64,000 nucleotides of DNA from assembly GCF_000718785.1 (NCBI RefSeq), contig NZ_JOCA01000026.1, positions 1 to 64,000 on the forward strand, written 5' to 3'. The position numbers were made by a program, and so were the translations under genes. Source of the stretch: Streptomyces sp. NRRL WC-3626 (GTDB lineage Bacteria > Actinomycetota > Actinomycetes > Streptomycetales > Streptomycetaceae). Under the pieces are notes generated by a model. It was not told the origin of the DNA, ran no database searches, and saw only the letters and a list, made by a program, of their open reading frames with translations. Positions 1 through 64,000 of this stretch are shown in pieces. Position 1 is the first letter of the stretch, and each line of letters begins with the position of its first letter.

Positions 1-1
1 G

Positions 2-1003
2 CAGGCCGACAAGTGCCTGGACGTGACCGGCAACAGCTCCGCCAACGCCACCCGCCTGCAGATCTGGACCTGCACCGGCGCCGCCAACCAGAAGTGGACC
101 GCGCCGAGCGGCGACACCACGCCGACCGGCCCCGGCGCCATGGCCGTCGCACCGTACCTCTACAACGGCTGGGGCAGCCCGCCGAACCCCACCACCGTGA
201 TGAACGCGACCGGCGTCAAGTGGTTCACGCTGGCCTTCGTCCTCAGCAACGGTTACTGCGATCCGCATTGGGACGGCAGCCGTCCGCTGACCGGCGGCGT
301 CGACCAGCAGACCGTCAACACCGTTCGGGCGGCCGGCGGTGACGTCGTCCCGTCGTTCGGCGGCTGGAGCGGCAACAAGCTGGAGAGCTCCTGCGGCAGC
401 GCGGGCGAACTGGCCGCGGCGTACCAGAAGGTCATCAACGCCTACGGGCTCAAGGCGATCGACATCGACATCGAGGCGGCGGCGTACGACAGCCCGGCCG
501 TGCAGCAGCGCACCGTCGACGCACTCAAGACGGTCAAGGCGAACAACCCGGGGATCAAGGTGTACGTCACCTTCGGCACCGGGCAGAACGGCCCCGACAG
601 CAGCCTGATCGGCAAGGCCGCCGCCTCGGGTCTCACCGTGGACAGCTGGACGATCATGCCGTTCAACTTCGGCGGGGCGGGCCAGAACATGGGGCAGCTC
701 ACCGTGCGGGCGGCCGAAGGCCTGAAGACCGCCGTCAAGAACGCCTACGGGTACTCGGACGACCAGGCGTACCGGCACACCGGCATCTCGTCGATGAACG
801 GCATCACCGACAACGGCGAGACGGTGACCGTCGCCGACTTCCGCACCATCCTCGCCTACGCGCAGCAGCGGCACCTGGCCCGGCTGACCTTCTGGTCCGT
901 CAACCGCGACCGCCCCTGCGCCGGAGGCGGCGCCGACACCTGCTCGGGCGTCTCCCAGCAGCCCTGGGACTTCACCCGGGTGTTCGCGCAGTACAACGGC
1001 TGA
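2..1003 (+). CDS. Secreted GH18 chitinase-like protein with CBM13 (5' truncated)
   Basis: The gene enters from outside the window, so its start and signal peptide are missing. 333 residues are visible. The first ~35 (KCLDV...NQKW) are the end of a ricin-type beta-trefoil (CBM13) carbohydrate-binding module with its QxW-type motif. After a short linker, residues ~45-333 read as a GH18 TIM barrel. They carry SFGGWSG on an early strand and IDIDIEAAAYD, the degenerate DxxDxDxE catalytic strand with the final Glu as proton donor. GH18 enzymes of this type cleave beta-1,4-GlcNAc polymers such as chitin outside the cell. It lies 18 nt before a second CBM13 protein on the same strand, so the two may be co-transcribed. 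Chitinase is the likeliest activity, but a lectin-like GH18 relative or an endo-GlcNAcase is possible. Confidence 0.85.
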   Translation, partial: QADKCLDVTGNSSANATRLQIWTCTGAANQKWTAPSGDTTPTGPGAMAVAPYLYNGWGSPPNPTTVMNATGVKWFTLAFVLSNGYCDPHWDGSRPLTGGVDQQTVNTVRAAGGDVVPSFGGWSGNKLESSCGSAGELAAAYQKVINAYGLKAIDIDIEAAAYDSPAVQQRTVDALKTVKANNPGIKVYVTFGTGQNGPDSSLIGKAAASGLTVDSWTIMPFNFGGAGQNMGQLTVRAAEGLKTAVKNAYGYSDDQAYRHTGISSMNGITDNGETVTVADFRTILAYAQQRHLARLTFWSVNRDRPCAGGGADTCSGVSQQPWDFTRVFAQYNG

Positions 1004-1021
1004 CCGACAGGAGAACACACG

Positions 1022-3226
1022 ATGTCCCGACCTTCGAGACCGCCCGTCGGCGGCCGCCGTCCCCTGACCGCCGCGTTCGCGGCGGCCGCCACCGCCGCCT
1101 CCGTCCTCATCGCCGTCCAGCCGACCCAGGCGGCCGCCGCCGCGGTGCCGTCGGGCTGGTCGGCCGTGGTGAACGGCGGCAGCGGCAAGTGCCTGGACGC
1201 CCGCGCCGCGGGCACCGTCAACGGCACGGCCGTACAGCAGTACACCTGCAACAGCACCACGGCACAGCAGTGGAGTTTCACGCCGACCGGTGACGGCTAC
1301 GTCCGTATCGACAACCGCAACGACTCCCGGCAGGTGGTCGATGTCAGCGACGTGTCCACCGCCGACAACGCGGCCGTGCATCTGTGGACGTACGGCGGGG
1401 GCGCCAACCAGCAGTGGCTGCCGGTCGACGAGGGCGGCGGCGCCTACCACTTCGTCAACCGGAACAGCGGCAAGTGCCTCGACGTGCCGGCCGCCTCGAC
1501 GGCCGACGGCGTGCAGTTGGTGCAGTACGCCTGCAACGGCACGGCGGCCCAGCGCTTCCAGGTCACGCCCGTGAGCACGGCGCCCGGGGACGTCGATCTC
1601 GGCCCCGACGTGGCCGTGTTCGACCCGTCGATGCCGTCGTCCACCGTCCAGAGCCGGCTCGACTCGATCTTCCGGGAGCAGGAGACGAACCAGTTCGGCA
1701 GCCGGCGCCAGGCGATCCTGTTCAAGCCGGGCACGTACAGCAACGATGTGAACGTCGGCTTCTACACCCAGGTCCTGGGCCTCGGACTGTCGCCGGACTC
1801 GGTCACCGTCAACGGTGCCGTGCACGTCGAGGCCGACTGGTTCCCGCCGCAGAACGCCACCCAGAACTTCTGGCGCGGCGCCGAGAACCTCTCGGTGAAC
1901 CCGGCCGGCGGCACCGACCGCTGGGCGGTGTCCCAGGCATCCGGGTACCGGCGTATGCATGTGCGGGGCGATCTGGAGCTCAGTGACGGCGGCTGGTCCA
2001 GCGGCGGCTTCATGGCCGACAGCAAGATCGACGGTCAGGTCCGCTCCGGTACCCAGCAACAGTGGCTGACCCGCAACTCCCAGCTGGGCAGCTGGAACGG
2101 CTCCAACTGGAACATGGTCTTCGTGGGCAGCCGGGGTGTGCCCGGCAACACCTTCCCCGACCCGCCGTACACCACGGTCGACCGGACCCCGACGGTCCGC
2201 GAGAAGCCGTTCCTGTACGTCGACGGGGCGGGTGCCTACAAGGTGTTCGTCCCCTCGCTGCGGACGAACTCGACGGCGACCACCTGGGCGAACGGGAACG
2301 CGGCGGGCACCTCGCTCGGCATGGACCGGTTCCACATCGTCAGGCCGGGGGCGACCGCCGCGCAGCTCAACGCGGCGCTGGCCGAGGGCAAGAACCTGCT
2401 GGTGACGCCGGGTGTCTACCATCTGAGCGAGACCCTGCGGGTGACCCGTCCCGACACCGTGGTCCTCGGGCTCGGTCTCGCCACCTTCGTCCCGGACAAC
2501 GGCGTGACGGCCATGACGGTCGCCGACGTCGACGGGGTGAAGCTCGCGGGTGTCCTCTTCGACGCCGGCACCACCAACTCCCGTACGCTCGTGGAGGTCG
2601 GCCCGTCAGGCGCGGCCGCCGACCACTTTGCGAACCCCACCTCCCTGCACGACGTGTACTTCCGGGTGGGCGGCGCGCACGCCGGCAAGGCCACCACGAG
2701 CCTCGTCGTCAACAGCGACGACGTCATCGGCGACCACATGTGGATCTGGCGCGGCGACCACGGCAACGGCATCGGCTGGAACACCAACACCGCCGACACC
2801 GGCCTCGTCGTGAACGGCGACGACGTCACCATGTACGGCCTGTTCGTCGAGCACTACCAGAAGCACCAGACCATCTGGAACGGCAACGGCGGGCGCACGT
2901 ACTTCTACCAGAACGAGATGCCGTACGACCCGCCCGACCAGGCCGCCTGGATGAACGGTCCGACCCAGGGCTACGCCGCCTACAAGGTCGCGGACGGCGT
3001 GACCAGCCACCAGGCGTACGGACTCGGCAGCTACTGCTTCTTCAACGTCGACCCGTCCGTCACCGCCGAGCACGCCTTCGAGGCCCCCAACAGGCCGAAC
3101 GTCCGTTTCCGGAACATGGTGACGGTCTCCCTCGGCGGCACCGGCACCATCCGCCACGTCATCAACGACCGCGGCGGCCCCTCCGACTCGTCGACGAATG
3201 TCGCCGATCTTGTGAACTTCCCGTGA
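1022..3226 (+). CDS. Secreted CBM13 + right-handed beta-helix protein
   Basis: 734 residues. An N-terminal signal sequence (basic start, then an Ala-rich hydrophobic stretch to ~residue 40) directs export. Residues ~42-180 are a ricin-B/CBM13 module with repeats ending QQWSF, NQQWLP and AQRFQV. Residues ~195-734 are rich in short G/N/D turns and V/I/F strands (NLLVTPGVYHLSETL, DTVVLGLG), typical of the pectate-lyase-like parallel beta-helix. Proteins like this in Streptomyces are often labelled adenylyl cyclase or GH55-like. I see no cyclase motif and cannot place catalytic residues, so substrate and reaction stay open. A role on extracellular glycans is inferred from the lectin module and from the GH18 gene 18 nt upstream. 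The ATG follows AGGAGAA. A strong hairpin follows the stop. Confidence 0.8.
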   Translation: MSRPSRPPVGGRRPLTAAFAAAATAASVLIAVQPTQAAAAAVPSGWSAVVNGGSGKCLDARAAGTVNGTAVQQYTCNSTTAQQWSFTPTGDGYVRIDNRNDSRQVVDVSDVSTADNAAVHLWTYGGGANQQWLPVDEGGGAYHFVNRNSGKCLDVPAASTADGVQLVQYACNGTAAQRFQVTPVSTAPGDVDLGPDVAVFDPSMPSSTVQSRLDSIFREQETNQFGSRRQAILFKPGTYSNDVNVGFYTQVLGLGLSPDSVTVNGAVHVEADWFPPQNATQNFWRGAENLSVNPAGGTDRWAVSQASGYRRMHVRGDLELSDGGWSSGGFMADSKIDGQVRSGTQQQWLTRNSQLGSWNGSNWNMVFVGSRGVPGNTFPDPPYTTVDRTPTVREKPFLYVDGAGAYKVFVPSLRTNSTATTWANGNAAGTSLGMDRFHIVRPGATAAQLNAALAEGKNLLVTPGVYHLSETLRVTRPDTVVLGLGLATFVPDNGVTAMTVADVDGVKLAGVLFDAGTTNSRTLVEVGPSGAAADHFANPTSLHDVYFRVGGAHAGKATTSLVVNSDDVIGDHMWIWRGDHGNGIGWNTNTADTGLVVNGDDVTMYGLFVEHYQKHQTIWNGNGGRTYFYQNEMPYDPPDQAAWMNGPTQGYAAYKVADGVTSHQAYGLGSYCFFNVDPSVTAEHAFEAPNRPNVRFRNMVTVSLGGTGTIRHVINDRGGPSDSSTNVADLVNFP

Positions 3227-3256
3227 CGGACACCCGCGCGCTGTCACGGACTCCGG

Positions 3257-3280
3257 TGTCCCCCGGTCAGCCGGGGGACA
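3257..3280 (+). terminator. Hairpin after the beta-helix gene
   Basis: A perfect 10-bp stem (TGTCCCCCGG / CCGGGGGACA) with a TCAG loop lies between the beta-helix stop and the nitroreductase ribosome-binding site. There is no U tract, as is common in Streptomyces. It probably ends or attenuates the upstream transcript. Confidence 0.6.
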
Positions 3281-3307
3281 TGCCGATCAGCCGGAAGGGA
3301 AGGCGAC

Positions 3308-3976
3308 TTGGACGTCTACGAGGCGGTCACGAGCCGACGGGCAGTGCGCGGGTTCACCGACAGACCGGTACCGAAGGAGGTGCTGGAGCGGGTGCTCGCC
3401 GCGGCGGCCTGGGCGCCGTCCGCGTCGAATCTCCAGCCGTGGCACGCCTTCGTGGTGACCGGCGGCCCGCTGGCCGAGCTCAAGAAGCGGGCCGGTGAGC
3501 GGTTAGCCACGGGGGACTCCTGGGACGAGCCGGAGTACACGATGTACCCGCCCGAGCTGAAGGCCCCGTACCGCGAGCGCCGGGCCGAGTTCGGCGAGCA
3601 GCGGTACGGGGCGCTCGGCATCCCGCGCGACGATCTGGAGGCACGGCACAGGGCGTCGGCGGCGAACTGGGCGTGCTTCGGCGCGCCCGCCGCCCTGTTC
3701 TGCTACATCGACCGGGACATGGGACCGGCCCAGTGGTCCGACGCCGGCATGTTCCTGCAGACGGTCATGCTGCTGCTCCGCGCCGAGGGGCTGCACAGCT
3801 GTACCCAGATGGCGTGGGCGAAGTTCCACCGGACCGTCGCCGAGGTCGTCTCGCCGCCCGGTGAGCTCCTGCTCTTCTGCGGGATGTCGATCGGGTACGA
3901 GGACGTCTCGGCCGGCGACGCCCGGATCGGCCGGGCGCCGCTGGACGAGACGGTCGTCTTCGTCGACGGCGTCTGA
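3308..3976 (+). CDS. Nitroreductase family protein (FMN-dependent)
   Basis: 222 residues. The N-terminus (YEAVTSRRAVRGFTDRPVP) is the classic nitroreductase start with the FMN-phosphate-binding SRRxxRxF arginines. WAPSASNLQPWHAFVV supplies the second FMN contact, and GMFLQTVMLLLRAEGLHSC is the core helix of the dimer interface. Family members reduce nitro, quinone or enone compounds with NAD(P)H. The physiological substrate cannot be told from sequence. The TTG start was chosen because it follows GGAAGGGAAGG and begins exactly at the conserved DVYEAV. It is convergent with the sulfatase operon, whose last gene ends 9 nt away. No clear partner lies next to it. Confidence 0.85.
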   Translation: MDVYEAVTSRRAVRGFTDRPVPKEVLERVLAAAAWAPSASNLQPWHAFVVTGGPLAELKKRAGERLATGDSWDEPEYTMYPPELKAPYRERRAEFGEQRYGALGIPRDDLEARHRASAANWACFGAPAALFCYIDRDMGPAQWSDAGMFLQTVMLLLRAEGLHSCTQMAWAKFHRTVAEVVSPPGELLLFCGMSIGYEDVSAGDARIGRAPLDETVVFVDGV

Positions 3977-3985
3977 GCCGGCTCC

Positions 3986-4939
3986 TCAGGCGTCGTTGGC
4001 GCAGCGGAAGCCGAGGTTGGCCGTGGAGGAGTCCGGGGTGTTGGAGGAACGGGCCGCCACCCGGTAGCGGTTGCAGTAGGAGTCGTGGCAGAGGTAGGAG
4101 CCGCCGCGCAGGACCCGTGAGGTGCCGGTTTCCGGGCCTCGCGGGTCCTCTGCCGCGGAGTGGGTGTAGTAGGTGGGCGAGAACCAGTCGGCGCACCATT
4201 CCCACACGTTGCCGGCCATGTTCCACAGGCCGAGGCCGTTGGGGCGGTAGGACTTCACCGGGGCCGTGGTGAGGTGGCCGTCCTCGGCGGTGTTGGTGTG
4301 GGGGAAGCGGCCCTGCCAGATGTTGCAGCGCCAGCGGCCGTCCGGGGTGAGTTCGTCGCCCCAGGCGTAGCGGCGTCCCTCCAGGCCGCCGCGTGCCGCG
4401 TACTCCCACTCGGCCTCGGTGGGCAGGCGTTTGCCCGCCCACCGGGCGTAGGCGTTCGCGTCGTGCCACGAGACGTGGACGACCGGGTGGTTCTGCCGGC
4501 CGGTGATGCCGGACCGGCCGCCCTCGGGACGCCGCCAGTGGGCGCCGCGGACGTTGATCCACCAGGGCGTTCCGGCCGCCTCGCCGAGGATGTCGGACGG
4601 GTCGGCGTCCACCACGAGGTGGAAGACCGCCGAGGAGCCGTACCGTTCGGCGTCGGTGACATGGCCGGTCGCCTTCACGAACGTGGCGAACTGCGCGTTG
4701 GTGACGGCGGTCTCGTCGATGTGGAACGGCTTCAGGCGTACCGCGTGGACGGGGGTCTCGCCGTCGGCGCGGTAACCCTCGTCGAAGGCGTCGCCCATGG
4801 CGAACCCGCCCCCGGGCAGGCGGACCTGCCCGCGGGTCGAGCGCTTCCTCGCGGCGGGCGGGGCCGTCGTGCTGGACGGCAGGGTGAGGGTGACCGGGGT
4901 GGCGGCCGGGGTGCAGCAGGAGGCGTGTTCACTCGTCAT
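3986..4939 (-). CDS. Formylglycine-generating enzyme (sulfatase maturation)
   Basis: 317 residues, the usual length of the SUMF1/FGE family. It oxidises the active-site Cys of sulfatases, within CxPxR, to C-alpha-formylglycine. Motifs seen are VRLPGGGFAMGD, the FGE-sulfatase core VHVSWHDANAYARWAGKRLPTEAEWEYAA (from ~residue 155), WEWCADW, and GGSYLCHDSYCNRYR with Cys284 and Cys289, the pair that binds copper and does the chemistry in characterised aerobic FGEs. The C-terminal GFRCAND is also typical. It is the last gene of a minus-strand operon and starts 18 nt after the stop of a sulfatase that carries the target motif. The enzyme and its likely substrate are therefore made together. It has no signal peptide, so maturation is cytoplasmic. 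Confidence 0.93.
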   Translation of the reverse strand: MTSEHASCCTPAATPVTLTLPSSTTAPPAARKRSTRGQVRLPGGGFAMGDAFDEGYRADGETPVHAVRLKPFHIDETAVTNAQFATFVKATGHVTDAERYGSSAVFHLVVDADPSDILGEAAGTPWWINVRGAHWRRPEGGRSGITGRQNHPVVHVSWHDANAYARWAGKRLPTEAEWEYAARGGLEGRRYAWGDELTPDGRWRCNIWQGRFPHTNTAEDGHLTTAPVKSYRPNGLGLWNMAGNVWEWCADWFSPTYYTHSAAEDPRGPETGTSRVLRGGSYLCHDSYCNRYRVAARSSNTPDSSTANLGFRCANDA

Positions 4940-4957
4940 GGGCAGTCCAGGGCACGG

Positions 4958-6466
4958 TCAGGGCCGGTAGGTGGATTCGTCGAGTCCGCTCAGGGTGGGG
5001 TCGTGGCCCACCTCGCCGACGTCGTACATCGAGGTCATCCAGTGGTAGAAGTTGTCGCCGCGCTCCCGCAGCAGGTCGTACAGGCGGCGGGTCATCCGGG
5101 AGCGGATCCCGGCCATCTCGGGGTGGTCGTGGACGTTCTGCAGTTCGTCCGGGTCACGGAGCAGGTCGTAGAGCTCGTTGACCGAGTCGGGGTTGACGAC
5201 GAGTTTGTAGCGGTCCTCGCGCAGCATGCGCTGCGGATAGGGGAAGTGGTGGCCGTGGAACTCGCAGACGATGTCCTCGGCCCAGTCCGTCTCCTCGCCC
5301 CGTACCAGTGGCAGCAGGCTGCGTGAGTCCACCGCGGGCTCGGGGTCGACGCCGGCCAGTTCGAGGATGGTGGCGGTGCAGTCGAGCAGACTGACGAACT
5401 CGTTCCGTACGACACCGCCGGGTGCGCCGGGCACGCGGAGCAGGCCGGGGGTGCGGTAGATGTCCTCGTACATCGCCGGGCCCTTGTCGTGGAGCCGGTG
5501 CGAGCCGGTGAACTCCCCGTGGTCGCAGGTGAAGAACACCGCGGTGTCGTCGGTGAGTCCGAGGCGCTCCATGGCCTCCATGACCCGGCCGATCTGCCGG
5601 TCGATCAGCGCCACATAGCCCCAGTAGACGGCGATGAGTTTGCGGGTGGTCTCGATCGGCATCGTGTCGAAGGTCCAGTGGGCGCTGTAGTTGCGCTGGA
5701 CCGGGGGCTTGCCGTGGAAGGTCTCGGCGATGGACCGCGGCAGCTCCACATCGGCCGGATCGACCAGGTCGAAGTACTCGTCCGGGAGGATGTACGGCAG
5801 ATGCGGGCCGAAGAAGTGCAGGGCGAGGAAGAACGGCTGCTCGCGTTCACGGGAGTCCGCCGCGTACCGCTCCAGTTTCTCGATGGCGCGGGTGGCGAGG
5901 TAGTGCTCGAAGGTGGCCTCGACGGGCTGGTGCAGCCGGGCGGCGAGCAGATTGCCGGGGCCGCCGTTGGGCAGGGTGCCGCGGATGCGGTCGCTGATCC
6001 GGTACGGCGGCAGACCGTGCTCGTCGAGATAGGCGAGGTAGTCGGGGTGGTCCACCGGGTTGTGCCAGCCGGGGAGTTCGGGGCCGTCGAAGCCGTAGTC
6101 GGCGGCCGTGCGCCGGGTGCCGACGTGCCACTTGCCGATGAGGCCGCAGTTGTAGCCCTTCTCCCGCAGGGCGTGGGAGAAGGTGAACTGGTCCTCCGCC
6201 AGGTCCTCCAGATAGCCGACGTTGCGCTCGTGGTTGGCGAGCAGCTTGTGCCGGAAGGGTGCCTGGCCGGTCAGCAGACTGGCCCGGGCCGGCGTGCAGA
6301 TCGCGGTGGGGGTGTACCAGCGGTCGAACCGGGTGCCCGTGGCGGCGAGTTCGTCGAGGACGGGGGTGTGCGCCAGCGGGTTTCCGTACGCGCCGAGGGT
6401 GTCGGCGCGGTGCTGGTCGGTCATCAGGAAGAGGATGTTCTTCCCGGGCGTGCCGGACTGGGTCAC
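4958..6466 (-). CDS. Type I sulfatase (Cys-type, cytoplasmic)
   Basis: 502 residues of the alkaline-phosphatase/sulfatase superfamily. NILFLMTDQHRADTLG binds the metal. ICTPARASLLTG holds the CxPxR maturation motif with Cys57 as predicted formylglycine. GKWHVG and FFTCDHGE are the further metal and substrate motifs. It hydrolyses sulfate esters, releasing sulfate plus alcohol. There is no signal peptide, so it should act on an imported ester. The GTG start overlaps the TGA of the upstream binding-protein gene (GTGA), showing translational coupling to the SsuABC/TauABC-like transporter. The family resembles choline sulfatases and sugar sulfatases. Which ester is used is unknown, and the ROK regulator argues for a sugar-linked signal. 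Confidence 0.9.
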   Translation of the reverse strand: MTQSGTPGKNILFLMTDQHRADTLGAYGNPLAHTPVLDELAATGTRFDRWYTPTAICTPARASLLTGQAPFRHKLLANHERNVGYLEDLAEDQFTFSHALREKGYNCGLIGKWHVGTRRTAADYGFDGPELPGWHNPVDHPDYLAYLDEHGLPPYRISDRIRGTLPNGGPGNLLAARLHQPVEATFEHYLATRAIEKLERYAADSREREQPFFLALHFFGPHLPYILPDEYFDLVDPADVELPRSIAETFHGKPPVQRNYSAHWTFDTMPIETTRKLIAVYWGYVALIDRQIGRVMEAMERLGLTDDTAVFFTCDHGEFTGSHRLHDKGPAMYEDIYRTPGLLRVPGAPGGVVRNEFVSLLDCTATILELAGVDPEPAVDSRSLLPLVRGEETDWAEDIVCEFHGHHFPYPQRMLREDRYKLVVNPDSVNELYDLLRDPDELQNVHDHPEMAGIRSRMTRRLYDLLRERGDNFYHWMTSMYDVGEVGHDPTLSGLDESTYRP

Positions 6467-7464
6467 TTACCTGCTCCGATGAAGAGATCGCCGGTGTAGT
6501 ACTGCGCGGGGTCGACGGGCTGCTTCAGCTTGCCCGCCTCGACGAAGTAGTCGTTCATGCCCTTGAGCCACTTGTCGACGGTGCCGTCCTCGGTGAGCCT
6601 GTCGAGCTCGTCGACACCGAGCACCTTGTTGTTGGCGGCGTCGGCCTTCACCTGGTCGGCGGGGATCTTCAGCTTCTCGGCGGTGAGGGAGACCGCCTCG
6701 TCCATGTGCTCCGACCGGAACTCCATGGCCTCGCGCAGGACGGCGAGGACCTTGCCGACCTTCTCCGGGTTGTCGGCGACGAGCTTGTTCCCGGCCACGA
6801 AGGCGGTGGGGAAGGAGACCTCGTCCTCGAAGTCGGTGTTCTTGGCGAGTTCGACCAGGCCGGGGACCTGCTTCTTGATGGTGGCCGCGGCCGGATACCA
6901 GAAGCCGGCGCCGTCGACCTGCTGGGAGGAGACGGCGGAGACGATGGTCGACGGGTCCATGGGGACGAGCTTCAGGTCGTCCTTGGTCATGCCGGCCTTC
7001 TTCAGGGCGAGCGAGAGGATCATGTCGCCGGAGGTGCCCTCGGGTACGGCCACGGTCTTGCCCTTGAGCTGTCGCATCGAGGTGATGCCGGGCTGGGCGA
7101 GGACCCGGTCGGAGTTGCCGAGGGTGTTGATCGCGACGACCTTGGCCTGGCCGGAGGCGGGGAGCCACATCGCGCCGGGGCCTATGTAGCCGAAGTCGAG
7201 GTTGTCGGTGCCGAGGGCCTGGATCTGCAGGGGGCCGTTGGTGAAGACCTTGGCGTCCGCCTCGAGTCCGTGCTTCTTCCACAGGCCCTTGGCGTCGGCG
7301 ATGGCGATGAGGCTGGCACCGTTGAAGTCACCGATGTAGCCGAAGCGCACCGTGTCCCCGGATCCTCCGGAGGAGTCGCTGCCGCCGCAGGCGGTCAGCA
7401 GGGCCAGCGCGGCCGCGCCGGCGAGGGTGGCGGTGAGGTGTCTGCGGGTGAGGGAACGTGGCAT
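6463..7464 (-). CDS. ABC transporter substrate-binding lipoprotein (SsuA/TauA/NMT1-like)
   Basis: 333 residues. The start at 7464 was chosen over the longer reading because GGAAGG precedes it and it begins a proper lipoprotein signal: MPRSLTRRHLT, a hydrophobic stretch, then LLTACGG with the lipobox Cys. The mature part (VRFGYIGDFNGASLIAIADAKGLWKKHGLEAD) is the type II periplasmic-binding fold of sulfonate, taurine and nitrate binders. It should capture the substrate outside the membrane and hand it to the permease encoded upstream. The stop overlaps the sulfatase start by 4 nt. Given the sulfatase and FGE that follow, a small sulfate ester or sulfonate is the inferred ligand. Confidence 0.88.
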   Translation of the reverse strand: MPRSLTRRHLTATLAGAAALALLTACGGSDSSGGSGDTVRFGYIGDFNGASLIAIADAKGLWKKHGLEADAKVFTNGPLQIQALGTDNLDFGYIGPGAMWLPASGQAKVVAINTLGNSDRVLAQPGITSMRQLKGKTVAVPEGTSGDMILSLALKKAGMTKDDLKLVPMDPSTIVSAVSSQQVDGAGFWYPAAATIKKQVPGLVELAKNTDFEDEVSFPTAFVAGNKLVADNPEKVGKVLAVLREAMEFRSEHMDEAVSLTAEKLKIPADQVKADAANNKVLGVDELDRLTEDGTVDKWLKGMNDYFVEAGKLKQPVDPAQYYTGDLFIGAGK

Positions 7465-7484
7465 GGCTGTGGGTACCTTCCGGA

Positions 7485-8294
7485 TCAGTTCGCTGTGGCG
7501 CCGGCGGCCGCGGAGGCGGTGCGGCCTTCCTGGTGGTAGACGGAGTGCCACACGCGGTTGCGCAGTGCGGCGAACTCGGGGCTGAGGCGGAACGCCTCGT
7601 CGCGCACGATGGCGGGGTCGACCTCGATGACGTCGTAGATGCGGCCGGGGCGGGCCGCCATGACGATCACCCGGTTGGCGAGGAACACGGCCTCGTCGAC
7701 GTCGTGGGTGATGAACAGCACCGTGCGCTTGTCCTGGCTCCAGGTGCGCAGCAGTTGTTCCTGGAGTTTGACCCGGGTGAGTGCGTCGAGTGCTCCGAAG
7801 GGTTCGTCCATGAGGAGGATCGAGGGGTCGACGGCGTAGGCGCGGGCGATGGCGCAGCGCTGGCGCATGCCTCCGGACAGGGTCTTTGGGAGGGCGTCGG
7901 CGAAGCGCTCCAGTCCGACCAGTTCGATGAAGTGCTCGGCGCGGCCGCGTCGTTCGGCCTTGGGGACGCCGGTGGTGCGCAGCCCGAACTCGACGTTCTG
8001 GCGCACGGTGAGCCAGGGGAAGAGGGCGTACTGCTGGAAGATCACGCCGCGTTCGGGTCCCGGTCCAAAGACGGTGGCGCCGTCCACCAGGGCCCGGCCC
8101 CGGCTGGGGGTCTCCAGTCCGGCGAGGATGTTCATCAGGGTGCTCTTGCCGCAGCCGGAGGGGCCGACGACGGTGACGAACTCGTGTTCCGCGATGTCGA
8201 GACAGACGTCGTCGAGTGCGGTGAAGGTCTCCCTGCCGAGGGCGAACGTCTTGGTGACGCCCTGGACGGATATCTTGGCCGGCTTGCTGGTCAT
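7485..8294 (-). CDS. ABC transporter ATP-binding protein (SsuB/TauB-like)
   Basis: 269 residues. It has Walker [11 protein letters not shown]-loop [10 protein letters not shown], signature [14 protein letters not shown], Walker [13 protein letters not shown] and the H-loop FITHDVDEA. The nucleotide-binding subunits of nitrate/sulfonate/taurine importers share this pattern. The ATG at 8294 forms an ATGA overlap with the permease stop. An ATG 15 nt further upstream is possible but lacks this coupling. The binding-protein gene begins 20 nt after its stop. With the permease it should form the energy-coupling half of the sulfate-ester importer. Confidence 0.93.
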
Positions 8295-9154
8295 CGGCGT
8301 TCCTGCCATCCGGTGAGCTTGCGTTCTGCGAGGAGCAGGATGCGGTCCATGAGCAGACCGAGGATCCCGATCGAGATCAGGCCGACGAAGATGGTCGGCA
8401 GGTCGTAGTAGAGCTGGGCGTTCTGCATGCGGTAGCCGAGGCCCTCCTGGGCTGCGATGAGCTCCGCGGCGACGAGGGTGGCCCACGCCGAGCCGAGGCC
8501 GACCCGCATGCCGACGAGGATGAACGGCGTGGAGGCGGGCACCACGACGCGGGCGAAGATGGTCGCGTCCTTGGCGCCCAGGACCCGGGCCGCGTCGATG
8601 AGGGTGCGGTCGACGTTGACGACGCCCTGGAACGTGGAGATCACGCAGGCCAGGAACGCGGCGAGGAAGATGACGAAGATCTTCGGGGTCTCGTCGATGC
8701 CCATGACGACCACGGCCAGCGGGATGATCGCGAGCGGCGGTACGGTGCGGAAGAACTGGATCCAGGGTTCCATCAGGCCCCGCGCGGTCCCGTACCAGCC
8801 CATGAGGAAGCCGACCGGTACGGCCGCGGCCGTACCGAGCGCGAAGCCGATGAGGACGCGGGTGAGGCTGGCGAGGACGTCGTCGGCGAGGGTTCCGTCC
8901 CCGAGCAGGGTCCAGGCCCGGGAGACGACCTCGGGCGGGGTCGGCAGTTTGAAGCCGGCGGACGCCAGGATCCACCACAGGGCGATCCCCAGTGCGATGG
9001 ACACGGCGTTCAGGAGCAGGGGGAGCCCGCGCCTGTCCGACGGTGAGCGCTCCGCCGCGGTCTTCTTCGCGTCGGGGGTGCCGGGGTCGTCCGGGGCCGT
9101 CCCGTCGGTGGTGGGGGGTCGTGGTCCGGCGCCCCGCTTGTCAAGGACGGACAT
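8291..9154 (-). CDS. ABC transporter permease (SsuC/TauC-like)
   Basis: 287 residues with about six membrane segments (first at ~[17 protein letters not shown]) and a soluble Pro/Asp-rich N-terminus. The BPD_transp_1 EAA loop is [38 protein letters not shown], which docks on the ATPase. The start at 9154 was chosen because GAAGGAG sits 8 nt upstream. The 5' end overlaps the 3' end of the ROK regulator gene by 14 nt, and its stop overlaps the ATPase start (ATGA). The transporter and regulator are thus one transcript. Confidence 0.9.
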
Positions 9155-10406
9155 GGGCGACTCCTTCGATGGTCGAGTCACGGGCATCGGTACCTGCCTT
9201 CACATCGGCGGTTTCCGGATACCGCGCCAGTAGTGGGGAGTTGTGGAAGACCGCGGCGAGGGCGCCGATGGCGCCGTCGTCGTCCGAGAGGCGGGCGGCC
9301 TCGACGGCCGGTCCGGCCGAAGCGGTCGGGAAGAGGTCGGCGGCGAGCGTGGCGGCGACCTGCTCGACGATCACCGGGGCCAGCTGGGTGATCTCGCCGC
9401 CGATGACGACCTTCGCCGGGTTGAGGGTCGTCGTCGCCGCTCCGACGACGCGTCCCAGTGCCCCGGCCGCCTCGCGCAGCACCCGGTCGACGACGGGGTG
9501 CGCACGGGCGACGGCGTCCGCCAGATCGTCCAGGTTCTCCAGCGGGAGACCGAACTCCCAGCAGGCCGCGAGGATCGCGGGCACCGACGCGACCGTCTCC
9601 AGACAGCCGCGTTTGCCGCACCGGCACGGCCGCCCCGCCGGGTCCACGGTCACATGCCCGAGTTCGCCGGCCAGCCCGGACGAGCCGGTCACCAGGTGCC
9701 CGCCGACGACGAGCCCGCCGCCGACGCCGTCCGACAGCCGTACGTACACCAGGTCGGCGACGCTGTGGGCGCCGCTGATCGCCTCGGCGAGGGCGGCCAG
9801 CCTGGTGTTGTTGTCGACGATCACCGGAGCGTCGAAACGCTCGGCGAAGGCGAGGTCGACCCCCTCGGGGGCCGGCCGGAGCACCGTCCCCGGCGGGGTG
9901 GCGCGGGGCCAGGCCGCCGCCTCCGGCGCCGGGTAGGGACCCGGCACACCGATGCCGATGCCCTGGAGCGCCCCGAAGTGGACACCGGCCTCGGCCATCA
10001 GCCGTTCGACCAGGGCGAGGGCGAGCTCGGTCCGCCGCTGCCAGGGCGTCGTGTCGTCGTAGCGGACCGCGCCCGAGGCCATGATCTCGTGCGAGGCGTC
10101 GGCCACCGCGACATGGACCCGGCGGTGGCCGAAGTCGACGCCCATGAACTGCGCCGACGACGGGTCCAGCGCCAGCCGCTCGGCCGGCCGGCCACTGCCC
10201 TCGCGCCGGGACGCGTCGGTGTCCACGACGACGATGGCGCCCCGTTGCAGGAGGCTGCCGGTGATCTCGGAGAGGGTGGTGCGGGACAGGCCCACGAGGC
10301 GGGCGATCTCGCCGCGGCTCATGGCGCCGTTCTCTTGCAGTGCACGCAGGACGCGCTCCTCATGGGTGCGCCTGACCAGTGCGTGCACTCCGCTGGGCAT
10401 CTGCAT
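9141..10406 (-). CDS. ROK family transcriptional regulator
   Basis: 421 residues. The N-terminal winged helix ([41 protein letters not shown]) is followed by a ROK sugar-kinase-like domain with [12 protein letters not shown], the zinc motif [14 protein letters not shown] and [12 protein letters not shown] repressors of the NagC/Mlc/XylR type respond to sugars or sugar phosphates. It heads the transporter-sulfatase-FGE operon and is divergent from a GH43-like gene, so it likely controls both. A -10-like TACGTT (minus strand, 10419-10414) would place transcription at about the ATG at 10406. The message may therefore be leaderless, and a TTG at 10415 would lie outside it. Confidence 0.88.
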
Positions 10407-10427
10407 GTCGGTCAACGTAGAGAGGCC

Positions 10428-10540
10428 GGATTATTCCGTCAACACTCCGACAGAAAGATGCAACGAATCGTTCATAAGGCCTGATGGACAAGTGCCTGAA
10501 CCACCGGGTTCTCCAGGATTATTCGTCCGCGGTGTTGACG
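10428..10540. promoter_or_regulatory. Divergent promoter pair with repeated operator between ROK operon and GH43 gene
   Basis: GGATTATTC occurs twice in direct orientation (10428-10436 and 10516-10524). A 9-bp inverted repeat, CGTCAAC AC (10437-10445) and GTGTTGACG (10532-10540), lies beside the two copies. Read on each strand, the inner hexamer is TTGACG. It is thus a -35 for both the minus-strand operon (-10 TACGTT, spacer 17) and the plus-strand gene (weak -10 near 10559). Half-sites overlapping both -35 boxes would let one regulator, presumably the ROK protein, shut both directions. Confidence 0.55.
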
Positions 10541-10645
10541 TAAATGTGTCGGTGTTCGCATGCTGTGCGGCACACCCCCGCCTCGCAGCCCTCCTCGGGC
10601 TGCCGCATGCGTCCGGGGCGGGGACGACGAAGGAGAACGCGACTG

Positions 10646-11992
10646 ATGACCGGTGCCGAGAACCGTTTGCGCCGTCGCTCCTTGCTGGCCGGCGCCGCCG
10701 GCGTGGGGGCCGCGGCGGCCCTGCCCGCGACCGCCGCGCAGGCGGCCCCGCCCCACCCGTCCCCGGCCGGCGCCGCGGGGCGTCATCCCTCGAACTGGCC
10801 CGACCCCGAGCCCTACGGTGTCGCGGACACCCGGCTGGACCTGTGGCCCCGGGAGGACAACTCCTTCGTGCTGCCGCTGGAGCCGCGTCCCCGCGACAAG
10901 GAGCACGGCCGGGTGTGGATGCGGGACACCTACGTCAACTGCTTCACCGTCGACGGCCGCCCGCTCTATGTCGCCACGGGCACCAGCCGGGTGCCGGGCC
11001 TGGAGGCGGCCGGCCCCTGGAACGACGGGATCTTCGTGTGGACGGCGCCCTCGCTCCAGGGCCCGTGGAAACTCGCGGACACGACCCGGATACGGCCGGA
11101 CGCCGAGAAGGGCAAGGTGTGGTCGCCCGAGTTCGTCGGGGAGAACCGGCCCGGACGCACGGTCGTCGCGCCCTGGCAGGAGTACTGGCACGACGAGCGG
11201 TTCGGCAAGCGCGGCAACGCGTGGGCGCCGGAGGTGCACCACTTCAAGGGCCGCTGGTACATCGTCGCGTGCATGGGCGACCACTCCCGCAAGGTCGGCT
11301 CGTTCATGCTGGTGAGCGAGGGCGGTGTCGAGGGCCCGTACCGGCTGGTCGAGGGGAACCTGGAGAAGCCGTTCGGCGAGTCGTTCACCGGCGGGCCGGC
11401 GTTCATCGAGCCCGGCGCCTACTTCCACATCGACGGCGGCCTGTACACCGAGGGCGACGACGCCTGGCTGGTGCTGCACAACGATCTGTACGCCAGGTTC
11501 CGCGACGACATGGAGGACATCGTCACGACGACGGACCTCCCGAAGTTCCGGCAGACGCCCTACTCCCCCGAGCCGTATCTCGAGGGCGCGTACGTCTTCA
11601 AGTACCGCGGCACGTACCACCTGGTCCACGCCGCCTGGGACCGTACGTCGGTCGACGCCTACGGCAGCACCCGCAACGCCTACGACCCGCCCGGGACGGG
11701 GCGCGTGCAGTACCAGTACGACGCGATCGTCGCCGTCTCCGACCACTTCGAGGGCCCGTACTCACAGCGGTACACCGCGGGCGTCGGCGCCGGGCACAAC
11801 AACTTCTTCGAGGACCACAAGGGCGGCCTGTGGGCGACGTTCTTCCGTAACCCCGCCCAGGGTTACTGGAAGGACCCGGCCCGCGTCGACGACGCCGCCG
11901 TCCCCGGTGTCGTACGGCTGGAGTGGACCGGCCCGAAGGACGGCCGCCTGTACGTGGAGCGCCGCCCCAAGGAGAAGGGAAATCGCCCTTAG
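10646..11992 (+). CDS. Tat-secreted GH43-like glycoside hydrolase
   Basis: 448 residues. The N-terminus RRRSLLAGAAGVGAAAALPATAAQA is a twin-arginine signal. The rest looks like a five-bladed beta-propeller of the GH43/GH32/GH62 clan: VWMRDTYVNCFTVDGRPLYVATG (candidate Asp base), WSPEFVG, WAPEVHHFKGRWYIV, then PYLEGAYVFKYRGTYHLVHAAW, where EGAYVFK resembles the general-acid Glu motif. Substrates of the clan are arabinans, xylans and galactans. The exact family is not assured. ATG 10646 follows AAGGAGA. It is divergent from the ROK-transporter-sulfatase operon, suggesting that the glycan it attacks yields the sulfated product that is imported. That link is inference. Confidence 0.78.
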   Translation: MTGAENRLRRRSLLAGAAGVGAAAALPATAAQAAPPHPSPAGAAGRHPSNWPDPEPYGVADTRLDLWPREDNSFVLPLEPRPRDKEHGRVWMRDTYVNCFTVDGRPLYVATGTSRVPGLEAAGPWNDGIFVWTAPSLQGPWKLADTTRIRPDAEKGKVWSPEFVGENRPGRTVVAPWQEYWHDERFGKRGNAWAPEVHHFKGRWYIVACMGDHSRKVGSFMLVSEGGVEGPYRLVEGNLEKPFGESFTGGPAFIEPGAYFHIDGGLYTEGDDAWLVLHNDLYARFRDDMEDIVTTTDLPKFRQTPYSPEPYLEGAYVFKYRGTYHLVHAAWDRTSVDAYGSTRNAYDPPGTGRVQYQYDAIVAVSDHFEGPYSQRYTAGVGAGHNNFFEDHKGGLWATFFRNPAQGYWKDPARVDDAAVPGVVRLEWTGPKDGRLYVERRPKEKGNRP

Positions 11993-12008
11993 GGGGCCCT
12001 CGGGTGTG

Positions 12009-12028
12009 CGGGAGCCGCCCGGCTCCCG
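12009..12028 (+). terminator. Hairpin after the GH43-like gene
   Basis: An 8-bp perfect stem (CGGGAGCC / GGCTCCCG) with a GCCC loop lies 17 nt after the GH43-like stop, inside the 113-nt gap before the MFS gene. It has no U tract. Confidence 0.5.
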
Positions 12029-12105
12029 CCCGCCCGTCCCCGAGTGGTGGGCCCCTAAGCGTGCGCGTACGGTCGAACGGTGGACTCCCGAAAGGGCGAC
12101 CCCGC

Positions 12106-13641
12106 ATGAGCAGAAGCACTCCGCGTCCGGCTTCCGCACAGCGCACCGACCGGGACACCGGCGGCGCCGGAAAGGCGATGGCCCTGCTGGTCATCGCCTC
12201 GTGCCAGCTGATGGTGGTGCTGGACATCACCATCGTGAACATCGCGCTGCCGCACATCCAGCGCTCCCTGGACTTCTCCACCACGAGCCTGTCCTGGGTG
12301 GTCAACGCCTACACGCTCACCTTCGGCGGTCTGCTGCTGCTCGGCGGCCGGGCCGGCGACATCCTCGGCAGACGGCGCGTCTTCATCGTCGGGGTGCTGC
12401 TGTTCGTGCTGGCCTCGCTGCTCGGCGGGCTCGCCCAGAACTCCGGCCAACTCCTCGCCGCCCGCGCCCTCCAGGGCATGGGCGGAGCCATCGCCTCACC
12501 GACGTCCCTGGCCCTGATCAGTACGACGTTCCGTGAAGGGCCGGAACGCAACCGGGCGTTCGGGGTGTTCGCCGCGGTGTCGGCGGGCGGCGGCGCGATC
12601 GGGCTGCTCGCCGGGGGCATCCTCGTCGAGTGGCTGAACTGGCGCTGGGTGCTCTTCGTCAACGTGCCGATCGGGCTGCTCATCGCCCTCGCCACGCCGC
12701 GCTTCATCAAGGAGTCCGAACGCCACCCGGGCCGCTTCGACATCACCGGCGCGCTCACCTCCACGGCCGGCATGGTGCTGCTCGTCTACGGGTTCATCAG
12801 GGCCGCGCAGGACGGCTGGCGGGACACGCTCACGCTCGTCTCGTTCGCCGCGGCCGTCGTGATCCTCGCGGTGTTCGTCCTGGTGGAGCGGAGGTCCCGG
12901 CAGCCGATCACCCCGCTGCACATGTTCGCCGACCGGAACCGGGCGGGCACGTACGGCATCATGCTGTGCCTGGCCGCGGCGATGTTCGGCATGTTCTTCT
13001 TCCTGACGCTGTTCGTGCAGAACGTGCTGGGCTTCAGTCCGCTCCGGGCCGGGCTCGCCTTCCTGCCGGTCAGCGCGGTCATCGCGGTCGGTGCCGGGCT
13101 GGCCTCACGGTTCCTGCCGGTGTACGGGCCCAAACCCTTCATGGTGGGGGGCGGTGTGCTGGCGGCGGCCGGCCTGGCCTGGCTGACACTCACCGACATC
13201 CACTCCACCTACGCGGGCAGTGTCCTCGGTCCGATGCTGGTCTTCAGCCTCGGTATGGGCATGGAGTTCGTGTCGCTGACGCTGATGGCGCTGTCCGACG
13301 TACCCGTCCCGGAGACCGGGGCGGCCTCCGGGCTCCTGAACGCCACCCAGCAGGTGGGCGGCTCGCTCGGACTGTCCATCCTGGTCACGATGTTCGGTAC
13401 GGCGAGCCGCAACGAGGCGGAGAAACAGATACCGCGCTTCCTCCAGCAGGCGACCCCCGCCGAACGGCTGCGCTTCCAGCGGACCGGGGAACTGCCGTCG
13501 CCCTGGGGCGACCAGGTCCTCACCTCCGGGGTGTCGGCGGCCTTCGTCACGGCGGCGATCTTCGCCGTGATCGCCGCGCTGATCGCCGTGCTCGCGATCC
13601 AGGTCCGCCCCTCCGACCTTCAGCGACTCCAGGGCGGGTGA
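12106..13641 (+). CDS. MFS drug exporter, DHA2 (14-TMS, EmrB/QacA type)
   Basis: 511 residues with about 14 hydrophobic segments. MALLVIASCQLMVVLDITIVNIALPHIQ is the DHA2 motif D1 on TMS1. GGRAGDILGRRRVF is motif A in the TMS2-3 loop, and the motif C-like AAVSAGGGAIGLLAGG lies in TMS5. It uses the proton gradient to export toxic compounds or natural products. The substrate cannot be read from sequence. The start at 12106 was taken because it begins the basic N-terminus just before TMS1; GAAAGGGCG upstream serves as a ribosome-binding site. It is convergent with the next gene (5-nt gap). No regulator is adjacent. Confidence 0.9.
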   Translation: MSRSTPRPASAQRTDRDTGGAGKAMALLVIASCQLMVVLDITIVNIALPHIQRSLDFSTTSLSWVVNAYTLTFGGLLLLGGRAGDILGRRRVFIVGVLLFVLASLLGGLAQNSGQLLAARALQGMGGAIASPTSLALISTTFREGPERNRAFGVFAAVSAGGGAIGLLAGGILVEWLNWRWVLFVNVPIGLLIALATPRFIKESERHPGRFDITGALTSTAGMVLLVYGFIRAAQDGWRDTLTLVSFAAAVVILAVFVLVERRSRQPITPLHMFADRNRAGTYGIMLCLAAAMFGMFFFLTLFVQNVLGFSPLRAGLAFLPVSAVIAVGAGLASRFLPVYGPKPFMVGGGVLAAAGLAWLTLTDIHSTYAGSVLGPMLVFSLGMGMEFVSLTLMALSDVPVPETGAASGLLNATQQVGGSLGLSILVTMFGTASRNEAEKQIPRFLQQATPAERLRFQRTGELPSPWGDQVLTSGVSAAFVTAAIFAVIAALIAVLAIQVRPSDLQRLQGG

Positions 13642-13646
13642 ACGGG

Positions 13647-14489
13647 TCAGCGCCCGCGGACCAACAGATCCGCGACCACGGGCCGGTGGTCGGAGGCATC
13701 CGTGGCCACGGTGCGGGCGCCGGTGAGCCGGACGTCGGGTGAGACGGTGACCAGGTCGATGCGCTTCACGGGTTCGATCGCCGGGTAGGTGGCGCCCGCG
13801 CCGGGGGCGGCGTCCCGCAGCCGCTGCCACAGCGGCGCCAGCTCGGGGGCCGTCGCCTCGGCGTTGAAGTCGCCCACCAGGACCTTGGGCCCGCGGTCGG
13901 CGGCCAGGACGCCGAGCATGTCCGCCACCTGGGCCTGGCGGATGGACGGGTCGGCCCGGTAGTCGAGATGTGTGGTGTAGACGTGCACGCGCGCGCCCCG
14001 CACATCGAGCACCACTTCGGCGAAGCCGGGCGCGGGGGCCGGAACCGGGTCGGGTGTCTGGGTGGAGAGCCGGGTGATCTCGTGGTTCTCGGCGGTGAGT
14101 ATCCGGTGGCGGCTCAGTACGGCGACGCCGTACCGCCGGCGCTCGGTGGTTCCGGCGGCCGGGTCCAGGTCGTAGATGGGGGCGAAGAACACCCGCATGC
14201 GCAGCTTCCCGGCGAGCGCGCGGGCCTCGTCGGCGAATTCGCTGCGGGCGCCCCAGTGGACGTCGACCTCCTGGAGGCCGATCACATCGGCGCGCAGATC
14301 GCGCAGGGCGGCGGCGGTGCGGTCGAGGTCGAACACCTGGTCCTGGCCGGACCCGGCGTGGATGTTGTACGTCGCCACCCGCAGCGGCACCGCATGCGCG
14401 TCGGTGGCACGGGCGGCCGTCGCGGGTAACGCCGTGACCAGCAGACCGGCGACGAGTACGGCGGCGGCGCGGCGGGGTCTGGGCTTCAT
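13647..14489 (-). CDS. Secreted endonuclease/exonuclease/phosphatase-fold protein
   Basis: 280 residues. A signal peptide (MKPRPRRAAAVLVAGLLVTALPATAARA) is followed by the EEP fold: LRVATYNIHAG, VIGLQEVDVHW with the metal-binding Glu, THLDYRADPSIRQ, VLVGDFNAE and the terminal SDHRPVVADL with its catalytic Asp-His. Members cleave nucleic acids, inositol phosphates or sphingomyelin using magnesium. Secretion suggests scavenging of extracellular DNA or phosphodiesters. The start 14489 is preceded by GGAGAAGG. A perfect 13-nt palindrome lies about 55 nt upstream. It is convergent with the MFS gene. Confidence 0.85.
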   Translation of the reverse strand: MKPRPRRAAAVLVAGLLVTALPATAARATDAHAVPLRVATYNIHAGSGQDQVFDLDRTAAALRDLRADVIGLQEVDVHWGARSEFADEARALAGKLRMRVFFAPIYDLDPAAGTTERRRYGVAVLSRHRILTAENHEITRLSTQTPDPVPAPAPGFAEVVLDVRGARVHVYTTHLDYRADPSIRQAQVADMLGVLAADRGPKVLVGDFNAEATAPELAPLWQRLRDAAPGAGATYPAIEPVKRIDLVTVSPDVRLTGARTVATDASDHRPVVADLLVRGR

Positions 14490-14542
14490 GCCTTCTCCAG
14501 GTCGGGATCGGGTCGGGAAGAACCGGAACCGAATGGAAGCAC

Positions 14543-14555
14543 AGGTGTCACACCT
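14543..14555. promoter_or_regulatory. Palindrome AGGTGT-C-ACACCT upstream of the EEP gene
   Basis: A perfect 6-1-6 palindrome lies in the 200-nt gap between the EEP start and the end of the hydrolase operon. It contains TGTCACA, but no GTC lies at the spacing seen in the ECF41-like promoters, so it is listed only as a possible operator. Nothing else is visible in this gap. Confidence 0.3.
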
Positions 14556-14689
14556 CGCTGAAGGGGCGCGGGGCCGTGTCGACATGCGGCTCCGCCGCGT
14601 GGACGTGGACGGGGGTCCGGGGGCAGAGCCCTGAGGGACGGGAAGGGAAGGGCGGAGGGGGGTGAGATCAAGGCCCCCGCCCCACCGCC

Positions 14690-15610
14690 TCAGCGGGGAC
14701 CGGCCACACTCCGCTCACGGATGAGCGCGAGCACGGTGTCGGTGGTGTGGTCGAGATGGCTGCGTCCGTCGGCGCGGTGCGCGTCCGGGCTGATGTAGCT
14801 GTTGCGGCCGAGATGGGTGGCCGGGTCCAGCCGATGCACGGTGACCTTTCCGGCACGCCGCGCACGGTTCCAGCCGCTGCCGCGGAACACCGCCCAGCGC
14901 TGGGGGAACAGCCAGGTGCCGATCCGTTCGATCCGGTCGTGGGAGCTGGTGAGCTGGTGCAGCCGCGTGGCCCCGGTGAGGTCGTTGGCGCCGTTGTGGA
15001 AACCCCCGAGAGTGATCAGCAGCGGTGACGCACCGAGCCGGGCCCGCAGTTCGTCCACGGCGCCGGTGGCGACCTGGGCGCCCCCGCTGTAGCTGAGCAG
15101 CACCACGGGGACTCCGCTGTGCGGTCGGTAGCCGGCCAGCCTCAGCTGGTTGGCGATCTGGCCGCCGACCGCGCGGTTGTAGAGGGGACGGTAGCGGTGG
15201 TCGGCGGCGACGAAGATCTGCATGACGTTGTGCAGGAACAGCAGCAGTCCGACGTGCCGGCGGATCCACACCCACACGGGCCGGTTGGCGAGCGGGGCGG
15301 CCAGCGGTGAGTACGGCTGCACCTGTCCGAGGACCCGCAGTTCCGGTGCCGCCGCGATCAGGGCCTTGACGAGCTGGCCGCCGTCGCGGGTGTCGGTGAA
15401 GCGGCGTTTGCCGATGCCGTCCAGGTAGACGAGGTAGGCGGCCGGGGGACGGTCGGGGTCGGCACCCCGGGCGTACGGCATGCCCGGCGGGAGGCCGGTG
15501 GCGGGCGCGCGCCAGCCGGCGGTGTAGACCAGCACCTCGTAGCGGGCGAGCAGGGCCTCGGCGAGCAGCACCGGGCCGAGCAGCAGGGCGAGGAGAGCGA
15601 ACCATGTCAT
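14690..15610 (-). CDS. Membrane-anchored alpha/beta-hydrolase-like protein
   Basis: 306 residues. An N-terminal membrane helix (MTWFALLALLLGPVLLAEALLARYEVLVYTAGW) precedes a domain with YLVYLDGIGK and VPVVLLSYSGGAQVATGAVDEL. The SYSGG motif sits like a lipase nucleophile elbow but lacks the usual first Gly. A possible acid/His end is LDPATHLGRNSYISPDAH. A second hydrophobic patch lies at ~HVGLLLFLHNVMQIFVA. I do not recognise a named family; a lipase, esterase or acyl-transfer role is plausible only. The ATG overlaps the stop of the membrane gene upstream (ATGA). It is the last gene of a four-gene operon with a patatin-like lipase and a glycosyltransferase. Confidence 0.65.
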   Translation of the reverse strand: MTWFALLALLLGPVLLAEALLARYEVLVYTAGWRAPATGLPPGMPYARGADPDRPPAAYLVYLDGIGKRRFTDTRDGGQLVKALIAAAPELRVLGQVQPYSPLAAPLANRPVWVWIRRHVGLLLFLHNVMQIFVAADHRYRPLYNRAVGGQIANQLRLAGYRPHSGVPVVLLSYSGGAQVATGAVDELRARLGASPLLITLGGFHNGANDLTGATRLHQLTSSHDRIERIGTWLFPQRWAVFRGSGWNRARRAGKVTVHRLDPATHLGRNSYISPDAHRADGRSHLDHTTDTVLALIRERSVAGPR

Positions 15611-16098
15611 GCCGGCAGCTCCCTGACCCCCGCGACGCTGATCCGCGCGACCAGACGGCGTACGGCCTCGACGGCGGCGGCGAGTCCGACGCCGGCCAGG
15701 GCCACACAGCCGGCCGCGCCCCACCATTCCAGTCCGGTCAGCTCGGCGAGCGGGGCGACGAGCCCGGTGCCGACGCCGGTCAGGAGCAGCGTGTGCAGCA
15801 GGGGGCCGAGCAGCGGGAACGCGATGACGGCGCACAGCAGCAGCGGGGCGACATCGCCGGCTGTCCAGGTCAGCGCCTCGCCGCCGGAGACGGGGGCGGA
15901 GAGGAACAGCTCGGCGAGGGTCCAGGCGGTCACCGGCCAGAGCAGGATGACGGCGCTCTCGACCACGGTGCCGGTCAGCAGCAGCCCGGCCATGATGGGC
16001 GGGGACACACGGGAGCGGCGGGCGACCAGGGGCAGCAGCCGTCCGACGGCCTCGGACAGCCCGGCGAGCACCACCAGGACGACAAGTGCGGGTGACAT
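15607..16098 (-). CDS. Small polytopic membrane protein of the patatin/glycosyltransferase operon
   Basis: 163 residues with about four or five hydrophobic segments (PALVVLVVLAGLSEAVG, PIMAGLLLTGTVVESAVILLWPV, APLLLCAVIAFPLLGPLLHTLLL, WWGAAGCVALAGVGLAAAVEAV). No family is recognised. It starts 3 nt after the glycosyltransferase stop and ends in a 4-nt overlap with the hydrolase gene, so it is made with them. It could anchor or serve as a channel for the lipid or glycolipid product. That is a guess from context. Confidence 0.7.
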   Translation of the reverse strand: MSPALVVLVVLAGLSEAVGRLLPLVARRSRVSPPIMAGLLLTGTVVESAVILLWPVTAWTLAELFLSAPVSGGEALTWTAGDVAPLLLCAVIAFPLLGPLLHTLLLTGVGTGLVAPLAELTGLEWWGAAGCVALAGVGLAAAVEAVRRLVARISVAGVRELPA

Positions 16099-16101
16099 GG
16101 T

Positions 16102-17316
16102 TCAGCTCTCCTGGGGCAGGTGTGCCGGGGCCGGCCCGGCTGCCCGGCGCAGACGGTCCTCGAGTTCGTCGGCGGCGCGCAGATGGCCGCCCGCCTCGCG
16201 CTGGGCGATCCGCAGGGCCGCCGCCGCGTCCCGGAAGCGGGGCTCGGTGAGCAGGCGCCGGGCGAGGGAGCGCACCGCGTCCTCGGTGACGTCCTCGGTG
16301 CGCAGGGACAGTCCGGCGCCGAGCCCGACGACCCGTCGGGCCACCATGGGCTGGTCCGCGCCCTGGGGGACGACCAGCATGGGAACCCCGGCGTACATGG
16401 CCTCGTTGACACTGTTCATGCCGCCGTGCGTGACGAACAGCGCGGCACGGTCCAGCACCTCCGGCTGCGGGACGAAAGCGCGGGCGAACACGTTGTCCGG
16501 CAGCGGACCGAGCACGGCGGGGTCCGTGCGCCCGGTGGCGAGGACCACGGTGCCGCCCAGCGGGGCGAGCGCGGTGGCGAAGGTGCGCAGCACCCGCGGG
16601 CCGGCGTCGAACACCGTGCCGAGCGAGGCGTACAGCACCGGTGCCTCCAGCTTGTCGGCGGGGAACGACGGGTCGCGCGGGCGGGCGCCGACGCTGGGGC
16701 CGACGAACCGGTACGCCGGGCCGAAGGAAGCGGCGCCGGGCTGGAAGGCGCGGGAGGTGAACACCAGGTTGAGCGGCTGGCCCGCGTTCGCGAGGTCGAT
16801 CAGGGGCAGGTTCCGGGTGTCGTAGCGCCGCGACAGCCGCCATCGGGAGCGCAGACAGCCGAAGGCGGTGCGGGGCCGGGCCGCCCCGGCGGCCAGCAGT
16901 TCCCATGAGGCGCGGGTGGGGCTGGGCACCCGGCGGTCGAACGCCATGGTGGTGAACGCGGCGGCCGCGGGCACCCCGAGTTCGGTGGCCGCGACCGGCC
17001 CCCAGGGGCAGGCCGAGCCGTGGACGATCAGGTCGGGCCGGGCGCGGCGCAGATCGGACAGCACGGCGGGCAGCAGGGCGAGGGCGGTGCGGGCGAGCCC
17101 GTGCAGCATGCCGAGGGGCGTGGGCGGTCCGGAGAGCAGCAGGCCGTCCCCGGGGTAGAGGCGCACGGTCGCGCCGGTGGCGGCGATCTCGTCGGCGAAC
17201 GCGGGAGTGGTGTGGTACGTGACGGTGTGACCTCGGCGGACGAGTTCGGCCACGACCGGCAGTGTCGGGTTGATGTGTCCGTGCAGGGGGATGTTGAGGA
17301 ACGCGATGGTGCTCAT
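16102..17316 (-). CDS. UDP-dependent glycosyltransferase (GT1, MGT type)
   Basis: 404 residues with GT-B fold. The N-terminus MSTIAFLNIPLHGHINPTLPVVAELVRRGHTVTYHTT carries the acceptor-side HGHINP motif. PVLYASLGTVFD opens the second Rossmann domain. VPQPEVLDRAALFVTHGGMNSVNEAMYAGVPMLVVPQGADQP is the sugar-nucleotide signature with HGG..S and DQP. Such enzymes glycosylate macrolides, terpenoids or lipids. The start 17316 overlaps the patatin-like stop (ATGA); the longer reading is rejected. Co-transcription with a patatin-like acylhydrolase and another hydrolase suggests a lipid or polyketide acceptor. The acceptor is unknown. Confidence 0.88.
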   Translation of the reverse strand: MSTIAFLNIPLHGHINPTLPVVAELVRRGHTVTYHTTPAFADEIAATGATVRLYPGDGLLLSGPPTPLGMLHGLARTALALLPAVLSDLRRARPDLIVHGSACPWGPVAATELGVPAAAAFTTMAFDRRVPSPTRASWELLAAGAARPRTAFGCLRSRWRLSRRYDTRNLPLIDLANAGQPLNLVFTSRAFQPGAASFGPAYRFVGPSVGARPRDPSFPADKLEAPVLYASLGTVFDAGPRVLRTFATALAPLGGTVVLATGRTDPAVLGPLPDNVFARAFVPQPEVLDRAALFVTHGGMNSVNEAMYAGVPMLVVPQGADQPMVARRVVGLGAGLSLRTEDVTEDAVRSLARRLLTEPRFRDAAAALRIAQREAGGHLRAADELEDRLRRAAGPAPAHLPQES

Positions 17317-18212
17317 CGGTGGGTCCCCCCGAGCGAGAGGGTGCGTGCGGCGGTGACGGGCACAAGGTCCTCGTCCCGGTAGAGGCCGGGCCCGGCGACG
17401 TCCAGCCGGTCGAGGAAACGTCCCGCGGTGCGGGCGGCGGTGCCGATGAGCCGCCGGGAGTGGCCGAAGTCCCACGGCGCCGGCCAGGTCTCGATGCCGG
17501 TCGGCACCACGACGGTCGGGATCTGTCCGGCCGCCTCCCGCAGGCCGCTCTCGATCTGGTGGCGCAGGAGGACGAGCCCGGCCCGGGAGGCGACCGCGCC
17601 GGCCCGCCGGGGGACGACGGGGCTCAGCGGTCCGCCCTCCGGGCCGGTCGACAGCACCACCACACTCGCCGCGCCGGCCCGCAGGGCGGCACGGACGGGG
17701 ACGTAGGCGATCACCCCGCCGTCGATGAGGGTCCGGCCCTCGCGGTCCACCGGGGGCAGGGCTCCCGGGACGGCCGCGCTGGCCAGCAGCGCGGACTCGA
17801 GGTCACCGTGGTCGAGCAGTACGGGCTCGCCGGTGGCCAGGTCGGTGGCCACCGCGGTGAACGGGATCGGCAGCCGCTCGATGCGGGGCGGGAGTCCGGC
17901 CCGGGCGATCAGCCGGCGCAGGCCGCGGTCGCCGAAGACGCTGGCCATGGAGGGCAGGAATCCGAAGGGGAACACCTCGCGGCGGCGCAGCTGGGTCCAC
18001 ACATGGTCGAGCCAGGGCGCGGCCTCACCCGGGTGGGCGGCGGCGATGGCTCCGTTGAGCGCGCCGACCGAGGTGCCGATGATCATGTCGGGACGAAACC
18101 CCCGCTGTTCCAGGGCGTATCCGACGCCGACGTGCGTGGCGCCCAGTACTCCTCCGCCGCCGACCACCGCCGCCACCGGCCGGGGAAGGTTCTGCAGGCC
18201 CGAGCCACTCAT
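17313..18212 (-). CDS. Patatin-like phospholipase family protein
   Basis: 299 residues. It has the oxyanion glycine loop VVGGGGVLGATHVGVGYAL (~residue 16), nucleophile elbow IIGTSVGALNG with the catalytic Ser, and the catalytic Asp in LIDGGVIAYVPV (~residue 165). This dyad hydrolyses acyl esters of phospho- or glycolipids. It has no signal peptide and probably acts at the inner membrane face. It is the first gene of a coupled operon with a glycosyltransferase, a membrane protein and an alpha/beta-hydrolase. An ECF41-like promoter (18290-18264) lies about 50 nt upstream of the ATG, putting the whole operon in the stress regulon described here. Confidence 0.9.
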   Translation of the reverse strand: MSGSGLQNLPRPVAAVVGGGGVLGATHVGVGYALEQRGFRPDMIIGTSVGALNGAIAAAHPGEAAPWLDHVWTQLRRREVFPFGFLPSMASVFGDRGLRRLIARAGLPPRIERLPIPFTAVATDLATGEPVLLDHGDLESALLASAAVPGALPPVDREGRTLIDGGVIAYVPVRAALRAGAASVVVLSTGPEGGPLSPVVPRRAGAVASRAGLVLLRHQIESGLREAAGQIPTVVVPTGIETWPAPWDFGHSRRLIGTAARTAGRFLDRLDVAGPGLYRDEDLVPVTAARTLSLGGTHR

Positions 18213-18263
18213 GGTTCACCCTCTCTCGCCATGATGCCGCGTCGTTCGCGTTGTCGCCCTATG

Positions 18264-18290
18264 GACCGGACGGGCCCGCCGTCTGTGACA
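18264..18290 (-). promoter_or_regulatory. ECF41-like promoter of the patatin operon
   Basis: On the minus strand, TGTCACA (18290-18284) is followed after 16 nt by GGTC (18267-18264). Transcription would start near 18257, giving a ~45-nt leader before the patatin-like ATG. It has the same elements and spacing as ten other sites in this region. Confidence 0.7.
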
Positions 18291-18345
18291 CGGCATGCCT
18301 GTGACGTACGGCGGTGCGGTTCCGTCGTACGTCACAGGCATGCCG
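18291..18345 (-). terminator. 20-bp perfect inverted repeat after the DUF5134 gene
   Basis: Arms 18291-18310 and 18326-18345 are perfectly complementary (CGGCATGCCTGTGACGTACG on the left) around a 15-nt loop. It lies 67 nt downstream of the DUF5134 stop and touches the -35 box of the patatin operon promoter. It most likely ends the DUF5134 transcript. Because the arms contain TGTGACG/CGTCACA, a regulatory role at the neighbouring promoter is also possible. Confidence 0.55.
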
Positions 18346-18412
18346 GCCGTTGCCGCGGTGGTGGTCCTCGGCGAGCTCGATGGACACACTATGTCACATC
18401 GTGTGGAGCGCC

Positions 18413-18964
18413 TCATGGGTGCATCAGCAGCATGACGGCCGTGCCGAGGGCCATCGAGCCGTCCCAGAAGCAGGTGTACGGATCCCCGGCCGTCCTGCGC
18501 CCGGCCGTCGCGCGCAGGCTCGGCATACAGCGGGTCAGTGACCGGAGCGCGCACAGCAGGAGGCAGACCGCCAGCGCTGCGGCGGCCGCCGGTGGGGCCC
18601 CGTGCGAGTGGCCGGTCATACGGTGTGCCATCAGGGCCATCGCCGCCATGTCGGCCGCGTACGGCAGACTCCGCAGGACGGCGGCCGGCCGACGGCCGTG
18701 CCTCCGTACGAGGGCGCTCGCCGGGAACCACAGTGCCGCCGCGGCGAAGAAGGCGGCCTGGGGCGGGCCCGGAACCCCGGCGCCTGGGCTCCACGGCATC
18801 ACGGCCATGGCCAGTGCCATCGCCGTGTGCAGGAGGTGGCCGACCCGGTCGTGCCCTCCTCGGTCCGGGGACAGCACGCCGTGCCACAGCCCCCGGACGG
18901 CCGCGGCCGCGAACAGGGCTGTCAGCAGGCCGGACAGGACATCAGCGGGACGCACGACCACCAC
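18413..18964 (-). CDS. DUF5134 family membrane protein
   Basis: 183 residues with about five membrane helices (VLSGLLTALFAAAAVRGLW, LLHTAMALAMAVMPW, AAFFAAAALWFPASALV, YAADMAAMALMAHRM, ALAVCLLLCALRSL) and His-containing segments such as GHSHG. It matches the actinobacterial DUF5134 family, whose function is unknown. The start is uncertain: ATG 18964 or the GTG codons just inside. The ECF41-like promoter ends about 30 nt upstream. It is divergent from the epimerase-E1 operon, which carries the same promoter type. Confidence 0.75.
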   Translation of the reverse strand: MVVVRPADVLSGLLTALFAAAAVRGLWHGVLSPDRGGHDRVGHLLHTAMALAMAVMPWSPGAGVPGPPQAAFFAAAALWFPASALVRRHGRRPAAVLRSLPYAADMAAMALMAHRMTGHSHGAPPAAAAALAVCLLLCALRSLTRCMPSLRATAGRRTAGDPYTCFWDGSMALGTAVMLLMHP

Positions 18965-18994
18965 TCCGGATTCCGGGACCGTTTACGGGACAGG

Positions 18995-19021
18995 GACCGG
19001 CCGCCCGGCGCGGATGTGACA
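18995..19021 (-). promoter_or_regulatory. ECF41-like promoter of the DUF5134 gene
   Basis: Minus-strand TGTCACA (19021-19015), 16 nt, then GGTC (18998-18995). The predicted transcript start (~18988) leaves a leader of only ~24 nt before the ATG. Confidence 0.68.
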
Positions 19022-19038
19022 GGGAGGACGCGGCACGG

Positions 19039-19065
19039 TGTCACACCGGCGGCGGCAGTCCTGTC
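19039..19065 (+). promoter_or_regulatory. ECF41-like promoter of the epimerase-AceE operon
   Basis: Plus-strand TGTCACA (19039-19045), 16 nt, then TGTC (19062-19065), followed by GTAGG. It is back to back with the DUF5134 promoter 18 nt away and lies ~75 nt before the epimerase ATG. Confidence 0.7.
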
Positions 19066-19141
19066 GTAGGTGATGAGTGGCCGGCTCCGCCGTCACGCAG
19101 ACACCACAGGGGCCGCCGGCCCCGGACGGGAAGGTCCCCAG

Positions 19142-19882
19142 ATGAGAGTCGTCGTCGCAGGTGCCACCGGACTGATCGGTTCCAGGACGGTCGCCGGGCT
19201 CCGGGATCACGGGGTCGAGGTGGTGTCCGTCTCCCGGGGGACGGGCGCCGACGTCGTCACCGGGGAGGGACTCGCCCGGGCGCTGCGGGGCGCGGACGTG
19301 CTCGTGGACGTCACCGACGCCCCCTCGCGTGCGGAGGAGGCCAGTGTGCGGTTCTTCGACACGGCGACCACCAATCTGCTGCGGGCCGCGGCGACCGCGG
19401 GCGCAGAGCACTACGTGGTCCTGTCGGTCGTGGGTGCCGAGCACCTGGAGTCCGGCTACTTCCGTGCGAAGCATCTGCAGGAGGAGCGTGTACGGCGCTC
19501 GCCCCTGCCGCACTCGATCGTGCGGGCCGCGCCGTTCTTCGAGTCCGTCGAGTCCCTGGCGCTGATGAGCACGTACGGGGACGGGGTGCACGCCGCTCCC
19601 GTGCTGGTGCGGCCCGTGTCCACGGACGACGTCGCCGCCGCGGTCGCCCATGTCGCGGTCGGTCTGCCGCTGTTCGGGACGCTCGAGGTCGCCGGCCCCG
19701 AGGAGTTCCGGCTCGACGAGCTCACCGCGAAGCTGCTGGCCGCGCGGGGCGATGTACGCGACGTGGTCACCGACCCCGGCGCCCGGCTCTTCGGCGCGCG
19801 GATCGAGGAGCGCACGCTGCTGCCGCAGTCCCCCGCCCGTGTGGGCCACGAGACGTTCACACGGTGGCTGGCCCGGCGGTGA
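19142..19882 (+). CDS. NmrA/SDR-type epimerase-like oxidoreductase
   Basis: 246 residues. It has the atypical-SDR Rossmann start VVVAGATGLIGSRTVAGLRDHG (GxxGxxG for NAD(P)), then HYVVLSVVGAEHLESGYFRAKHLQEE with the YFRAK that replaces YxxxK. Proteins of this type sense or reduce with NADPH. They are among the standard ECF41-linked genes (epimerase class). ATG 19142 follows GGAAGG; a longer upstream reading lacks a site. The AceE gene starts 51 nt downstream, so the two are likely co-transcribed from the ECF41-like promoter at 19039. It is a paralogue of the genes at 28474 and 38986. The substrate is unknown. Confidence 0.85.
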   Translation: MRVVVAGATGLIGSRTVAGLRDHGVEVVSVSRGTGADVVTGEGLARALRGADVLVDVTDAPSRAEEASVRFFDTATTNLLRAAATAGAEHYVVLSVVGAEHLESGYFRAKHLQEERVRRSPLPHSIVRAAPFFESVESLALMSTYGDGVHAAPVLVRPVSTDDVAAAVAHVAVGLPLFGTLEVAGPEEFRLDELTAKLLAARGDVRDVVTDPGARLFGARIEERTLLPQSPARVGHETFTRWLARR

Positions 19883-19933
19883 ACCGGCCCCGCCCCTTCC
19901 CCACACCACGCCCGAACAGAGAGATGTGCCGCC

Positions 19934-22585
19934 ATGAGTGAGCTCGACCAGCTGCCCGACCGTGACGCCGAGGAGACCGCCGAATGGCAGGCGTCCCTCG
20001 ACGCCGTCATGAAGCACGCGGGGCCGGAACGGGCCGCGTATCTGCTGCGGCGGGTGCACGAGTACGCGGCCGGGTCCGGTGTGGCCCTCCCCCGGCTCCT
20101 CTCCACCGACTACGTCAACACCGTCCCGGCGGCGGCGCAGCCGGCCTTCCCCGGTGACATCGGCATGGAGTCCCGGATCACCGCGCTGAACCGGTGGAAC
20201 GCGGCGGCGATGGTGACCCGCGGCTCCCGCCTGGGACTCGGCGGTCACATCTCCACCTACGCCTCGGCGGCCTGGCTGTACGAGATCGGGTTCAACCACT
20301 TCTTCCACGGCAAGGACGGGGACGGCAGCGGGGATCAGCTGTATGTGCAGGGGCACGCGTCGCCGGGCGTCTATGCCCGCGTGTTCCTCGAAGGGCGGTT
20401 GAGCGAACGGCAGTTGGACGGCTTCCGGCGCGAGGCCGACGGGCAGGGGCTGCCGTCGTACCCGCACCCCAGGCGGCTGCCGTGGCTGTGGGAGTTCCCC
20501 ACGGTCTCCATGGGGCTCGGGCCGCTCGCCGCCATCTACCAGGCCAGGTTCAACCGTTATCTGCACGACCGGGGCATCAAGGACACCTCGGGCTCCCGGG
20601 TGTGGGCGTTCCTCGGCGACGGGGAGATGGACGAGCCCGAGGCGACCGCCGCGCTGACTCTCGCCGCCCGGGAAGGGCTGGACAACCTGACCTTCGTCGT
20701 CAACTGCAATCTGCAGAAGCTCGACGGGCCCGTACGGTCGAACTCGAAGATCGTGCAGGAGCTGGAGGCCAGGTTCCGCGGGGCGGGCTGGAACGTGGTG
20801 AAGTCGCTGTGGGGCGAGGCCTGGGACCCCGTGTTCCGGCAGGACACCGACGGCAGCCTGGTCCGCCGTCTCGCCGAGGCGCCCGACGCGCAGATGCAGA
20901 CGTACGCCGCCCGCGACGCCGCCTACATCCGCGAGCACTTCTTCACCGGCGACGCGCTCTCGGGCATCGCGGCGGGACTGAGCGACGCACAGCTCACCGA
21001 CCTGTTCGGCGACTCGCGCGGCGGGCACGAACCGCTCAAGGTGTACGCCGCCTACCGGGCCGCCGTCGAGCACCGGGGCGAACCGACCGTCATCCTGGCC
21101 CAGACGGTGAAGGGACACACGCTGGGCCCGGACTTCGAGTCGCGCAACGCCAACCACCAGATGAAGAAGCTGACCATGGCGCAGTTCCGCGAGATGCGCG
21201 ATCTCCTGGAACTCCCCATCCCGGACAGCGCGTTGAGCGGGGACCTGGTGCCCTACTGGCACCCCGGCGAGAACGCGCCCGAGGTGCGCTATCTGCGCGA
21301 GCGGCGCGCCGCCCTCGGCGGCCCGGCACCGGTGCGCCGGGTCGCCGCCAAACCGCTGGAGCAGCCGCCCGCCCGGCCGTTCGAGTCCCTGCGGAAGGGG
21401 TTCGGCAAGCAGGAGGTGGCCACCACCACGGCGCTCGTCCGCCTGGTCAAGGACCTGATGCGCGGGAAGGAGACGGGCCCGCGCTGGGTACCGATCATCC
21501 CGGACGAGGCCCGTACGTTCGGCATGGAGGCCCTGTTCCCGACGGCCGGCATCTACTCGCCCGAGGGGCAGACCTACGAACCCGTCGACGCCGACCAGTT
21601 GCTGTACTACCGGGAGGCACGCGACGGGCAGCTCATCGACGAGGGCATCACCGAGGCCGGTTCCCTCGCCGAGTTCACCGCCGCGGCGACCTCGTACGCC
21701 ACGCACGGCGAGCCGATGATCCCGTTCTACATCTTCTACGCCATGTTCGGCTTCCAGCGCACCGGCGACCAGTTCTGGGCGCTCGCCGACCAGCTGGGGC
21801 GCGGCTTCGTCATCGGCGCGACGGCGGGCCGTACGACGATGACCGGGGAAGGGCTGCAGCACGCCGACGGGCACTCGCATCTGCTGGCCTCCACCAATCC
21901 GGCGGCGGTGAGCTACGACCCGGCCTTCGCCTACGAGATCGCGGTGATCGTCCGGGAGGGGCTGCGCCGTATGTACGGCGAACGGCCCGAGGACGTCTTC
22001 TACTACCTGACGGTCTACAACGAGCCGAAGCGGCAGCCGCCCATGCCGGCCGGCCCGTCGGTGGAGGAGGGGATCCTGCGGGGCATCTACCGGTACCGGC
22101 AGGCGCCCTCCCCCGGCGCCGGGCCGGCCATCCAGCTGCTGTCGTCCGGTACGGCGATCCACTGGGCCCTGGAGGCGCAGGAGCTGCTCGCCGCGGACTG
22201 GGGTGTGCCGGCCGACGTGTGGTCGGTGACGTCCTGGACGGAACTGCGCCGTGACGGGCTGTGCGCCGACCGGGCGCGGCTGCGCGGTGAGGAGCGTGTG
22301 CCGTACGTGACGCGGGCGCTGGCGGGCGCACCGGGGCCCGTGCTGGCCGTGAGCGACTGGATGCGGCAGGTGCCGGACCAGATCAGCCAGTGGGTGGAGC
22401 AGGACTACGCGTCGCTGGGCACGGACGGTTTCGGTCTGTCCGACACCCGGGACGCGGTACGCCGCTACTTCCGCGTGGACGCCGAGTCGATCGCCGTGGC
22501 GGCACTGGACCGGCTGGCCCGGACCGGCGCCGTCCCCCCCAAGACGGTGGCACGGGCCCGGGAGCGCTACGGGTGGCAGGGCTGA
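19934..22585 (+). CDS. aceE: Pyruvate dehydrogenase E1 component, homodimeric type
   Basis: 883 residues, the length of single-chain bacterial E1. It decarboxylates pyruvate on thiamine diphosphate and passes the acetyl group to E2. The TPP-binding motif is [11 protein letters not shown]...[14 protein letters not shown] (~residue 228). The N-terminal region [20 protein letters not shown] (seen here as [18 protein letters not shown]) and [21 protein letters not shown] are also typical. E2 and E3 genes are not in the window. The position behind an epimerase under an ECF41-like promoter, inside a stress island, suggests a second, stress-induced copy beside the housekeeping E1. That is inference. 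ATG follows AGAGAGATG-rich sequence with weak Shine-Dalgarno complementarity. Confidence 0.92.
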
Positions 22586-22709
22586 ACCCCTGGCAGTGAC
22601 ACGGTGTGTCATGACCGGTCGCCGACGGTGTGCGGGCTCCCGCGTCCCCCGGGCGCATACCGTCGGACCGGCTTGTAGCATGGTTGGGCAGGAGTCGGAA
22701 GGGACCACC

Positions 22710-23606
22710 ATGCACACTGGGGATGACACCGATTCCCTCGACCGGGCGACGCGGGACTTCATCGCGGCCCGTCCACAGCTGTTCGGTATCGCGTACCGGG
22801 TGCTCGGCAGTTCCGCGGAGGCCGAGGACGTCCTCCAGGAGGCGTGGCTGCGCTGGCAGAACACCGACCGCGGCGGCGTCCACGAGCCCACGGCGTTCCT
22901 GACCACGATCACCACGCGGCTGGCCATCAACGTCGCCCAGTCCGCGCGGGTGCGGCGGGAGGCCTACGTCGGGCCGTGGCTCCCCGAACCCGTCGACACC
23001 AGCCAGGACCCGCAGATGGGCGCCGAACGGGCCGAGGCGCTGGAGATGGCGGTCCTCCTGCTGCTCGAGAAGCTGAACCCGCTGGAGCGGGGCGCCTATG
23101 TGCTGCGGGAAGCCTTCGACTACCCCTACAAGCAGGTCGCGGAGATCCTGGAGACGAGTGAGGCCAACACCCGTCAGCTGGTGAGCCGGGCGCGCAAGCA
23201 CCTCGCCGCCGAGCGCAAGGAGCCGGTCAGCCCCGCGGAGCACAAGCGCCTGCTGGAGGTGTTCCTCGCCGCCGCGCAGCGGGGCGACATGGCGGTGCTG
23301 GAGAACGTGCTCGCCGCCGACGTCGTCAGCTACGCGGACGGCGGAGGCATCCGGGGGGCCTCGCGGATCCCCGTCGTGGGAATCGACCACGTCTCCAAGT
23401 ACCTCGCCGCCTTCGCCCCCCGGTTCTGGCCGCGGTCACGGACCCGGTGGGTCGAGGCCAACGGCAGGCCGGCTGTCCTCGTCTCGGTCGACGGGGACCC
23501 CATGGCCCTGCTGTCCATCGATGTGTCGGCGGACGGCATCGACCGGATCATGTGGGTGATGAACCCGGCCAAGCTGTCCCCGTACGTGGCGTCGCTGAGC
23601 GGCTGA
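22710..23606 (+). CDS. ECF sigma factor, ECF41-like, with SnoaL-like C-terminal domain
   Basis: 298 residues. Sigma2 (FIAARPQLFGIAYRVLGSSAEAEDVLQEAWLRWQ) and sigma4 (LNPLERGAYVLREAFDYPYKQVAEILETSEANTRQLVSRARKHL) are complete. Residues ~180-298 form the fused SnoaL-like regulatory domain with DGGGIRG (~209) and NPAKL (~284), close to the DGGGK and NPDKL motifs of ECF41. In that group the extension modulates sigma activity instead of an anti-sigma factor. ATG 22710 follows GGAAGGG. A good copy of the TGTCACA promoter is absent upstream; only the short inverted repeat TGACAC-GGT-GTGTCA (~22597-22611) is seen. It follows aceE on the same strand and may drive the promoters of the island. Confidence 0.9.
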   Translation: MHTGDDTDSLDRATRDFIAARPQLFGIAYRVLGSSAEAEDVLQEAWLRWQNTDRGGVHEPTAFLTTITTRLAINVAQSARVRREAYVGPWLPEPVDTSQDPQMGAERAEALEMAVLLLLEKLNPLERGAYVLREAFDYPYKQVAEILETSEANTRQLVSRARKHLAAERKEPVSPAEHKRLLEVFLAAAQRGDMAVLENVLAADVVSYADGGGIRGASRIPVVGIDHVSKYLAAFAPRFWPRSRTRWVEANGRPAVLVSVDGDPMALLSIDVSADGIDRIMWVMNPAKLSPYVASLSG

Positions 23607-23626
23607 GACCCGGTGCCGCCCCATGG

Positions 23627-23640
23627 GGTGTCCGGACACC
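23627..23640. promoter_or_regulatory. 14-nt palindrome upstream of the Ohr gene
   Basis: GGTGTCCGGACACC is a perfect palindrome followed directly by a second CCCGGACACC (23641-23650). It lies between the ECF gene stop and the small ORF that precedes ohr. It may be an operator of an unlinked MarR/OhrR-like regulator, or a small hairpin ending the sigma transcript. No TGTCACA element is present here. Confidence 0.35.
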
Positions 23641-23672
23641 CCCGGACACCCGCGATCCCGAAGGGCGGACAC

Positions 23673-23759
23673 ATGACGACCGCGTTTCGCCCCACCGGCC
23701 CGGGGAAGAGGCCCGGACAGGCACGTCCCACTGTTTCCCAGGCCGGAGTCATGCTGTGA
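23673..23759 (+). CDS. Candidate 28-codon leader ORF coupled to ohr
   Basis: ATG 23673 is preceded at proper distance by GAAGGG. The 28-codon frame (MTTAFRPTGPGKRPG...) ends in a TGA that overlaps the GTG start of the Ohr gene (GTGA). Spacing, ribosome site and overlap suggest a translated leader that feeds ribosomes into ohr. The peptide is basic and Pro/Gly-rich without recognisable domains. It may have no function beyond coupling. Confidence 0.4.
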   Translation: MTTAFRPTGPGKRPGQARPTVSQAGVML

Positions 23760-24253
23760 CCGAGCAGTTCCCGTCGCCCCCACTGTCCGCCGACAAGGGC
23801 TACGCCGGGGCGTCCTTCTCCGCCCTCTACACGACGACCGTGACCGTCGGCGGCGGGGCGTCCGCGCACGGGAGGGCCTCGGGCCGGGCGCGGTCGGACG
23901 ACGGAGTGCTGGACGTGAGTCTCCGTATGCCCGCGGAACTCGGCGGGGACGGTCACGGAACCAATCCCGAGCAGTTGTTCGCCGCCGGGTTCGCGGCCTG
24001 CTTCCACGGGGCGCTGAGCCTGGTGGCGCGGGAGGAGGAACTCGATCCGTCCGGCATCTCCGTGGCGGCGACCGTGGCGTTCGGGCGGGATCCGGCGGAC
24101 GGCGGCTATCTGCTCCGGGTCGGTCTGGTGGTCGGCTGGCCGGGCATCGACCCGGAGATCGCCGAACCCCTGCTGGAGCAGGCGGACTCGCTCTGCCCGT
24201 ACGCCAAGATGACCGCCCGGGGCACCCCCACCACCATCACCCTGGCGTCGTAG
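23756..24253 (+). CDS. Organic hydroperoxide resistance protein (Ohr/OsmC superfamily)
   Basis: 165 residues. The N-terminal FSALYTTTVTVGGGASAHGRASGRARSDDGVLDVSL, the peroxidatic Cys in AAGFAACFHGALSLVA and resolving Cys in DSLCPYAKMTARGTPTTITL mark the Ohr subfamily. Ohr reduces organic hydroperoxides with dihydrolipoamide as electron donor. The GTG start at 23756 was chosen because GGAG lies 7 nt upstream and the conserved region starts soon after. It overlaps the stop of a 28-codon ORF. Its dependence on lipoyl groups fits the neighbouring pyruvate dehydrogenase E1, but that link is inference. No OhrR gene is adjacent. Confidence 0.9.
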   Translation: MTEQFPSPPLSADKGYAGASFSALYTTTVTVGGGASAHGRASGRARSDDGVLDVSLRMPAELGGDGHGTNPEQLFAAGFAACFHGALSLVAREEELDPSGISVAATVAFGRDPADGGYLLRVGLVVGWPGIDPEIAEPLLEQADSLCPYAKMTARGTPTTITLAS

Positions 24254-24258
24254 CCCGC

Positions 24259-24285
24259 TGTCACACGGACGTGGGCCCCACTGTC
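24259..24285 (+). promoter_or_regulatory. ECF41-like promoter of the OsmC-like gene
   Basis: TGTCACA (24259-24265), 16 nt, TGTC (24282-24285), about 40 nt before the ATG and 5 nt after the ohr stop. Confidence 0.68.
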
Positions 24286-24324
24286 TAGTAGGTGAACCAG
24301 TGAGGCACTCCGAAAGGCAGCATC

Positions 24325-24738
24325 ATGACTGGACGCACCGTGTCGGTCCGTGAGGGCCGGCGTCTTGCCCGTTCCCTCACGGTCGGGCCGCACCTCCTGA
24401 CCGCGGACGAGCCCGAGCCGCTGAGCTCGGACACGGGCCCCACACCGGGAGAGCTGCTGCTGGCCGCGCTCGGCTCGTGCACCTCGATGGCCGTCCGCGC
24501 GTACGCGGGCCGGCACGGCTGGCGGCTGGACCACGTCGTCGTGGACCTGCGGTTCGGTCCGCGGGGCGAGATCGTCAAGAACATCCGGATCACCGGCGAT
24601 CTGGAACCCGACCAGATCCAGCGGCTGCTGGCGGTGGCCGGCCGCTGCCCCGTGCAGCGTCTGATCACCGGGGACGTCTCGGTGGTCACCGTGCCCACGG
24701 TCGTCACACCGCGGACCGGGACCCCGCTGCCGAGCTGA
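24325..24738 (+). CDS. OsmC family protein (YhfA-like)
   Basis: 137 residues. ELLLAALGSCTSMAVRAYAGRHGW holds the first conserved Cys and VAGRCPVQRLITG the second. The central VDLRFGPRGEIVKNIRITGDL is the OsmC beta core. Members reduce peroxides or bind acyl thiols; this subgroup is less studied than Ohr. ATG 24325 follows GAAAGGCAG. It has its own ECF41-like promoter directly after ohr. It is convergent with the ferredoxin gene, leaving only 5 nt between the stops, and no terminator is seen there. Confidence 0.85.
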   Translation: MTGRTVSVREGRRLARSLTVGPHLLTADEPEPLSSDTGPTPGELLLAALGSCTSMAVRAYAGRHGWRLDHVVVDLRFGPRGEIVKNIRITGDLEPDQIQRLLAVAGRCPVQRLITGDVSVVTVPTVVTPRTGTPLPS

Positions 24739-24743
24739 CCGCG

Positions 24744-25124
24744 TCAGGACGTCGAGGTCGGGAACCACACGTCGACGTCGTCGGTGTCCTCCCGGCCGAC
24801 GGGAAACACGGCGATGTCCCGCTTCGGTGAACTCTGCGGGGGCAGTCCGGCGACGACGTGATGGTCGCCGCGCCCGTCCCCGGGCGACGCGAGCTCGAAG
24901 AACTCGGCGTTCACGGACCGGTAGTGCGCCCACTGCCGCGGGAGGTCGTCCTCGTGGAAGACCGCCTCCACCGGGCACACGGGCTCGCACGCGTGGCAGT
25001 CGACACATCCGCCGGGGTCGATGTACAGCGTCCGCTCCCCCTCGTGGATGCAGTCCACCGGGCATTCGTCGACGCAGGCCCTGTCCTTGACGTCGACGCA
25101 GGGCTGCGCAATGACGTACGTCAT
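24744..25124 (-). CDS. 7Fe ferredoxin (FdxA type) with C-terminal extension
   Basis: 126 residues. Cys9, Cys17 and Cys50 would hold a [3Fe-4S] cluster and Cys21, Cys40, Cys43 and Cys46 a [4Fe-4S] cluster. The pattern C-x7-C-x3-CP...CxxCxxC-x3-CP is that of actinobacterial FdxA. Residues ~55-105 (VFHEDDLPRQWAHYRSVNAEFF) continue the usual fold. A short tail to 126 (SPKRDIAVFPVGREDTDDVDVWFP) is additional. The start 25124 has GAAGGAG upstream. It is divergent from a ferredoxin reductase, and each gene has its own copy of the same promoter, so the two form a likely electron-transfer pair. Confidence 0.92.
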   Translation of the reverse strand: MTYVIAQPCVDVKDRACVDECPVDCIHEGERTLYIDPGGCVDCHACEPVCPVEAVFHEDDLPRQWAHYRSVNAEFFELASPGDGRGDHHVVAGLPPQSSPKRDIAVFPVGREDTDDVDVWFPTSTS

Positions 25125-25156
25125 CCTCTTCTCCTTCGCCGTCGGCCAGTCGTAAA

Positions 25157-25183
25157 GACCGGGCGACCGGCGCCCTTGTGACA
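25157..25183 (-). promoter_or_regulatory. ECF41-like promoter of the ferredoxin gene
   Basis: Minus-strand TGTCACA (25183-25177), 16 nt, GGTC (25160-25157). The -35 boxes of this and the reductase promoter are 7 nt apart, back to back. Confidence 0.72.
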
Positions 25184-25190
25184 GACGCCC

Positions 25191-25217
25191 TGTCACAGGA
25201 CGCACGGACACACGGTC
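25191..25217 (+). promoter_or_regulatory. ECF41-like promoter of the ferredoxin reductase gene
   Basis: TGTCACA (25191-25197), 16 nt, GGTC (25214-25217). The predicted start is near 25225, about 50 nt before the chosen GTG. Confidence 0.72.
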
Positions 25218-25275
25218 TGATGGATAAATCACACCATGGCTCGCACAGCATGCGACAAGCGAGATGAGGAACATC

Positions 25276-26508
25276 GTGTCTCCTGGGAACAACTTCGTCA
25301 TCGTCGGAGGTGGTCTGGCCGCGGCCAGGGCCGCCGAGGCACTGCGGGAGAACGGTCACGACGGCCCGCTCCTCGTCATCGGCGACGAGCGGGAGCGGCC
25401 GTACGTCCGGCCGCCGCTGTCCAAGGGCTACCTGCTGGGCAAGGAGAACCGCGAGTCGGTCTTCGTGCACCCCGCGCAGTGGTACGCCGAGCACGACGTC
25501 GAGCTGCTCCTGGGCAGGCATGTGCGGTCGGTCGACCCGCGTACCGGGGAGATCGAGCTCGACAGCGGATGGCGCGTTCCCTACGCCAGGCTGCTCCTGG
25601 CCACCGGCTCGTCCCCGCGCCCGCTCGCCGTGCCCGGCGCGGACCTCGACAACGTCCTGTATCTGCGGCGGGTGGCGGACAGCGAGCGGCTCAGGGCCGC
25701 GTTCACCGAGGGCGCCAGGGTCGTCGTGATCGGCGGCGGTTGGATCGGTCTGGAGACCGCGGCGGCCGCCCGGACGGCCGGGGCGGACGTGACGGTGCTG
25801 GTGCACGCGGAGCTGCCGTTGCAGAAGGTCCTCGGGCGGGAGGCGGCTCAGGTCTTCGCCCGGCTGCACGAGGAGCACGGTGTGAAGCTGCGCCCCCGTA
25901 CCGAGGTCGAGCGCATCACCGGCAGCGGCGGACGGGCGGACGGGGTGCTGCTCGCGGACGGCACCCGGCTGGCCGCGGACGCCGTGGTGGTGGGCGTCGG
26001 CGCCACGCCCAACGTCCGGCTCGCGCGGGAGGCGGGTCTGGAGGTGCGCAACGGCATCGTCACCGACGGGGGGCTGCGTACCTCGGCGCCCGGCGTCTTC
26101 GCCGCGGGCGATGTCGCGAACGCGCTCCATCCGCGGTTCGGCCGGCATCTGCGCGTGGAGCACTGGGCGAACGCACTGCACCAGCCGCGCACGGCGGCGC
26201 TGGGCATGCTCGGCGAGGACGCCCTCTACGACCGGCTGCCGTACTTCTACACCGACCAGTACGACCTGGGAATGGAGTACACGGGGTACGTGGAGCCGGG
26301 AGCGTACGACCGTGTCGTCTTCCGCGGCGATGTCGAGGGACGGCGGTTCCTCGCGTTCTGGATGTCCGGCGGCCGCGTCCTGGCGGGCATGAACGTCAAT
26401 GTGTGGGACGTCGTCGACAGCGTCCGCGCGCTCGTGGAGTCCGGGGCGGAGTTCGACGACGCCGCCCTCGCCGATCCCGGCGTACCGCTCGGGAGCCTGC
26501 TGCCCTGA
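25276..26508 (+). CDS. FAD-dependent ferredoxin/rubredoxin reductase (rhodocoxin-reductase type)
   Basis: 410 residues. FAD motif FVIVGGGLAAARAAEALRENG, then VRPPLSKGYLLG, NAD(P)H motif VVVIGGGWIGLETAAAARTAGADV and the second FAD motif TSAPGVFAAGDVAN. Residues ~320-405 form the Reductase_C dimer domain (FYTDQYDLGMEYTGYV). It moves electrons from NAD(P)H to a ferredoxin, usually for a P450 or oxygenase. The GTG at 25276 was preferred to the ATG at 25264 because GAGGA sits 5 nt upstream. The divergent FdxA gene is the obvious partner, and other acceptors in the island are conceivable. Confidence 0.9.
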   Translation: MSPGNNFVIVGGGLAAARAAEALRENGHDGPLLVIGDERERPYVRPPLSKGYLLGKENRESVFVHPAQWYAEHDVELLLGRHVRSVDPRTGEIELDSGWRVPYARLLLATGSSPRPLAVPGADLDNVLYLRRVADSERLRAAFTEGARVVVIGGGWIGLETAAAARTAGADVTVLVHAELPLQKVLGREAAQVFARLHEEHGVKLRPRTEVERITGSGGRADGVLLADGTRLAADAVVVGVGATPNVRLAREAGLEVRNGIVTDGGLRTSAPGVFAAGDVANALHPRFGRHLRVEHWANALHQPRTAALGMLGEDALYDRLPYFYTDQYDLGMEYTGYVEPGAYDRVVFRGDVEGRRFLAFWMSGGRVLAGMNVNVWDVVDSVRALVESGAEFDDAALADPGVPLGSLLP

Positions 26509-26570
26509 CCCCGGGTCGCAGGCGGGTTCCGCCGGGCGCATCCTGGGAGGCGGAGGTCCGTGGCGCCGGG

Positions 26571-26597
26571 TGTCACAACCACCTCGGTCATCCGGTC
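26571..26597 (+). promoter_or_regulatory. ECF41-like promoter of the FrdA/SdhA-like gene
   Basis: TGTCACA (26571-26577), 16 nt, GGTC (26594-26597). A start near 26605 favours GTG 26632, which has its own GGAG, over an in-frame GTG at 26605. Confidence 0.72.
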
Positions 26598-26631
26598 GTA
26601 GTCGGTGAACACCCCAACGATCGGAGCAATC

Positions 26632-28362
26632 GTGGCTGCCACCGAACAACGTCTCTCCACCATGGTGCTGGTGATCGGTACCGGCGGAGCCGGCCTGCGG
26701 GCGTCGATCGAGCTGGCGGAGGCCGGCGTCGACGTCCTCGCGGTCGGCAAGCGCCCGAAGGAGGACGCCCACACCTCGCTCGCCGCCGGCGGGATCAACG
26801 CGGCCCTGGCCACGATGGACCCCGAGGACAGCTGGCAGCAGCACGCGGCGGACACGCTCAAGGAGAGCTATCTGCTGGGCGATCCCCGCACCGCCGAGAT
26901 CGTCACGCAGGGCGCCGCCCTGGGCATCGACGACCTGGAGCGCTACGGCATGGCCTTCGCCCGGGAGGAGGACGGCCGCATCTCCCAGCGCTTCTTCGGC
27001 GCGCACAAGTTCCGGCGCACCGCCTTCGCCGGCGACTACACCGGCCTCGAGATCCAGCGCACGCTCATCAGGCGGGCGGAGCAGCTGGACATCCCGGTGC
27101 TCGACGGCGTGTACATCACCCGGATCCTGACCCACGAGGGCGCCGTGTTCGGGGCGTACGGCTTCGACCTCACGGACGGTACCCGCTACCTCATCCACGC
27201 CGACGCCGTGATCCTCGCCGCGGGCGGGCACACCCGGATCTGGCGGCGTACGTCGTCGCGGCGCGACGAGAACACCGGCGACTCGTTCCGGCTCGCCGTG
27301 GAGGCGGGCGCCCGGCTGCGCGACCCGGAGCTGGTCCAGTTCCACCCCTCCGGGATCATCGAGCCGGAGAACGCGGCCGGCACGCTCGTCAGCGAGGCCG
27401 CGCGCGGTGAGGGCGGCATCCTGCGCAACGCGCTCGGCGAGCGGTACATGAACCGCTACGACCCCGCGCGCATGGAACTGTCCACCCGCGACCGGGTCGC
27501 CCTGGCCTCCTACACGGAGATCAAGGAGGGCCGCGGCACGGAGAAGGGCGGCGTGTGGCTCGACGTCTCCCATCTGCCCCGGCAGACGATCATGAGCCGG
27601 CTGCCGCGGGTCTACCAGACGCTGCTGGACCTGCAGATGCTGGACATCACCCGTGACCCGATCGAGGTCGCGCCGACGGCGCACTACTCGATGGGCGGGG
27701 TGTGGGTCCGGCCGGAGGACCACAGCACCGACGTACGGGGGCTGTACGCCATCGGCGAGGCGTCGAGCGGACTGCACGGCGCCAACCGGCTCGGCGGCAA
27801 CAGTCTCATCGAGCTGCTGGTGTACGGCCGTATCACCGGGCAGGCGGCCGCCGCCTACTCCGATTCGCTGACGGCGCAGCCGCGCTCCGCGGCGGCGGTG
27901 GCCGAGGCCCGTGGGGAAGTCGACGGTCTGCTCGCCGCGGACGGTCCGGAGAACGTCCGGGCGTTGCAGCGCGCCATCCGCAACACCATGACCGAGCACG
28001 CGGGCGTGGTGCGTGACGAGGAGGGCCTGCGGGCCGGTCTCGCGGAGCTGACGGCGATCGAGAAGCGAATGGAGAGCGTCGGCGTGCACCCCGACATCGC
28101 CGGCTTCCAGGACCTGGCGCACGCGTTCGACCTCAAGTCCGCCGCGCTCTCCGCGCGGGCCACCCTCGAGGCGGCGCTCGAACGCCGGGAGACCCGGGGC
28201 TGCCACAACCGCAGCGACCATCCGGACATGGACCCGGCGCTCCAGGTCAATCTCGTGTGGTCGCCGACGACGGGGATCACCCGCGAAGGCATCGCCCCCG
28301 TCCCGCAGGAGATCGCCGCCCTGATGGAGGAGGTGTCGACCGACGGCAAACTCGCCGAGTGA
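26632..28362 (+). CDS. Orphan FAD-binding fumarate reductase/succinate dehydrogenase-like flavoprotein
   Basis: 576 residues. It has dinucleotide motif VIGTGGAGLRASIELAEAG, AHTSLAAGGINAAL (with the His that carries covalent FAD in the Sdh/Frd group), substrate motifs LVQFHPSGI, SEAARGEGGILRN, TAHYSMGGV and GLHGANRLGGNSLIELLVYG, and the C-terminal helical domain to ~575. It should interconvert fumarate and succinate or a related dicarboxylate. L-aspartate oxidase is less likely since the His is kept. No iron-sulfur (SdhB) or membrane-anchor gene follows, which is unusual. The 7Fe ferredoxin, reductase and cytochrome b nearby share its promoter type and may serve as partners. That is inference. 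Confidence 0.88.
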   Translation: MAATEQRLSTMVLVIGTGGAGLRASIELAEAGVDVLAVGKRPKEDAHTSLAAGGINAALATMDPEDSWQQHAADTLKESYLLGDPRTAEIVTQGAALGIDDLERYGMAFAREEDGRISQRFFGAHKFRRTAFAGDYTGLEIQRTLIRRAEQLDIPVLDGVYITRILTHEGAVFGAYGFDLTDGTRYLIHADAVILAAGGHTRIWRRTSSRRDENTGDSFRLAVEAGARLRDPELVQFHPSGIIEPENAAGTLVSEAARGEGGILRNALGERYMNRYDPARMELSTRDRVALASYTEIKEGRGTEKGGVWLDVSHLPRQTIMSRLPRVYQTLLDLQMLDITRDPIEVAPTAHYSMGGVWVRPEDHSTDVRGLYAIGEASSGLHGANRLGGNSLIELLVYGRITGQAAAAYSDSLTAQPRSAAAVAEARGEVDGLLAADGPENVRALQRAIRNTMTEHAGVVRDEEGLRAGLAELTAIEKRMESVGVHPDIAGFQDLAHAFDLKSAALSARATLEAALERRETRGCHNRSDHPDMDPALQVNLVWSPTTGITREGIAPVPQEIAALMEEVSTDGKLAE

Positions 28363-28400
28363 CACGGGGAGGGGGAATTTCTTGATTCCCCCGGGATTTC

Positions 28401-28427
28401 CGTCACAAGAAGAGCACCCGCCCGGTC
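28401..28427 (+). promoter_or_regulatory. ECF41-like promoter of the second epimerase gene
   Basis: CGTCACA (28401-28407), 16 nt, GGTC (28424-28427), ~45 nt before the ATG. The first base of the -35 box differs from the main form. Confidence 0.66.
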
Positions 28428-28473
28428 TTTCCGGGTGAAGGCATCATTGATCGATTCCGAGAGGATCTCCATC

Positions 28474-29220
28474 ATGAAGGTCGTAGTCATCGGCGGTACC
28501 GGGCTCATCGGCTCGAAGCTGGTTGAAAAGCTCAAGGCCCATGGTCACGAGGCGGTACCGGCGGCACCCAATACAGGCGTCAACACGCTGACCGGCGAGG
28601 GCCTCGCGGAGGTGCTGCAGGGCGCCGTCGTCGTGGTCGACGTGTCGAACTCGCCGTCGTTCGCGGACGACGCCGTCATGGAGTTCTTCCGCACCTCGAC
28701 GAGCAATCTCCTCAAGGCGGAGTCGGAGGCCGGTGTGACACACCACGTCGCCCTCTCCGTGGTCGGCACCGAGCGGCTGCAGAAGAGCGGCTACTTCCGT
28801 GCCAAGCAGGTGCAGGAGGAGCTGATCAAGGAGTCCGGCATTCCGTACTCGATCGTGCACGCCACGCAGTTCTTCGAGTTCGTGAAGGGCATCGCGGACC
28901 TGTCGACCGAGGGTGACACCGTCCGTCTCGCCCCGGTGAAATTCCAGCCCATGTACTCCGACGACGTGGCCGCCGCCGTGGGCCGTACGGCCGTGGGCGC
29001 ACCCGTCAACGGTGTGGTGGAGGTGGCCGGCCCCGAGGCGTTCCAGCTGGACGAGTTCATCCGCGACGCCCTCGCCGCCAGGAACGACCCGCGCACCGTC
29101 GTCACGGACCCCGAGGCCCCGTACTCGGGCGCCCCGGTGGAGGAGACCACGCTCCTTCCCGGCCCCGGCGCGCAACTCGCCGAAACCACCTTCTCCGACT
29201 GGCTCGCACAGCAGAAGTGA
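28474..29220 (+). CDS. NmrA/SDR-type epimerase-like oxidoreductase (second copy)
   Basis: 248 residues. VVVIGGTGLIGSKLVEKLKAHGHEAV is the NAD(P) Rossmann motif and YFRAKQVQEELIKESGIPYSIVHATQFFEF the conserved centre. FSDWLAQQK ends the protein, giving full family length. It is clearly paralogous to the genes at 19142 and 38986. The ATG follows GAGAGGATC. Proteins of this class are recurrent ECF41 partners, and the gene carries the promoter itself. Codon usage includes a few AAA/GAA codons near the start, lower in GC than its neighbours. The reaction is unknown. Confidence 0.85.
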   Translation: MKVVVIGGTGLIGSKLVEKLKAHGHEAVPAAPNTGVNTLTGEGLAEVLQGAVVVVDVSNSPSFADDAVMEFFRTSTSNLLKAESEAGVTHHVALSVVGTERLQKSGYFRAKQVQEELIKESGIPYSIVHATQFFEFVKGIADLSTEGDTVRLAPVKFQPMYSDDVAAAVGRTAVGAPVNGVVEVAGPEAFQLDEFIRDALAARNDPRTVVTDPEAPYSGAPVEETTLLPGPGAQLAETTFSDWLAQQK

Positions 29221-29225
29221 GTGGT

Positions 29226-29264
29226 CCGGAAGGCGGCCTCTGACGGTCAGGGGCCGCCTTCCGG
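29226..29264 (+). terminator. Terminator of the second epimerase gene
   Basis: A 13-bp perfect stem (CCGGAAGGCGGCC / GGCCGCCTTCCGG) continues through a wobble pair into CTGA/TCAG with a CGG loop, starting 5 nt after the stop. It should isolate the epimerase from the YceI gene. Confidence 0.8.
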
Positions 29265-29315
29265 CATGTCGGCCCGCCGTTTCCCCTCCCGTGCACGAAA
29301 GGAAAGCGTTCTGTC

Positions 29316-29912
29316 ATGCTCGCTAACCGTACGACCCTTGTCGCGAACGCCGGCCCCTGTCAGGGACTGACCGGCGTCTACACCATCGACCCCGTCCACA
29401 GCACCATCGGTTTCTCCGTCCGCCACGCCATGATCTCGAACGTGCGGGGGAAATTCGATTCCTTCGAGGGTCTGCTCAAACTCGACGGTTCCCGTCCCAC
29501 CCGGTCCGAGGCCTATATGAGCGTCCAGACGCAGAGCGTGGACACGGGAATCCGGGAGCGGGACCTCCATCTGCGGGGACCCGATTTCTTCGACTCCTCG
29601 ACATTCCCCCTGATGACGTTCCACTCCACCAGAATCACCGGCGCCGGCGACGACGTTTTCCGGCTGGCCGGGAATCTGCGGATCAAGGACATCGAACTTC
29701 CGCTCACCGTCGACCTCGAGTTCGGTGGGGCGAGCGTGGACGCCTACGGGCAGCACCGGGTCGGTTTCGAGGGCTCGGCGACCCTGCGGCGCTCCGACTG
29801 GGGACTCACCTGGAACACGGCGCTGGAAACGGGTGGCGTCCTCGTCGGCGACAAGGTGAGGCTGCTCCTCGACATCTCGGCCGTACGGCTGTCCGCGGTT
29901 GCTGCCGCCTGA
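29316..29912 (+). CDS. YceI family lipocalin-like protein
   Basis: 198 residues. LTGVYTIDPVHSTIGFSVRHAMISNVRGKF is the YceI signature. The rest forms the eight-stranded barrel (ESYMSVQTQSVDTGIRERDLHL-like, LTVDLEFGG, RSDWGLTWNTALETGGVLVGDKVRLLLDI). The fold binds isoprenoids such as polyprenyl quinones. No signal peptide is evident, so the protein is probably cytoplasmic here. ATG 29316 follows AAAGGAAA. The TGTCACA element is not found in the 50 nt between it and the upstream terminator, so its promoter is unclear. Isoprenoid or quinone binding would fit the adjacent cytochrome b gene. Confidence 0.85.
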   Translation: MLANRTTLVANAGPCQGLTGVYTIDPVHSTIGFSVRHAMISNVRGKFDSFEGLLKLDGSRPTRSEAYMSVQTQSVDTGIRERDLHLRGPDFFDSSTFPLMTFHSTRITGAGDDVFRLAGNLRIKDIELPLTVDLEFGGASVDAYGQHRVGFEGSATLRRSDWGLTWNTALETGGVLVGDKVRLLLDISAVRLSAVAAA

Positions 29913-29943
29913 CGCCGCGAACCCCGCACGGCCCCGCTTGCCC

Positions 29944-29979
29944 GACCGCCCCGCCGGCCCCGCTGCCGGCGGGGCGGTC
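29944..29979 (+). terminator. Terminator of the YceI gene
   Basis: A perfect 15-bp stem (GACCGCCCCGCCGGC / GCCGGCGGGGCGGTC) with a 6-nt loop lies 32 nt after the YceI stop, followed by CTCGTCGC. It is the first of two hairpins between the convergent YceI and cytochrome b genes. Confidence 0.75.
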
Positions 29980-30010
29980 CTCGTCGCACCGGCAGGGAGG
30001 AGTCCACGGG

Positions 30011-30048
30011 GAAGGGGCGGGGCGGCACTCACGCCGCCCCGCCCCTTC
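30011..30048 (-). terminator. Terminator of the cytochrome b gene
   Basis: A perfect 16-bp stem (GAAGGGGCGGGGCGGC / GCCGCCCCGCCCCTTC) with an ACTCAC loop lies 10 nt beyond the cytochrome b stop on the minus strand. Confidence 0.75.
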
Positions 30049-30057
30049 TCCGGTGGT

Positions 30058-31665
30058 TCAGTGCCGCTGCCCGCCGGTGACCTCCTCACGGTCCTCCCCC
30101 ATGGGTTCCGGAAGCCGGCTGCCCTCCCCGTAGAAGCCGCGGCTGAGCCTGGCCCTCAGCCGCCGGACCCGGTCGGCCCCGTCGCCGTCCACGGTGAGGG
30201 GTTCGTACTGCTCGTGCGCGGTGAGCCGGTACCGCTGCTCCGGGGTGAGCGGTGCGTGCACCTCGACGTACTCGCCGTGGGGCAGGCGTTTGATCACTCC
30301 CGTCTCCCGTCCGTGCAGCACCTTGTCGCGGTCGCGCCGCTGCAGACCGAGGGCCACACGCTTGGTCACGAGGAAGACGGCCACCGGGACGACGAACAGA
30401 CCGATACGGACCGCCCAGGTCACCGCGTTCACCGACACATGCAGCCGGATGGCGATCAGGTCGTTGGCCGCTCCGATCAGCGCCACAAGGTAGAAGCTCA
30501 GCCACGCGGCACCGAGTCCCGTGCGCACCGGCCGGTTGCGCGGCCGGTCGAGGAGGTGGTGGTCCCGGTCGTCCCCGGTCACCCACGCCTCGAGGAAGGG
30601 GTAGGCGGCGAGGGCCAGGAAGAGCCCGGCGCCCACGAGCAGCGGTACAAAACTGCCGAGGGCGAGCGTGTGACCCCAGGCGGTGATCTCCCAGCCGGGC
30701 ATGACCCGCAGCAGACCGTCGGCCACACCCATGTACCAGTCGGGCTGGGACCCCGCCGAGACCTGGTCGGCGCGGTAGGGGCCGTACTGCCAGATCGGGT
30801 TGATCTGCGCGAGCGCCCCGAGGACGAAGATGAACCCGGCCACCAGCACGAAGAGGCCCGCCGACTTCACGGCGTACACCCGCAGCGGCACACCGACGAC
30901 GTTCTTCTCGGTCCGTCCGGGGCCGGGATACTGCGCGTGCCGGTGCCGTATGTTCAGGGCCACGTGGACGGCGATCAGGACGATCATCACGGCCGGGATC
31001 ACCAGCACGTGGAGGGTGTTGAAGCGCGCTATGAGATCGTCCCCGGGGAACTCGCCCCCGAAGAGGAACATCGACAGATAGGTGCCGACGACCGGCACGG
31101 CGAGCAGGGTCCCGTTCACGACCATCAGTCCGGTGCCGGACAGCAGGTCGTCCGGCAGGTCGTATCCGGTCAGTCCGCCGAACATCGCGAGGACCAGCAG
31201 CAGGAAGCCGACCACCCAGTTGAGTTCGCGCGGCTTGCGGAACGCGCCGGTGAAGAAGACCCGCATCATGTGGACGAGCAGGGAGGCGACGAAGATCAGG
31301 GCCGCCCAGTGGTGGGCCTGTCTGATCAGCAGGCCGCCGCGCACGTCGAAGGAGATGCGCATGGTCGAGTCGAACGCCTCCGACACCAGCTGGCCCTTCA
31401 GGGGGCCGTAGCCGCCGGTGTACTCGACCGGTGCCGACGAGGGATGGAACCAGAAGCTCAGATAGACGCCCGTGACGACGATGACGACGAAGCTGTAGAG
31501 GCAGATCTCCCCCAGCAGGAAGGACCAGTGGTCGGGGAAGGCCCTGCGCATCAGGCCGCGGCCCGGGCTGCCGCGTCCGCTCCCGAGCCGGCCGCGGAAC
31601 CAGCCGGCGACCCTTTCTCCTCGGCCGTCCCCCGGTGTCCCGGCCGGCGGGCTCGTGTTTCCCAT
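30058..31665 (-). CDS. Orphan cytochrome b subunit (QcrB-like)
   Basis: 535 residues with about eight to nine membrane helices. Heme-ligand pairs are seen in QAHHWAALIFVASLLVHMM and FNTLHVLVIPAVMIVLIAVHVALNIRHRH. QPDWYMG is the actinobacterial form of the quinol-site PEWY motif. A hydrophilic tail (~residues 450-535) is typical of actinobacterial QcrB. The normal complex III operon carries cytochrome c (QcrC) and Rieske (QcrA) genes; neither is here. This is therefore probably a second, stress-related QcrB that either joins the housekeeping partners or works alone. An ECF41-like promoter lies upstream. The ATG at 31665 has only a weak AGGAA site. Confidence 0.9.
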   Translation of the reverse strand: MGNTSPPAGTPGDGRGERVAGWFRGRLGSGRGSPGRGLMRRAFPDHWSFLLGEICLYSFVVIVVTGVYLSFWFHPSSAPVEYTGGYGPLKGQLVSEAFDSTMRISFDVRGGLLIRQAHHWAALIFVASLLVHMMRVFFTGAFRKPRELNWVVGFLLLVLAMFGGLTGYDLPDDLLSGTGLMVVNGTLLAVPVVGTYLSMFLFGGEFPGDDLIARFNTLHVLVIPAVMIVLIAVHVALNIRHRHAQYPGPGRTEKNVVGVPLRVYAVKSAGLFVLVAGFIFVLGALAQINPIWQYGPYRADQVSAGSQPDWYMGVADGLLRVMPGWEITAWGHTLALGSFVPLLVGAGLFLALAAYPFLEAWVTGDDRDHHLLDRPRNRPVRTGLGAAWLSFYLVALIGAANDLIAIRLHVSVNAVTWAVRIGLFVVPVAVFLVTKRVALGLQRRDRDKVLHGRETGVIKRLPHGEYVEVHAPLTPEQRYRLTAHEQYEPLTVDGDGADRVRRLRARLSRGFYGEGSRLPEPMGEDREEVTGGQRH

Positions 31666-31708
31666 GTCTCACACTCATTCCTGGCAGAGCAACCCTCTTC
31701 TCCCATAT

Positions 31709-31735
31709 GACCGGGACGCCCGGAAAGGTGTGACA
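31709..31735 (-). promoter_or_regulatory. ECF41-like promoter of the cytochrome b gene
   Basis: Minus-strand TGTCACA (31735-31729), 16 nt, GGTC (31712-31709). A second TGTCACA on the same strand (31743-31737) has no GTC at the right distance and may be a duplicated -35 box. Confidence 0.7.
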
Positions 31736-31769
31736 CTGTGACACCGCCCACCGTTCCCGGTGGCGGTCC

Positions 31770-31796
31770 TGTCACAAGATCTACGTCCGTCCGGTC
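31770..31796 (+). promoter_or_regulatory. ECF41-like promoter of the divergent ECF sigma gene
   Basis: TGTCACA (31770-31776), 16 nt, GGTC (31793-31796). It would give a ~90-nt leader ahead of the sigma gene at 31895. Confidence 0.7.
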
Positions 31797-31894
31797 TCAC
31801 TCCTCAAGCGACGCCCGCCGGCTCGGTCCCCGGACAGGTGTGGACTTCCGGTGTCCGGGTGGTGTGATGTCGTGGGGAGAGGGAGGTTGTCCGT

Positions 31895-32737
31895 ATGGAC
31901 CGTGCCGAGGACGGCGTGCCGATCGCGGAGCTGCTCGACGAGCGGAGGCATCTGCTGGACGTCGCGTCCTGGATGCTGGGCGGCGCACGCGACGCCGACG
32001 GCGTCGTGGACGAGGCGTACCGGCGCTGGTACGCGCTGTCCGGGGACGAGCGGGACGGGATCGGCGAGCCGCGGTCCTGGCTGGCACGGGTCGTCGGCGG
32101 CATCTGCCTGGCCCGGCTGGCGCCGCCGGAGCCCGGCCCGACCCGCCCGGGACCGCACGGCATGCTGGAGGAGGAGATCAGCGGCGTGCTGCTGGACGCG
32201 CTGGATTCCCTGTCCCCCGCCGAGCGCGCCGCGTTCGTGCTCGACGACGTCTTCGGGACGGCACCGGGAGCGGTCGCCGACATCGTGGGGCAGACCGGGC
32301 CCGAGCGCGCCGGCCCGGCCGACCGGGCCCGCGACGGTCTGCGCGCCGGCCGTGCGCGGCCGGCGACCGTGCAGCAGCACGACGCGGTGGCCCGCGCGGT
32401 GCGCCACGCCTGTACGGCGGAGGACACGGAGCACCTCGCGTCGCTGCTGGCACCCGATGTCACGGCCTTCTTCGACGGGGGCGGCAAGGTGCGGGCCCTG
32501 GTCGAACCGGTGCACGGGCATGTGCGGGTGGCCCGCAGCATGGTGCGGCTGCTGGCCGGACACCCGCACACCACGCTGGACACCCACTCGGTCAACGGAC
32601 GGACCGGCCTCGTGGTCCGCTACGACCGGCAGGTGGCCGCGGTAATCAGCCTCGACATCGCCGATCACCACGTCGTGCGGGTCTGGGTCGTCCTCAATCC
32701 CGACAAGCTGCGGTCCTGGAACCCCGGACGTCACTGA
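31895..32737 (+). CDS. ECF41-like sigma factor with diverged sigma domains
   Basis: 280 residues. The C-terminal SnoaL-like domain has the canonical motifs FFDGGGKVRAL (~residue 195) and VVLNPDKLRSW (~268). The sigma part is unusual. Sigma2 reads LLDVASWMLGGARDADGVVDEAYRRWYAL instead of the common FGIAYRVLG/AEDVLQE. The sigma4 helix-turn-helix (VLDDVFGTAPGAVADIVGQTGPERAGPADRARDGL) is Gly/Pro-rich and poorly conserved. DNA binding may thus be altered or lost, and the protein could act as a regulator of the other two. ATG 31895 follows GGGAGG. It has its own ECF41-like promoter, sits 98 nt before another ECF gene and is divergent from cytochrome b. Confidence 0.82.
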   Translation: MDRAEDGVPIAELLDERRHLLDVASWMLGGARDADGVVDEAYRRWYALSGDERDGIGEPRSWLARVVGGICLARLAPPEPGPTRPGPHGMLEEEISGVLLDALDSLSPAERAAFVLDDVFGTAPGAVADIVGQTGPERAGPADRARDGLRAGRARPATVQQHDAVARAVRHACTAEDTEHLASLLAPDVTAFFDGGGKVRALVEPVHGHVRVARSMVRLLAGHPHTTLDTHSVNGRTGLVVRYDRQVAAVISLDIADHHVVRVWVVLNPDKLRSWNPGRH

Positions 32738-32766
32738 CACACTGTGCGTATTCGCGGTGCAAACCC

Positions 32767-32793
32767 TGTCACAGAACGGGGTCCGTCACGGTC
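32767..32793 (+). promoter_or_regulatory. ECF41-like promoter of the third sigma gene
   Basis: TGTCACA (32767-32773), 16 nt, GGTC (32790-32793), ~43 nt before the ATG, suggesting autoregulation or cross-regulation. Confidence 0.72.
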
Positions 32794-32835
32794 AAGGAGG
32801 CGAACAGCCGACCGGAGAACGGAGAGAGCTGGATC

Positions 32836-33747
32836 ATGCATCCCGAGACGCCCCCCACGGACAGCACCCTGGACGAGGCCGTTTCCGTCTTCGTGGAGCT
32901 CCGTCCACGCCTCTTCGGCATCGCGTACCGCGTGCTGGGCAGCGCGGTCGAGGCCGAGGACGTGGTGCAGGAGGTCTGGCTGCGGTGGCAGCGGACCGAC
33001 CGCTCCGTGGTGATCAGCCCCGTCGCCTTCCTGTCGAGCACCACCACCCGGCTGGCCATCAACGTCGCCCAGTCCGCCCGGGTGCGCCGGGAGACGTACA
33101 TCGGCCCGTGGCTGCCCGAGCCCGTCGACACGAGCGCCGACCCGGCGCTCGGCGCCCAGCGCGCCGAGGCCCTGGAACTGGCCCTGCTGCTGGTGCTGCA
33201 GAGGCTCAATCCGACGGAGCGGGCCGCGTATGTGCTCCGGGAGGCCTTCGACTACACGTACGCCGGCATCGCGGAGATGCTGGGACTCACGGTCGTCAAC
33301 GTCCGCAAGATCGTGAGCCGGGCCCGCAGGCACCTGACGGCGGAGCAGCACGGGACGGTCGACGCGGTGGAGCACCGGCGGCTGCTGGAAGCCTTCGTCT
33401 CGGCCGCGCGGACCGGCAACATCACCTCGTTGGAGTCCTTGCTCGCCCCGGACGTGGTGAGCCTGTCGGACGGCAACGGCATCCGGGGCGCCGCCCGTGT
33501 CCCCGTGCTGGGCCGGGCGCGGGTGGCGAACCTGTCGACCGCGGCCCGGCGGTTCTGGCCCGGGACGGAGGTCCGGTTCGTCGAGGCGAACGGGCGCGGC
33601 GGGGTGCTGCTGTACCGGGACGGGCGGCCGTCGACGTTCATGACGATCGCGGCCTCGCGCGAGGGCGTTCACCGGGTGCTGTGGCAGTTCGACCCGGGCA
33701 AGATCACGTCGTTCCTCCGTTCGCGCCCCCGCCTCGCGGCCGCGTGA
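32836..33747 (+). CDS. ECF sigma factor, ECF41-like (second complete copy)
   Basis: 303 residues. Sigma2 (ELRPRLFGIAYRVLGSAVEAEDVVQEVWLRWQ) and sigma4 (LNPTERAAYVLREAFDYTYAGIAEMLGLTVVNVRKIVSRARRHL) are intact and close to those of the gene at 22710, including ARVRRETYIGPWLPEPV in the linker. The SnoaL-like domain has DGNGIRG (~212) and FDPGKI (~285) where DGGGK and NPDKL are usual. Both signature motifs are thus altered, which may change how the extension controls activity. ATG 32836 follows GGAGAGAG. A TGTCACA/GGTC promoter lies just upstream and a hairpin just after the stop. Confidence 0.9.
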   Translation: MHPETPPTDSTLDEAVSVFVELRPRLFGIAYRVLGSAVEAEDVVQEVWLRWQRTDRSVVISPVAFLSSTTTRLAINVAQSARVRRETYIGPWLPEPVDTSADPALGAQRAEALELALLLVLQRLNPTERAAYVLREAFDYTYAGIAEMLGLTVVNVRKIVSRARRHLTAEQHGTVDAVEHRRLLEAFVSAARTGNITSLESLLAPDVVSLSDGNGIRGAARVPVLGRARVANLSTAARRFWPGTEVRFVEANGRGGVLLYRDGRPSTFMTIAASREGVHRVLWQFDPGKITSFLRSRPRLAAA

Positions 33748-33750
33748 GTC

Positions 33751-33781
33751 TGCCCGCCGCTCGCCGTGCGAGGGGCGGGCA
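33751..33781 (+). terminator. Hairpin between the ECF gene and the PTS gene
   Basis: TGCCCGCC / GGCGGGCA (8 bp), one mismatch, then CTCGC / GCGAG with a CGT loop, 3 nt after the sigma stop. It can serve both convergent genes. Confidence 0.7.
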
Positions 33782-33802
33782 GAGCCGTCGTACGTGGCCG
33801 GA

Positions 33803-35296
33803 TCAGACCTTCTCGGCGACCCGCTCCCCGGGAGCGGGCCGGTCCTCGGCCGGTGTTTCGGGCGCCGCGTCGAGCTCCGTGAGCATGGCCTTGGTGAAGC
33901 CGAACCAGTAGGTGGCGAGGAAGCCCGCCACGTAGCCGACGAGCAGTCCGGCGGCGTAGACGGCGATCGTCCGCCCCGGACCGTGGTTGCCGTCGAGGAG
34001 CGGGAAGAGCGCCCAGCCGGAGGGGCCGATCGCGGTCGAACCGACGTCCGTGCCCAGCTGGTTGAAGAGTCCGACGAACGCGCCGCCGAAGGCACCGCCC
34101 GCGCAGGCGGTGATGAAGGGACGCCCCAGGGGCAGCGACACACCGTAGATGAGGGGCTCGCCGACGCCGAGGAATCCGGGCCAGAGCGCGGACTTGATGG
34201 TGGTCCGGATCGAGGTGTTGCGCGGCAGCCGGAGGTAGATCGCGATCGCCGCGCCGACCTGGCCCGCGCCCGCCATCGCGAGGATGGGCAGCAGGACGGT
34301 GAAGCCGGCGCCTTCGATGAGGGTGGTGTGGATGGGGATCAGGGCCTGGTGCAGGCCCAGCATGACCAGCGGCAGGAAGAGGCCCCCGAGGAGGAAGCCC
34401 GCGCCCGCGCCGCCGTGCGACAGCAGCCAGTCGGCGGCGTCACCGATCCAGGCGGACACCTCACCGGCGAGGAACATCAGCCCGAACAGGGTCGCCAGTC
34501 CGGCCACGAGCACGGTGACCGTGGGGGTCACCAGGACGTCGAGGGCCTCGGGCACCCGGCGCCGGCACCACTTCTCCACGTACACGGCGAGCCAGGCGGC
34601 ACCCAGGGCGCCGAGCACACCGCCCTGGCCGGGTGAGAGCTGCTGCCCGAACGCCTCCACCTTGGCCACTCCGGCGTAGACGACGATCGACGCGACGGCG
34701 CCGCCCAGGATGGGCGTACCGCCGAACTCCTTGGCGGTGTTGTAGCCGACGAAGACGGCGATCAGTGCCATGAACCCGGAGGCCACGGCGGCCAGGGCGG
34801 GGGTGATGCCCGGCAGCCAGTGCAGGTTGATCAGCAGGCCGTTCAGGCCGGCGATGATGCCGCAGCCGATGAGCGCGGGGATCAGCGGCACGAAGATGTT
34901 CGCGATCCGGCGCAGGAACAGCTTGAACGGGGTGGCGTTCCTCGCCTTGCGTTCGGCCCTGAGCGCCGCTCCCTGCGCGGCGAGCGCCTCGGCCGTCACG
35001 GGGTCGTCCCCGCGGTCGGGGGCGGCCCCGGCCCGCCCCGCCTCGACCAGGGCCTCGAACTCGGGGGTCACCCGGGCGACCGTGCCCGGGCCCAGCACGA
35101 TCTGGTAGGTGTCGTCCTCGACCACCCCCATGACCGCGGGAAGTGCCTTGAGCGGCTCGTCCTGTACGAGGGACCGGTCGCGCAGTCCCAGCCGCAGCCG
35201 GGTCATGCAGTGGGCCACCGACGTCACGTTCCGCGCGCCCCCGACCAGGGGCAGGATGGCGGCTGCGGTGGCGTGGTGCTTGTTCTCTTCGCTCAT
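33803..35296 (-). CDS. PTS transporter EIIBC (sucrose/MurNAc-type, no EIIA)
   Basis: 497 residues. The N-terminal EIIB domain (residues 1-~85) has the phosphorylated Cys in VTSVAHCMTRLRLGL. The C-terminal EIIC (from ~110) has about ten helices with the GEPLIYGVSLPLGRPF substrate motif. The layout B-C without A is that of the glucose-superfamily transporters for N-acetylmuramate, sucrose and trehalose, which borrow EIIA. The specificity is not readable; MurNAc is one option. No cytosolic sugar enzyme is adjacent. An AT-rich dyad (GCTGAAA...TTTCAGC) lies upstream. It has no TGTCACA promoter and appears as a foreign unit inside the redox island. Confidence 0.9.
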   Translation of the reverse strand: MSEENKHHATAAAILPLVGGARNVTSVAHCMTRLRLGLRDRSLVQDEPLKALPAVMGVVEDDTYQIVLGPGTVARVTPEFEALVEAGRAGAAPDRGDDPVTAEALAAQGAALRAERKARNATPFKLFLRRIANIFVPLIPALIGCGIIAGLNGLLINLHWLPGITPALAAVASGFMALIAVFVGYNTAKEFGGTPILGGAVASIVVYAGVAKVEAFGQQLSPGQGGVLGALGAAWLAVYVEKWCRRRVPEALDVLVTPTVTVLVAGLATLFGLMFLAGEVSAWIGDAADWLLSHGGAGAGFLLGGLFLPLVMLGLHQALIPIHTTLIEGAGFTVLLPILAMAGAGQVGAAIAIYLRLPRNTSIRTTIKSALWPGFLGVGEPLIYGVSLPLGRPFITACAGGAFGGAFVGLFNQLGTDVGSTAIGPSGWALFPLLDGNHGPGRTIAVYAAGLLVGYVAGFLATYWFGFTKAMLTELDAAPETPAEDRPAPGERVAEKV

Positions 35297-35385
35297 GGTG
35301 CGGTCATGCCTTGCTGTGAGAGTGCGGCTGGTGCGTCAGGCAGCTGCGGCTTTCGAGGCACGGGGGTCATGCCCCTCCCGTCGTC

Positions 35386-35433
35386 GAAATTTTCTTTCCG
35401 ATGTGCTGTTCGATGCTGAAAGATATTTTCAGC
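35386..35433. promoter_or_regulatory. AT-rich dyads upstream of the PTS gene
   Basis: GCTGAAA-GATAT-TTTCAGC (35415-35433) is a 7-5-7 perfect inverted repeat. GAAA-T-TTTC (35386-35394) is a related shorter one. Both stand out in a GC-rich genome, in the 349-nt gap between PTS and AhpD-like genes. They resemble operators of RpiR-type sugar regulators. No regulator gene is adjacent. Confidence 0.4.
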
Positions 35434-35575
35434 GCCTCCCGGGCGTCAAGGGCCCGAAAGGACCGGCGGCTCACGGCCGTCGCGGCGCGGCCTGCCCCGC
35501 GGCCGCTCACCGTTCGCCACCGTGTCGACCTGTCCGCACTCCACGCACGATGTGGCGCAGGTCACATTGCGTGCC

Positions 35576-35603
35576 TGTCACGGATGAGAGCCCCCTCCCG
35601 GTC
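35576..35603 (+). promoter_or_regulatory. Variant ECF41-like promoter of the AhpD-like gene
   Basis: TGTCACG (35576-35582), 17 nt, GGTC (35600-35603). One base differs in the -35 box and the spacer is one longer than in the other sites. It ends about 42 nt before the ATG. Carboxymuconolactone decarboxylases are typical ECF41 targets. Confidence 0.5.
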
Positions 35604-35645
35604 ATCAGGGTGTAACCGCACTACGGAGGACGGACGGATTCCACC

Positions 35646-36119
35646 ATGGACGCTCGCATCAACTTCTTCGGCAACGCGCTCGCCGGCAAGGTGCTCAAGC
35701 ACATCAACTCCGCGAACAAGGCGGTGCACGACTCGACGCTGCCGGTCGCGACCCAGGAACTGGTGAAGATCCGTGCCAGCCAGATCAACGGCTGCGGCTT
35801 CTGCACCGACATGCACACCAAGGACGCCACCGCCGAGGGCGAGACCCAGCAGCGCCTCAACCTGGTGGCCGTCTGGCGCGAGGCCAAGGTCTTCACCGAG
35901 GCCGAGCGCGCCGCCCTGGAGCTGGCCGAGCAGGGCACGCGCATCGCGGACGCCGCCGGTGGTGTCACGGACGAGGCCTGGGCGAACGCCGCGAAGCACT
36001 ACGACGAGGACCAGCTCGCCGCACTGATCTCGCTGATCGCGATCATCAACGCCTACAACCGCGTCAACGTCATCAACCAGCAGCCCGCCGGGGACTACCA
36101 GCCCGGCCAGTTCGGCTGA
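35646..36119 (+). CDS. Carboxymuconolactone decarboxylase/AhpD-like protein
   Basis: 157 residues, all alpha. The redox centre is SQINGCGFCTDMHTKDA: CxxC plus His, as in AhpD. FTEAERAALELAEQGTRIAD follows. AhpD-like proteins pass electrons from lipoyl groups to peroxidases or reduce peroxides weakly themselves. This one belongs to the carboxymuconolactone decarboxylase class that is most often paired with ECF41 sigma factors. The ATG follows GGAGGACGGACGG. A strong hairpin follows 62 nt after the stop. The lipoyl connection to AceE and Ohr in the same island is suggestive only. Confidence 0.9.
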   Translation: MDARINFFGNALAGKVLKHINSANKAVHDSTLPVATQELVKIRASQINGCGFCTDMHTKDATAEGETQQRLNLVAVWREAKVFTEAERAALELAEQGTRIADAAGGVTDEAWANAAKHYDEDQLAALISLIAIINAYNRVNVINQQPAGDYQPGQFG

Positions 36120-36180
36120 GGCACCCCGCGGGCCACGGCCGGGGCGGCGGGTACGTGGGCGCCGCCCCAGGCGTGACACA

Positions 36181-36223
36181 CGGATGCCGGCGTTCCGCCG
36201 TGGGGGCGGAACGCCGGCATCCG
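36181..36223 (+). terminator. 19-bp terminator after the AhpD-like gene
   Basis: A perfect 19-bp stem (CGGATGCCGGCGTTCCGCC and its complement at 36205-36223) with a GTGGG loop. It separates the AhpD-like gene from the first cupin gene. Confidence 0.8.
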
Positions 36224-36294
36224 TGCGCCGTGGCCGTGCCCTCGCGCGACCGTCGAAGAGCACACACCCCTGGCACACGAGAGGAAGGACGCAC

Positions 36295-36786
36295 ATGTCG
36301 TACTACCCGGAGCAGGTGTACTGGGGAGACAGCGGCGAGGTCAGCGCGGTCTACCGCCCGGTCGGCACGCCACCCGACATCGGTGAGAGCGGTACCGGCA
36401 AGGACGCCCTGCACTATCTGGCGACCACGGCCACCACACGGGGCGAGTTCGGCCTGTACCGGGTCGAGATGCGCCCGAAGGCGGGCGGTCCCAGGACCCA
36501 CTTCCACAAGACGATCTCGGAGTCCTTCTACATCCTCGAGGGCACGGTCCGGCTGTTCGACGGCGAGCGCTGGGTCGACGCGGAGAAGGGCGACTTCCTG
36601 CACGTTCCGCAGGGCGGGCTGCACGCCTTCCGCAACGACTCGGACGCACCGGCCGACATGCTGTTGCTGTTCACTCCGGGCGCGCCGCGCGAGGAGTACT
36701 TCGAGCAGGTGTCACAGCTGGCGGACGCCTCCGAGGAGGAACGCGCCAGGTTCTTCGACAAGCACGACTCGTACTTCGTGGACTGA
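36295..36786 (+). CDS. Cupin-domain protein
   Basis: 163 residues. The cupin core contains THFHKTISESFYILEGTVRLFDGERWVDAEKGDFLHVPQGGLHAFRNDSD. Motif 1 is incomplete (HxH, Glu), and motif 2 supplies Pro-Gly-Gly and His, enough for one metal site. A C-terminal helix (EEYFEQVSQLADASEEERARFFDKHDSYF) follows. Such single cupins can be dioxygenases, isomerases or small-molecule sensors. No specific function is claimed. The ATG at 36295 follows GAGAGGAAGGA; a longer start inside the terminator is rejected. No TGTCACA promoter was found. It is convergent with a second cupin gene across a very long hairpin. Confidence 0.8.
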   Translation: MSYYPEQVYWGDSGEVSAVYRPVGTPPDIGESGTGKDALHYLATTATTRGEFGLYRVEMRPKAGGPRTHFHKTISESFYILEGTVRLFDGERWVDAEKGDFLHVPQGGLHAFRNDSDAPADMLLLFTPGAPREEYFEQVSQLADASEEERARFFDKHDSYFVD

Positions 36787-36877
36787 GCGCGGGCGAGGGG
36801 TGGCACAGGCGAGGGCCCGTCCGGTCCCCGTCGCCGCCGGGCCGGTCCACGGCAAAGGCCAGGTCCTGCCTCCGGCG

Positions 36878-36925
36878 GTCCGGCCCCGTCCCCTCCTCCC
36901 ACGGGAGGAGGGGACGGGGCCGGAC
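36878..36925. terminator. 23-bp bidirectional terminator between convergent cupin genes
   Basis: Arms 36878-36900 and 36903-36925 are perfectly complementary (GTCCGGCCCCGTCCCCTCCT then CCC on the left) with only two unpaired bases between. GGTTTCT follows on the plus strand. It is the longest hairpin in the window. The remaining gap 36787-36877 holds nothing recognisable. Confidence 0.85.
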
Positions 36926-36946
36926 GGTTTCTGGGCGGGCCGGGGC

Positions 36947-37396
36947 TCAGGCGGTGGGGCGCGGGGCGCGCAGATGGGCCCGCTGTGCCAGTTCGTCCTC
37001 GTCGACGAGTTCGAGCATGGGCTTGCCCGGCGCGCACATCATCGTCACCACGAACCGGGTGCGCGCGTCGGTGAGCGCGTTGCCGTCCTGGTAGTGGATG
37101 ACGTCGCCGCCGGGCTCCCAGAAGGTCCCGCCGGCTTCGACGACGCGCTCGGGCTCACCCTCGAGTTCGAAGCGGACGGCGCCCTCGACGACGTAGCCGA
37201 ACGCCGGGCCCGAGTGGCGGTGCGCAGGGGTGCCGGGGTCGCCGGGCTCCCACTCCACCTCGATGGTCATCGCCGACGCGCCCTCGGGGACGGTGATCGG
37301 CGAGGCGTCCTGGATCATCCGGGCCGCCTTCATCCAGCTCGCCTGCTCGCCGTGCCCGTCGGCCCCGTGCACATGTCCTGCGTGGTTGTCCGACAC
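36947..37396 (-). CDS. Cupin-domain protein, small
   Basis: 149 residues. TIEVEWEPGDPGTPAHRHSGPAFGYVVEGAVRFELEG is cupin motif 1 (HRH...Glu) and FWEPGGDVIHYQDGN motif 2 with the last His, so a full metal-binding set is present. The His-rich N-terminus (SDNHAGHVHGADGHG) may bind metal. Cupins of this size often act as quercetinase-like or anti-sigma ChrR-like sensors; no fixed role can be given. The GTG start follows GGAAGGTG. The ECF41-like promoter (37499-37473) lies about 75 nt upstream. It is divergent from the flavohemoglobin gene. Confidence 0.82.
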   Translation of the reverse strand: MSDNHAGHVHGADGHGEQASWMKAARMIQDASPITVPEGASAMTIEVEWEPGDPGTPAHRHSGPAFGYVVEGAVRFELEGEPERVVEAGGTFWEPGGDVIHYQDGNALTDARTRFVVTMMCAPGKPMLELVDEDELAQRAHLRAPRPTA

Positions 37397-37472
37397 TGTG
37401 TCGCACCTTCCGTAGGTCTGCCGTTCCAGGGGGCGGTCACACTGTCGCGCCCCCTGACTGTCTCTCAGTGAT

Positions 37473-37499
37473 GACCGGTCACGGCACGGATCTGTGACG
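37473..37499 (-). promoter_or_regulatory. ECF41-like promoter of the small cupin gene
   Basis: Minus-strand CGTCACA (37499-37493), 16 nt, GGTC (37476-37473). The first base of the -35 box differs, as at 28401. Confidence 0.65.
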
Positions 37500-37559
37500 C
37501 GGCCGCCCGGCGTCTCGTGGCGGTCCCCGCGGAGGAGTCGCGTAGATCACACTCTCTTA

Positions 37560-37582
37560 AATAGGAATCTGGAATGCCAATT
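37560..37582. promoter_or_regulatory. Candidate NsrR-type operator upstream of the flavohemoglobin gene
   Basis: AATAGGAATCT-G-GAATGCCAATT is an imperfect 11-1-11 inverted repeat (7 of 11 positions symmetric) in an AT-rich patch 62 nt before the ATG. The layout resembles the sites bound by the nitric-oxide sensor NsrR before hmpA genes in Streptomyces. The comparison is from memory. Confidence 0.45.
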
Positions 37583-37644
37583 AACTAGCATGCTGGTGCG
37601 CGCAGTTCCACGAAGCACACCAGTGCCCATGAAGGAGCCAGAAG

Positions 37645-38847
37645 ATGCTCTCCGCCCAGTCGGTCCCGGTCGTCGAAGCCACGCTGCCCGCCGTAGGGGC
37701 CTCCCTCGGCAGCATCACCGAGCTGTTCTACCGCCGGATGTTCGAGGAGCGCCCGGATTTGCTGCGTACCCTCTTCAACCGCGCGAACCAGGCCAGCGGC
37801 GCCCAGCGCGAGGCCCTCGCCGGGGCCGTCGCGGCCTTCGCCACCACGCTGGTGGAGCGGCCCGGGGAGCGGCCCGACGCCGTCCTCGGGCGCATCGCCC
37901 ACAAGCACGCCTCGCTGGGCATCACCGCCGACCAGTACACGCTCGTCGGCCGGCATCTGTTGGGCGCCGTCGGCGAGGTGCTCGGGGACGCGGTGACGCC
38001 CCGAGTGGCCGCCGCCTGGGACGAGGTGTACTGGCTCATGGCCAACGCGCTGATCGCCATGGAGGCCCGGCTGTACGCCGGGGCGGGGGTCGAGGACGGG
38101 GCCGTCTGGCGGGACATGGAGATAGCCGACCGGATCGAGGAGTCGGTCGACGCGGCCTCCTTCGAACTGCGCCGGCCCGACGGCGACCCCACCGAGCCGT
38201 TCACGCCGGGCCAGTACGTCAGTGTCCAGGTCGAGCTGCCCGACGGGGCGAAGCAGATACGCCAGTACAGCCTCTCCTCCGCTCCGGGCCGCAAGACCTG
38301 GCGCGTCACCGTGAAGCGGGAGCGCTCCGCCGACGGCCGGGCGCCCGAGGGCGAGGTGTCGACCTGGCTGCACGCGAACGCCCGCCCGGGCGACCTCGTC
38401 AAGGTCTCCCTGCCCTTCGGCGACCTGGTGCTCCCCGAGGGCGACAGCCCGCTGCTGCTCGCCTCCGCCGGCATCGGCGTCACCCCCATGCTGTCGATGC
38501 TGGACCATCTGGTCGAGACCGCGGCCGGGCGGCACGTCACCGTCCTGCACGCCGACCGCTCCCCCGCCCACCACGCCCACCGCCTGGAGATGGAGGAGCT
38601 CGTCGGCCGCCTGCCGAACTCCGCGCTGCACGTGTGGTACGAGACCCCCGGGGAGCCCCTGACGCCCCAGGTGTACGAGGGCCGGGCCGACGTGACCCGG
38701 CTGACGCTGCACGAGGGCGTCAGCGCGTTCCTGTGCGGCCCGCTGCCCTTCATGCAGGGCGTCCGCGGTGATCTGCTCGCCCAGGGAGTCGGCCCGAAGG
38801 ACATCCACTACGAGGTGTTCGGCCCCGACCTCTGGCTCAGCAAGTAG
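37645..38847 (+). CDS. hmp: Flavohemoglobin (nitric oxide dioxygenase)
   Basis: 400 residues in three domains: globin (~1-135; FYRRMFEERPDLLRTLFNRANQ and the proximal His in IAHKHASLGI), FAD domain (~150-255; IRQYSLSSAP, the RxYSxS motif) and NAD domain (~260-400; LLLASAGIGVTPMLSML and FLCGPLPFMQGVR). It turns nitric oxide plus oxygen into nitrate with NAD(P)H. ATG follows AAGGAGCCAGAAG. It is divergent from the cupin gene, and its promoter region holds an AT-rich dyad instead of the TGTCACA element, so control by a nitric-oxide sensor is likely. A strong terminator follows. Confidence 0.92.
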   Translation: MLSAQSVPVVEATLPAVGASLGSITELFYRRMFEERPDLLRTLFNRANQASGAQREALAGAVAAFATTLVERPGERPDAVLGRIAHKHASLGITADQYTLVGRHLLGAVGEVLGDAVTPRVAAAWDEVYWLMANALIAMEARLYAGAGVEDGAVWRDMEIADRIEESVDAASFELRRPDGDPTEPFTPGQYVSVQVELPDGAKQIRQYSLSSAPGRKTWRVTVKRERSADGRAPEGEVSTWLHANARPGDLVKVSLPFGDLVLPEGDSPLLLASAGIGVTPMLSMLDHLVETAAGRHVTVLHADRSPAHHAHRLEMEELVGRLPNSALHVWYETPGEPLTPQVYEGRADVTRLTLHEGVSAFLCGPLPFMQGVRGDLLAQGVGPKDIHYEVFGPDLWLSK

Positions 38848-38859
38848 CACGGCGCACGA

Positions 38860-38890
38860 CGCGACGGCAGGCGGCCCGCCTGCCGTCGCG
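38860..38890 (+). terminator. Terminator of the flavohemoglobin gene
   Basis: A 14-bp perfect stem (CGCGACGGCAGGCG / CGCCTGCCGTCGCG) with a 3-nt loop starts 13 nt after the stop, followed by TTCGCGTTTCCCGTCTT. Confidence 0.8.
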
Positions 38891-38905
38891 TTCGCGTTTC
38901 CCGTC

Positions 38906-38933
38906 TTGCCGTCCGGAACAGTGGTACTAACAT
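38906..38933 (+). promoter_or_regulatory. Candidate housekeeping-type promoter of the third epimerase gene
   Basis: TTGCCG (38906-38911), 16 nt, TAACAT (38928-38933). It resembles a HrdB promoter. The ECF41-like element carried by the two other epimerase copies is absent. Confidence 0.4.
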
Positions 38934-38985
38934 GTTGCCCTGAGAGCGGTGCACACTATGCCGCACCTTCGCGGAAGGGCACGTC

Positions 38986-39731
38986 ATGAAGATCGCAGTC
39001 TTCGGCGGTACCGGCCTGATCGGGTCGAAGGTCGTCGGGAAGCTCAACGCCGCCGGGCACGAAGCGGTGCCGCACTCGCAGTCCACCGGGGTGAACGTGC
39101 TCACCGGTGAAGGGCTGGAGGAGGCCGCCGCCGGGGCCGACGTGATCGTCAACCTGACGAACTCCCCCACCTTCGACGAGGCCTCGCCCGCCTTCTTCCG
39201 TACGTCCATGGAGAAGCTGCTGGCCGCCGCCGAGAAGGCCGGGGCGGGGCACTTCGTCATCCTCTCCATCGTCGGAGTGGACCGGGTGCCGCTGGACTAC
39301 TACCGGGCGAAGACGCTCCAGGAGGAGCTGCTGGCCGCCGGACCGGTGCCGTACTCCATCGTGCGTGCCACGCAGTTCATGGAGTTCGTGGACGCCATCC
39401 TGTCCTGGACCACCGAAGGTGACACCGTTCGCCTGCCCGGCACGCCGGTGCAGGTCATCGCCGCCGAGGACGTGGCGGACGCGGTCGCCGAGGTCGCCGC
39501 GGGCGCCCCGCTGGGGGGCATCCGCGACATCGCCGGACCCGAGGTCCTCCCGCTCGACGACTGGGCCGGATCACGTTGGCGGCCCGCGGCGACGGTCACA
39601 CGGTCGTCAGGGACGACGACGCGGGAATGTTCGGTGTCGTCCCCGGCGACGTCCTCGTCGCCGGGGAGGACGCCCGCCTCGCCCCCACCCGTTACGCCGA
39701 CTGGATGGCCGCCCACCAGGGCCGGAGCTGA
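38986..39731 (+). pseudogene. NmrA/SDR-type epimerase-like gene with a frameshift (third copy)
   Basis: The first ~194 codons match the copies at 19142 and 28474: VFGGTGLIGSKVVGKLNAAGHEAV, YYRAKTLQEELLAAGPVPYSIVRATQFMEFV, DIAGPEVLPLDDWA. After codon GCC at 39565-39567 this frame becomes Ser/Thr/Pro-rich and runs to 39795. A shift of one base after 39567 restores the family ending (TLAARGDGHTVVRDD...GDVLVAGEDARLAPTRYADWMAAHQGRS) to a TGA at 39729-39731. One base therefore seems lost. It is either a real frameshift mutation or a sequencing error. If real, the protein loses its last ~50 residues but keeps the NAD(P) fold. Confidence 0.75.
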
Positions 39732-39810
39732 CGCGGCCCCCGGCGCTCGGAACGGTGCCGATGCCCTGGGCGATATGATGTGGTGGGACGGTTGAGGACG
39801 AGAGGAACAC

Positions 39811-40344
39811 ATGGTTTCCGGAACCCGCGCGGTGCACAACATCGAGGTCACCGCTGAAAGCCTTCAGGAGGACCTCGACCGCCTGGAGGCGCAGAAGCAG
39901 GCCCTGGAGAGGGAACTCGCCGCCGTCGTGGCCCACTTGGGCTCCGTCCAGCGGGCGCTCAGCGCCCTCCAGGTCCTGATGCGCGACCCGTCGGCCGGTC
40001 CGGCGGCCACCGCCCCGGCGGCAGAGCCGCAACAGACGCCTGCGCCCCGGACGGACGCGCCCCCGGAGGTCACGGCGAGGACCCCGGCCCAGGTCCGCCG
40101 CACCTCCGCCGCCGACGCGGACGCCGAGGGGCAGAAGAAGTACGGCCGTCTCACCGAGCAGATCCTCGACTATTTCGCCACCGTGGGGGACACCGACGTA
40201 CGGGCCCGTGACGTGGCCGCGGCCCTCGGCCGGGACACCGACAGCGGAACCATCAACGCGGTCCGCAGCACCCTCGACCGGCTCGTCGGAACGTCGCGTA
40301 TCCGGCGCAGCGGGCGTGGCCTGTACCGCGCCAAGCGTTCCTAG
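39811..40344 (+). CDS. Coiled-coil plus winged-helix regulatory protein
   Basis: 177 residues. Residues ~10-55 (VTAESLQEDLDRLEAQKQALERELAAVVAHLGSVQRALSAL) form a heptad coiled coil. A Pro/Ala/Thr linker follows to ~110. Residues ~115-177 (YGRLTEQILDYFATVGDTDVRARDVAAALGRDTDSGTINAVRSTLDRLVGTSRIRRSGRGLYR) read as a winged helix-turn-helix with basic wing. It is conserved in streptomycetes as far as I recall, without a known role. The start ATG follows GACGAGAGGAACAC. It begins 79 nt after the restored end of the frameshifted epimerase, without a terminator between, and may be co-transcribed. Two long hairpins follow. Confidence 0.72.
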   Translation: MVSGTRAVHNIEVTAESLQEDLDRLEAQKQALERELAAVVAHLGSVQRALSALQVLMRDPSAGPAATAPAAEPQQTPAPRTDAPPEVTARTPAQVRRTSAADADAEGQKKYGRLTEQILDYFATVGDTDVRARDVAAALGRDTDSGTINAVRSTLDRLVGTSRIRRSGRGLYRAKRS

Positions 40345-40357
40345 ATCCTCTTCCCGC

Positions 40358-40401
40358 GGTTCCGGGCCCGCCTGAACGGGGGTCAGGGCGGGCCCGGAAC
40401 C
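40358..40401 (+). terminator. First of two tandem hairpins
   Basis: A perfect 15-bp stem (GGTTCCGGGCCCGCC / GGCGGGCCCGGAACC) with a 14-nt loop, 13 nt after the stop of the coiled-coil regulator. Confidence 0.75.
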
Positions 40402-40406
40402 GGCCC

Positions 40407-40455
40407 CGTTCCCGGCACCGTGCACGGGGGATCGTGCAACACGGTGCCGGGAACG
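40407..40455. terminator. Second tandem hairpin
   Basis: A perfect 16-bp stem (CGTTCCCGGCACCGTG / CACGGTGCCGGGAACG) around a 17-nt loop that itself contains GCAC/GTGC. It lies between convergent genes. The following stretch to 40633 holds only the orphan promoter-like site. Confidence 0.7.
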
Positions 40456-40501
40456 TTGTGATCAGCGTATCAAAACTTCTCCATGAACATGTGATGGTGA
40501 G

Positions 40502-40529
40502 CGTCACACTGTCTGGAACATGCGGTGTC
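40502..40529 (+). promoter_or_regulatory. Orphan ECF41-like site pointing into the enoyl-CoA hydratase gene
   Basis: CGTCACA (40502-40508), 17 nt, TGTC (40526-40529). No plus-strand gene follows, so a transcript from here would be antisense to the 3' end of the hydratase gene, or the site is a chance match. The long spacer is shared with the AhpD-like site. Confidence 0.3.
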
Positions 40530-40633
40530 GGACGACGCACCTTCTGGGAGGTGTGAGCGCCGGGCCCGGTACCGGCTCCTCCGGCGGGCGGACGTCGGCC
40601 TTCGCCGTCCGCCCGCCGAGCGGGTCGTCGCGG

Positions 40634-41413
40634 TCAGCCGGCCCGCTGCTGGGTGAGGATCGCCGCCAGGAGTTCGGGGTCGAACACCGAGGTGTCGGCG
40701 AGCCGGGTGGCGGCGGTGAGCGAGTTGAGCATGGCCTTGGTGACCCGCAGGGCGGCGGCCGACCGGCGCAGGACGGGCTTGGCCCAGGCCATGACGGCGT
40801 CGTCGAGCTCCTCCTTCGGCACGACCCGCTGGAGGACCGAGAGCCCGTGGGCCTCCTGGGCGTCGAAGACCCGAGCGGTGAGGATCAGTTCGCGTACCCG
40901 GGCGACCCCCACCTCGCTGATCAGCCGGGGAAGCAGCCCGCCCCAGGCGGGGGGCACGCCGAGGGCGAGCTCCGGCAGCCGGAAGGTGGCGGTGTCGGCG
41001 CCCACGCGCAGATCGCAGGCGAGCGCGAGGCCGACACCGGCGCCGACGGCCCGGCCCTGGACCCGGGCGATGGTGACGGCGGGATGGGCGGTGAGGGCCT
41101 CGCACACGCGCAGGGCCTTGGTGCCGTTGGCGCGGATGCCGCCGCCGGCCGGGTCGTCGGCGAGGTGGCGGGGGAACTCGCTGCGGTCGCCGCCGAGGCA
41201 GAACGCGTCCCCGGCGGCGGCCAGCACCAGGACCCGCACCGCGGGGTCGTGGTCGTCGAGGACGGTGAGGAGGTCGTCCAGCATGGTGTCGGTGACGGCG
41301 TTCCCCTCTTCGGGGACGTTCAGTTCGACGGTGAGGAGAGGACCCTGCCGGTAGGTGCGCAGGGTCTTCAGTATCCGGTCGGCGGGGAGACCGACGAGGG
41401 ACGGGGCACTCAT
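40634..41413 (-). CDS. Enoyl-CoA hydratase/isomerase family protein
   Basis: 259 residues with crotonase fold. LTVELNVPEEGNAVTDTMLDDLL begins the core. AGDAFCLGGDRSEFPR supplies the first oxyanion-hole amide, and VQGRAVGAGVGLALACDLRVGADTATFRLPELALG the second. The Glu pair of true hydratases is not obvious (LALGVPPAWGG), so another crotonase reaction on a CoA thioester is possible. The ATG overlaps the P450 stop (ATGA), so the two are coupled. Together with the conservon just upstream, it may act on a CoA- or carrier-bound substrate oxidised by the P450. Confidence 0.85.
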   Translation of the reverse strand: MSAPSLVGLPADRILKTLRTYRQGPLLTVELNVPEEGNAVTDTMLDDLLTVLDDHDPAVRVLVLAAAGDAFCLGGDRSEFPRHLADDPAGGGIRANGTKALRVCEALTAHPAVTIARVQGRAVGAGVGLALACDLRVGADTATFRLPELALGVPPAWGGLLPRLISEVGVARVRELILTARVFDAQEAHGLSVLQRVVPKEELDDAVMAWAKPVLRRSAAALRVTKAMLNSLTAATRLADTSVFDPELLAAILTQQRAG

Positions 41414-42675
41414 GTCGCTACTTTCAGAGAGGTGATGCGGCGGAAGACGAGCCGGGAGACGTCGTAGGAGGGGGGTCCGGTGGGCCGCAGGGTGGGGAAG
41501 CGTTCCAGCACCTGGGCGATGAGCTCCCGGGCCTCGGCCCGTGCGAGGGCCGCGCCGAGGCAGTAGTGGGCGCCGCTGCCGAACGTGATGTGGCCGCCGC
41601 CGCGCAGGACGTCGAAGACGTGCGGATCGGGGTTGCGCCGGGGATCGTGGGCCGCGGAACCGTAGAGGATGTGGACGGTGGTGTCCTTGGGCATGGGGGT
41701 GCCGGCGAGGACGAGGTCGTCGGCGGCGACATGGGAGTTGAGCCACACCGGGGGGTCGTACCGTATGGCTTCCTCGATCAGGTCCTCGATGTGCTCCGGG
41801 TTCGCGCGCAGCCATCGCGCCCGGGCGGGGTCCTCCGTGGCGAACCGTACGGCGTTGGTCAGCAGGACCGCGCTGGTCTCCAGGGAGGCGATGGTGATGA
41901 ACATCGTGAGGTGGTAGATCACCCGGTCCGCGGCGGCCCGGTCGTCCGGGTACTGGGCGTCCCAGTGGTGGATCCAGCCGGTGAGGACATCGTTGCCAGG
42001 ACGGGCCCGACGGTCACGGATCAGCTCGGTGAAGTACTCCCGCATCTCCAGGGTGGCCCGGCCCGCCTCCGCGAGCTCGTCCTTGCTGGGGAACAACTCC
42101 TGGGCGTACGCCTGCCGGTGGGTGAAGTGCAGGATGCGCGGGAAGTGTTCCTCGGGGATGGAGAGCCACTCACAGACCGTGCGGACCGGGAGCAGTTCGG
42201 CGACGGTACGGACGAAGTCGGCCTCCCCGTCGGCGCGCAGCCGGTCCTCCAGGTCGTCCAGCAGGCTCGAGGCCAGCGTGGAGATCCGGGGCCGCAGGCC
42301 CTCCAGGGTGGCACGGTCGAAGGGATTGCCCAGGGCCCGTCTCTGACAGGTGTGCGACGGGGGGTTGATCCGCGACAGGGTCCCGGTCAACTCCTGGGTG
42401 GCGAGCTCCCGCCAGCGGCTCGGGTCGGGCTGCCGCTCCTGCCACGCGAAGTCCGGCACGAGCCAGTCCCTGCTGCGCAGGACCTGGCTGCATGCCTCGA
42501 AACTCGTGACGAAGTAGCCGCCCCAGGGGGAAGGCACCACGTCCCCCAGGGCGCGCAACTTCTCCCACACGGGCAGGGGGTTGACCTGCCCCTCGGGTGA
42601 ACGCAGTCGACGGAGAAGGGAGATGACGGCTCGGCGGTGGTTGGTGGTACCGCGTATGTCGCCAACGGCGGTCAC
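41410..42675 (-). CDS. Cytochrome P450 (complete motifs)
   Basis: 421 residues. The heme-thiolate loop is ITFGSGAHYCLGAALARAEA with the ligand Cys. The ExxR pair is in IEEAIRYDPP. The I-helix region IASLETSAV keeps the acid-Thr pair but has Ser where Gly is usual. It should hydroxylate or otherwise oxidise a small molecule using ferredoxin electrons. GTG start follows AAGGAG. It is coupled to the crotonase gene, and follows the cvnE-like P450 by 105 nt. Conservons often carry one or more P450 genes, so it is likely part of the same functional unit. Confidence 0.92.
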   Translation of the reverse strand: MTAVGDIRGTTNHRRAVISLLRRLRSPEGQVNPLPVWEKLRALGDVVPSPWGGYFVTSFEACSQVLRSRDWLVPDFAWQERQPDPSRWRELATQELTGTLSRINPPSHTCQRRALGNPFDRATLEGLRPRISTLASSLLDDLEDRLRADGEADFVRTVAELLPVRTVCEWLSIPEEHFPRILHFTHRQAYAQELFPSKDELAEAGRATLEMREYFTELIRDRRARPGNDVLTGWIHHWDAQYPDDRAAADRVIYHLTMFITIASLETSAVLLTNAVRFATEDPARARWLRANPEHIEDLIEEAIRYDPPVWLNSHVAADDLVLAGTPMPKDTTVHILYGSAAHDPRRNPDPHVFDVLRGGGHITFGSGAHYCLGAALARAEARELIAQVLERFPTLRPTGPPSYDVSRLVFRRITSLKVAT

Positions 42676-42780
42676 GCAGGGCTCCTTTTACTGGGCACTG
42701 TGATCACTACCGACGGAACCTACCCTTCCACCTACCCGCGTCATGCGCCTCTGTGTGTTGCTCCTGTCACATGCGGTGCA

Positions 42781-44130
42781 TCAGACACGGAAGATGTCCA
42801 GGAAATTGCTCCAGAATCCCTTCCGCCGCGCCGATTCCTGCCGCGCCGGGGCGGACGGGGACGACTGCAGCGGCTGCTGCTGCGCGCCCGGCGCCGTGGC
42901 CCGCTCCTGGAGCGCGGCCGCCATCCGGGTGGCCGGTGTGGGGCTGAACGTCGCCGGCAGGGAGACCAGGGCCCGGTGGAAGGGCCCGGGCCGCCACTGG
43001 AGGTCCTTCTCCGGCACGGCCAGGGCGAGATCGGGCAGCGCGTTGAGGAGCCGCTCGATCGCCGTGGTGGCGATGACCTGGGCCGGATCCTTGGCGGGGC
43101 AGGCGTGCGGCCCGGCCCCCCAGGCGAGGTGGGCACCCCTGCTGTGGGTGCGGCGGGCCTCGGCTAGCGCGGGGTCGCTGTTGGCACCCGCGAAGGAGAT
43201 CACGACCGGCGTGTTGGCCTCCGCCACATGGCCGCCCAGGTCGACGTCCTGGACCGGGTAGTGGGCGGCGTAGTTGGCGATCGGCGTCTGATTCCACAGC
43301 ACGTCGTCGAGGGCCTCCTCGATCCGCATGCCGCTCTGCCGGCCGCCCGCCCCGGACAGCAGCAGCACCAGGGCGCTGCCGATGAGGCTGCGTTCGGGTT
43401 CGATGCCGGCGCCCATCAACAGCGCGAGCTGGTCCTTGAGTTCCTCGTCGGTCAGCCCCGCCGGGTGCTGGATCAGCCAGGAGGTGACGTCGTCGCCCGG
43501 CTGTCGCCGCTTGCGGGCGATCAGTTCCATGAGGGCGCCGGTGAGTTCCTCGTTGGCGCGCAGCGCGTCCTTGCCGTCGAAGATCGCCGACAGCGCGGTG
43601 GTGATGGTGTCGCCGATGTCCGCGGGGCAGCCGAACAGCCGGTTGAACAGCAGCAGCGGCAGCAGCTTGGCGTAGTCGCCCAGCAGGTCCGCGCGGCCGC
43701 GCTCGCTGAACTGGTCGATGAGGTAGTCCGCGATCGGCTCGACGTCGCGCCGGATGCGCGCGGTGCTGAGCCGGGACAGGCTGTCCACCACGGCCTTGCG
43801 CAGCCGCAGATGCACCGCGCCGTCGGTGAACAGGCAGTTGGGCCGGTACGCCATCATCGGCAGCACCGGGTTGTCCATGCCGATCTGCCCCTCGTTGAGC
43901 GCCTTCCAGCGGCGGGCGTCACGGGCGAACAGTTCGGTGTTCTGCAGCACGCGCAGCGCCAGCTCGTGCCCGACGACCAGGGTGGCGTCGGTGCCGGGGG
44001 CGAGTTCGACGGGACCGGCCGGCGCGTGGGCGCGCAGCCGGTCGTAGACCTGCTGGGGGTCGGCGGCGAACGCTTCGTCGTGCATGGGGCATCTGCCGAC
44101 GGTGGCGGCGGACGGGGTCTGGGGATCCAT
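42781..44130 (-). CDS. Conservon-associated cytochrome P450 with degenerate motifs
   Basis: 449 residues. The heme loop LAWGAGPHACPAKDPA keeps His and Cys but has Trp for Phe and Ala for the last Gly. The expected ExxR segment reads ALDDVLWNQTP, with Asp and Trp in place of Glu and Arg. The I-helix GAGIEPERS has Pro where the catalytic Thr sits. The overall fold is still clear (RLRKAVVDSLSRLS, PVVISFAGANSDPA). The C-terminal ~55 residues are a Gln/Ser/Ala-rich tail ending in a Phe/Trp-rich motif, as a docking tail might. It lies 58 nt after cvnD. It may bind heme but not catalyse standard monooxygenation. Confidence 0.88.
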   Translation of the reverse strand: MDPQTPSAATVGRCPMHDEAFAADPQQVYDRLRAHAPAGPVELAPGTDATLVVGHELALRVLQNTELFARDARRWKALNEGQIGMDNPVLPMMAYRPNCLFTDGAVHLRLRKAVVDSLSRLSTARIRRDVEPIADYLIDQFSERGRADLLGDYAKLLPLLLFNRLFGCPADIGDTITTALSAIFDGKDALRANEELTGALMELIARKRRQPGDDVTSWLIQHPAGLTDEELKDQLALLMGAGIEPERSLIGSALVLLLSGAGGRQSGMRIEEALDDVLWNQTPIANYAAHYPVQDVDLGGHVAEANTPVVISFAGANSDPALAEARRTHSRGAHLAWGAGPHACPAKDPAQVIATTAIERLLNALPDLALAVPEKDLQWRPGPFHRALVSLPATFSPTPATRMAAALQERATAPGAQQQPLQSSPSAPARQESARRKGFWSNFLDIFRV

Positions 44131-44188
44131 GAAGTCTTCCTTAGTGATCCGGGAACCGCGGTTCCCGGTCCGGGCGGGCGCGGGGCGG

Positions 44189-44791
44189 TCAGGCCGCGCG
44201 CTCCAGCAGGTGTCTCACCAGCGCGATCAGCGCCTCGGCGGACGACTGCTGGTCGCGGGCGTCGCAGTAGACGACAGGGGTGTCCGGGAGCAGGTCGAGC
44301 GCCTCGCGCACCTCCGCCTCGCCGTAGGTGGAGGAGGAGCCGAACGAGTTGACGGCGATGGCGTACTCCAGGCCGTACCGCTCGATGAGGTCGATGACCG
44401 GGAAGGTCTCCTCGAGCCGCGCCGGGTCGACCAGGAGCAGCGCCCCGAGGGCGCCGCGCGCCATGTCCTCCCACAGCTGCATGAAGCGCTGCTGGCCCGG
44501 GGTGCCGAACAGGTACAGCACCAGGTCGTCGCTGAGGGTGAGCCGGCCGAAGTCCAGGGCGACCGTGGTGGTCTTCTTGTCGGCCACCCCCCGCAGATCG
44601 TCGACGTGGACGGACGCCTGGGTCATCTTCTCCTCGGTGCGCAGCGGAGTGATCTCCGACAGCGAGCCGATGAAGGTCGTCTTGCCCACGGCGAAATGCC
44701 CGACGACGAGGATCTTGGCGGCGTTGGTGACCTCGCTGGAGACGTAGATGGACTTCTGCGCCGTCTCAGCCGATGAGGGATTGGAGTCCAT
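44189..44791 (-). CDS. cvnD: Conservon Ras-like GTPase (CvnD)
   Basis: 200 residues. P-loop VGHFAVGKTTFIGS, switch/Walker B LVLYLFGTPGQQRFMQLWED, and VNSFG in the place of NKxD. Together these mark the small actinobacterial GTPases of conservons. In the model for these operons it forms a membrane-associated complex with CvnA, CvnB and CvnC, like a eukaryotic G-protein system. Its start lies 26 nt inside cvnC, so translation is coupled. Confidence 0.93.
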   Translation of the reverse strand: MDSNPSSAETAQKSIYVSSEVTNAAKILVVGHFAVGKTTFIGSLSEITPLRTEEKMTQASVHVDDLRGVADKKTTTVALDFGRLTLSDDLVLYLFGTPGQQRFMQLWEDMARGALGALLLVDPARLEETFPVIDLIERYGLEYAIAVNSFGSSSTYGEAEVREALDLLPDTPVVYCDARDQQSSAEALIALVRHLLERAA

Positions 44792-45140
44792 TCAGAACCT
44801 TCTCGAGGGTCGCTCTGTCAACGTTCTGGGCCCGGGGGGGTTCGGCCCTGCGCAGCAGGTGCCCCTGCTCTGCTAAATCCGTGAGCAGCAGCCGGGCCAC
44901 TCCGACGGGCAGGCCGAGGTGGCCCGCCACCTCGGCGACCGAAAGGTAGCCGCCCGCGCACAGTTCCCAGATCGCCCGGACCTCGGGGCCGGCCCCCAGC
45001 GGAGGTGTCCGCTCGGGAGCCAGGGTGACCAAGGTGTGCAGCGCCAGTTCCTCCGAGGACGGCAGGCTGCGCCCGCCGGTGATGACGTAGGAGCGGACGA
45101 AGTCACTGGTGACGGGTTCTTCCTCGCCGGGGGTCGTCAT
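44766..45140 (-). CDS. cvnC: Conservon DUF742 protein (CvnC)
   Basis: 124 residues. FVRSYVITGGRSLPSSEELALHTLVTL and IWELCAGGYLSVAEVAGHLGLPVGVARLLLTDLAEQGHLLRR match DUF742, with a predicted helix-turn-helix-like centre. Its role in conservons is as an adaptor with unknown chemistry. It overlaps cvnB by ATGA and cvnD by 26 nt. Confidence 0.92.
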   Translation of the reverse strand: MTTPGEEEPVTSDFVRSYVITGGRSLPSSEELALHTLVTLAPERTPPLGAGPEVRAIWELCAGGYLSVAEVAGHLGLPVGVARLLLTDLAEQGHLLRRAEPPRAQNVDRATLEKVLNGLQSLIG

Positions 45141-45535
45141 GCGCCGCCGCCGTGGTCGCGCGGCGCCACGCTCATCGCCTTGCTCAGCGCCGTCACCGTC
45201 TTCTGCATACGGAACGACACGGCCTCCATGTCGACGTCCAGCGCCGCCGACACCGCGAGGTAGGCGCCCTGCCCCGCGGCGATGAGGAAGATCCAGCCGC
45301 CGTCGTACTCCAGCAGGGTCTGCTTCCAGATGCCGTGCCCGGCCCCCACGAAGCCGGCGACCGCCCGGCTGAGGGACTGCATCGAGCTCATCGCGGCGGC
45401 GTTGGTCTCGGCGTCGTCGCGTGAGATGTCGTCCGAACGCTGCAGCAGCAGGCCGTCACCCGAGACGAGGACCGCGTGGCGGGCTCCACGCACCTCGAGC
45501 ACGTCGTTCAGCACCCACGACAGGTCGGTGTTCAC
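45137..45535 (-). CDS. cvnB: Conservon roadblock/LC7 protein (CvnB)
   Basis: 132 residues. LSWVLNDVLEVRGARHAVLVSGDGLLLQRSDDI is the roadblock/LC7 start, and ADAETNAAAMSSMQSL-like helix plus GAYLAVSAALDVDMEAVSFRMQ complete the fold. By analogy with MglB, it may act as a GTPase-activating partner of CvnD. Both ends overlap neighbours by 4 nt (with cvnA and cvnC). Confidence 0.93.
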   Translation of the reverse strand: MNTDLSWVLNDVLEVRGARHAVLVSGDGLLLQRSDDISRDDAETNAAAMSSMQSLSRAVAGFVGAGHGIWKQTLLEYDGGWIFLIAAGQGAYLAVSAALDVDMEAVSFRMQKTVTALSKAMSVAPRDHGGGA

Positions 45536-46731
45536 TGGTGGTCAGATCCTTCCGTGGTGTTCGTGTTCCGTCCGAGCTGGGTGCCGCGCGCGAACGCCCC
45601 GAGGCGCGACGCGGTCACCTCGCCGGCCGACTCGGACGTCTGCTCGTCCATGGCGGGCTCCGGGGCCGGCACCACCGAGATGGGGCCCTGGCGCCTGCGG
45701 CGCTTGGGCAGCCCGCCGTTCGTCGTGCCCACCACGTGGGACGGGCCGACCGGGACCGGCGCCAGCCGCTGCGGGGCGCTCTGCGGGCCCTGCTCCTCCT
45801 GGACGGGTTCGGCGGGAGGGACGGCCTCCGCCGCCAGGAGGCTTTCCGGTACTCGGATCACTGCGCGCACTCCGCCGTAGGGGGACACGGAACCGACGGA
45901 GACGGCGAAGCCGTACCGAGTGGCGAGCATGCCGCAGACCGCGAACCCGAACCGGGGCGGGTCACCGAGACCGGTGATGTCGACCGCGCCCTCGGCGGAC
46001 AGCAGGGCCGCCGCCCGGTCCTTGGTCTCCTGGTCCATGCCCAGACCGGCGTCGTCGACGATGAAGCACACACCCGTCGGCACTGCCTGGATGTTGACCT
46101 CGACCGGTGTGCCCGGGGCGCTGTACGTGGTCGCGTTGTCCAGCAGTTCCGCCAGCACCACCGCGACCGGTTCCACGGCCTTGCTGGTGACGGCGACACT
46201 GGCCTGGGCGTGGATACTGACCCGGTTGAAGTCCTTGATGCGGCCCTGCGCACTGCGGGCCACGTCGTAGACGGTCGCCACTCCCTCGCGCCGGCCCAGC
46301 CAGCCGCCGCACAACACCGAGATGCCCTTGGCACGGCGGCCGAACTGGCTTCCGGTGTGGTCCACCGACATCAGGTCGGCGAGCACCTCGGTGTCGTCGC
46401 CGTACTTCTTCAGCAGCCCGTCGAGGAGCAGTTGCTGCTCCTCGGAGAGCGACTGGAGCGTACCCATCGCCGACTTCAGTACGGCTTTGGTCGAGGACTC
46501 CGCGTCCGCCCTCACGTTCGCGAGGTCACCGCGGTGCTGGGTGTCCAGGGAGGAGATGTGTCCCTGGAGCTGGTCGATCCGGCTCTGGGCGTGGCCCATT
46601 CCGGTCTCCAGGTCGTTCTTCGCTCTTCGGAGCGCCAGGTTGGTTCTCCGTGCCCGCTGCACTGCGAACACCGCAGCGACGAGCACCACAAGCAGGATCC
46701 ACAGCAATGGATCCCTGATCAATGACGTCAT
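45532..46731 (-). CDS. cvnA: Conservon sensor-kinase-like ATPase (CvnA)
   Basis: 399 residues. One membrane helix (PLLWILLVVLVAAVFAVQRA), a coiled coil (~residues 30-80), then a histidine-kinase-type ATPase: N box LAELLDNATTYS, G1 VDDAGLGMD and G2 FGFAVCGML. The phosphorylated His box is not evident, as usual in CvnA. A long Pro/Arg tail follows. The ATG at 46731 was preferred for its GAAGAGAG; ATG 46752 is possible. It heads the conservon, and nothing certain can be said of its promoter in the AT-richer patch at ~46900-46925. Confidence 0.9.
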   Translation of the reverse strand: MTSLIRDPLLWILLVVLVAAVFAVQRARRTNLALRRAKNDLETGMGHAQSRIDQLQGHISSLDTQHRGDLANVRADAESSTKAVLKSAMGTLQSLSEEQQLLLDGLLKKYGDDTEVLADLMSVDHTGSQFGRRAKGISVLCGGWLGRREGVATVYDVARSAQGRIKDFNRVSIHAQASVAVTSKAVEPVAVVLAELLDNATTYSAPGTPVEVNIQAVPTGVCFIVDDAGLGMDQETKDRAAALLSAEGAVDITGLGDPPRFGFAVCGMLATRYGFAVSVGSVSPYGGVRAVIRVPESLLAAEAVPPAEPVQEEQGPQSAPQRLAPVPVGPSHVVGTTNGGLPKRRRRQGPISVVPAPEPAMDEQTSESAGEVTASRLGAFARGTQLGRNTNTTEGSDHQ

Positions 46732-46751
46732 GAGACTCTCTTCAAGTCGCA

Positions 46752-47165
46752 TCGCGCCGGGAGCCGGACCGGGCCGCGCACACATGGGACGGGTCCGTGC
46801 CGTCGAACGGCACGGGCCTACGGCCGACCAAGCCTCAACTCCTCAGCGATGGGGCCTTAGAGACTGTCCCCCGTACGCGTTCATGACGCGCCGCCAGCCT
46901 ACTGAAAGTTCGATGATCTTATCAGTCCGGTGGCTTTAACCCGGCCGCCCCGGGAGTCACTTGGGGACCCTCACGAGACCCACACACCCCGCACCGGAGA
47001 GCCGGTGTCGCCGTTGCGACATGTCCCATCTCTGCCACGGCGAACCCGGTGACAGCGCCCGCTCCGGCGGCGGAATCTGTGCTGCACCAACGGCACTTCG
47101 CGGCCGCGTGGACGGCACGTGAACACGGACCGGCGCGCCGGGAACGACGGAAGGCACAGGAACTG
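46752..47165. other. Divergent intergenic region, conservon versus subtilase
   Basis: About 410 nt without a gene between cvnA and the secreted protease. It contains a locally AT-richer stretch (GATGATCTTATCAG, ~46911-46924) likely to hold the cvnA promoter. No clear hexamer pair could be fixed for either direction, and no repeat or hairpin of note was seen. Confidence 0.4.
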
Positions 47166-50100
47166 ATGAGACGGATGCGCATCGCGGCGGCCGTGGCGGC
47201 GGGGCTCGCCCTGTCCGCCGGCGCCATGCCGCCTGTCGCGGCGGACCCGGGCGGGACACCCGGACCCGCCACGAGCCCGGCACCCGCTCCGGCCGGCGCC
47301 ACCGTGCGCCTGATCACGGGCGACCGGGTCACGGTCCACACCGGCGCGGACGGCCGACGCACCGCCTCGGTGGTGCCGGGAGAGGGCCGCAGGCACATCC
47401 TCTTCCGCACCATCGAGGAGGACGGGCGGCTGACGGTCCTCCCGTCCGACGCCGCCGGACTCGTCACCGCCGGGCGCCTGGACCGGGGCCTGTTCGACGT
47501 GACCGGGCTGCTCGGGCAGCGGTACGACGAGGCCCACACGGACGCGCTGCCGCTGATCGTCGGGGACGGTCCGACCGTCCCGGACTCCACGCTCCGTGCG
47601 CTCACCGCGCTCGCCGCCGACGGCACGGCGGCCCGCCGGCTGGAGACGATCGACGCCGACGCCGTACGCGTCCCGGCGAAGGACCTCGGCGCGTTCTGGA
47701 AGCGGCTCGCACCGGCCGCCGGGGACGCCTCCCGCGCGGCCGCCGTCCCCCGGGTGTGGCTGGACGGCCGGGTGCGCGCCTCCCTGGACCGCAGCACCGC
47801 GCAGATCGGTGCCCCCGAGGTCTGGAAGGCCGGCTTCGAGGGCGACGACGTGAAGGTCGCCGTCCTGGACACCGGCGCCGACACGGGCCACCCCGATCTG
47901 GCCGGACGCGTCAGCGAGGCGGAGGACTTCTCGGGCAGCTCCGGCACCGGCGACGTCTTCGGACACGGCACCCACGTCGCGTCCATCGTGGGCGGCTCGG
48001 GCGCGGCCTCCGGCGGCAGCCGCAAGGGCGTGGCCCCCGGCGCGGACCTGCTGATCGGCAAGGTCCTCGGCGACGACGGCTTCGGCACCGCCTCGCAGGT
48101 GATCGACGGCATGGAGTGGGCCGTCGCCCGGGGCGCCGGGGTCGTCAACATGTCGCTGGGCTCCGACGCGCCGAGCGACGGCACCGACCCGATGAGCGTC
48201 AGCCTGAACGAACTCTCCGCGCGATCCGGCGCGCTGTTCGTCGTCGCCTCCGGGAACGCGGGCCCGGGCCGGGGCACGATCGGTTCCCCCGCCGCCGCGG
48301 ACGCCGCCCTCACGGTCGGCGCGGTGGACCGGGACGACTCCCTCGCCGACTTCTCGAGCCGTGGCCCCCGGCCCGGTGACGCGGCCGTCAAGCCCGACGT
48401 GACGGCGCCCGGTGTGGGCATCGTGGCCGCACGCGCCGCGGGCACCACCATGGGCGAGGTGGTCGACGCCCACTATGTCGCCGCCTCCGGTACGTCGATG
48501 GCGACACCGCATGTGGCGGGCGCCGCGGCGCTGCTCGCCCAGCGGCACCCGGACTGGACCGCGGACCGCCTCAAGGACGCGCTGACCAGCACCGCCCGCA
48601 CCGTCGGCGGACAGCTCGTGACCGAGCAGGGCGGCGGCCGGGTGGACGTCGCGGCGGCCGTCCGGACGCCGGTCGTCGCCACCGCCACGCTCGCCCTCGG
48701 CACGTACGGCGCCGACGACACCGGCACCGTCACGCGGACCGTGCGCTACACCAACACCTCCGCCGAGGACGTGACCCTCACGCTCGGCGCGGAGCTGGCC
48801 ACCTCCGGCGGCCGGCAGGTCGCCGACGGCGCGGTGGTCCCAGACCGCGGGAACGTCACCGTCCCGGCCGGCGGCACGGCCGAGGTGCCGCTCACCGTGA
48901 ATCCCGCCCGCGCGCAGCGCGGTGACTACTACGGCCATCTGACGGCCGCCTCGGCCGACGGCTCGGTCACCGTCCACACCACGCTGAGCCTGATCGTCAA
49001 CGGCCCCGTGCACAAGCTCAAGGTCGTCTCGTACGACAACGACGGCCGGCGGATCCACGCCCTGCCGACGGTGTGGGGCGCGAACGGCTTCGTGGAGTAC
49101 ACGGACCGCGACAACGCCGTCGCCGAGGTCGAGGAGGGCACCTACCAGCTGACCTCCGGAGGCGTCGAGCGCGTCGACGGCAAGGAGGTGCTGCGCCAGG
49201 TCGTCCTGCCCGAGATCAAGGTCACCAAGGACACCACCGTCGTCGTCGACCCGCGCAAGACGGTCAAGGTGGAGATCCGTACGCCCCGGCCCGCCGAACA
49301 GAGCGGCATCCTCAGCTATCAGACGTACCGGCAGATCGACGGCCACGGCTGGATCGACGGCACGATGTACTTCGACATCGCCGAGGCCCTGTACGTCAGT
49401 CCCACCGCAGAGGTCACCGACGGGATCTTCGAGTTCGCCTCGCGCTGGCAGCTCGTCGCGCCCCTGCTCGAAGCGGGCGTGGTCGGCGGCACCGAGGACC
49501 TCGGCGCCTACTACATGCCCCGCTCACCGCTGTTGGACCAGCGGGGCGAACGGCTGCGCGCCGTGGCCGCGGGCACCACGGACGCACCGGACTTCCGCCG
49601 CGCCCGCGGCAGGCTCGCCGTGGTGACCGACGAGGCGGGCGTGGCCGGGCCGGACCTGGCCGAGCGGGCCGCCGCGGCCGGCGCCCGCGCGGTGCTGGTG
49701 GTCCACTTCAACGACAACGGCTGGACCCGCTGGACGCCCGACGGCGAGCGCTGGAAGGTGCCCGTCGTCCGGGTCGGTGCCCGCACCGGCGCCGACCTGC
49801 TGAAGCGGATCGAGCGGCGATCCACCACCGTCGCCTTCGGCGGCACCGCCCGCAGCCCTTATCTGTACGACGTCATGCAGGTGTCCGAGCAGCGCATCCC
49901 GGACCGTGTGGTGCACACCGTGTCCGAGCGCAACAGCGCCGTCGTACGGTCCGTGTACGCGGACAACGGCGGGGTGGAGTGGGCGGCGGAGCAGCGGTTC
50001 GCCCGCCGGCCGTACCAGGACTTCGCCTGGCTGCAGTACACCCGTCATGTGCCGACCGCGTTCACACGCACCGAGTACGTCAGCTCGGGTACCACCGAGT

Positions 50101-50921
50101 GGGATCACGTGGTACTCCACCGGACCGTCGGTGATGTGGACACCCCGCTCAACAGCGGACTGGCGGACACGCCCCGCACCTACCGGGCCGGCGAGGAGGT
50201 ACGCGAGACCTGGCAGGGCGCGGTGGTCCGGCCCTCCATTCCGCGCGCCGGGGTGCCGGCCACGACGCGGGACGGGAACGTACTGCGGCTGCGCATCCCG
50301 GAGTTCACCGACTCCGCGGCCGGCCACTGGTCCCGGCTGCTCGACGGCGGCACGGGCATCGGCGTACGGGCGCCGTCGACGGACACGGCCGACGCCGAGC
50401 TCTTCCGCGACGGCGAGAAGATCACCGGCCTGGCGGACGCGTGGCGGGACGTCGAGGTGCCGTCCGGTGCGGCGGACTACCGGCTGCGCCTGACGACCTC
50501 CCGCGAGTCCGCCGAGTGGGACTACGCCACGGCCACCGACACCTCCTGGACGTTCCGCTCCGGCCCGTCCGGGGAGGAGGCCCGGCTGCCGCTGCTGCAG
50601 GTCGACTACGACGTACCGGTCGACGCGCACAACGCCGTCGGTCCCGGCCGCGCGTACAGGCTGGGGCTGACGGTCCGCAACCAGGACGGGCTCGGCGCGC
50701 CGCGCGGGGTGCGCACGGTGGTGGAGGTGTCGTACGACGACGGCCGGCACTTCACCCGGGTTCCGGTCCGGGCGAAGGGCGAGAACGCCTTCTCGGCCGA
50801 GGTCAGGAGGCCGGCGGGCGTCCGGGGCGACACCCCCGTGACGCTCCGGGTCACCGCCGAGGACTCGGCCGGCAACTCGGTCCGGCAGACCGTGACGCGG
50901 GCGTATCTGCACCGCGGCTGA
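47166..50921 (+). CDS. Large secreted subtilisin-like serine protease (S8)
   Basis: 1251 residues. Signal peptide MRRMRIAAAVAAGLALSAGAMPPVAA. A ~180-residue propeptide-like part follows (VRLITGDRVTVHTG). The S8 domain (~215-500) has Asp in VAVLDTGADTGHPDLAG, His in FGHGTHVASIVGG, the oxyanion Asn in VVASGNAGPG and Ser in ASGTSMATPHVAGAAALL. The ~700 residues behind are beta-rich, probably with a PA-like insert (~830-930; LAVVTDEAGVAGPDLAERAAAAGARAVLVVHF) and cell-surface modules. ATG 47166 follows CAGGA. A LuxR/TrmB-like regulator gene follows, a neighbour often found with such proteases. Confidence 0.9.
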   Translation: MRRMRIAAAVAAGLALSAGAMPPVAADPGGTPGPATSPAPAPAGATVRLITGDRVTVHTGADGRRTASVVPGEGRRHILFRTIEEDGRLTVLPSDAAGLVTAGRLDRGLFDVTGLLGQRYDEAHTDALPLIVGDGPTVPDSTLRALTALAADGTAARRLETIDADAVRVPAKDLGAFWKRLAPAAGDASRAAAVPRVWLDGRVRASLDRSTAQIGAPEVWKAGFEGDDVKVAVLDTGADTGHPDLAGRVSEAEDFSGSSGTGDVFGHGTHVASIVGGSGAASGGSRKGVAPGADLLIGKVLGDDGFGTASQVIDGMEWAVARGAGVVNMSLGSDAPSDGTDPMSVSLNELSARSGALFVVASGNAGPGRGTIGSPAAADAALTVGAVDRDDSLADFSSRGPRPGDAAVKPDVTAPGVGIVAARAAGTTMGEVVDAHYVAASGTSMATPHVAGAAALLAQRHPDWTADRLKDALTSTARTVGGQLVTEQGGGRVDVAAAVRTPVVATATLALGTYGADDTGTVTRTVRYTNTSAEDVTLTLGAELATSGGRQVADGAVVPDRGNVTVPAGGTAEVPLTVNPARAQRGDYYGHLTAASADGSVTVHTTLSLIVNGPVHKLKVVSYDNDGRRIHALPTVWGANGFVEYTDRDNAVAEVEEGTYQLTSGGVERVDGKEVLRQVVLPEIKVTKDTTVVVDPRKTVKVEIRTPRPAEQSGILSYQTYRQIDGHGWIDGTMYFDIAEALYVSPTAEVTDGIFEFASRWQLVAPLLEAGVVGGTEDLGAYYMPRSPLLDQRGERLRAVAAGTTDAPDFRRARGRLAVVTDEAGVAGPDLAERAAAAGARAVLVVHFNDNGWTRWTPDGERWKVPVVRVGARTGADLLKRIERRSTTVAFGGTARSPYLYDVMQVSEQRIPDRVVHTVSERNSAVVRSVYADNGGVEWAAEQRFARRPYQDFAWLQYTRHVPTAFTRTEYVSSGTTEWDHVVLHRTVGDVDTPLNSGLADTPRTYRAGEEVRETWQGAVVRPSIPRAGVPATTRDGNVLRLRIPEFTDSAAGHWSRLLDGGTGIGVRAPSTDTADAELFRDGEKITGLADAWRDVEVPSGAADYRLRLTTSRESAEWDYATATDTSWTFRSGPSGEEARLPLLQVDYDVPVDAHNAVGPGRAYRLGLTVRNQDGLGAPRGVRTVVEVSYDDGRHFTRVPVRAKGENAFSAEVRRPAGVRGDTPVTLRVTAEDSAGNSVRQTVTRAYLHRG

Positions 50922-50934
50922 CGAGCCGGGCGGG

Positions 50935-50976
50935 ACGGCGGTGGGAGCGGGCGGCGACGTCCGTTCCCACCGCCGT
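50935..50976 (+). terminator. Terminator of the subtilase gene
   Basis: A perfect 12-bp stem (ACGGCGGTGGGA / TCCCACCGCCGT) with an 18-nt loop, 13 nt after the stop. Just after it lie the repeats TATACGGTA and GTATACCGG, possible regulator sites before the next gene. Confidence 0.65.
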
Positions 50977-51042
50977 TCACACGGTGTTATACGGTATTCG
51001 ACGGTTGAAGCGCTGCATGTCGTCGTATACCGGGAGGGCGCC

Positions 51043-52047
51043 GTGACGCTGGAGGCCGCCGGGGTCACCGGGCCCGAGGAGACCGTCTACCGGCTGCTGG
51101 TGACCATGGGCCGGGCGACGGTGCGGGAGGTCGCCGACCGGGCCGGTCTGCCGGACGGCCATGCGCAGCGGCTGCTGGACGCCCTGGCAGCGAAGGGCAT
51201 GATCAGCCAGAACGACGGGCTGCCGCGCCACTACCGCGCCACCCCTCCCGACGTGGCGCTGCTGCCCCGGCTCAAGCGCCGCGCCGACGCCCTCGACCTG
51301 GCCAGGGCGGAAGCGGCCGGACTGGTGGAGAGCTACCGCGAGACGATGCGCCGGGGCGACGCGGGGCAGCTCATCGAGGTCATCACGGGCGCCGAGGCGC
51401 TGCGCCAGCATCTGCGGCAGATCCAGGACGGCGCGCGCGACGAGATGCTGTGGTTCTGCAAGGCGCAGTACGTGGCGATGCCGTCCGGCAGCAACCGGGC
51501 CGAGTACGAGGCGCTGGAACGGGGCGTGCGCTACCGGGTGCTGTACGAGAAGGCCTTCTTCGACGACGAGGGCGCCGTCGATAACGTTGTCGAGGGCGTG
51601 CGGGCCGGGGAGCTGGCACGGGCCGTGCCGCATCTGCCGCTGCGGCTCGCGGTGGCGGACCGGGCGATCGCCGTCTGCCCGCTGGTGCCGGGCGGTCCGC
51701 ACGGCAGCCCGGACGAGCCCACGTCCGCGCTGGTGCGCGACAGCAATCTGCTGGCGGCCCTGATCGCGCTCTTCGAGCGGTACTGGGAGGACGCCGTACC
51801 GCTGGTCGTGGACGACACCGGCTCGGTGGCGGGCACCGACGGCGCCGGCCCGGCCGACTCCCTCACCGCCACCGACCGGCGTCTGCTGGCCCTGCTGGTG
51901 GCGGGGGTGACGGACAAGGCGGTCGCCAGTCAGATGGGGCTCAGCCGGCGCACCGTGCAGCGGCGCATCCAGCGGATGATGGAACTGGCCGGGGCGACGA
52001 CCCGGATGCAGCTCGCCTGGCAGGCGGCCCGGCGCGGCTGGCTGTGA
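51043..52047 (+). CDS. TrmB/LuxR-type transcriptional regulator
   Basis: 334 residues. The N-terminal winged helix (ETVYRLLVTMGRATVREVADRAGLPDGHAQRLLDALAAKGMI) is TrmB-like. A central sensory region (~100-255) follows. The C-terminal LuxR helix-turn-helix (LTATDRRLLALLVAGVTDKAVASQMGLSRRTVQRRIQRMMELAGATTRMQLAWQA) binds DNA. Streptomycetes have many such proteins beside secreted proteases, and control of the subtilase upstream is plausible. The GTG start at 51043 has GGGAGG 6 nt upstream; the longer frame starts before the promoter-like repeats. Confidence 0.86.
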   Translation: MTLEAAGVTGPEETVYRLLVTMGRATVREVADRAGLPDGHAQRLLDALAAKGMISQNDGLPRHYRATPPDVALLPRLKRRADALDLARAEAAGLVESYRETMRRGDAGQLIEVITGAEALRQHLRQIQDGARDEMLWFCKAQYVAMPSGSNRAEYEALERGVRYRVLYEKAFFDDEGAVDNVVEGVRAGELARAVPHLPLRLAVADRAIAVCPLVPGGPHGSPDEPTSALVRDSNLLAALIALFERYWEDAVPLVVDDTGSVAGTDGAGPADSLTATDRRLLALLVAGVTDKAVASQMGLSRRTVQRRIQRMMELAGATTRMQLAWQAARRGWL

Positions 52048-52056
52048 ACCGCCGCC

Positions 52057-53343
52057 TCACCCGGCACCGAGGGCGCGCAGCATCCTGCGCTGGTGACGGT
52101 GGCCGACCGTCTCGTAGCCGACCACGGTGACGAACGGGGCGAGCATCACCACCAGCAGACACACCGCCGTCCCCACCCCGGCCACCGCGAGGAGCACCGC
52201 AGCGAGGAGCACCGCGAGGGTGAGGGAGATCAGCAGCAGATGGAACCGGTCCCCCGCCGACAGCAGCAGGGTGTGCAGCAGATAGACCATCAGCAGGTAG
52301 ACCCCGACCGGGACGGCCAGTGACAGCACCACGGCCACCTCGCCGATCCTCGCGTGGTGCTCCAGGTACAGGCCGGCCACATGCAGTCCCGCGCCGGCGC
52401 CCGCGATGCCCATGAACAGCGGGATGTGGCCGTAGCCGAAGAGATAGCCCCGGCCGCGCCGGCGGGCCAGGATCGGGCCGAACGGTGTGGTGAAGTACAC
52501 CCACCACATGCCGAACGTCAGCCCCACACCGGCGACCACGACGGCGATCGCGTTCGCGCTCCAGTCCGTGCCGGTCTCGCCGCCGAGCAGGTCACCGGAC
52601 GAGGCCACGGTGCCGACGACTCCCTCGCCGAGCGTGATGATCGCGAACAGGCTGTACCGTTCCGCGACATGGTGCGGGTGCCAGGGCGTGCCGCCGGAGC
52701 GGCCCTGTGCGAGCAGCGGCAGCAGCAGCTCCACGGCCCCCAGCACGGCGAAGGCGACGAACGCCACCGCGAGGGTCAGATGGGTGAACGAGATCGCGAT
52801 CCAGCCGAGCTGGACCAGGACGACCCAGCGGATGTTCCGCATCCCCACGTCGTGGAAGGGCGGCGACTCACGGGCCGCGCGCCACCACTGCAGCACCATG
52901 GCGATCCGGATCACGACGTACCCGAGGACCATGGCGCGCAGTTCCAGGTACTCGCCCTCCTCGATGGAGTGGAACATGGCGGGCAGGCCGAGGGAGAAGA
53001 CGACCACGCCGACCATCTGCACCATGGTCAGGGCCCGGTAGTGCCAGTCGTCGGTGGCGAAGGCGGAGGAGAACCAGCTGAAGCTGATCCAGGCGACGCT
53101 GATGGCGAACATCGCCAGGACGAAGGCGCCGACGGCTTCGAGCGCGTGGTCCTCGGCGAACATCTCGGCGAAGTGGGAGGCCGCGGTGCCCACCGCCACC
53201 ACGAACGTCAGATCGAACAGCAGCTCGAGGGGGGTGGCGGTCCTGCCCGGTTCCGCCGGGTCACGGCCGGTCATGGGTGTTCTGCTGTGCGCCAGCCTGC
53301 CGCCTTCGGCGTCGGCGGGCGCGGGGTGTCCGGGGTCGGTCAT
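52057..53343 (-). CDS. Low-temperature requirement A (LtrA) family membrane protein
   Basis: 428 residues with about eleven to twelve hydrophobic helices. PLELLFDLTFVVAVGTAASHFAE is the LtrA signature. AERYSLFAIITLGEGVVGT and GYLFGYGHIPLFMGIAGAGAG are further conserved segments. The family is named after a Listeria protein needed for growth in the cold; its molecular role is not known. The start is uncertain because no good ribosome site was found; 53343 was chosen since it precedes the basic, hydrophilic N-terminus. It is convergent with the regulator. Confidence 0.85.
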   Translation of the reverse strand: MTDPGHPAPADAEGGRLAHSRTPMTGRDPAEPGRTATPLELLFDLTFVVAVGTAASHFAEMFAEDHALEAVGAFVLAMFAISVAWISFSWFSSAFATDDWHYRALTMVQMVGVVVFSLGLPAMFHSIEEGEYLELRAMVLGYVVIRIAMVLQWWRAARESPPFHDVGMRNIRWVVLVQLGWIAISFTHLTLAVAFVAFAVLGAVELLLPLLAQGRSGGTPWHPHHVAERYSLFAIITLGEGVVGTVASSGDLLGGETGTDWSANAIAVVVAGVGLTFGMWWVYFTTPFGPILARRRGRGYLFGYGHIPLFMGIAGAGAGLHVAGLYLEHHARIGEVAVVLSLAVPVGVYLLMVYLLHTLLLSAGDRFHLLLISLTLAVLLAAVLLAVAGVGTAVCLLVVMLAPFVTVVGYETVGHRHQRRMLRALGAG

Positions 53344-53445
53344 GAGCAGCATGATGACGTATGCGCGCCACATCCCCGCCGGCCTCGGCGAACCGGGCGT
53401 CGTACGGCCGTGCCGTCCTACGACGCCCGGTGCCGACGCGGGCCG

Positions 53446-54261
53446 CTACGGTTTGCGGGCGATCGCTCCGTACATCGCGATGTCCTCGTCGCGGATGCCC
53501 TGTTCTCCGGTGCCGTCCGGATGCCACTTGTGGACCTGGACGATCCCAGGACCGGTGAGCTCGAGGCCCTCGAAGAACTCGTGCGCCTCGTCGATGGTGC
53601 GCAGCCGCATCGGCATGTCGCGGGCCGCGTACTCGCGGGCCACCCGCCCCACCTCCTCGGGCGCGAACTCCGCGGTGCCGATGGTCATGGCGAGGTGGCT
53701 GCCGGAGGGCAGGGGCTCCAGCAGGCGCCGGACGATGCCGACGGCGTCGTCCTCGTCGAGGACGAAGTGGACGATGGCGATGACCGTCAGCGCCACCGGC
53801 CGGTCCAGATCGAGGGTCTCCCGCAGTTCGGGGGCGGCCAGGATGGTCGCCGGGTCGCGGAAGTCCGCCTCGATGTACGCCGTCCTGCCCTCCGGTGTGC
53901 TGGCCAGCAGTCCCTGGGAGAGGGTGAGGACGATGGGGTCGTTGTCGACGTAGACCACGCGTGACCCGGGCGCCGCCGACTGGGCGATCTCGTGCAGGTT
54001 CGGGGAGGTGGGTATGCCGGTGCCGACGTCGAGGAACTGGCGCATCCCGGCCTCTTCGACGAGCCACCGCACCGCCCGGTTCATCCAGTCCCGGTTGGCG
54101 CGCATGTGGACGGGCAGGGCGGGCCACTCCCGGGCCATGGCGTCGCCGGCCTCCTGGTCCGCCGGGTAGTAGTCCTTGCCGCCGAGGATGTAGTCGTAGA
54201 TCCGCGCGGAGTGCGCGTTCTCGGTGTCGATCCGGTCGGCCGGCCATCCGTTCTCGGGCAC
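53446..54261 (-). CDS. SAM-dependent methyltransferase, DUF574 (Methyltransf_19)
   Basis: 271 residues. NAHSARIYDYILGGKDYYPADQEAG is the hallmark of the DUF574 family common in Streptomyces. FLDVGTGIPTSPNLHEIAQ is SAM motif I, and VVYVDNDPIVLTLSQGLL motif II. The target is unknown; several copies per genome are normal. GTG start follows AAGGAG at good spacing. It lies 49 nt downstream of the XRE/DUF5753 regulator on the same strand and is probably in its transcript. Confidence 0.9.
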   Translation of the reverse strand: MPENGWPADRIDTENAHSARIYDYILGGKDYYPADQEAGDAMAREWPALPVHMRANRDWMNRAVRWLVEEAGMRQFLDVGTGIPTSPNLHEIAQSAAPGSRVVYVDNDPIVLTLSQGLLASTPEGRTAYIEADFRDPATILAAPELRETLDLDRPVALTVIAIVHFVLDEDDAVGIVRRLLEPLPSGSHLAMTIGTAEFAPEEVGRVAREYAARDMPMRLRTIDEAHEFFEGLELTGPGIVQVHKWHPDGTGEQGIRDEDIAMYGAIARKP

Positions 54262-54310
54262 CTCGGGTCTCCTTCACAGGTCGTGGGCGGTGGGTGGGGA
54301 CGGGGCGCGG

Positions 54311-55186
54311 TCAGAGGTCCTTGCGGATCCGTTCGAGAACGGCCTCGGTCGCGGTGGCGGGCGGCGCCTGGGCACCGGCCCGGTCGAGTGCCTCGCGGTA
54401 CACGACGACGTCGTCGGCCTTGTCGAGATAGACGGCGCCCACCAGAGCGTCGAGGTAGACGACATCGGGCAGTTCACGCGCCCGGAAGCGGAAGAGCTGG
54501 AACGAACCGGCGCGCAGGGCCGGGTGGGGGCCGCCCGCGAACGGCGTGATCTGCAGTGTCACCTGCGGCAGGCGCTGGAGTTCGATGAGGTGGCCGATCT
54601 GGGCGCGCATCACGTCCGGGCCGCCGACCGGCCAGCGGAGCACGGTCTCGTCCATCACCACCCACACCGTCGGCGGTGTGTCCCGGCCGAGCAGTTCCTG
54701 CCGGCGCATCCGCAGGGCGATCCGTCGCTCGGTGGCCTCGGGGCGGGCGTGCGGGTTGCCGGCGGCCAGCAGGGCGCGGGCGTAGGCCTCGGTCTGCAGC
54801 AGTCCGTGCACGAACTGGCCCTCGTAGGCGCGGATCTGCCAGGCCGCCTGTTCCAGGCTCAGATAGGCGGCGAACCAGTCCGGCATCACGTCGCGGTACG
54901 TGTGCCACCAGCCGCGCTTGTTGGCCTCGCGGGCCGACTTCAGGAAGGTGTCGATCTCCTGACGGTCCGTCACGCCGTAGACGTGGAGCAGCTTCTCGGT
55001 GTCGGCGAGACGGAGCCGGGCGACCTTGGCGGCCTCCATCCGGCGGATCGTGGAGTGGCTGACCCCGATGGCCGTTCCGGCCTCCTCGTAGGTGAGGCCG
55101 GCCCGGGTCCGCAACTCCTCGAGCCGCCGGCCGAGGATCATGCGCAGGACGGAGGGGGCACCGCCCCAGTCGGTCTCCGCGGTCAT
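54311..55186 (-). CDS. XRE-family regulator with DUF5753 domain
   Basis: 291 residues. The helix-turn-helix (LGRRLEELRTRAGLTYEEAGTAIGVSHSTIRRMEAAKVARL) occupies residues ~18-60, and DUF5753 (~110-285; YEGQFVHGLLQTEAYARALL, VVYLDALVGAVYLDKADDVVVY) the rest. This is the whiJ/abaA-type regulator family that controls development and antibiotic production with DUF397 and ATPase partners. No DUF397 gene is present. ATG follows GGAGGCGGGGC. It is divergent from an anti-sigma-like ATPase gene across ~210 nt, a usual pairing. Confidence 0.9.
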   Translation of the reverse strand: MTAETDWGGAPSVLRMILGRRLEELRTRAGLTYEEAGTAIGVSHSTIRRMEAAKVARLRLADTEKLLHVYGVTDRQEIDTFLKSAREANKRGWWHTYRDVMPDWFAAYLSLEQAAWQIRAYEGQFVHGLLQTEAYARALLAAGNPHARPEATERRIALRMRRQELLGRDTPPTVWVVMDETVLRWPVGGPDVMRAQIGHLIELQRLPQVTLQITPFAGGPHPALRAGSFQLFRFRARELPDVVYLDALVGAVYLDKADDVVVYREALDRAGAQAPPATATEAVLERIRKDL

Positions 55187-55398
55187 GCCCCGCCTCCTCA
55201 CATCGGATGTTCGAGGCTCACTGTCCCGGTGGACGGAAGCAGCATGCACGGAGCGAGCTGCAATTTTCAACTCGCCTGTTGCGAGCGGCCGTTGGCGAGT
55301 GCCAGAGTGTGCGCACCGTCCTGCGGCGGCCCGCCGAAGGGCCGGGCGGGACCGGCCGGCCGACCCCCGGCGCACAGTCCGACGAAAGGCCTACGGAG
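55187..55398. promoter_or_regulatory. Divergent control region of XRE/DUF5753 and ATPase genes
   Basis: 212 nt. It includes an AT-rich patch (CTGCAATTTTCAACTC, ~55257-55272) and the dyad CTCGC-CTGTT-GCGAG (~55270-55284). Either could be a regulator site. Hexamers could not be assigned with confidence. Confidence 0.35.
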
Positions 55399-55893
55399 AT
55401 GGCTCGCCTCCCCTTACCCAGGCCGTCGTACCCCGCCGGACACGAGCACTCCTCCCCCAGACCGCCCGGAGGCGAGCCGGCGGCCCCCGGCCGTCTCGCC
55501 TCCGGGCTCCGTACGTTCGACCTGCCGGCGACCGCCGCCTCGGTCGGCGCCGCCCGCGCCGGCGTGCGTGAGCTGCTCAGGGCGTGGGACGTCGCCGACG
55601 AGGTGCGTGACAACGCTGTCATCGTGACGTCGGAGCTCGTCACCAACGCGCTCACCCACGCGGCGGGCGACCGCGTCGTCTGCCGCGTGCGGCTGCTGGC
55701 CGGCCGCGTCCGCATCGAGGTCGAGGACGAGGCCCGCGGCCCGGACCTGCCCATGCTCCGCCGCCCCGGCCCCGACGACCAGAGCGGCCGCGGCCTCCTC
55801 CTGGTCGACGCCCTCAGCGACGACTGGGCGGTGACCCGCACACCGGGACAGCCGGGCCGCACGGTCTGGGCAGCCCTCGACACCCGAACCTGA
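55399..55893 (+). CDS. Anti-sigma-like ATP-binding protein (RsbW/HATPase_c_2)
   Basis: 164 residues. The GHKL core contains NAVIVTSELVTNALTHAAGD (N box), VEDEARGPDLP (G1) and DQSGRGLLLVDALSDDWAV (G2). The N-terminal ~45 residues are Pro-rich and variable. Proteins of this group are very abundant in Streptomyces and work as anti-sigma kinases or partners of DUF397/XRE proteins. Here it is divergent from an XRE/DUF5753 gene. ATG 55399 follows GGAG closely; the reading starting upstream overlaps the promoter region. The next 205 nt to 56098 hold nothing I can assign. Confidence 0.85.
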   Translation: MARLPLPRPSYPAGHEHSSPRPPGGEPAAPGRLASGLRTFDLPATAASVGAARAGVRELLRAWDVADEVRDNAVIVTSELVTNALTHAAGDRVVCRVRLLAGRVRIEVEDEARGPDLPMLRRPGPDDQSGRGLLLVDALSDDWAVTRTPGQPGRTVWAALDTRT

Positions 55894-56098
55894 CCCGCTG
55901 GACGTCCTCATCGTCATGCGGAGGGCGAGCGCCACCGTGCCGTTCATGGACCGGCGCCGGCCGAACCCGGAGGACCGGCAGGCCCACCTCTCGGCCGTGC
56001 GGAAGCTGTTGTCGGGTGACGCGACCGTCGAGGAGGCGCCGAGGAGCACGGACGCCGTCGTCGACGGGGGCGGACGCTCCCGTCGGCCCGGATCGGTG

Positions 56099-57313
56099 TC
56101 ATCCCCCGGTCAGCCGCCGGACGGCCTCGAGGGTACGGCGGGCCCCGTTCTCGGTCGCCAGATGGCATGCCACCCTTGCCGCCGCTCTGCTGTACGCCTG
56201 CTTCCTCACCGCTTGCCCGAGTGCGCCGGCCAGCCGTTCGGCGGTGAGGGACCGGAAGGGGATCGGTGCGGTGGCTGCGCCGAGGGCGGCGAGCCGCCCC
56301 GCCCAGAACGGCTGGTCCGCGGTCACCGGCACGGTGACCGCCGGCACCCCGGCGCGCAGCGCGGCGGCGGAGGTGCCGGCCCCGCCGTGGTGGACAACCG
56401 CGGCCAGCCGTGGAAACAGCAGGGCGTGCGGTACGTCCCCGATGGTGAGCACGTCGTCCCCGTCGGCGGCGAGCCCGGCGCTGCCGGCCTGGAGGATCCC
56501 CCGCAGTCCGGCACGGCGCAGGGCGCGCACGGCGATCTCGCTCAGCCGTTCCCCGTCTCCGGACGCCATGCTCCCGAAGCCGATGAGGACGGGCCGTGGG
56601 CCCGCCGACAGGAAGTCCTCGAGCCGGGAGGGCAGCCGCTCGGCCGGGTCGTGGTGGGGCCACCAGTTGCCCACGACCTCCAGGCCGGGGCGCCAGTCGG
56701 AGGGACGCGGCACCAGGGCCGTACTGAAGCCGTACAGGATCGGCCAGTTCGCCCGCTCCTGTCGCCGGCGCGTCTCGGAGGGGGAGGCAGGGGGAAGGCC
56801 GAGACGCCGGCGCAGCTGTGCGACCGCCGGTTCGTAGACGCGGTCGGCCATCCGCAGGGCGAAGCGTCCGGTCGCCCGGTTGGCGAGCCGGCCCAGTGAG
56901 CGGGAGCCGGTCACGACGGGCGGGAAGTCGCCGGTCGGCTCGGTGGGCTGGAGGTGGACGCCGAGGCTCGGTGTGCCCATCGCCTCGGTGAGGTGCCAGC
57001 CGAGCGGGGCCGTGGTGGTCGACAGCAGGAGCAGGTCCGTGCCCTTGTCCACCGCGTCCGCGAAGCCCTGGCCCAGTTCGGTGACGAACGCGGCAGCGGT
57101 CCGCATCAGCTCACGTCCGCCCGTGCCGCCGCCGCGCATGCGTGTGTCGGCGGGCAGGCCGCGGAATTCCAGCCCCGCGTCGTGCGCGAGGGGTGCGAAC
57201 GTGTCGGTGGCGGCGAGGACCACGTCGTACCCGGCCCGGCGCAGTTCGCGTCCCAGCCCCGTGTACGGCGCGACGTCGCCGCGTGATCCGGCCGCGGCGA
57301 TCGTGATCCTCAT
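56099..57313 (-). CDS. Glycosyltransferase (GT1, sterol/antibiotic type)
   Basis: 404 residues. The N-terminal MRITIAAAGSRGDVAPYTGLGRELRRAGYDV has the GSRGDVxP motif of sterol-, rhamnolipid- and antibiotic-glycosyltransferases. PVLIGFGSMASG begins the second half, and AAVVHHGGAGTSAAALRAGVPAVTVPVTADQPFWAGRL is the sugar-nucleotide signature. It attaches a sugar to a lipid or natural product. The ATG overlaps the stop of the TipAL-type regulator (ATGA), so a drug-binding regulator and a glycosyltransferase are made from one message. Glycosylation of an incoming antibiotic as defence is an attractive but unproven idea. Confidence 0.9.
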   Translation of the reverse strand: MRITIAAAGSRGDVAPYTGLGRELRRAGYDVVLAATDTFAPLAHDAGLEFRGLPADTRMRGGGTGGRELMRTAAAFVTELGQGFADAVDKGTDLLLLSTTTAPLGWHLTEAMGTPSLGVHLQPTEPTGDFPPVVTGSRSLGRLANRATGRFALRMADRVYEPAVAQLRRRLGLPPASPSETRRRQERANWPILYGFSTALVPRPSDWRPGLEVVGNWWPHHDPAERLPSRLEDFLSAGPRPVLIGFGSMASGDGERLSEIAVRALRRAGLRGILQAGSAGLAADGDDVLTIGDVPHALLFPRLAAVVHHGGAGTSAAALRAGVPAVTVPVTADQPFWAGRLAALGAATAPIPFRSLTAERLAGALGQAVRKQAYSRAAARVACHLATENGARRTLEAVRRLTGG

Positions 57314-58110
57314 CGGCCCTCCCGGGCATCGGTGACGCTGCCCGCGTGACGGGCGGCGTTGGCGTGGACGGCGTCGCGTGTGTAGGCGGCCAGGCCCGGG
57401 CGCTGCTGCGAGGGCGGCACGACCAGGGCGAACGCGCGCGGGTCGGCGGCGAAATCGTCCGCGATACGCCGGTGCGTGTCGGGCGGGCAGGAGGTGAACC
57501 AGCGTGCGATGTGCAGGCGGTGCTCCTCGGCGAGGTCCATGGCCCGCTCGCCGCAGCTCGCCTCCCCCTCGTCGAAGGCCGCGAGCAGCTCCGCCCGCCA
57601 GGCGGCGGCCTCGCCCATGAGGCGGCGCCAGTCCTCCTTGGTGTGGGCGTCCGCGCGTGCCATCGCCTCGCGCTGTCCTTCCGAGTGCGCCCATTTCAGC
57701 TCCGCCTCGGTGGCGTAGCTCAGGTCGAAGGTGACCTCGCCGAACACCTCGAAGCGTTCCTCGGGTGTCAGGGGCACCCCGGTCCGCTGGACCTCTATCG
57801 CCCGTTCCGCCACCTCGGCCAGCCGCCGCAGTCTGGCGATCTCCTCGTTCAGCTCGCACTGCCGGGCCCGCAGCCGCTCCAGGGCGTTGGCCTGCGGATC
57901 CTCGAAGATCACGGCGATCTCCTCCAGCGGAAAGCCGAGCTCACGGTAGAAGAGGATCTGCTGGAGACGGACCAGGTCGGCCTCGCTGTAGAGCCGGTAT
58001 CCGGCGTGGCTGCGGTCACTGGGCGGAAGCAGTCCCGCCTTGTCGTAGTGATGCAGTGTCCGCACCGTCACCCCGGCGAAGGCCGCGACCTGCCCCACGG
58101 AGTAGCTCAT
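57310..58110 (-). CDS. MerR-family regulator with TipAS ligand domain (TipAL-like)
   Basis: 266 residues. The MerR winged helix (SVGQVAAFAGVTVRTLHHYDKAGLLPPSDRSHAGYRLYSEADL) and dimer helix (~75-115) lead to a TipAS-like domain (~150-260): WAHSEGQREAMARADAHTKEDWRRLMGEAAAW and HIARWFTSCPPDTHRRIADDFAADPRAFA. TipAL activates its promoter when thiopeptide antibiotics bind the C-terminal domain. The Cys that forms the covalent thiostrepton link may be one of those in GEASCGERA or FTSCPPD. ATG 58110 begins the conserved MSYSVGQVA. It is coupled to a glycosyltransferase downstream. A dyad with TTGACC lies upstream. Confidence 0.92.
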   Translation of the reverse strand: MSYSVGQVAAFAGVTVRTLHHYDKAGLLPPSDRSHAGYRLYSEADLVRLQQILFYRELGFPLEEIAVIFEDPQANALERLRARQCELNEEIARLRRLAEVAERAIEVQRTGVPLTPEERFEVFGEVTFDLSYATEAELKWAHSEGQREAMARADAHTKEDWRRLMGEAAAWRAELLAAFDEGEASCGERAMDLAEEHRLHIARWFTSCPPDTHRRIADDFAADPRAFALVVPPSQQRPGLAAYTRDAVHANAARHAGSVTDAREGR

Positions 58111-58136
58111 CCACCCGCCCTTTCGTCGGCACCCAG

Positions 58137-58165
58137 CCTCAAGCCTGACGTAGGGGGAGGGTCAA
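58137..58165 (-). promoter_or_regulatory. Candidate MerR-type operator/promoter
   Basis: On the minus strand TTGACC (58165-58160) is followed by a dyad with outer arms CCTC (58157-58160 complement) and GAGG (58140-58137). The spacing would put the operator between -35 and -10, as MerR regulators require. The -10 box itself is poor. Confidence 0.4.
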
Positions 58166-58249
58166 CTCACGGCCGGCCGGGCAAGCCGGCGGGCGCCGGG
58201 TGCGGGGGCGGGGATCCCCGGGTCGCCGACCCGGACGGGCGAGCCGACA

Positions 58250-58513
58250 ATGGGTCGTATGGCCCGCAACACAGCACACCCGTACGGTCCGCCGACCGTG
58301 ACCGTCAAGGGGCGGGACGTCAGGCTGCGCACCCTCGGCTTCCTGCTGCTCGCCGGCCTGGCCATCTGGTTCATCGCCGCGAACACGAAGTCGGTCACCA
58401 TCAGGCTGTGGGTGTCGGACGTGACGCTTCCCCTGTGGAGCGTCCTCACGGTCACGCTCCTCGTCGGCCTGGCCCTCGGCCTGCTCGTCGCCCACCGGCG
58501 CGCCCGCCGTTAG
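58250..58513 (+). CDS. Small LapA-domain (DUF1049) membrane protein
   Basis: 87 residues. Two membrane helices (LGFLLLAGLAIWFIAANTKSVTIRLWV and WSVLTVTLLVGLALGLLVA) flank the conserved NTKSVTIRLWVSDVTLPLW typical of the LapA/DUF1049 group. A basic tail (HRRARR) follows. Role unknown in actinobacteria. The start may be ATG 58250 or ATG 58259; neither has a strong ribosome site. It stands alone between the MerR and UspA-remnant regions. Confidence 0.8.
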   Translation: MGRMARNTAHPYGPPTVTVKGRDVRLRTLGFLLLAGLAIWFIAANTKSVTIRLWVSDVTLPLWSVLTVTLLVGLALGLLVAHRRARR

Positions 58514-58519
58514 GGCTGG

Positions 58520-58700
58520 TCAGTAGTGGGGCACGACGGCCACGGGGCACGCCGTCCGCCGGAGCACGGCATGGGGCACCGGGCCGGTACGCACGATCCT
58601 GGGGCGGTCGGTGAGCCGGTGTCCGACGACCGGCAGTTCCGCGCCGGACGCCGCCGTCAGCAGGGCGCCGGAGGGCCTTCCCTCCACCACCGTCGGAGGG
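58520..58700 (-). pseudogene. Remnant of a universal stress protein gene (UspA)
   Basis: The minus-strand frame ending at 58520 reads VVEGRPSGALLTAASGAELPVVGHRL, then TGPVPHAVLRRTACPVAVVPHY. This is the end of a UspA domain with its ASxGAExxVVGHR and GPV..AVL...CPVAVV motifs. Upstream in the same frame homology is lost, and pieces of UspA-like sequence (PADSPAALLAGIAVVAVGRD) appear in another frame around 58740-58830. No start codon leads properly into it. It is most likely a decayed gene; a whole UspA gene begins at 63887. Confidence 0.55.
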
Positions 58701-58966
58701 CCATCAGACCCGTGCCGGTCCGCACGTCCCGGCCGACGGCCACGACGGCGATGCCCGCGAGGAGGGCGGCCGGCGAGTCCGCCGCCGCCCCGAGCGGGCG
58801 CCCCGTGAAGCGTCGTGCCGGCGGCAGGACCGTGCCCTGAAAAGCTGTCACAAGCCGCACATCCCAGGAGCGGGCACGGCCCGATAACGACAGTTGGGGA
58901 CAAACAGGGGTGTGCCCCGCCCGGTTGCGCTGGGATGGCCGGAAACCACTGACCGCGGGGCGGGAC

Positions 58967-60919
58967 ATGAACCACGACACCGGTACGACGGGCACCTGTC
59001 CCGTCACGGCCCTCGAACCGGGCACGTACCCGGTCCCCACCCGGACCGGCGAGCGGGGCGCGGCCGAGGAGCGCTTCCGCGGGCTGCTGGAAAGCGCACC
59101 GGACGCCATGGTCATCGTCGATGACACCGGAACCATCGCCCTGGTCAACGCCCAGACGGAGGCGCTGTTCGGCCACCGGCGTGAGGAGCTCCTGGGCCGG
59201 CCCGTCGATCTGCTCGTCCCGCAACGCCTGCGCGGCCACCACACCCTGCACCGCGACGCCTACGCGGCGAACCGGCAGGTACGCCCGATGGGAGCCGGTC
59301 TCGACCTGTACGGGCTGCGCCGGGACGGCACCGAGTTCCCGGTCGAGATCAGCCTCAGCCCCCTGGAGACCGCCGACGGGCTGCTGATCTCCGCCGCGGT
59401 CCGCGACGTCAGCGACCGCAAGGCCGCAGAGGAGCGCATCAGCGAGCTGGCCGCCCTGGTGGAGTCGTCGCAGGACGCCATCCTCGCCAAGACGCTGGAC
59501 GGGCACATCACCTACTGGAACACCGCCGCCCAGCGGCTGTACGGCTACACGGCCGGCGAGGTCATGGGCCGGCACATCTCCCTCCTCGCGCCGAGCGATC
59601 ACCGGGACGAGATCGCCGTACTCCTCACCCGGCTCCGGACGGGCGAGAAGGTGGAGCACTTCGAGACGCTGCGCGTCACCAGGGACGGGGCGCTGCTGGA
59701 CGTCGACGTGACCATGTGGCCGAGGCGGGCGCCGGACGGCACGGTGATAGGGGCGTGCGCCATCGTCCGTGACATCGGCGACCGCAAGCGGGCCGAGGCG
59801 GAACTGACGGCGCTGTACGAGCAGCAGCGTCATGTCGCGCTCACCCTGCAGCGCAGTCTGATGGGCACCCCGCCCGCCGTACCCGGCCTCGTGACCGCGA
59901 GCCGGTACCGTCCCGCCACGCAGGGTGCCGGTGTGGGAGGCGACTGGTTCGACCTGATACCGCTCGGGGCGGGCCGGGTCGGCGTGCTGATCGGCGATGT
60001 GATGGGACGCGGCCTGGAGGCCGCCGCCGTCATGGGCCAACTGCGTTCGGCGGCACACGCGTTGGCCAAGACGGGGATGCAGCCCCGGCGGCTGATGCAG
60101 GCCCTGGACGCGTGTGTGGCGGATCTGGACGTGCCCGATCAGCTGGTCACCTGCTGCTATCTCGTCGTCGCCGCGGACGAGGCGGAGGTGACGCTGTGCT
60201 CCGCCGGTCACCTCCCCGTCCTGGTCGCCGCACCCGGTGACGAGGTACGGCCGCTGCCCGCTCCGGTGAACGCGCCGCTCGGCGTGGGGGACGTGCTGTA
60301 CGAGCAGTCGTCGGCGGCGGTGCCGCCGGGCGCCACCCTGGTGCTGTACACCGACGGTCTGATCGAGTCGCCCGGCTGTGACATCGAGGACAGTCTCGCC
60401 GCCCTCGCGGCCGCCTGCGGCGCGCTGTCCGCCCCCGAACCGCCGGGTCTGGACGCCATGGCCGACCGCATCCTGTCCGCTCTGCGGCCGGACGCCGACG
60501 GGCACGACGACGACGTGACCCTTCTGCTGGCCCAGCGGCCCGCCGCGCCGCTGGCGTCCGTCACGACCACTCTGTCCACCCGCCCCGAGTCCGTGCCCGA
60601 GGGACGCGCGTTCCTCAGTACGGCGCTGACCGCCTGGGACTGTGACGCGCAGGCCGACGACGCGCGGCTTCTGGTGTCCGAGCTGCTGGCCAACGCCGTA
60701 CAGCACGCCCAGGGCCCGGTGACCCTGCACCTGTGCCGTACGGCCGCCGAGCTCACCGTCGAGGTGGGGGACGGCAGTCCGCACCTTCCGGAGCCCCGGC
60801 GGGCCGGCGAGGACGAGGAGTCCGGCCGCGGGCTCAACCTCGTCCGGGTCCTGGCCGACAGCTGGGGCGTGCGCCCCACCGACGAGGGAAAGACGATCTG
60901 GTTCACGCTGCGGCTGTGA
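58967..60919 (+). CDS. PAS-PAS-PP2C (SpoIIE) phosphatase with C-terminal ATPase
   Basis: 650 residues. PAS1 (~50-165; [34 protein letters not shown]), PAS2 (~175-300; [31 protein letters not shown]), SpoIIE phosphatase (~320-525; [42 protein letters not shown]) and RsbW-like ATPase (~530-650; [15 protein letters not shown]). Such proteins dephosphorylate anti-anti-sigma factors and can also phosphorylate them, so they switch stress sigma factors. The start at ATG 58967 begins the hydrophilic N-terminus (MNHDTG); the upstream reading is not supported. A 19-bp terminator follows. Confidence 0.9.
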
Positions 60920-60923
60920 GGAG

Positions 60924-60965
60924 CGCCCCGGGTGCCACCGTGTCGTCACGGTGGCACCCGGGGCG
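60924..60965. terminator. 19-bp bidirectional terminator between phosphatase and DoxX genes
   Basis: A perfect stem (CGCCCCGGGTGCCACCGTG and its complement at 60947-60965) with a TCGT loop, 4 nt after the phosphatase stop and shared with the convergent DoxX gene. Confidence 0.85.
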
Positions 60966-60982
60966 GTGGCGGTGTCGCGGGG

Positions 60983-61600
60983 TCAGCGGAGCCAGGCGTT
61001 GCGGCTGACGAAGGGCAGTCGCGCCCACGCCTTGCCGAGTCCCCAGGTGGCTCCGGCGCCGGCGGCCGCGAGGGCGATGAGGACGACGGCGTAGACGAGG
61101 TGGTAGTCGGCGAACGGGTTCGTCGACATGCTGGGCGAGCCGTCGGACAGATGCCGCGCGGGCGGCCACTCCGCGATCCACATGAGCGCCATCATCACCG
61201 TGCCGGCGACCGCGGCGAGCCGCAGTGCCACACCCGCGATCAGCGCGACGCCGATGCCGAGCAGTCCCAGCATGAACAGCCAGTCCGCCCAGGCCGCCCC
61301 GGCCCACGCGTGGAACGCCGACTCCATCGGCCCGGCGGCCACACCGCCGAGGAACCCCTCGGTGGGCGAACCGCCGTCGATCCAGCCCTTGCCCGACCCG
61401 GTGGCGTAGCCGAGACCGAAGGTCTTGTCCAGGAACGCCCACAGGAAGACGAACCCGGTGAGCAGCCGCAGCCCGGCGAAGACGTACGCGCTCGTCGCGG
61501 TCGCGGCCTCGGTGCCGGCCGCCGGCGCTGCCGCCCCGGACCTGTGCCGGAAGGGCGAGCGGAGTCCCGGAGAACGGTGCGGGTGGTCGTGCACTGCCAT
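60983..61600 (-). CDS. DoxX/DoxD-family membrane protein
   Basis: 205 residues with four to five helices: SAYVFAGLRLLTGFVFLWAFLDKTFGLGYAT, WAGAAWADWLFMLGLLGIGVALIAGVALRLAAVAGTVMMALMWI, YHLVYAVVLIALAAAGAGATWGLG. The family includes the membrane subunit of thiosulfate:quinone oxidoreductase. The GSPTEGFL and WPP..H region is typical of this actinobacterial branch. ATG 61600 has AAGGGG at 9 nt; ATG 61609 is an alternative. It is divergent from a CstR-like repressor gene, so it may handle reactive sulfur species. That is inference from context. Confidence 0.85.
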   Translation of the reverse strand: MAVHDHPHRSPGLRSPFRHRSGAAAPAAGTEAATATSAYVFAGLRLLTGFVFLWAFLDKTFGLGYATGSGKGWIDGGSPTEGFLGGVAAGPMESAFHAWAGAAWADWLFMLGLLGIGVALIAGVALRLAAVAGTVMMALMWIAEWPPARHLSDGSPSMSTNPFADYHLVYAVVLIALAAAGAGATWGLGKAWARLPFVSRNAWLR

Positions 61601-61798
61601 GATGGTCATCCCCTTCGAGGGTGCTGCTCCTGAGGTCTCCCCGGTTGTCGTTGCGCTGTCAATGTCCCGCGTCCGTGGGCGCCGCCCGGAGGGGCCGGGA
61701 GGCCCGTTCCATGGTCCGAACGTCCCCTCGCCGCATGGCCGTTCGGGAGTTCCGGGGGCGGCTTTCGTCCTTTCGTCCAAGACGAGGACCAAACCGAT

Positions 61799-62113
<315 letters not shown>

Positions 62114-62152
62114 GCACCGGCTCACCTCACCGCACCGGCGGGGGCCGGAGAG

Positions 62153-62419
62153 TCAGGAGAGGGAGAGGAACAGTTTCTCCATCTTCTGGACATCGAGGCT
62201 GTCGGCGCCGCCCTCCTGGCTCAGGCACTCCTTGAGACCGCCGGCGACGATGGCGAAGCCGGCCCGGTCCAGCGCGCGGTTGACCGCGGCGAGCTGGGTC
62301 ACGACCTCCTCGCAGTCACGCCCTTCCTCCAGCATGCGTACGACACCGGCGAGCTGGCCCTGTGCGCGCTTGAGCCGGTTGGCGGCCGACCGCACCTGGT
62401 CGGCGGGGAGCTGGACCAT
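62153..62419 (-). CDS. CsoR-family repressor, CstR-like (copy 2)
   Basis: 88 residues. [55 protein letters not shown] matches copy 1 closely. The two conserved Cys are present, and again Gly stands in the place of the copper-ligand His. ATG 62419 follows GGAAGGAAGG. Its own copy of the operator (62457-62472) lies 38 nt upstream. Two near-identical sensors side by side but convergent suggest duplication, and they may cross-regulate through the common operator. Confidence 0.88.
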   Translation of the reverse strand: MVQLPADQVRSAANRLKRAQGQLAGVVRMLEEGRDCEEVVTQLAAVNRALDRAGFAIVAGGLKECLSQEGGADSLDVQKMEKLFLSLS

Positions 62420-62456
62420 GGGTCCTTCCTTCCGTCTCTCCGGATCGGTGACTTCG

Positions 62457-62472
62457 ATACCCCCAGGGGTAA
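62457..62472 (-). promoter_or_regulatory. CstR/CsoR-type operator site 2
   Basis: ATACCCC-CA-GGGGTAA: arms TACCCC/GGGGTA are perfect around 2 nt, 38 nt upstream of copy 2. It fits site 1 except for the last base. Confidence 0.7.
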
Positions 62473-62582
62473 CACCGGAACGGGGCGGGCCATTCCCCGA
62501 ACCGCACGGCATGCCGCTGCCCCGGCGGGCCGAAGGGCGTGCGTGTACTGCCCCGCGTCGACAACGTCCCGGGGCGGCACAC

Positions 62583-63443
62583 CTAGGTCCGGTGGACGGC
62601 GCGTCGCAGCGGACAGCGGGCGACGAAGCCGTAGCAGACGCCCGCTCCGGCGCCCAGCGCGGCGATGGCCGCCAGGATCGGGACCGCCACCGGGGCGGGG
62701 GCCTGCTGGATCAGGACGAAGGTGCCCATCGCCAGCACGAACCAGGCGAAGAGCCGGGAGAGGACGTGGGCGGGGACGCGCCCGGCCAGCCGGGCTCCGG
62801 CGAGGCTGCCGACGACCGCGATTCCGGTGACGGCCAGGGTCAGGCCCCAGTCGATCCGGACGCTCGAGAGGTAACCGGCGAAGCCCGCGGCGGACTTCAT
62901 CGCGATGACCAGCAGTGAGGTGCCGATGGCCACCGGCATGGGCAGGCCGCCCAGCAGGGCCAGGGCGGGGACGACGAGGAAGCCGCCGCCGGCGCCGACC
63001 AGGCCGGTGGCCAGGCCGACGGCCGCGCCGTCGAGCAGCACCCGCCCCACCGGCAGTTGCTCGTGGGCGCGGTCGGGGGCGGCGTCCCGGCGGCCGCGGA
63101 GCATCGCGGCGGCGGTGACGATCATCATGACCGCGAAGGCGATCAGCAGGACGACATCGGGGATGCGGCCGCCGATGAGCCCGCCGGTGTAGGCGCCGGC
63201 CATGCCGGCCGCACCGAACAGGACGCCGGTGCGCCAGCGGACCCGTCCGCCGCGGGCGTGGTTGATCACGCCCACGGCTGAGGTGACACCGACGACGAAC
63301 AGGGAGGTGGCGATGGCCTCCTTGGCGTCCATGCCCGCGACGTAGACCAGCAGCGGTACGGTCAGGATCGACCCGCCTCCCCCGAGCAGCCCGAGGGAGA
63401 CGCCGACCAGCAGCGCGAGGACCAGGACGAGCGTCAGCGTCAT
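62583..63443 (-). CDS. TauE/SafE-family sulfite/sulfonate exporter-like permease
   Basis: 286 residues with about eight helices. The N-terminal LVLALLVGVSLGLLGGGGSILTVPLLVYVAGMDAKEAIATSLFVVGVTSAVG and the internal repeat GLATGLVGAGGGFLVVPALALLGGLPMPVAIGTSLLVIAMKSAAGF are the two copies of the TauE/SafE fold. Characterised members export sulfite, sulfonates or sulfoacetate. The start 63443 follows CAGGTGA; the longer reading overlaps the upstream gene. It begins 5 nt after the DUF2892 stop, so both are one unit under operator site 3. In CstR regulons such a permease removes sulfite made from persulfide oxidation. Confidence 0.88.
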   Translation of the reverse strand: MTLTLVLVLALLVGVSLGLLGGGGSILTVPLLVYVAGMDAKEAIATSLFVVGVTSAVGVINHARGGRVRWRTGVLFGAAGMAGAYTGGLIGGRIPDVVLLIAFAVMMIVTAAAMLRGRRDAAPDRAHEQLPVGRVLLDGAAVGLATGLVGAGGGFLVVPALALLGGLPMPVAIGTSLLVIAMKSAAGFAGYLSSVRIDWGLTLAVTGIAVVGSLAGARLAGRVPAHVLSRLFAWFVLAMGTFVLIQQAPAPVAVPILAAIAALGAGAGVCYGFVARCPLRRAVHRT

Positions 63444-63448
63444 GAGGG

Positions 63449-63718
63449 TCACCTGCCGTCGGCGAGCTGGGCGACGGCCTTGCGCGGGTCGAAGGACGGT
63501 GTGCGGTTCCACGGCATCCTCGACAGCAGCACTCCCATGGCGCAGGTGTTGCTGAGGGCGGCGAAGGCCAGTCCGCCACCGACGAACGCGGACAGCGCCT
63601 GCAGGCCGGGGACGGCGAAGCTGCCGAGGGCGCCGGCCAGGACCAGGGAGCCGGCGACCAGGCGGACCTGGCGCTCCGCTTTATGCCCCGGGGGGTATCC
63701 GGAAGTGAGGAGTCCCAT
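63449..63718 (-). CDS. DUF2892 (YgaP-like) inner-membrane protein
   Basis: 89 residues. RQVRLVAGSLVLAGALGSFAVPGLQALSAFVGGGLAFAALSNTCAMGVLLSRMPWNR is the DUF2892 core with two helices and the conserved NTCxMG..L..MPWNR ending. In other bacteria the domain is fused to rhodanese (YgaP) or lies in CstR-type operons. The start is unsure: ATG 63718 has no good ribosome site, and the operator 63683-63698 lies inside the first codons, so a start further in is possible. It is coupled with TauE/SafE downstream. Confidence 0.8.
   Translation of the reverse strand: MGLLTSGYPPGHKAERQVRLVAGSLVLAGALGSFAVPGLQALSAFVGGGLAFAALSNTCAMGVLLSRMPWNRTPSFDPRKAVAQLADGR
63683..63698 (-). promoter_or_regulatory. CstR/CsoR-type operator site 3, within the 5' end of the DUF2892 frame
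   Basis: On the plus strand ATGCCCC-GG-GGGGTAT: arms match sites 1 and 2 except for one base. It lies 20-36 nt inside the annotated ATG, which suggests either roadblock repression or a wrong start. Confidence 0.65.
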
Positions 63719-63886
63719 ACCCGCGGCGCTGCCGCACGGCAGACGCGGGGCGCGGGCACCGAATGGCGTACCCGGAACGTCCGAGGGCCCGAACGGCCCT
63801 TCGGGCGGGACGTGAGCCCCATGGCACCAGGACGTCGACGGGGCGAGCCTGGAGGGAGCGGGAACACTCGGGACTCGGGAGGAACA

Positions 63887-64000
63887 GTGGGTGGTCTGGT
63901 GATCGTCGGTGTGGACGGGTCGACGTCGAGTCTCGTCGCCGTCGAGGCCGCCGCGCGGGAGGCCCGGCTCCGGACGGCCGCGCTGAGAGTGGTGCACGCG
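63887..64000 (+). CDS. Universal stress protein UspA (3' truncated by window end)
   Basis: 38 codons are visible: GGLVIVGVDGSTSSLVAVEAAAREARLRTAALRVVHA. VGVDGS with Asp, then the first helix and the VVHA strand, are the start of a UspA ATP-binding domain. GTG 63887 follows GGGAGG; GTG 63899 is possible but less well spaced. Full length and number of domains are not seen. The gap before it (63719-63886) holds no recognisable promoter. It may be the working relative of the remnant at 58520. Confidence 0.85.
   Translation, partial: MGGLVIVGVDGSTSSLVAVEAAAREARLRTAALRVVHA

Follow-up and report, generated by a model that had tools for sequence, protein, structure and literature searches.

An island of putative ECF41-type promoters in Streptomyces sp. 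NRRL WC-3626 with two ECF41-type sigma factor genes and a degenerate sigma-derived protein

ECF41 is a widespread group of sigma factors whose biological role is obscure. In the portion of the published analysis considered here (PMC3426412), an ECF41 factor generally controls a single target, and no wider conserved regulon is described. The promoter given there for Ecf41 of Bacillus licheniformis and Rhodobacter sphaeroides was tested with reporters and combines a TGTCACA −35 element with a CGTC −10 element at a spacing of 16 ± 1 nt. The same source ascribes to these proteins a WLPEP linker and a large C-terminal extension, and to their genes an epimerase and a carboxymuconolactone decarboxylase (CMD) gene as neighbors. 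The −35 element, spacing, linker, extension, and neighboring genes all recur in Streptomyces sp. NRRL WC-3626, in a DNA stretch of 64,000 nucleotides (the window).

An earlier note on this DNA had listed 12 sites of the form [TC]GTCACA-N16-[GT]GTC (YGTCACA-N16-KGTC), all of which are present (Table 1); its count of eleven transcription units disagrees with its own list. Dinucleotide shuffles of the window gave on average 0.15 exact matches (sd 0.44, maximum 3), and none of 100 reached 12. When the spacer was varied from N8 to N25, 12 matches were obtained at N16, one at N17, and none at N10-N15, with four each at N8-N9 and N22-N24. Every site lies outside predicted genes and is aimed at a predicted start 33-99 nt away, in line with the 20-100 nt proposed before; genes and starts were predicted with a simple gene finder made for this analysis. 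The genome-wide search that the note had suggested returned 28 exact matches in 7.91 Mb, 12 of them within a 19-kb island and 16 across the remaining 7.9 Mb (0.62 versus 0.002 sites per kb). Two further sites had been proposed with one extra spacer base. For 35576 the N17 spacer was confirmed, with a −35 element that reads TGTCACG, and this variant is probably real because 13 of 17 CMD homologues in relatives carry [TC]GTCAC[AG]-N16-[GT]GTC within 300 nt. The site at 40502 is probably a chance match, as there is no plus-strand gene close downstream and the gene predicted next, at 40634-41413, runs on the minus strand.

Table 1. Putative promoters and predicted genes of the island (window positions; distances are from promoter to predicted start codon)
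Feature	Position	Strand	Remarks
Glycosyltransferase	16102..17316	-	4-nt overlap with patatin gene
Patatin-like phospholipase	17313..18212	-	
Promoter TGTCACA-N16-GGTC, patatin gene and overlapping glycosyltransferase gene	18264..18290	-	52 nt
DUF5134 protein	18413..18955	-	Pfam PF17197
Promoter TGTCACA-N16-GGTC, DUF5134 gene	18995..19021	-	40 nt
Promoter TGTCACA-N16-TGTC, epimerase 1, aceE and (by co-orientation) sig1	19039..19065	+	77 nt
NAD(P)-binding epimerase-like protein 1	19142..19882	+	start from gene finder
AceE, pyruvate dehydrogenase E1	19934..22585	+	
sig1, ECF41-type sigma factor	22710..23606	+	sigma2, sigma4, WLPEP linker, putative SnoaL-like C-terminal part
OsmC-like protein	23756..24253	+	no own motif here; 10/11 homologues have one
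Promoter TGTCACA-N16-TGTC, second OsmC gene	24259..24285	+	40 nt
Second OsmC-like protein	24325..24738	+	
Ferredoxin FdxA	24744..25124	-	NF045480, 144.4 bits (cut-off 125)
Promoter TGTCACA-N16-GGTC, ferredoxin gene	25157..25183	-	33 nt
Promoter TGTCACA-N16-GGTC, ferredoxin-reductase gene	25191..25217	+	59 nt; divergent from 25157..25183
Pyridine nucleotide-disulphide oxidoreductase with reductase C-terminal domain (ferredoxin-reductase type)	25276..26508	+	start from gene finder
Promoter TGTCACA-N16-GGTC, FrdA-like flavoprotein gene	26571..26597	+	65 nt; motif in 21/22 homologues of relatives
FrdA/SdhA-like flavoprotein	26662..28362	+	start possibly 26632
Promoter CGTCACA-N16-GGTC, epimerase 2	28401..28427	+	47 nt; motif in 21/25 homologues of relatives
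Epimerase-like protein 2	28474..29220	+	
Cytochrome bc1 cytochrome b subunit paralogue (QcrB type)	30058..31665	-	NF050120, 715.1 bits (cut-off 500)
Promoter TGTCACA-N16-GGTC, cytochrome b (QcrB-like) gene	31709..31735	-	44 nt
Promoter TGTCACA-N16-GGTC, sigX	31770..31796	+	99 nt
sigX, sigma-derived protein	31895..32737	+	degenerate sigma2/sigma4, conserved SnoaL-like domain
Promoter TGTCACA-N16-GGTC, sig3	32767..32793	+	43 nt
sig3, ECF41-type sigma factor	32836..33747	+	Pfam regions 2 and 4; GPWLPEP present
Variant promoter TGTCACG-N17-GGTC, CMD/AhpD-like gene	35576..35603	+	motif at spacer 16 in 13/17 homologues
CMD/AhpD-like protein	35646..36119	+	
Cupin	36295..36786	+	no own motif here; 7/7 homologues have one
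Cupin downstream of 37499 site	36947..37396	-	
Promoter CGTCACA-N16-GGTC, cupin gene	37473..37499	-	77 nt; motif in 9/10 homologues

The motif is conserved in related Streptomyces. In 27 sig1-bearing regions (1.0 Mb), 192 copies were counted versus two matches to the reversed pattern, and 46 loci of named genomes (0.87 Mb) held 222 versus none; the two sets overlap in part, and the regions compared share kinship and are not independent samples. The motif occurred in 26 of the 27 regions, mostly upstream of homologous genes. An unprompted search of 117 upstream regions returned TCAC-N17-GGTC as a top pair (96/117), and [TC]GTCAC[AG]-N16-[GT]GTC pointed towards the gene 102 times and away from it 7 times. 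Across the islands, including the window, TGTCACA-NGTC pairs numbered 226 at N16 versus 14 at all other spacers from 13 to 20 combined. The earlier note would have been contradicted by a similar motif density within genes or elsewhere, which was not found: 199 of 220 TGTCACA island sites are non-coding and within 260 nt of a start, and four lie inside genes, in sequence that is 81% coding. In its −35 element and spacing the motif agrees with the promoter published for ECF41 (PMC3426412), but the CGTC-like −10 element named in the earlier note was not recovered as such: the base preceding GTC is G or T, and C in only one of 226 cases. Positions directly after GTC are A/T-rich and those about 10 nt further on are purine-rich, as at a start site.

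The extent of the putative regulon varies. Under a looser pattern, some islands of relatives hold 25-31 sites. Homologues of aceE and YceI are rarely preceded by the motif (2/9 and 1/9), and 60 of 769 genes lacking a homologue in the window are preceded by it as well, part of them forming further regulon families. Outside the island, three of seven TGTCACA sites precede proteins (an esterase, an alpha/beta hydrolase, and an NADH dehydrogenase-like protein) that are 62-86% identical to families with the motif in relatives' islands.

The sig1 product contains Pfam domains Sigma70_r2 (1.7e-12) and Sigma70_r4_2 (2.9e-13), exceeds the NCBIfam cut-offs of both SigX4 (345.2 bits, cut-off 323.25) and SigJ (282.6, cut-off 271), and aligns with SigJ of PDB 5xe7 over residues 15-242 (4.5e-43). 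Its sigma4 region is followed by 133 residues; the SigX4 model aligned over positions 2-278 of 281, and Pfam SnoaL_2 was not reached. The sig3 product scores just under SigX4 (321.5) and below SigJ (250.4) and SnoaL_2 (17.1, cut-off 27). GPWLPEP is found in the sigma2-sigma4 linker of 27 of 28 sig1 and 11 of 11 full-length sig3 proteins, and epimerase, oxidoreductase, and CMD genes are located near sig1, as anticipated for ECF41. The sig1 gene has no site of its own in the window and follows epimerase 1 and aceE, which start at the 19039 site, with gaps of 52 and 125 nt. The motif directly precedes one of 32 sig1 homologues and 7 of 17 sig3 homologues.

Among 150 genomes, those with sig1, sig3, and sigX (n=16) contained 20.1 sites on average and those with none of them (n=115) 3.0 (reversed control 0.9). 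One sig1-bearing related region (G032) had no site and two (G101 and G052) had one each, so the presence of sig1 does not guarantee an island; conversely, 20 sites in a genome lacking a sig1 orthologue (G079) indicate that the regulon can exist without sig1. Of 34 loci with distant sig1 homologues, over half of them also from Streptomyces and the others from other genera, 25 had exactly one site, and an epimerase homologue lay downstream in 19 of 30 site cases. One site, usually before an epimerase, is the classical single-target state, from which the present genome departs with 12 sites in the window and 28 genome-wide, each a target as predicted from sequence.

The models matched by sig1, the linker, the conservation of the motif, and the site counts support the ECF41-like regulon island put forward in the earlier note, and the sites are very probably promoters of one clustered regulon read by sig1 and sig3. 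A genuine sigma promoter might also be read mainly by another ECF41 factor encoded elsewhere, with sig1, sig3, and sigX as mere members of the regulon. Further ECF41-like genes exist in this genome (e.g., C2:417588 and C25:43648), and because genomes without the three island genes still average 3.0 sites versus 0.76 for the control, the sequence is probably recognized by additional ECF41 factors as well, with possible cross-talk. As the main reader, such a factor appears very improbable given the rise from 3.0 to 20.1 sites with the three genes and the mostly single motif copy within 10 kb of distant sig1 homologues. The intergenic positions, some in divergent pairs, would also suit a repressor or activator binding site, which we regard as extremely unlikely: the sequence is strongly polar, is not palindromic, consists of two elements at fixed spacing followed by a start-site-like composition, and matches the reporter-tested promoter.

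The earlier note had counted two sigma genes behind the motif. This holds for sig3, whereas 31895-32737 (sigX) has no sigma factor hallmarks. The sigma2.2 core-binding motif [AS]E[DE]xx[QR][ED] and the WLPEP linker were each absent from all 26 island members and from the 120 top-ranking database clusters, whose identity to sigX is 60% or more. Its scores were below the cut-offs of the curated models (SigJ 171.1, SigX4 154.0) and of Pfam sigma2 (18.0, cut-off 24), sigma4 (16.3, cut-off 25.7), and SnoaL_2 (18.6, cut-off 27). The SnoaL half is the best-conserved part across members, an N-terminal sigma2-like segment is kept, and NPDKL is present in 26/26 members and 114/120 clusters. With both sigma motifs missing in 26 of 26 members and conservation highest in the SnoaL half, sigX probably does not function as a sigma factor. 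In 13 of 16 chosen cases it adjoins a sig3-type gene, the location expected of an anti-sigma gene (random placement: mean 1.19, maximum 8, 20,000 draws); four further sigX-class proteins from another sigma-only lineage, none adjacent, were excluded, and with them the count is 13 of 20.

We propose that sigX is a trans-acting regulator. A decaying sigma pseudogene without a role would fit the fast-evolving sigma4 and region 2.3-2.4 (dN/dS 0.52 and 0.68) and the loss of most of sigma4 in 4 of 26 members, but the SnoaL part is constrained (0.38), NPDKL is retained, and 13 of 24 sigX homologues have a motif of their own, which makes this very unlikely. That sigX has turned into an enzyme or a small-molecule binder with the NTF2/ketosteroid-isomerase fold, serving the pathway and not its regulation, is rather unlikely; the fold is uninformative on activity, and the retained sigma2-like segment, NPDKL, and the position next to sig3-type genes speak against it.

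In the single-target state, one promoter would have stood near the sigma gene, usually before an epimerase. In one set of Streptomyces, the same promoter would then have come to precede many neighboring electron-transfer and detoxification genes, resulting in islands with as many as about 30 promoters plus a few distant members. Where sigma genes sit behind the promoter, sig3 directly and sig1 behind epimerase and aceE, transcription from it would close a positive loop. The sigX protein would be made by the regulon, having lost polymerase- and DNA-binding features and kept the ECF41 regulatory domain, and may act in trans on one or both of the sigma factors sig3 and sig1, most likely restraining them. 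Sigma-only proteins also occur in relatives; they diverge about 36 residues into the extension and carry unrelated tails. A split of ECF41 into sigma-only proteins and a trans-acting sigX, whose SnoaL domain and NPDKL would engage the WLPEP linker of sig3, sig1, or sigma-only forms, is a tentative possibility. The cis-acting regulatory domain would thereby have become a separate sigma-derived anti-sigma factor, while the promoter network expanded from a single target to about thirty.

A conserved regulon of many genes would offer ECF41 a testable physiology, comprising electron transfer, ferredoxin, a lone cytochrome b, an NADH dehydrogenase-like protein, and OsmC and AhpD-like proteins. Judged by its gene content, a redox/stress role is plausible. 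The growth of a regulon can be followed by contrasting homologues that have a single site with islands that reach about 30. Should sigX indeed regulate in trans, database proteins named "RNA polymerase subunit sigma" are misannotated.

Compared with the Ecf41 systems described as single-target (PMC3426412, in the portion considered), the present system differs in its 12 sites in one island, with about 30 at most in relatives, and in the G or T preceding GTC. SigJ of Mycobacterium tuberculosis (PDB 5xe7), the best solved-structure sequence relative of both sig1 and sigX, is one complete sigma factor, whereas in sigX the motifs for core binding and of the linker are missing. SigG1-RsfG of Streptomyces tsukubaensis (ECF56), as far as presented in PMC7730460, is similar in that a SnoaL-bearing sigma factor adjoins a gene for a separate protein regulator; RsfG is described as having no conserved Pfam domain, whereas sigX is itself sigma-derived. 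The putative natural sigma-only proteins end near the truncated Ecf41 forms 1-204 and 1-206 (37 residues past the 167/169 forms), and truncation of that kind is reported to make ECF41 hyperactive (PMC3426412). Those forms were engineered, whereas the natural proteins continue into unrelated tails.

The twelve sites of the motif YGTCACA-N16-KGTC, a putative ECF41-type promoter, that the earlier note had placed in the island were all found in the window exactly as described, and each is oriented, as claimed, towards a predicted start codon, at a distance of 33 to 99 nt. In 100 shuffled windows, the motif occurred 0.15 times on average and three times at most, and a spacer scan of the window showed the 16-nt spacer to be specific. 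The proposed genome-wide search yielded 28 matches in the 7.91-Mb assembly, 12 of them within the 19 kb of the island. The suggested promoter at 40502 was rejected because no gene on the + strand lies near downstream. The strict pattern was applied to the window, the whole genome, and the sets of 27 regions, 46 loci, and distant loci; [TC]GTCAC[AG]-N16-[GT]GTC was used for the homologue table, the gene layout, and the upstream-region search.

Of 150 genomes of the same genus, 28, among them that of the window, carry orthologues of sig1 (score >430 bits); named best relatives include S. malachitofuscus and S. pilosus. The 27 sig1 regions of the relatives (1.0 Mb) contained 192 exact motifs vs. 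2 matches of the reversed pattern. Regions poor in the motif were those of genomes G032 (none), G101, and G052 (one each). A second, partly overlapping set of 46 loci from named genomes with at least 71% identity to sig1 (0.87 Mb) gave 222 motifs and no reversed match. When gapped pairs were searched without supplying the motif, TCAC-N17-GGTC came out among the leading pairs (present in 96 of 117 regions upstream of genes from ten families vs. 29 of 351 controls; best pair in shuffled sequence, 10); as these families had been picked for having motifs, the result bears out the motif's shape and spacing but not membership. When one base of the −35 element was allowed to vary, the motif was directed towards the gene in 102 and away from it in 7 of the 117 regions (60 and 16 for the other 769 genes). 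In the islands, window included, TGTCACA and NGTC were separated by 16 nt in 226 cases vs. 14 for the remaining spacers of 13 to 20 nt combined, and the base preceding GTC was G (184), T (36), A (5), or C (1). Among 223 sites, the upstream sequence was nearly unconserved and most of the spacer little conserved; weak preferences were seen at the −10 end of the spacer, with C directly before [GT]GTC in 85%. GTC was followed by A or T, and positions about 10 nt downstream were rich in purines. By its sequence, the motif is a conserved promoter-like element.

Most gene families of the island retain the motif in relatives; the proportion was low for aceE, YceI, epimerase 3, and sig1 itself, and the flanking genes lacked it. 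Further motif-preceded genes of relatives have no homologue in the window and encode, among others, Wbl, AMP-binding, and methyltransferase proteins. A looser pattern, also allowing C before GTC, revealed larger islands with 31 sites in a 95-kb stretch of genome G140 and 25 on a 63-kb contig of genome G020. In the islands of relatives, an AMP-binding protein adjoins an aldehyde-dehydrogenase-family protein (Pfam matches; f14ligase and f15 in region L076 of G020), a pair reminiscent of an acyl reductase pair. In region L117 of genome G079, gene 12 encodes a 926-residue protein beside an NADH dehydrogenase-like gene, with the motif 46 nt upstream.

Features of the island and related loci. The third column gives homologues in relatives with the motif ≤300 nt upstream, based on direct matches to window proteins.
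Feature	Position	With motif	Remark
sig1	22710-23606	1/32	ECF41-type sigma factor
sigX	31895-32737		sigma-derived protein
sig3	32836-33747		ECF41-type sigma factor
FrdA-like flavoprotein		21/22	
Epimerase 1		4/4	
Epimerase 2		21/25	
Epimerase 3		1/3	
Ferredoxin reductase		7/7	
Ferredoxin		6/7	
OsmC-like, two genes		10/11, 6/7	
Cupin, two genes		7/7, 9/10	
CMD		13/17	
Cytochrome b		9/11	
DUF5134		3/3	
Patatin		2/3	
aceE		2/9	
YceI		1/9	
Flanking gene	14690-15610	0/6	
Flanking gene	39811-40344	0/13	
PTS EIIBC transporter	33803-35296		between sig3 and CMD gene, inside island; no motif
Flavohaemoglobin	37645-38847	single homologue, with motif	directly past site 37473-37499, divergent from cupin; no motif here
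Second site cluster in G140 (L113, L114)	C2:229819-253083		7 sites by looser pattern, ~2.7 Mb from main island
Sigma-only ECF41-like frame, own genome	G000:C3:118840-119445		55% identical to sig1 residues 5-206; one in-frame TGA

Outside the island, none of the nine CGTCACA matches of the own genome lies in non-coding DNA with a gene start within 300 nt downstream, as judged in 3-kb stretches, where a gene extending past the edge may have been overlooked; these matches were rejected as members. Three of the seven TGTCACA sites precede genes for an esterase, an alpha/beta hydrolase, and an NADH dehydrogenase-like protein, which are 70-86%, 62-65%, and 78-85% identical, respectively, to motif-preceded proteins in the regions of relatives. 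The site at C17:128001 lies 65 nt before the gene of a 278-residue protein without a clear family, which had no match among the motif-preceded proteins of relatives. Two matches (C17:118597 and C17:128957) have no convincing gene downstream. The match at C10:194234-194260 (positions 1501-1527 of region L007) was rejected because the same 27-mer, TGTCACA-N16-TGTC, occurs in at least ten genomes among the matches listed, both with and without the island, and is directed away from the gene here. A 393-residue gene on the opposite strand starts some 80 nt from it; by our own reading, the beginning of the gene product resembles that of succinyl-CoA synthetase beta. No Rfam family matched.

The number of sites (TGTCACA form) in the 150 genomes varied with the sigma genes. 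Genomes with sig1, sig3, and sigX averaged 20.1 sites (n = 16), those with sig1 and sigX 8.2 (n = 5), those with only sig1 6.0 (n = 7), those with sig3 and sigX 13.0 (n = 2), those with only sig3 3.4 (n = 5), and those with none of the three 3.0 (n = 115); the reversed-pattern control gave 0.9 overall and 0.76 in the last group. Sig1-bearing and sig1-lacking genomes, own excluded, differed in a rank test (p = 2.7e-12, uncorrected for relatedness).

The ECF41 regulon put forward in the earlier note is right in the main; its second sigma gene, sigX, probably encodes a sigma-derived partner rather than a sigma factor, which goes beyond that note. SigX resembles SigJ with a score below curated cut-offs, as are its Pfam matches to sigma2, sigma4, and SnoaL_2. 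Neither the core-binding pattern [AS]E[DE]xx[QR][ED] nor the linker motif WLPEP occurred in any of 26 island members or 120 best database clusters; NPDKL, located in the SnoaL part, was present in all 26 and in 114 clusters. Median pairwise dN/dS for the sigma2 start, 2.3-2.4 plus linker, sigma4, and SnoaL blocks was 0.15, 0.17, 0.17, and 0.27 in sig1, 0.09, 0.13, 0.16, and 0.26 in sig3, and 0.44, 0.68, 0.52, and 0.38 in sigX (non-independent pairs; sigma4 alignment uncertain). In sig1 and sig3, constraint is weakest in the SnoaL block, whereas in sigX it is strongest there. SigX forms one clade (support 100/100), although the tree program flagged long branches in its vicinity. In 13 of 16 chosen cases, its gene is the direct neighbour of a sig3-type gene, vs. 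1.19 by random placement; four more rows of this class from another sigma-only lineage, which are not adjacent, were left out. The predicted model of sigX, based on an alignment of 52 of 120 listed proteins (query included), was modest (pLDDT 70.4, pTM 0.51; residues 81-150 at 32-55 by block) and good only in the SnoaL half, which matches NTF2-fold proteins. Because of this and the low whole-chain TM scores against SigJ and SigG1 (0.33-0.38), only this half was used.

In ECF41 factors, NPDKL contacts the YVGPWLPEP linker, as summarised in a later paper (PMC7730460). Exact NPDKL was found in 3 of 28 sig1 and none of 11 sig3 proteins, both of which keep the WLPEP linker. This split, with sigX having NPDKL without WLPEP, suggests that sigX may act in trans, its NPDKL reaching towards the linker of the sigma factors. 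It is not proof of such action, since exact NPDKL was also absent from all 18 distant sigma factors compared; for the same reason, its decay in the sigma factors is probably older than the islands. The tree and the motif comparison included 18 hand-chosen loci of the 34 distant ones. Of the 36 sig1-class rows, 28 entered the motif and dN/dS comparisons; the others are paralogues.

The regions also encode 14 ECF41-like proteins (174-257 residues) without a SnoaL domain, which occupy at least three separate places in the tree. WLPE is kept in nine and missing in five. Two motif patterns revealed no SnoaL remnant within 450 nt downstream of any of the 14 genes. Thirteen retain 36-37 residues beyond sigma4 before their sequences diverge, and one retains 7. 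In Wecke et al. (PMC3426412), shortening Ecf41 to residue 204 or 206 made it about 20- and 120-fold more active, whereas forms lacking the entire extension (167, 169) had no activity. Mapped by position, not by alignment, the engineered forms retain 37 residues (204-167 = 206-169), close to the natural proteins.

The gene content (ferredoxin and reductase, FrdA-like flavoprotein, lone cytochrome b, OsmC, CMD/AhpD-like proteins, cupins, epimerases, and AceE) suggests a switch of electron-transfer routes together with the removal of reactive compounds; we infer the label "redox stress" from these families, and the functional steps of the regulon model are predictions from sequence and gene content. 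Going by published gene names, the island probably corresponds to the SCO7094-SCO7124 region of S. coelicolor. The published names there are HmpA2 (SCO7094), QcrB2 (SCO7120), and PDH E1 (SCO7124), the last reported as essentially not expressed in minimal medium. The literature searched, mostly outside subscription journals, yielded no description of this regulon or of sigX.

Distant loci with 58-66% identity to sig1 were taken from other genera (16; Kribbella, Catellatospora, Nannocystis, Sorangium, Streptosporangium, and others) and from Streptomyces (18). Exactly one strict site was present in 25 of these 34 loci (11 of 16 and 14 of 18, respectively), two in 2, and none in 7. In 30 site cases surveyed with TGTCAC[AG], including two TGTCACG variants, the site was followed by an epimerase homologue in 19 cases, by a cupin gene in 2, by the sigma gene itself in 1, and in 8 by a gene without match to a named window gene. 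Such a single predicted site, mostly before an epimerase gene, is the classical ECF41 arrangement, and these loci and the islands together form a series from one to about thirty putative promoters, which the earlier note had not described. According to Wecke et al. (PMC3426412), an ECF41 factor generally acts on one target, and a genome-wide conservation screen reported there gave no further regulon members; the multi-site islands depart from this single-target mode.
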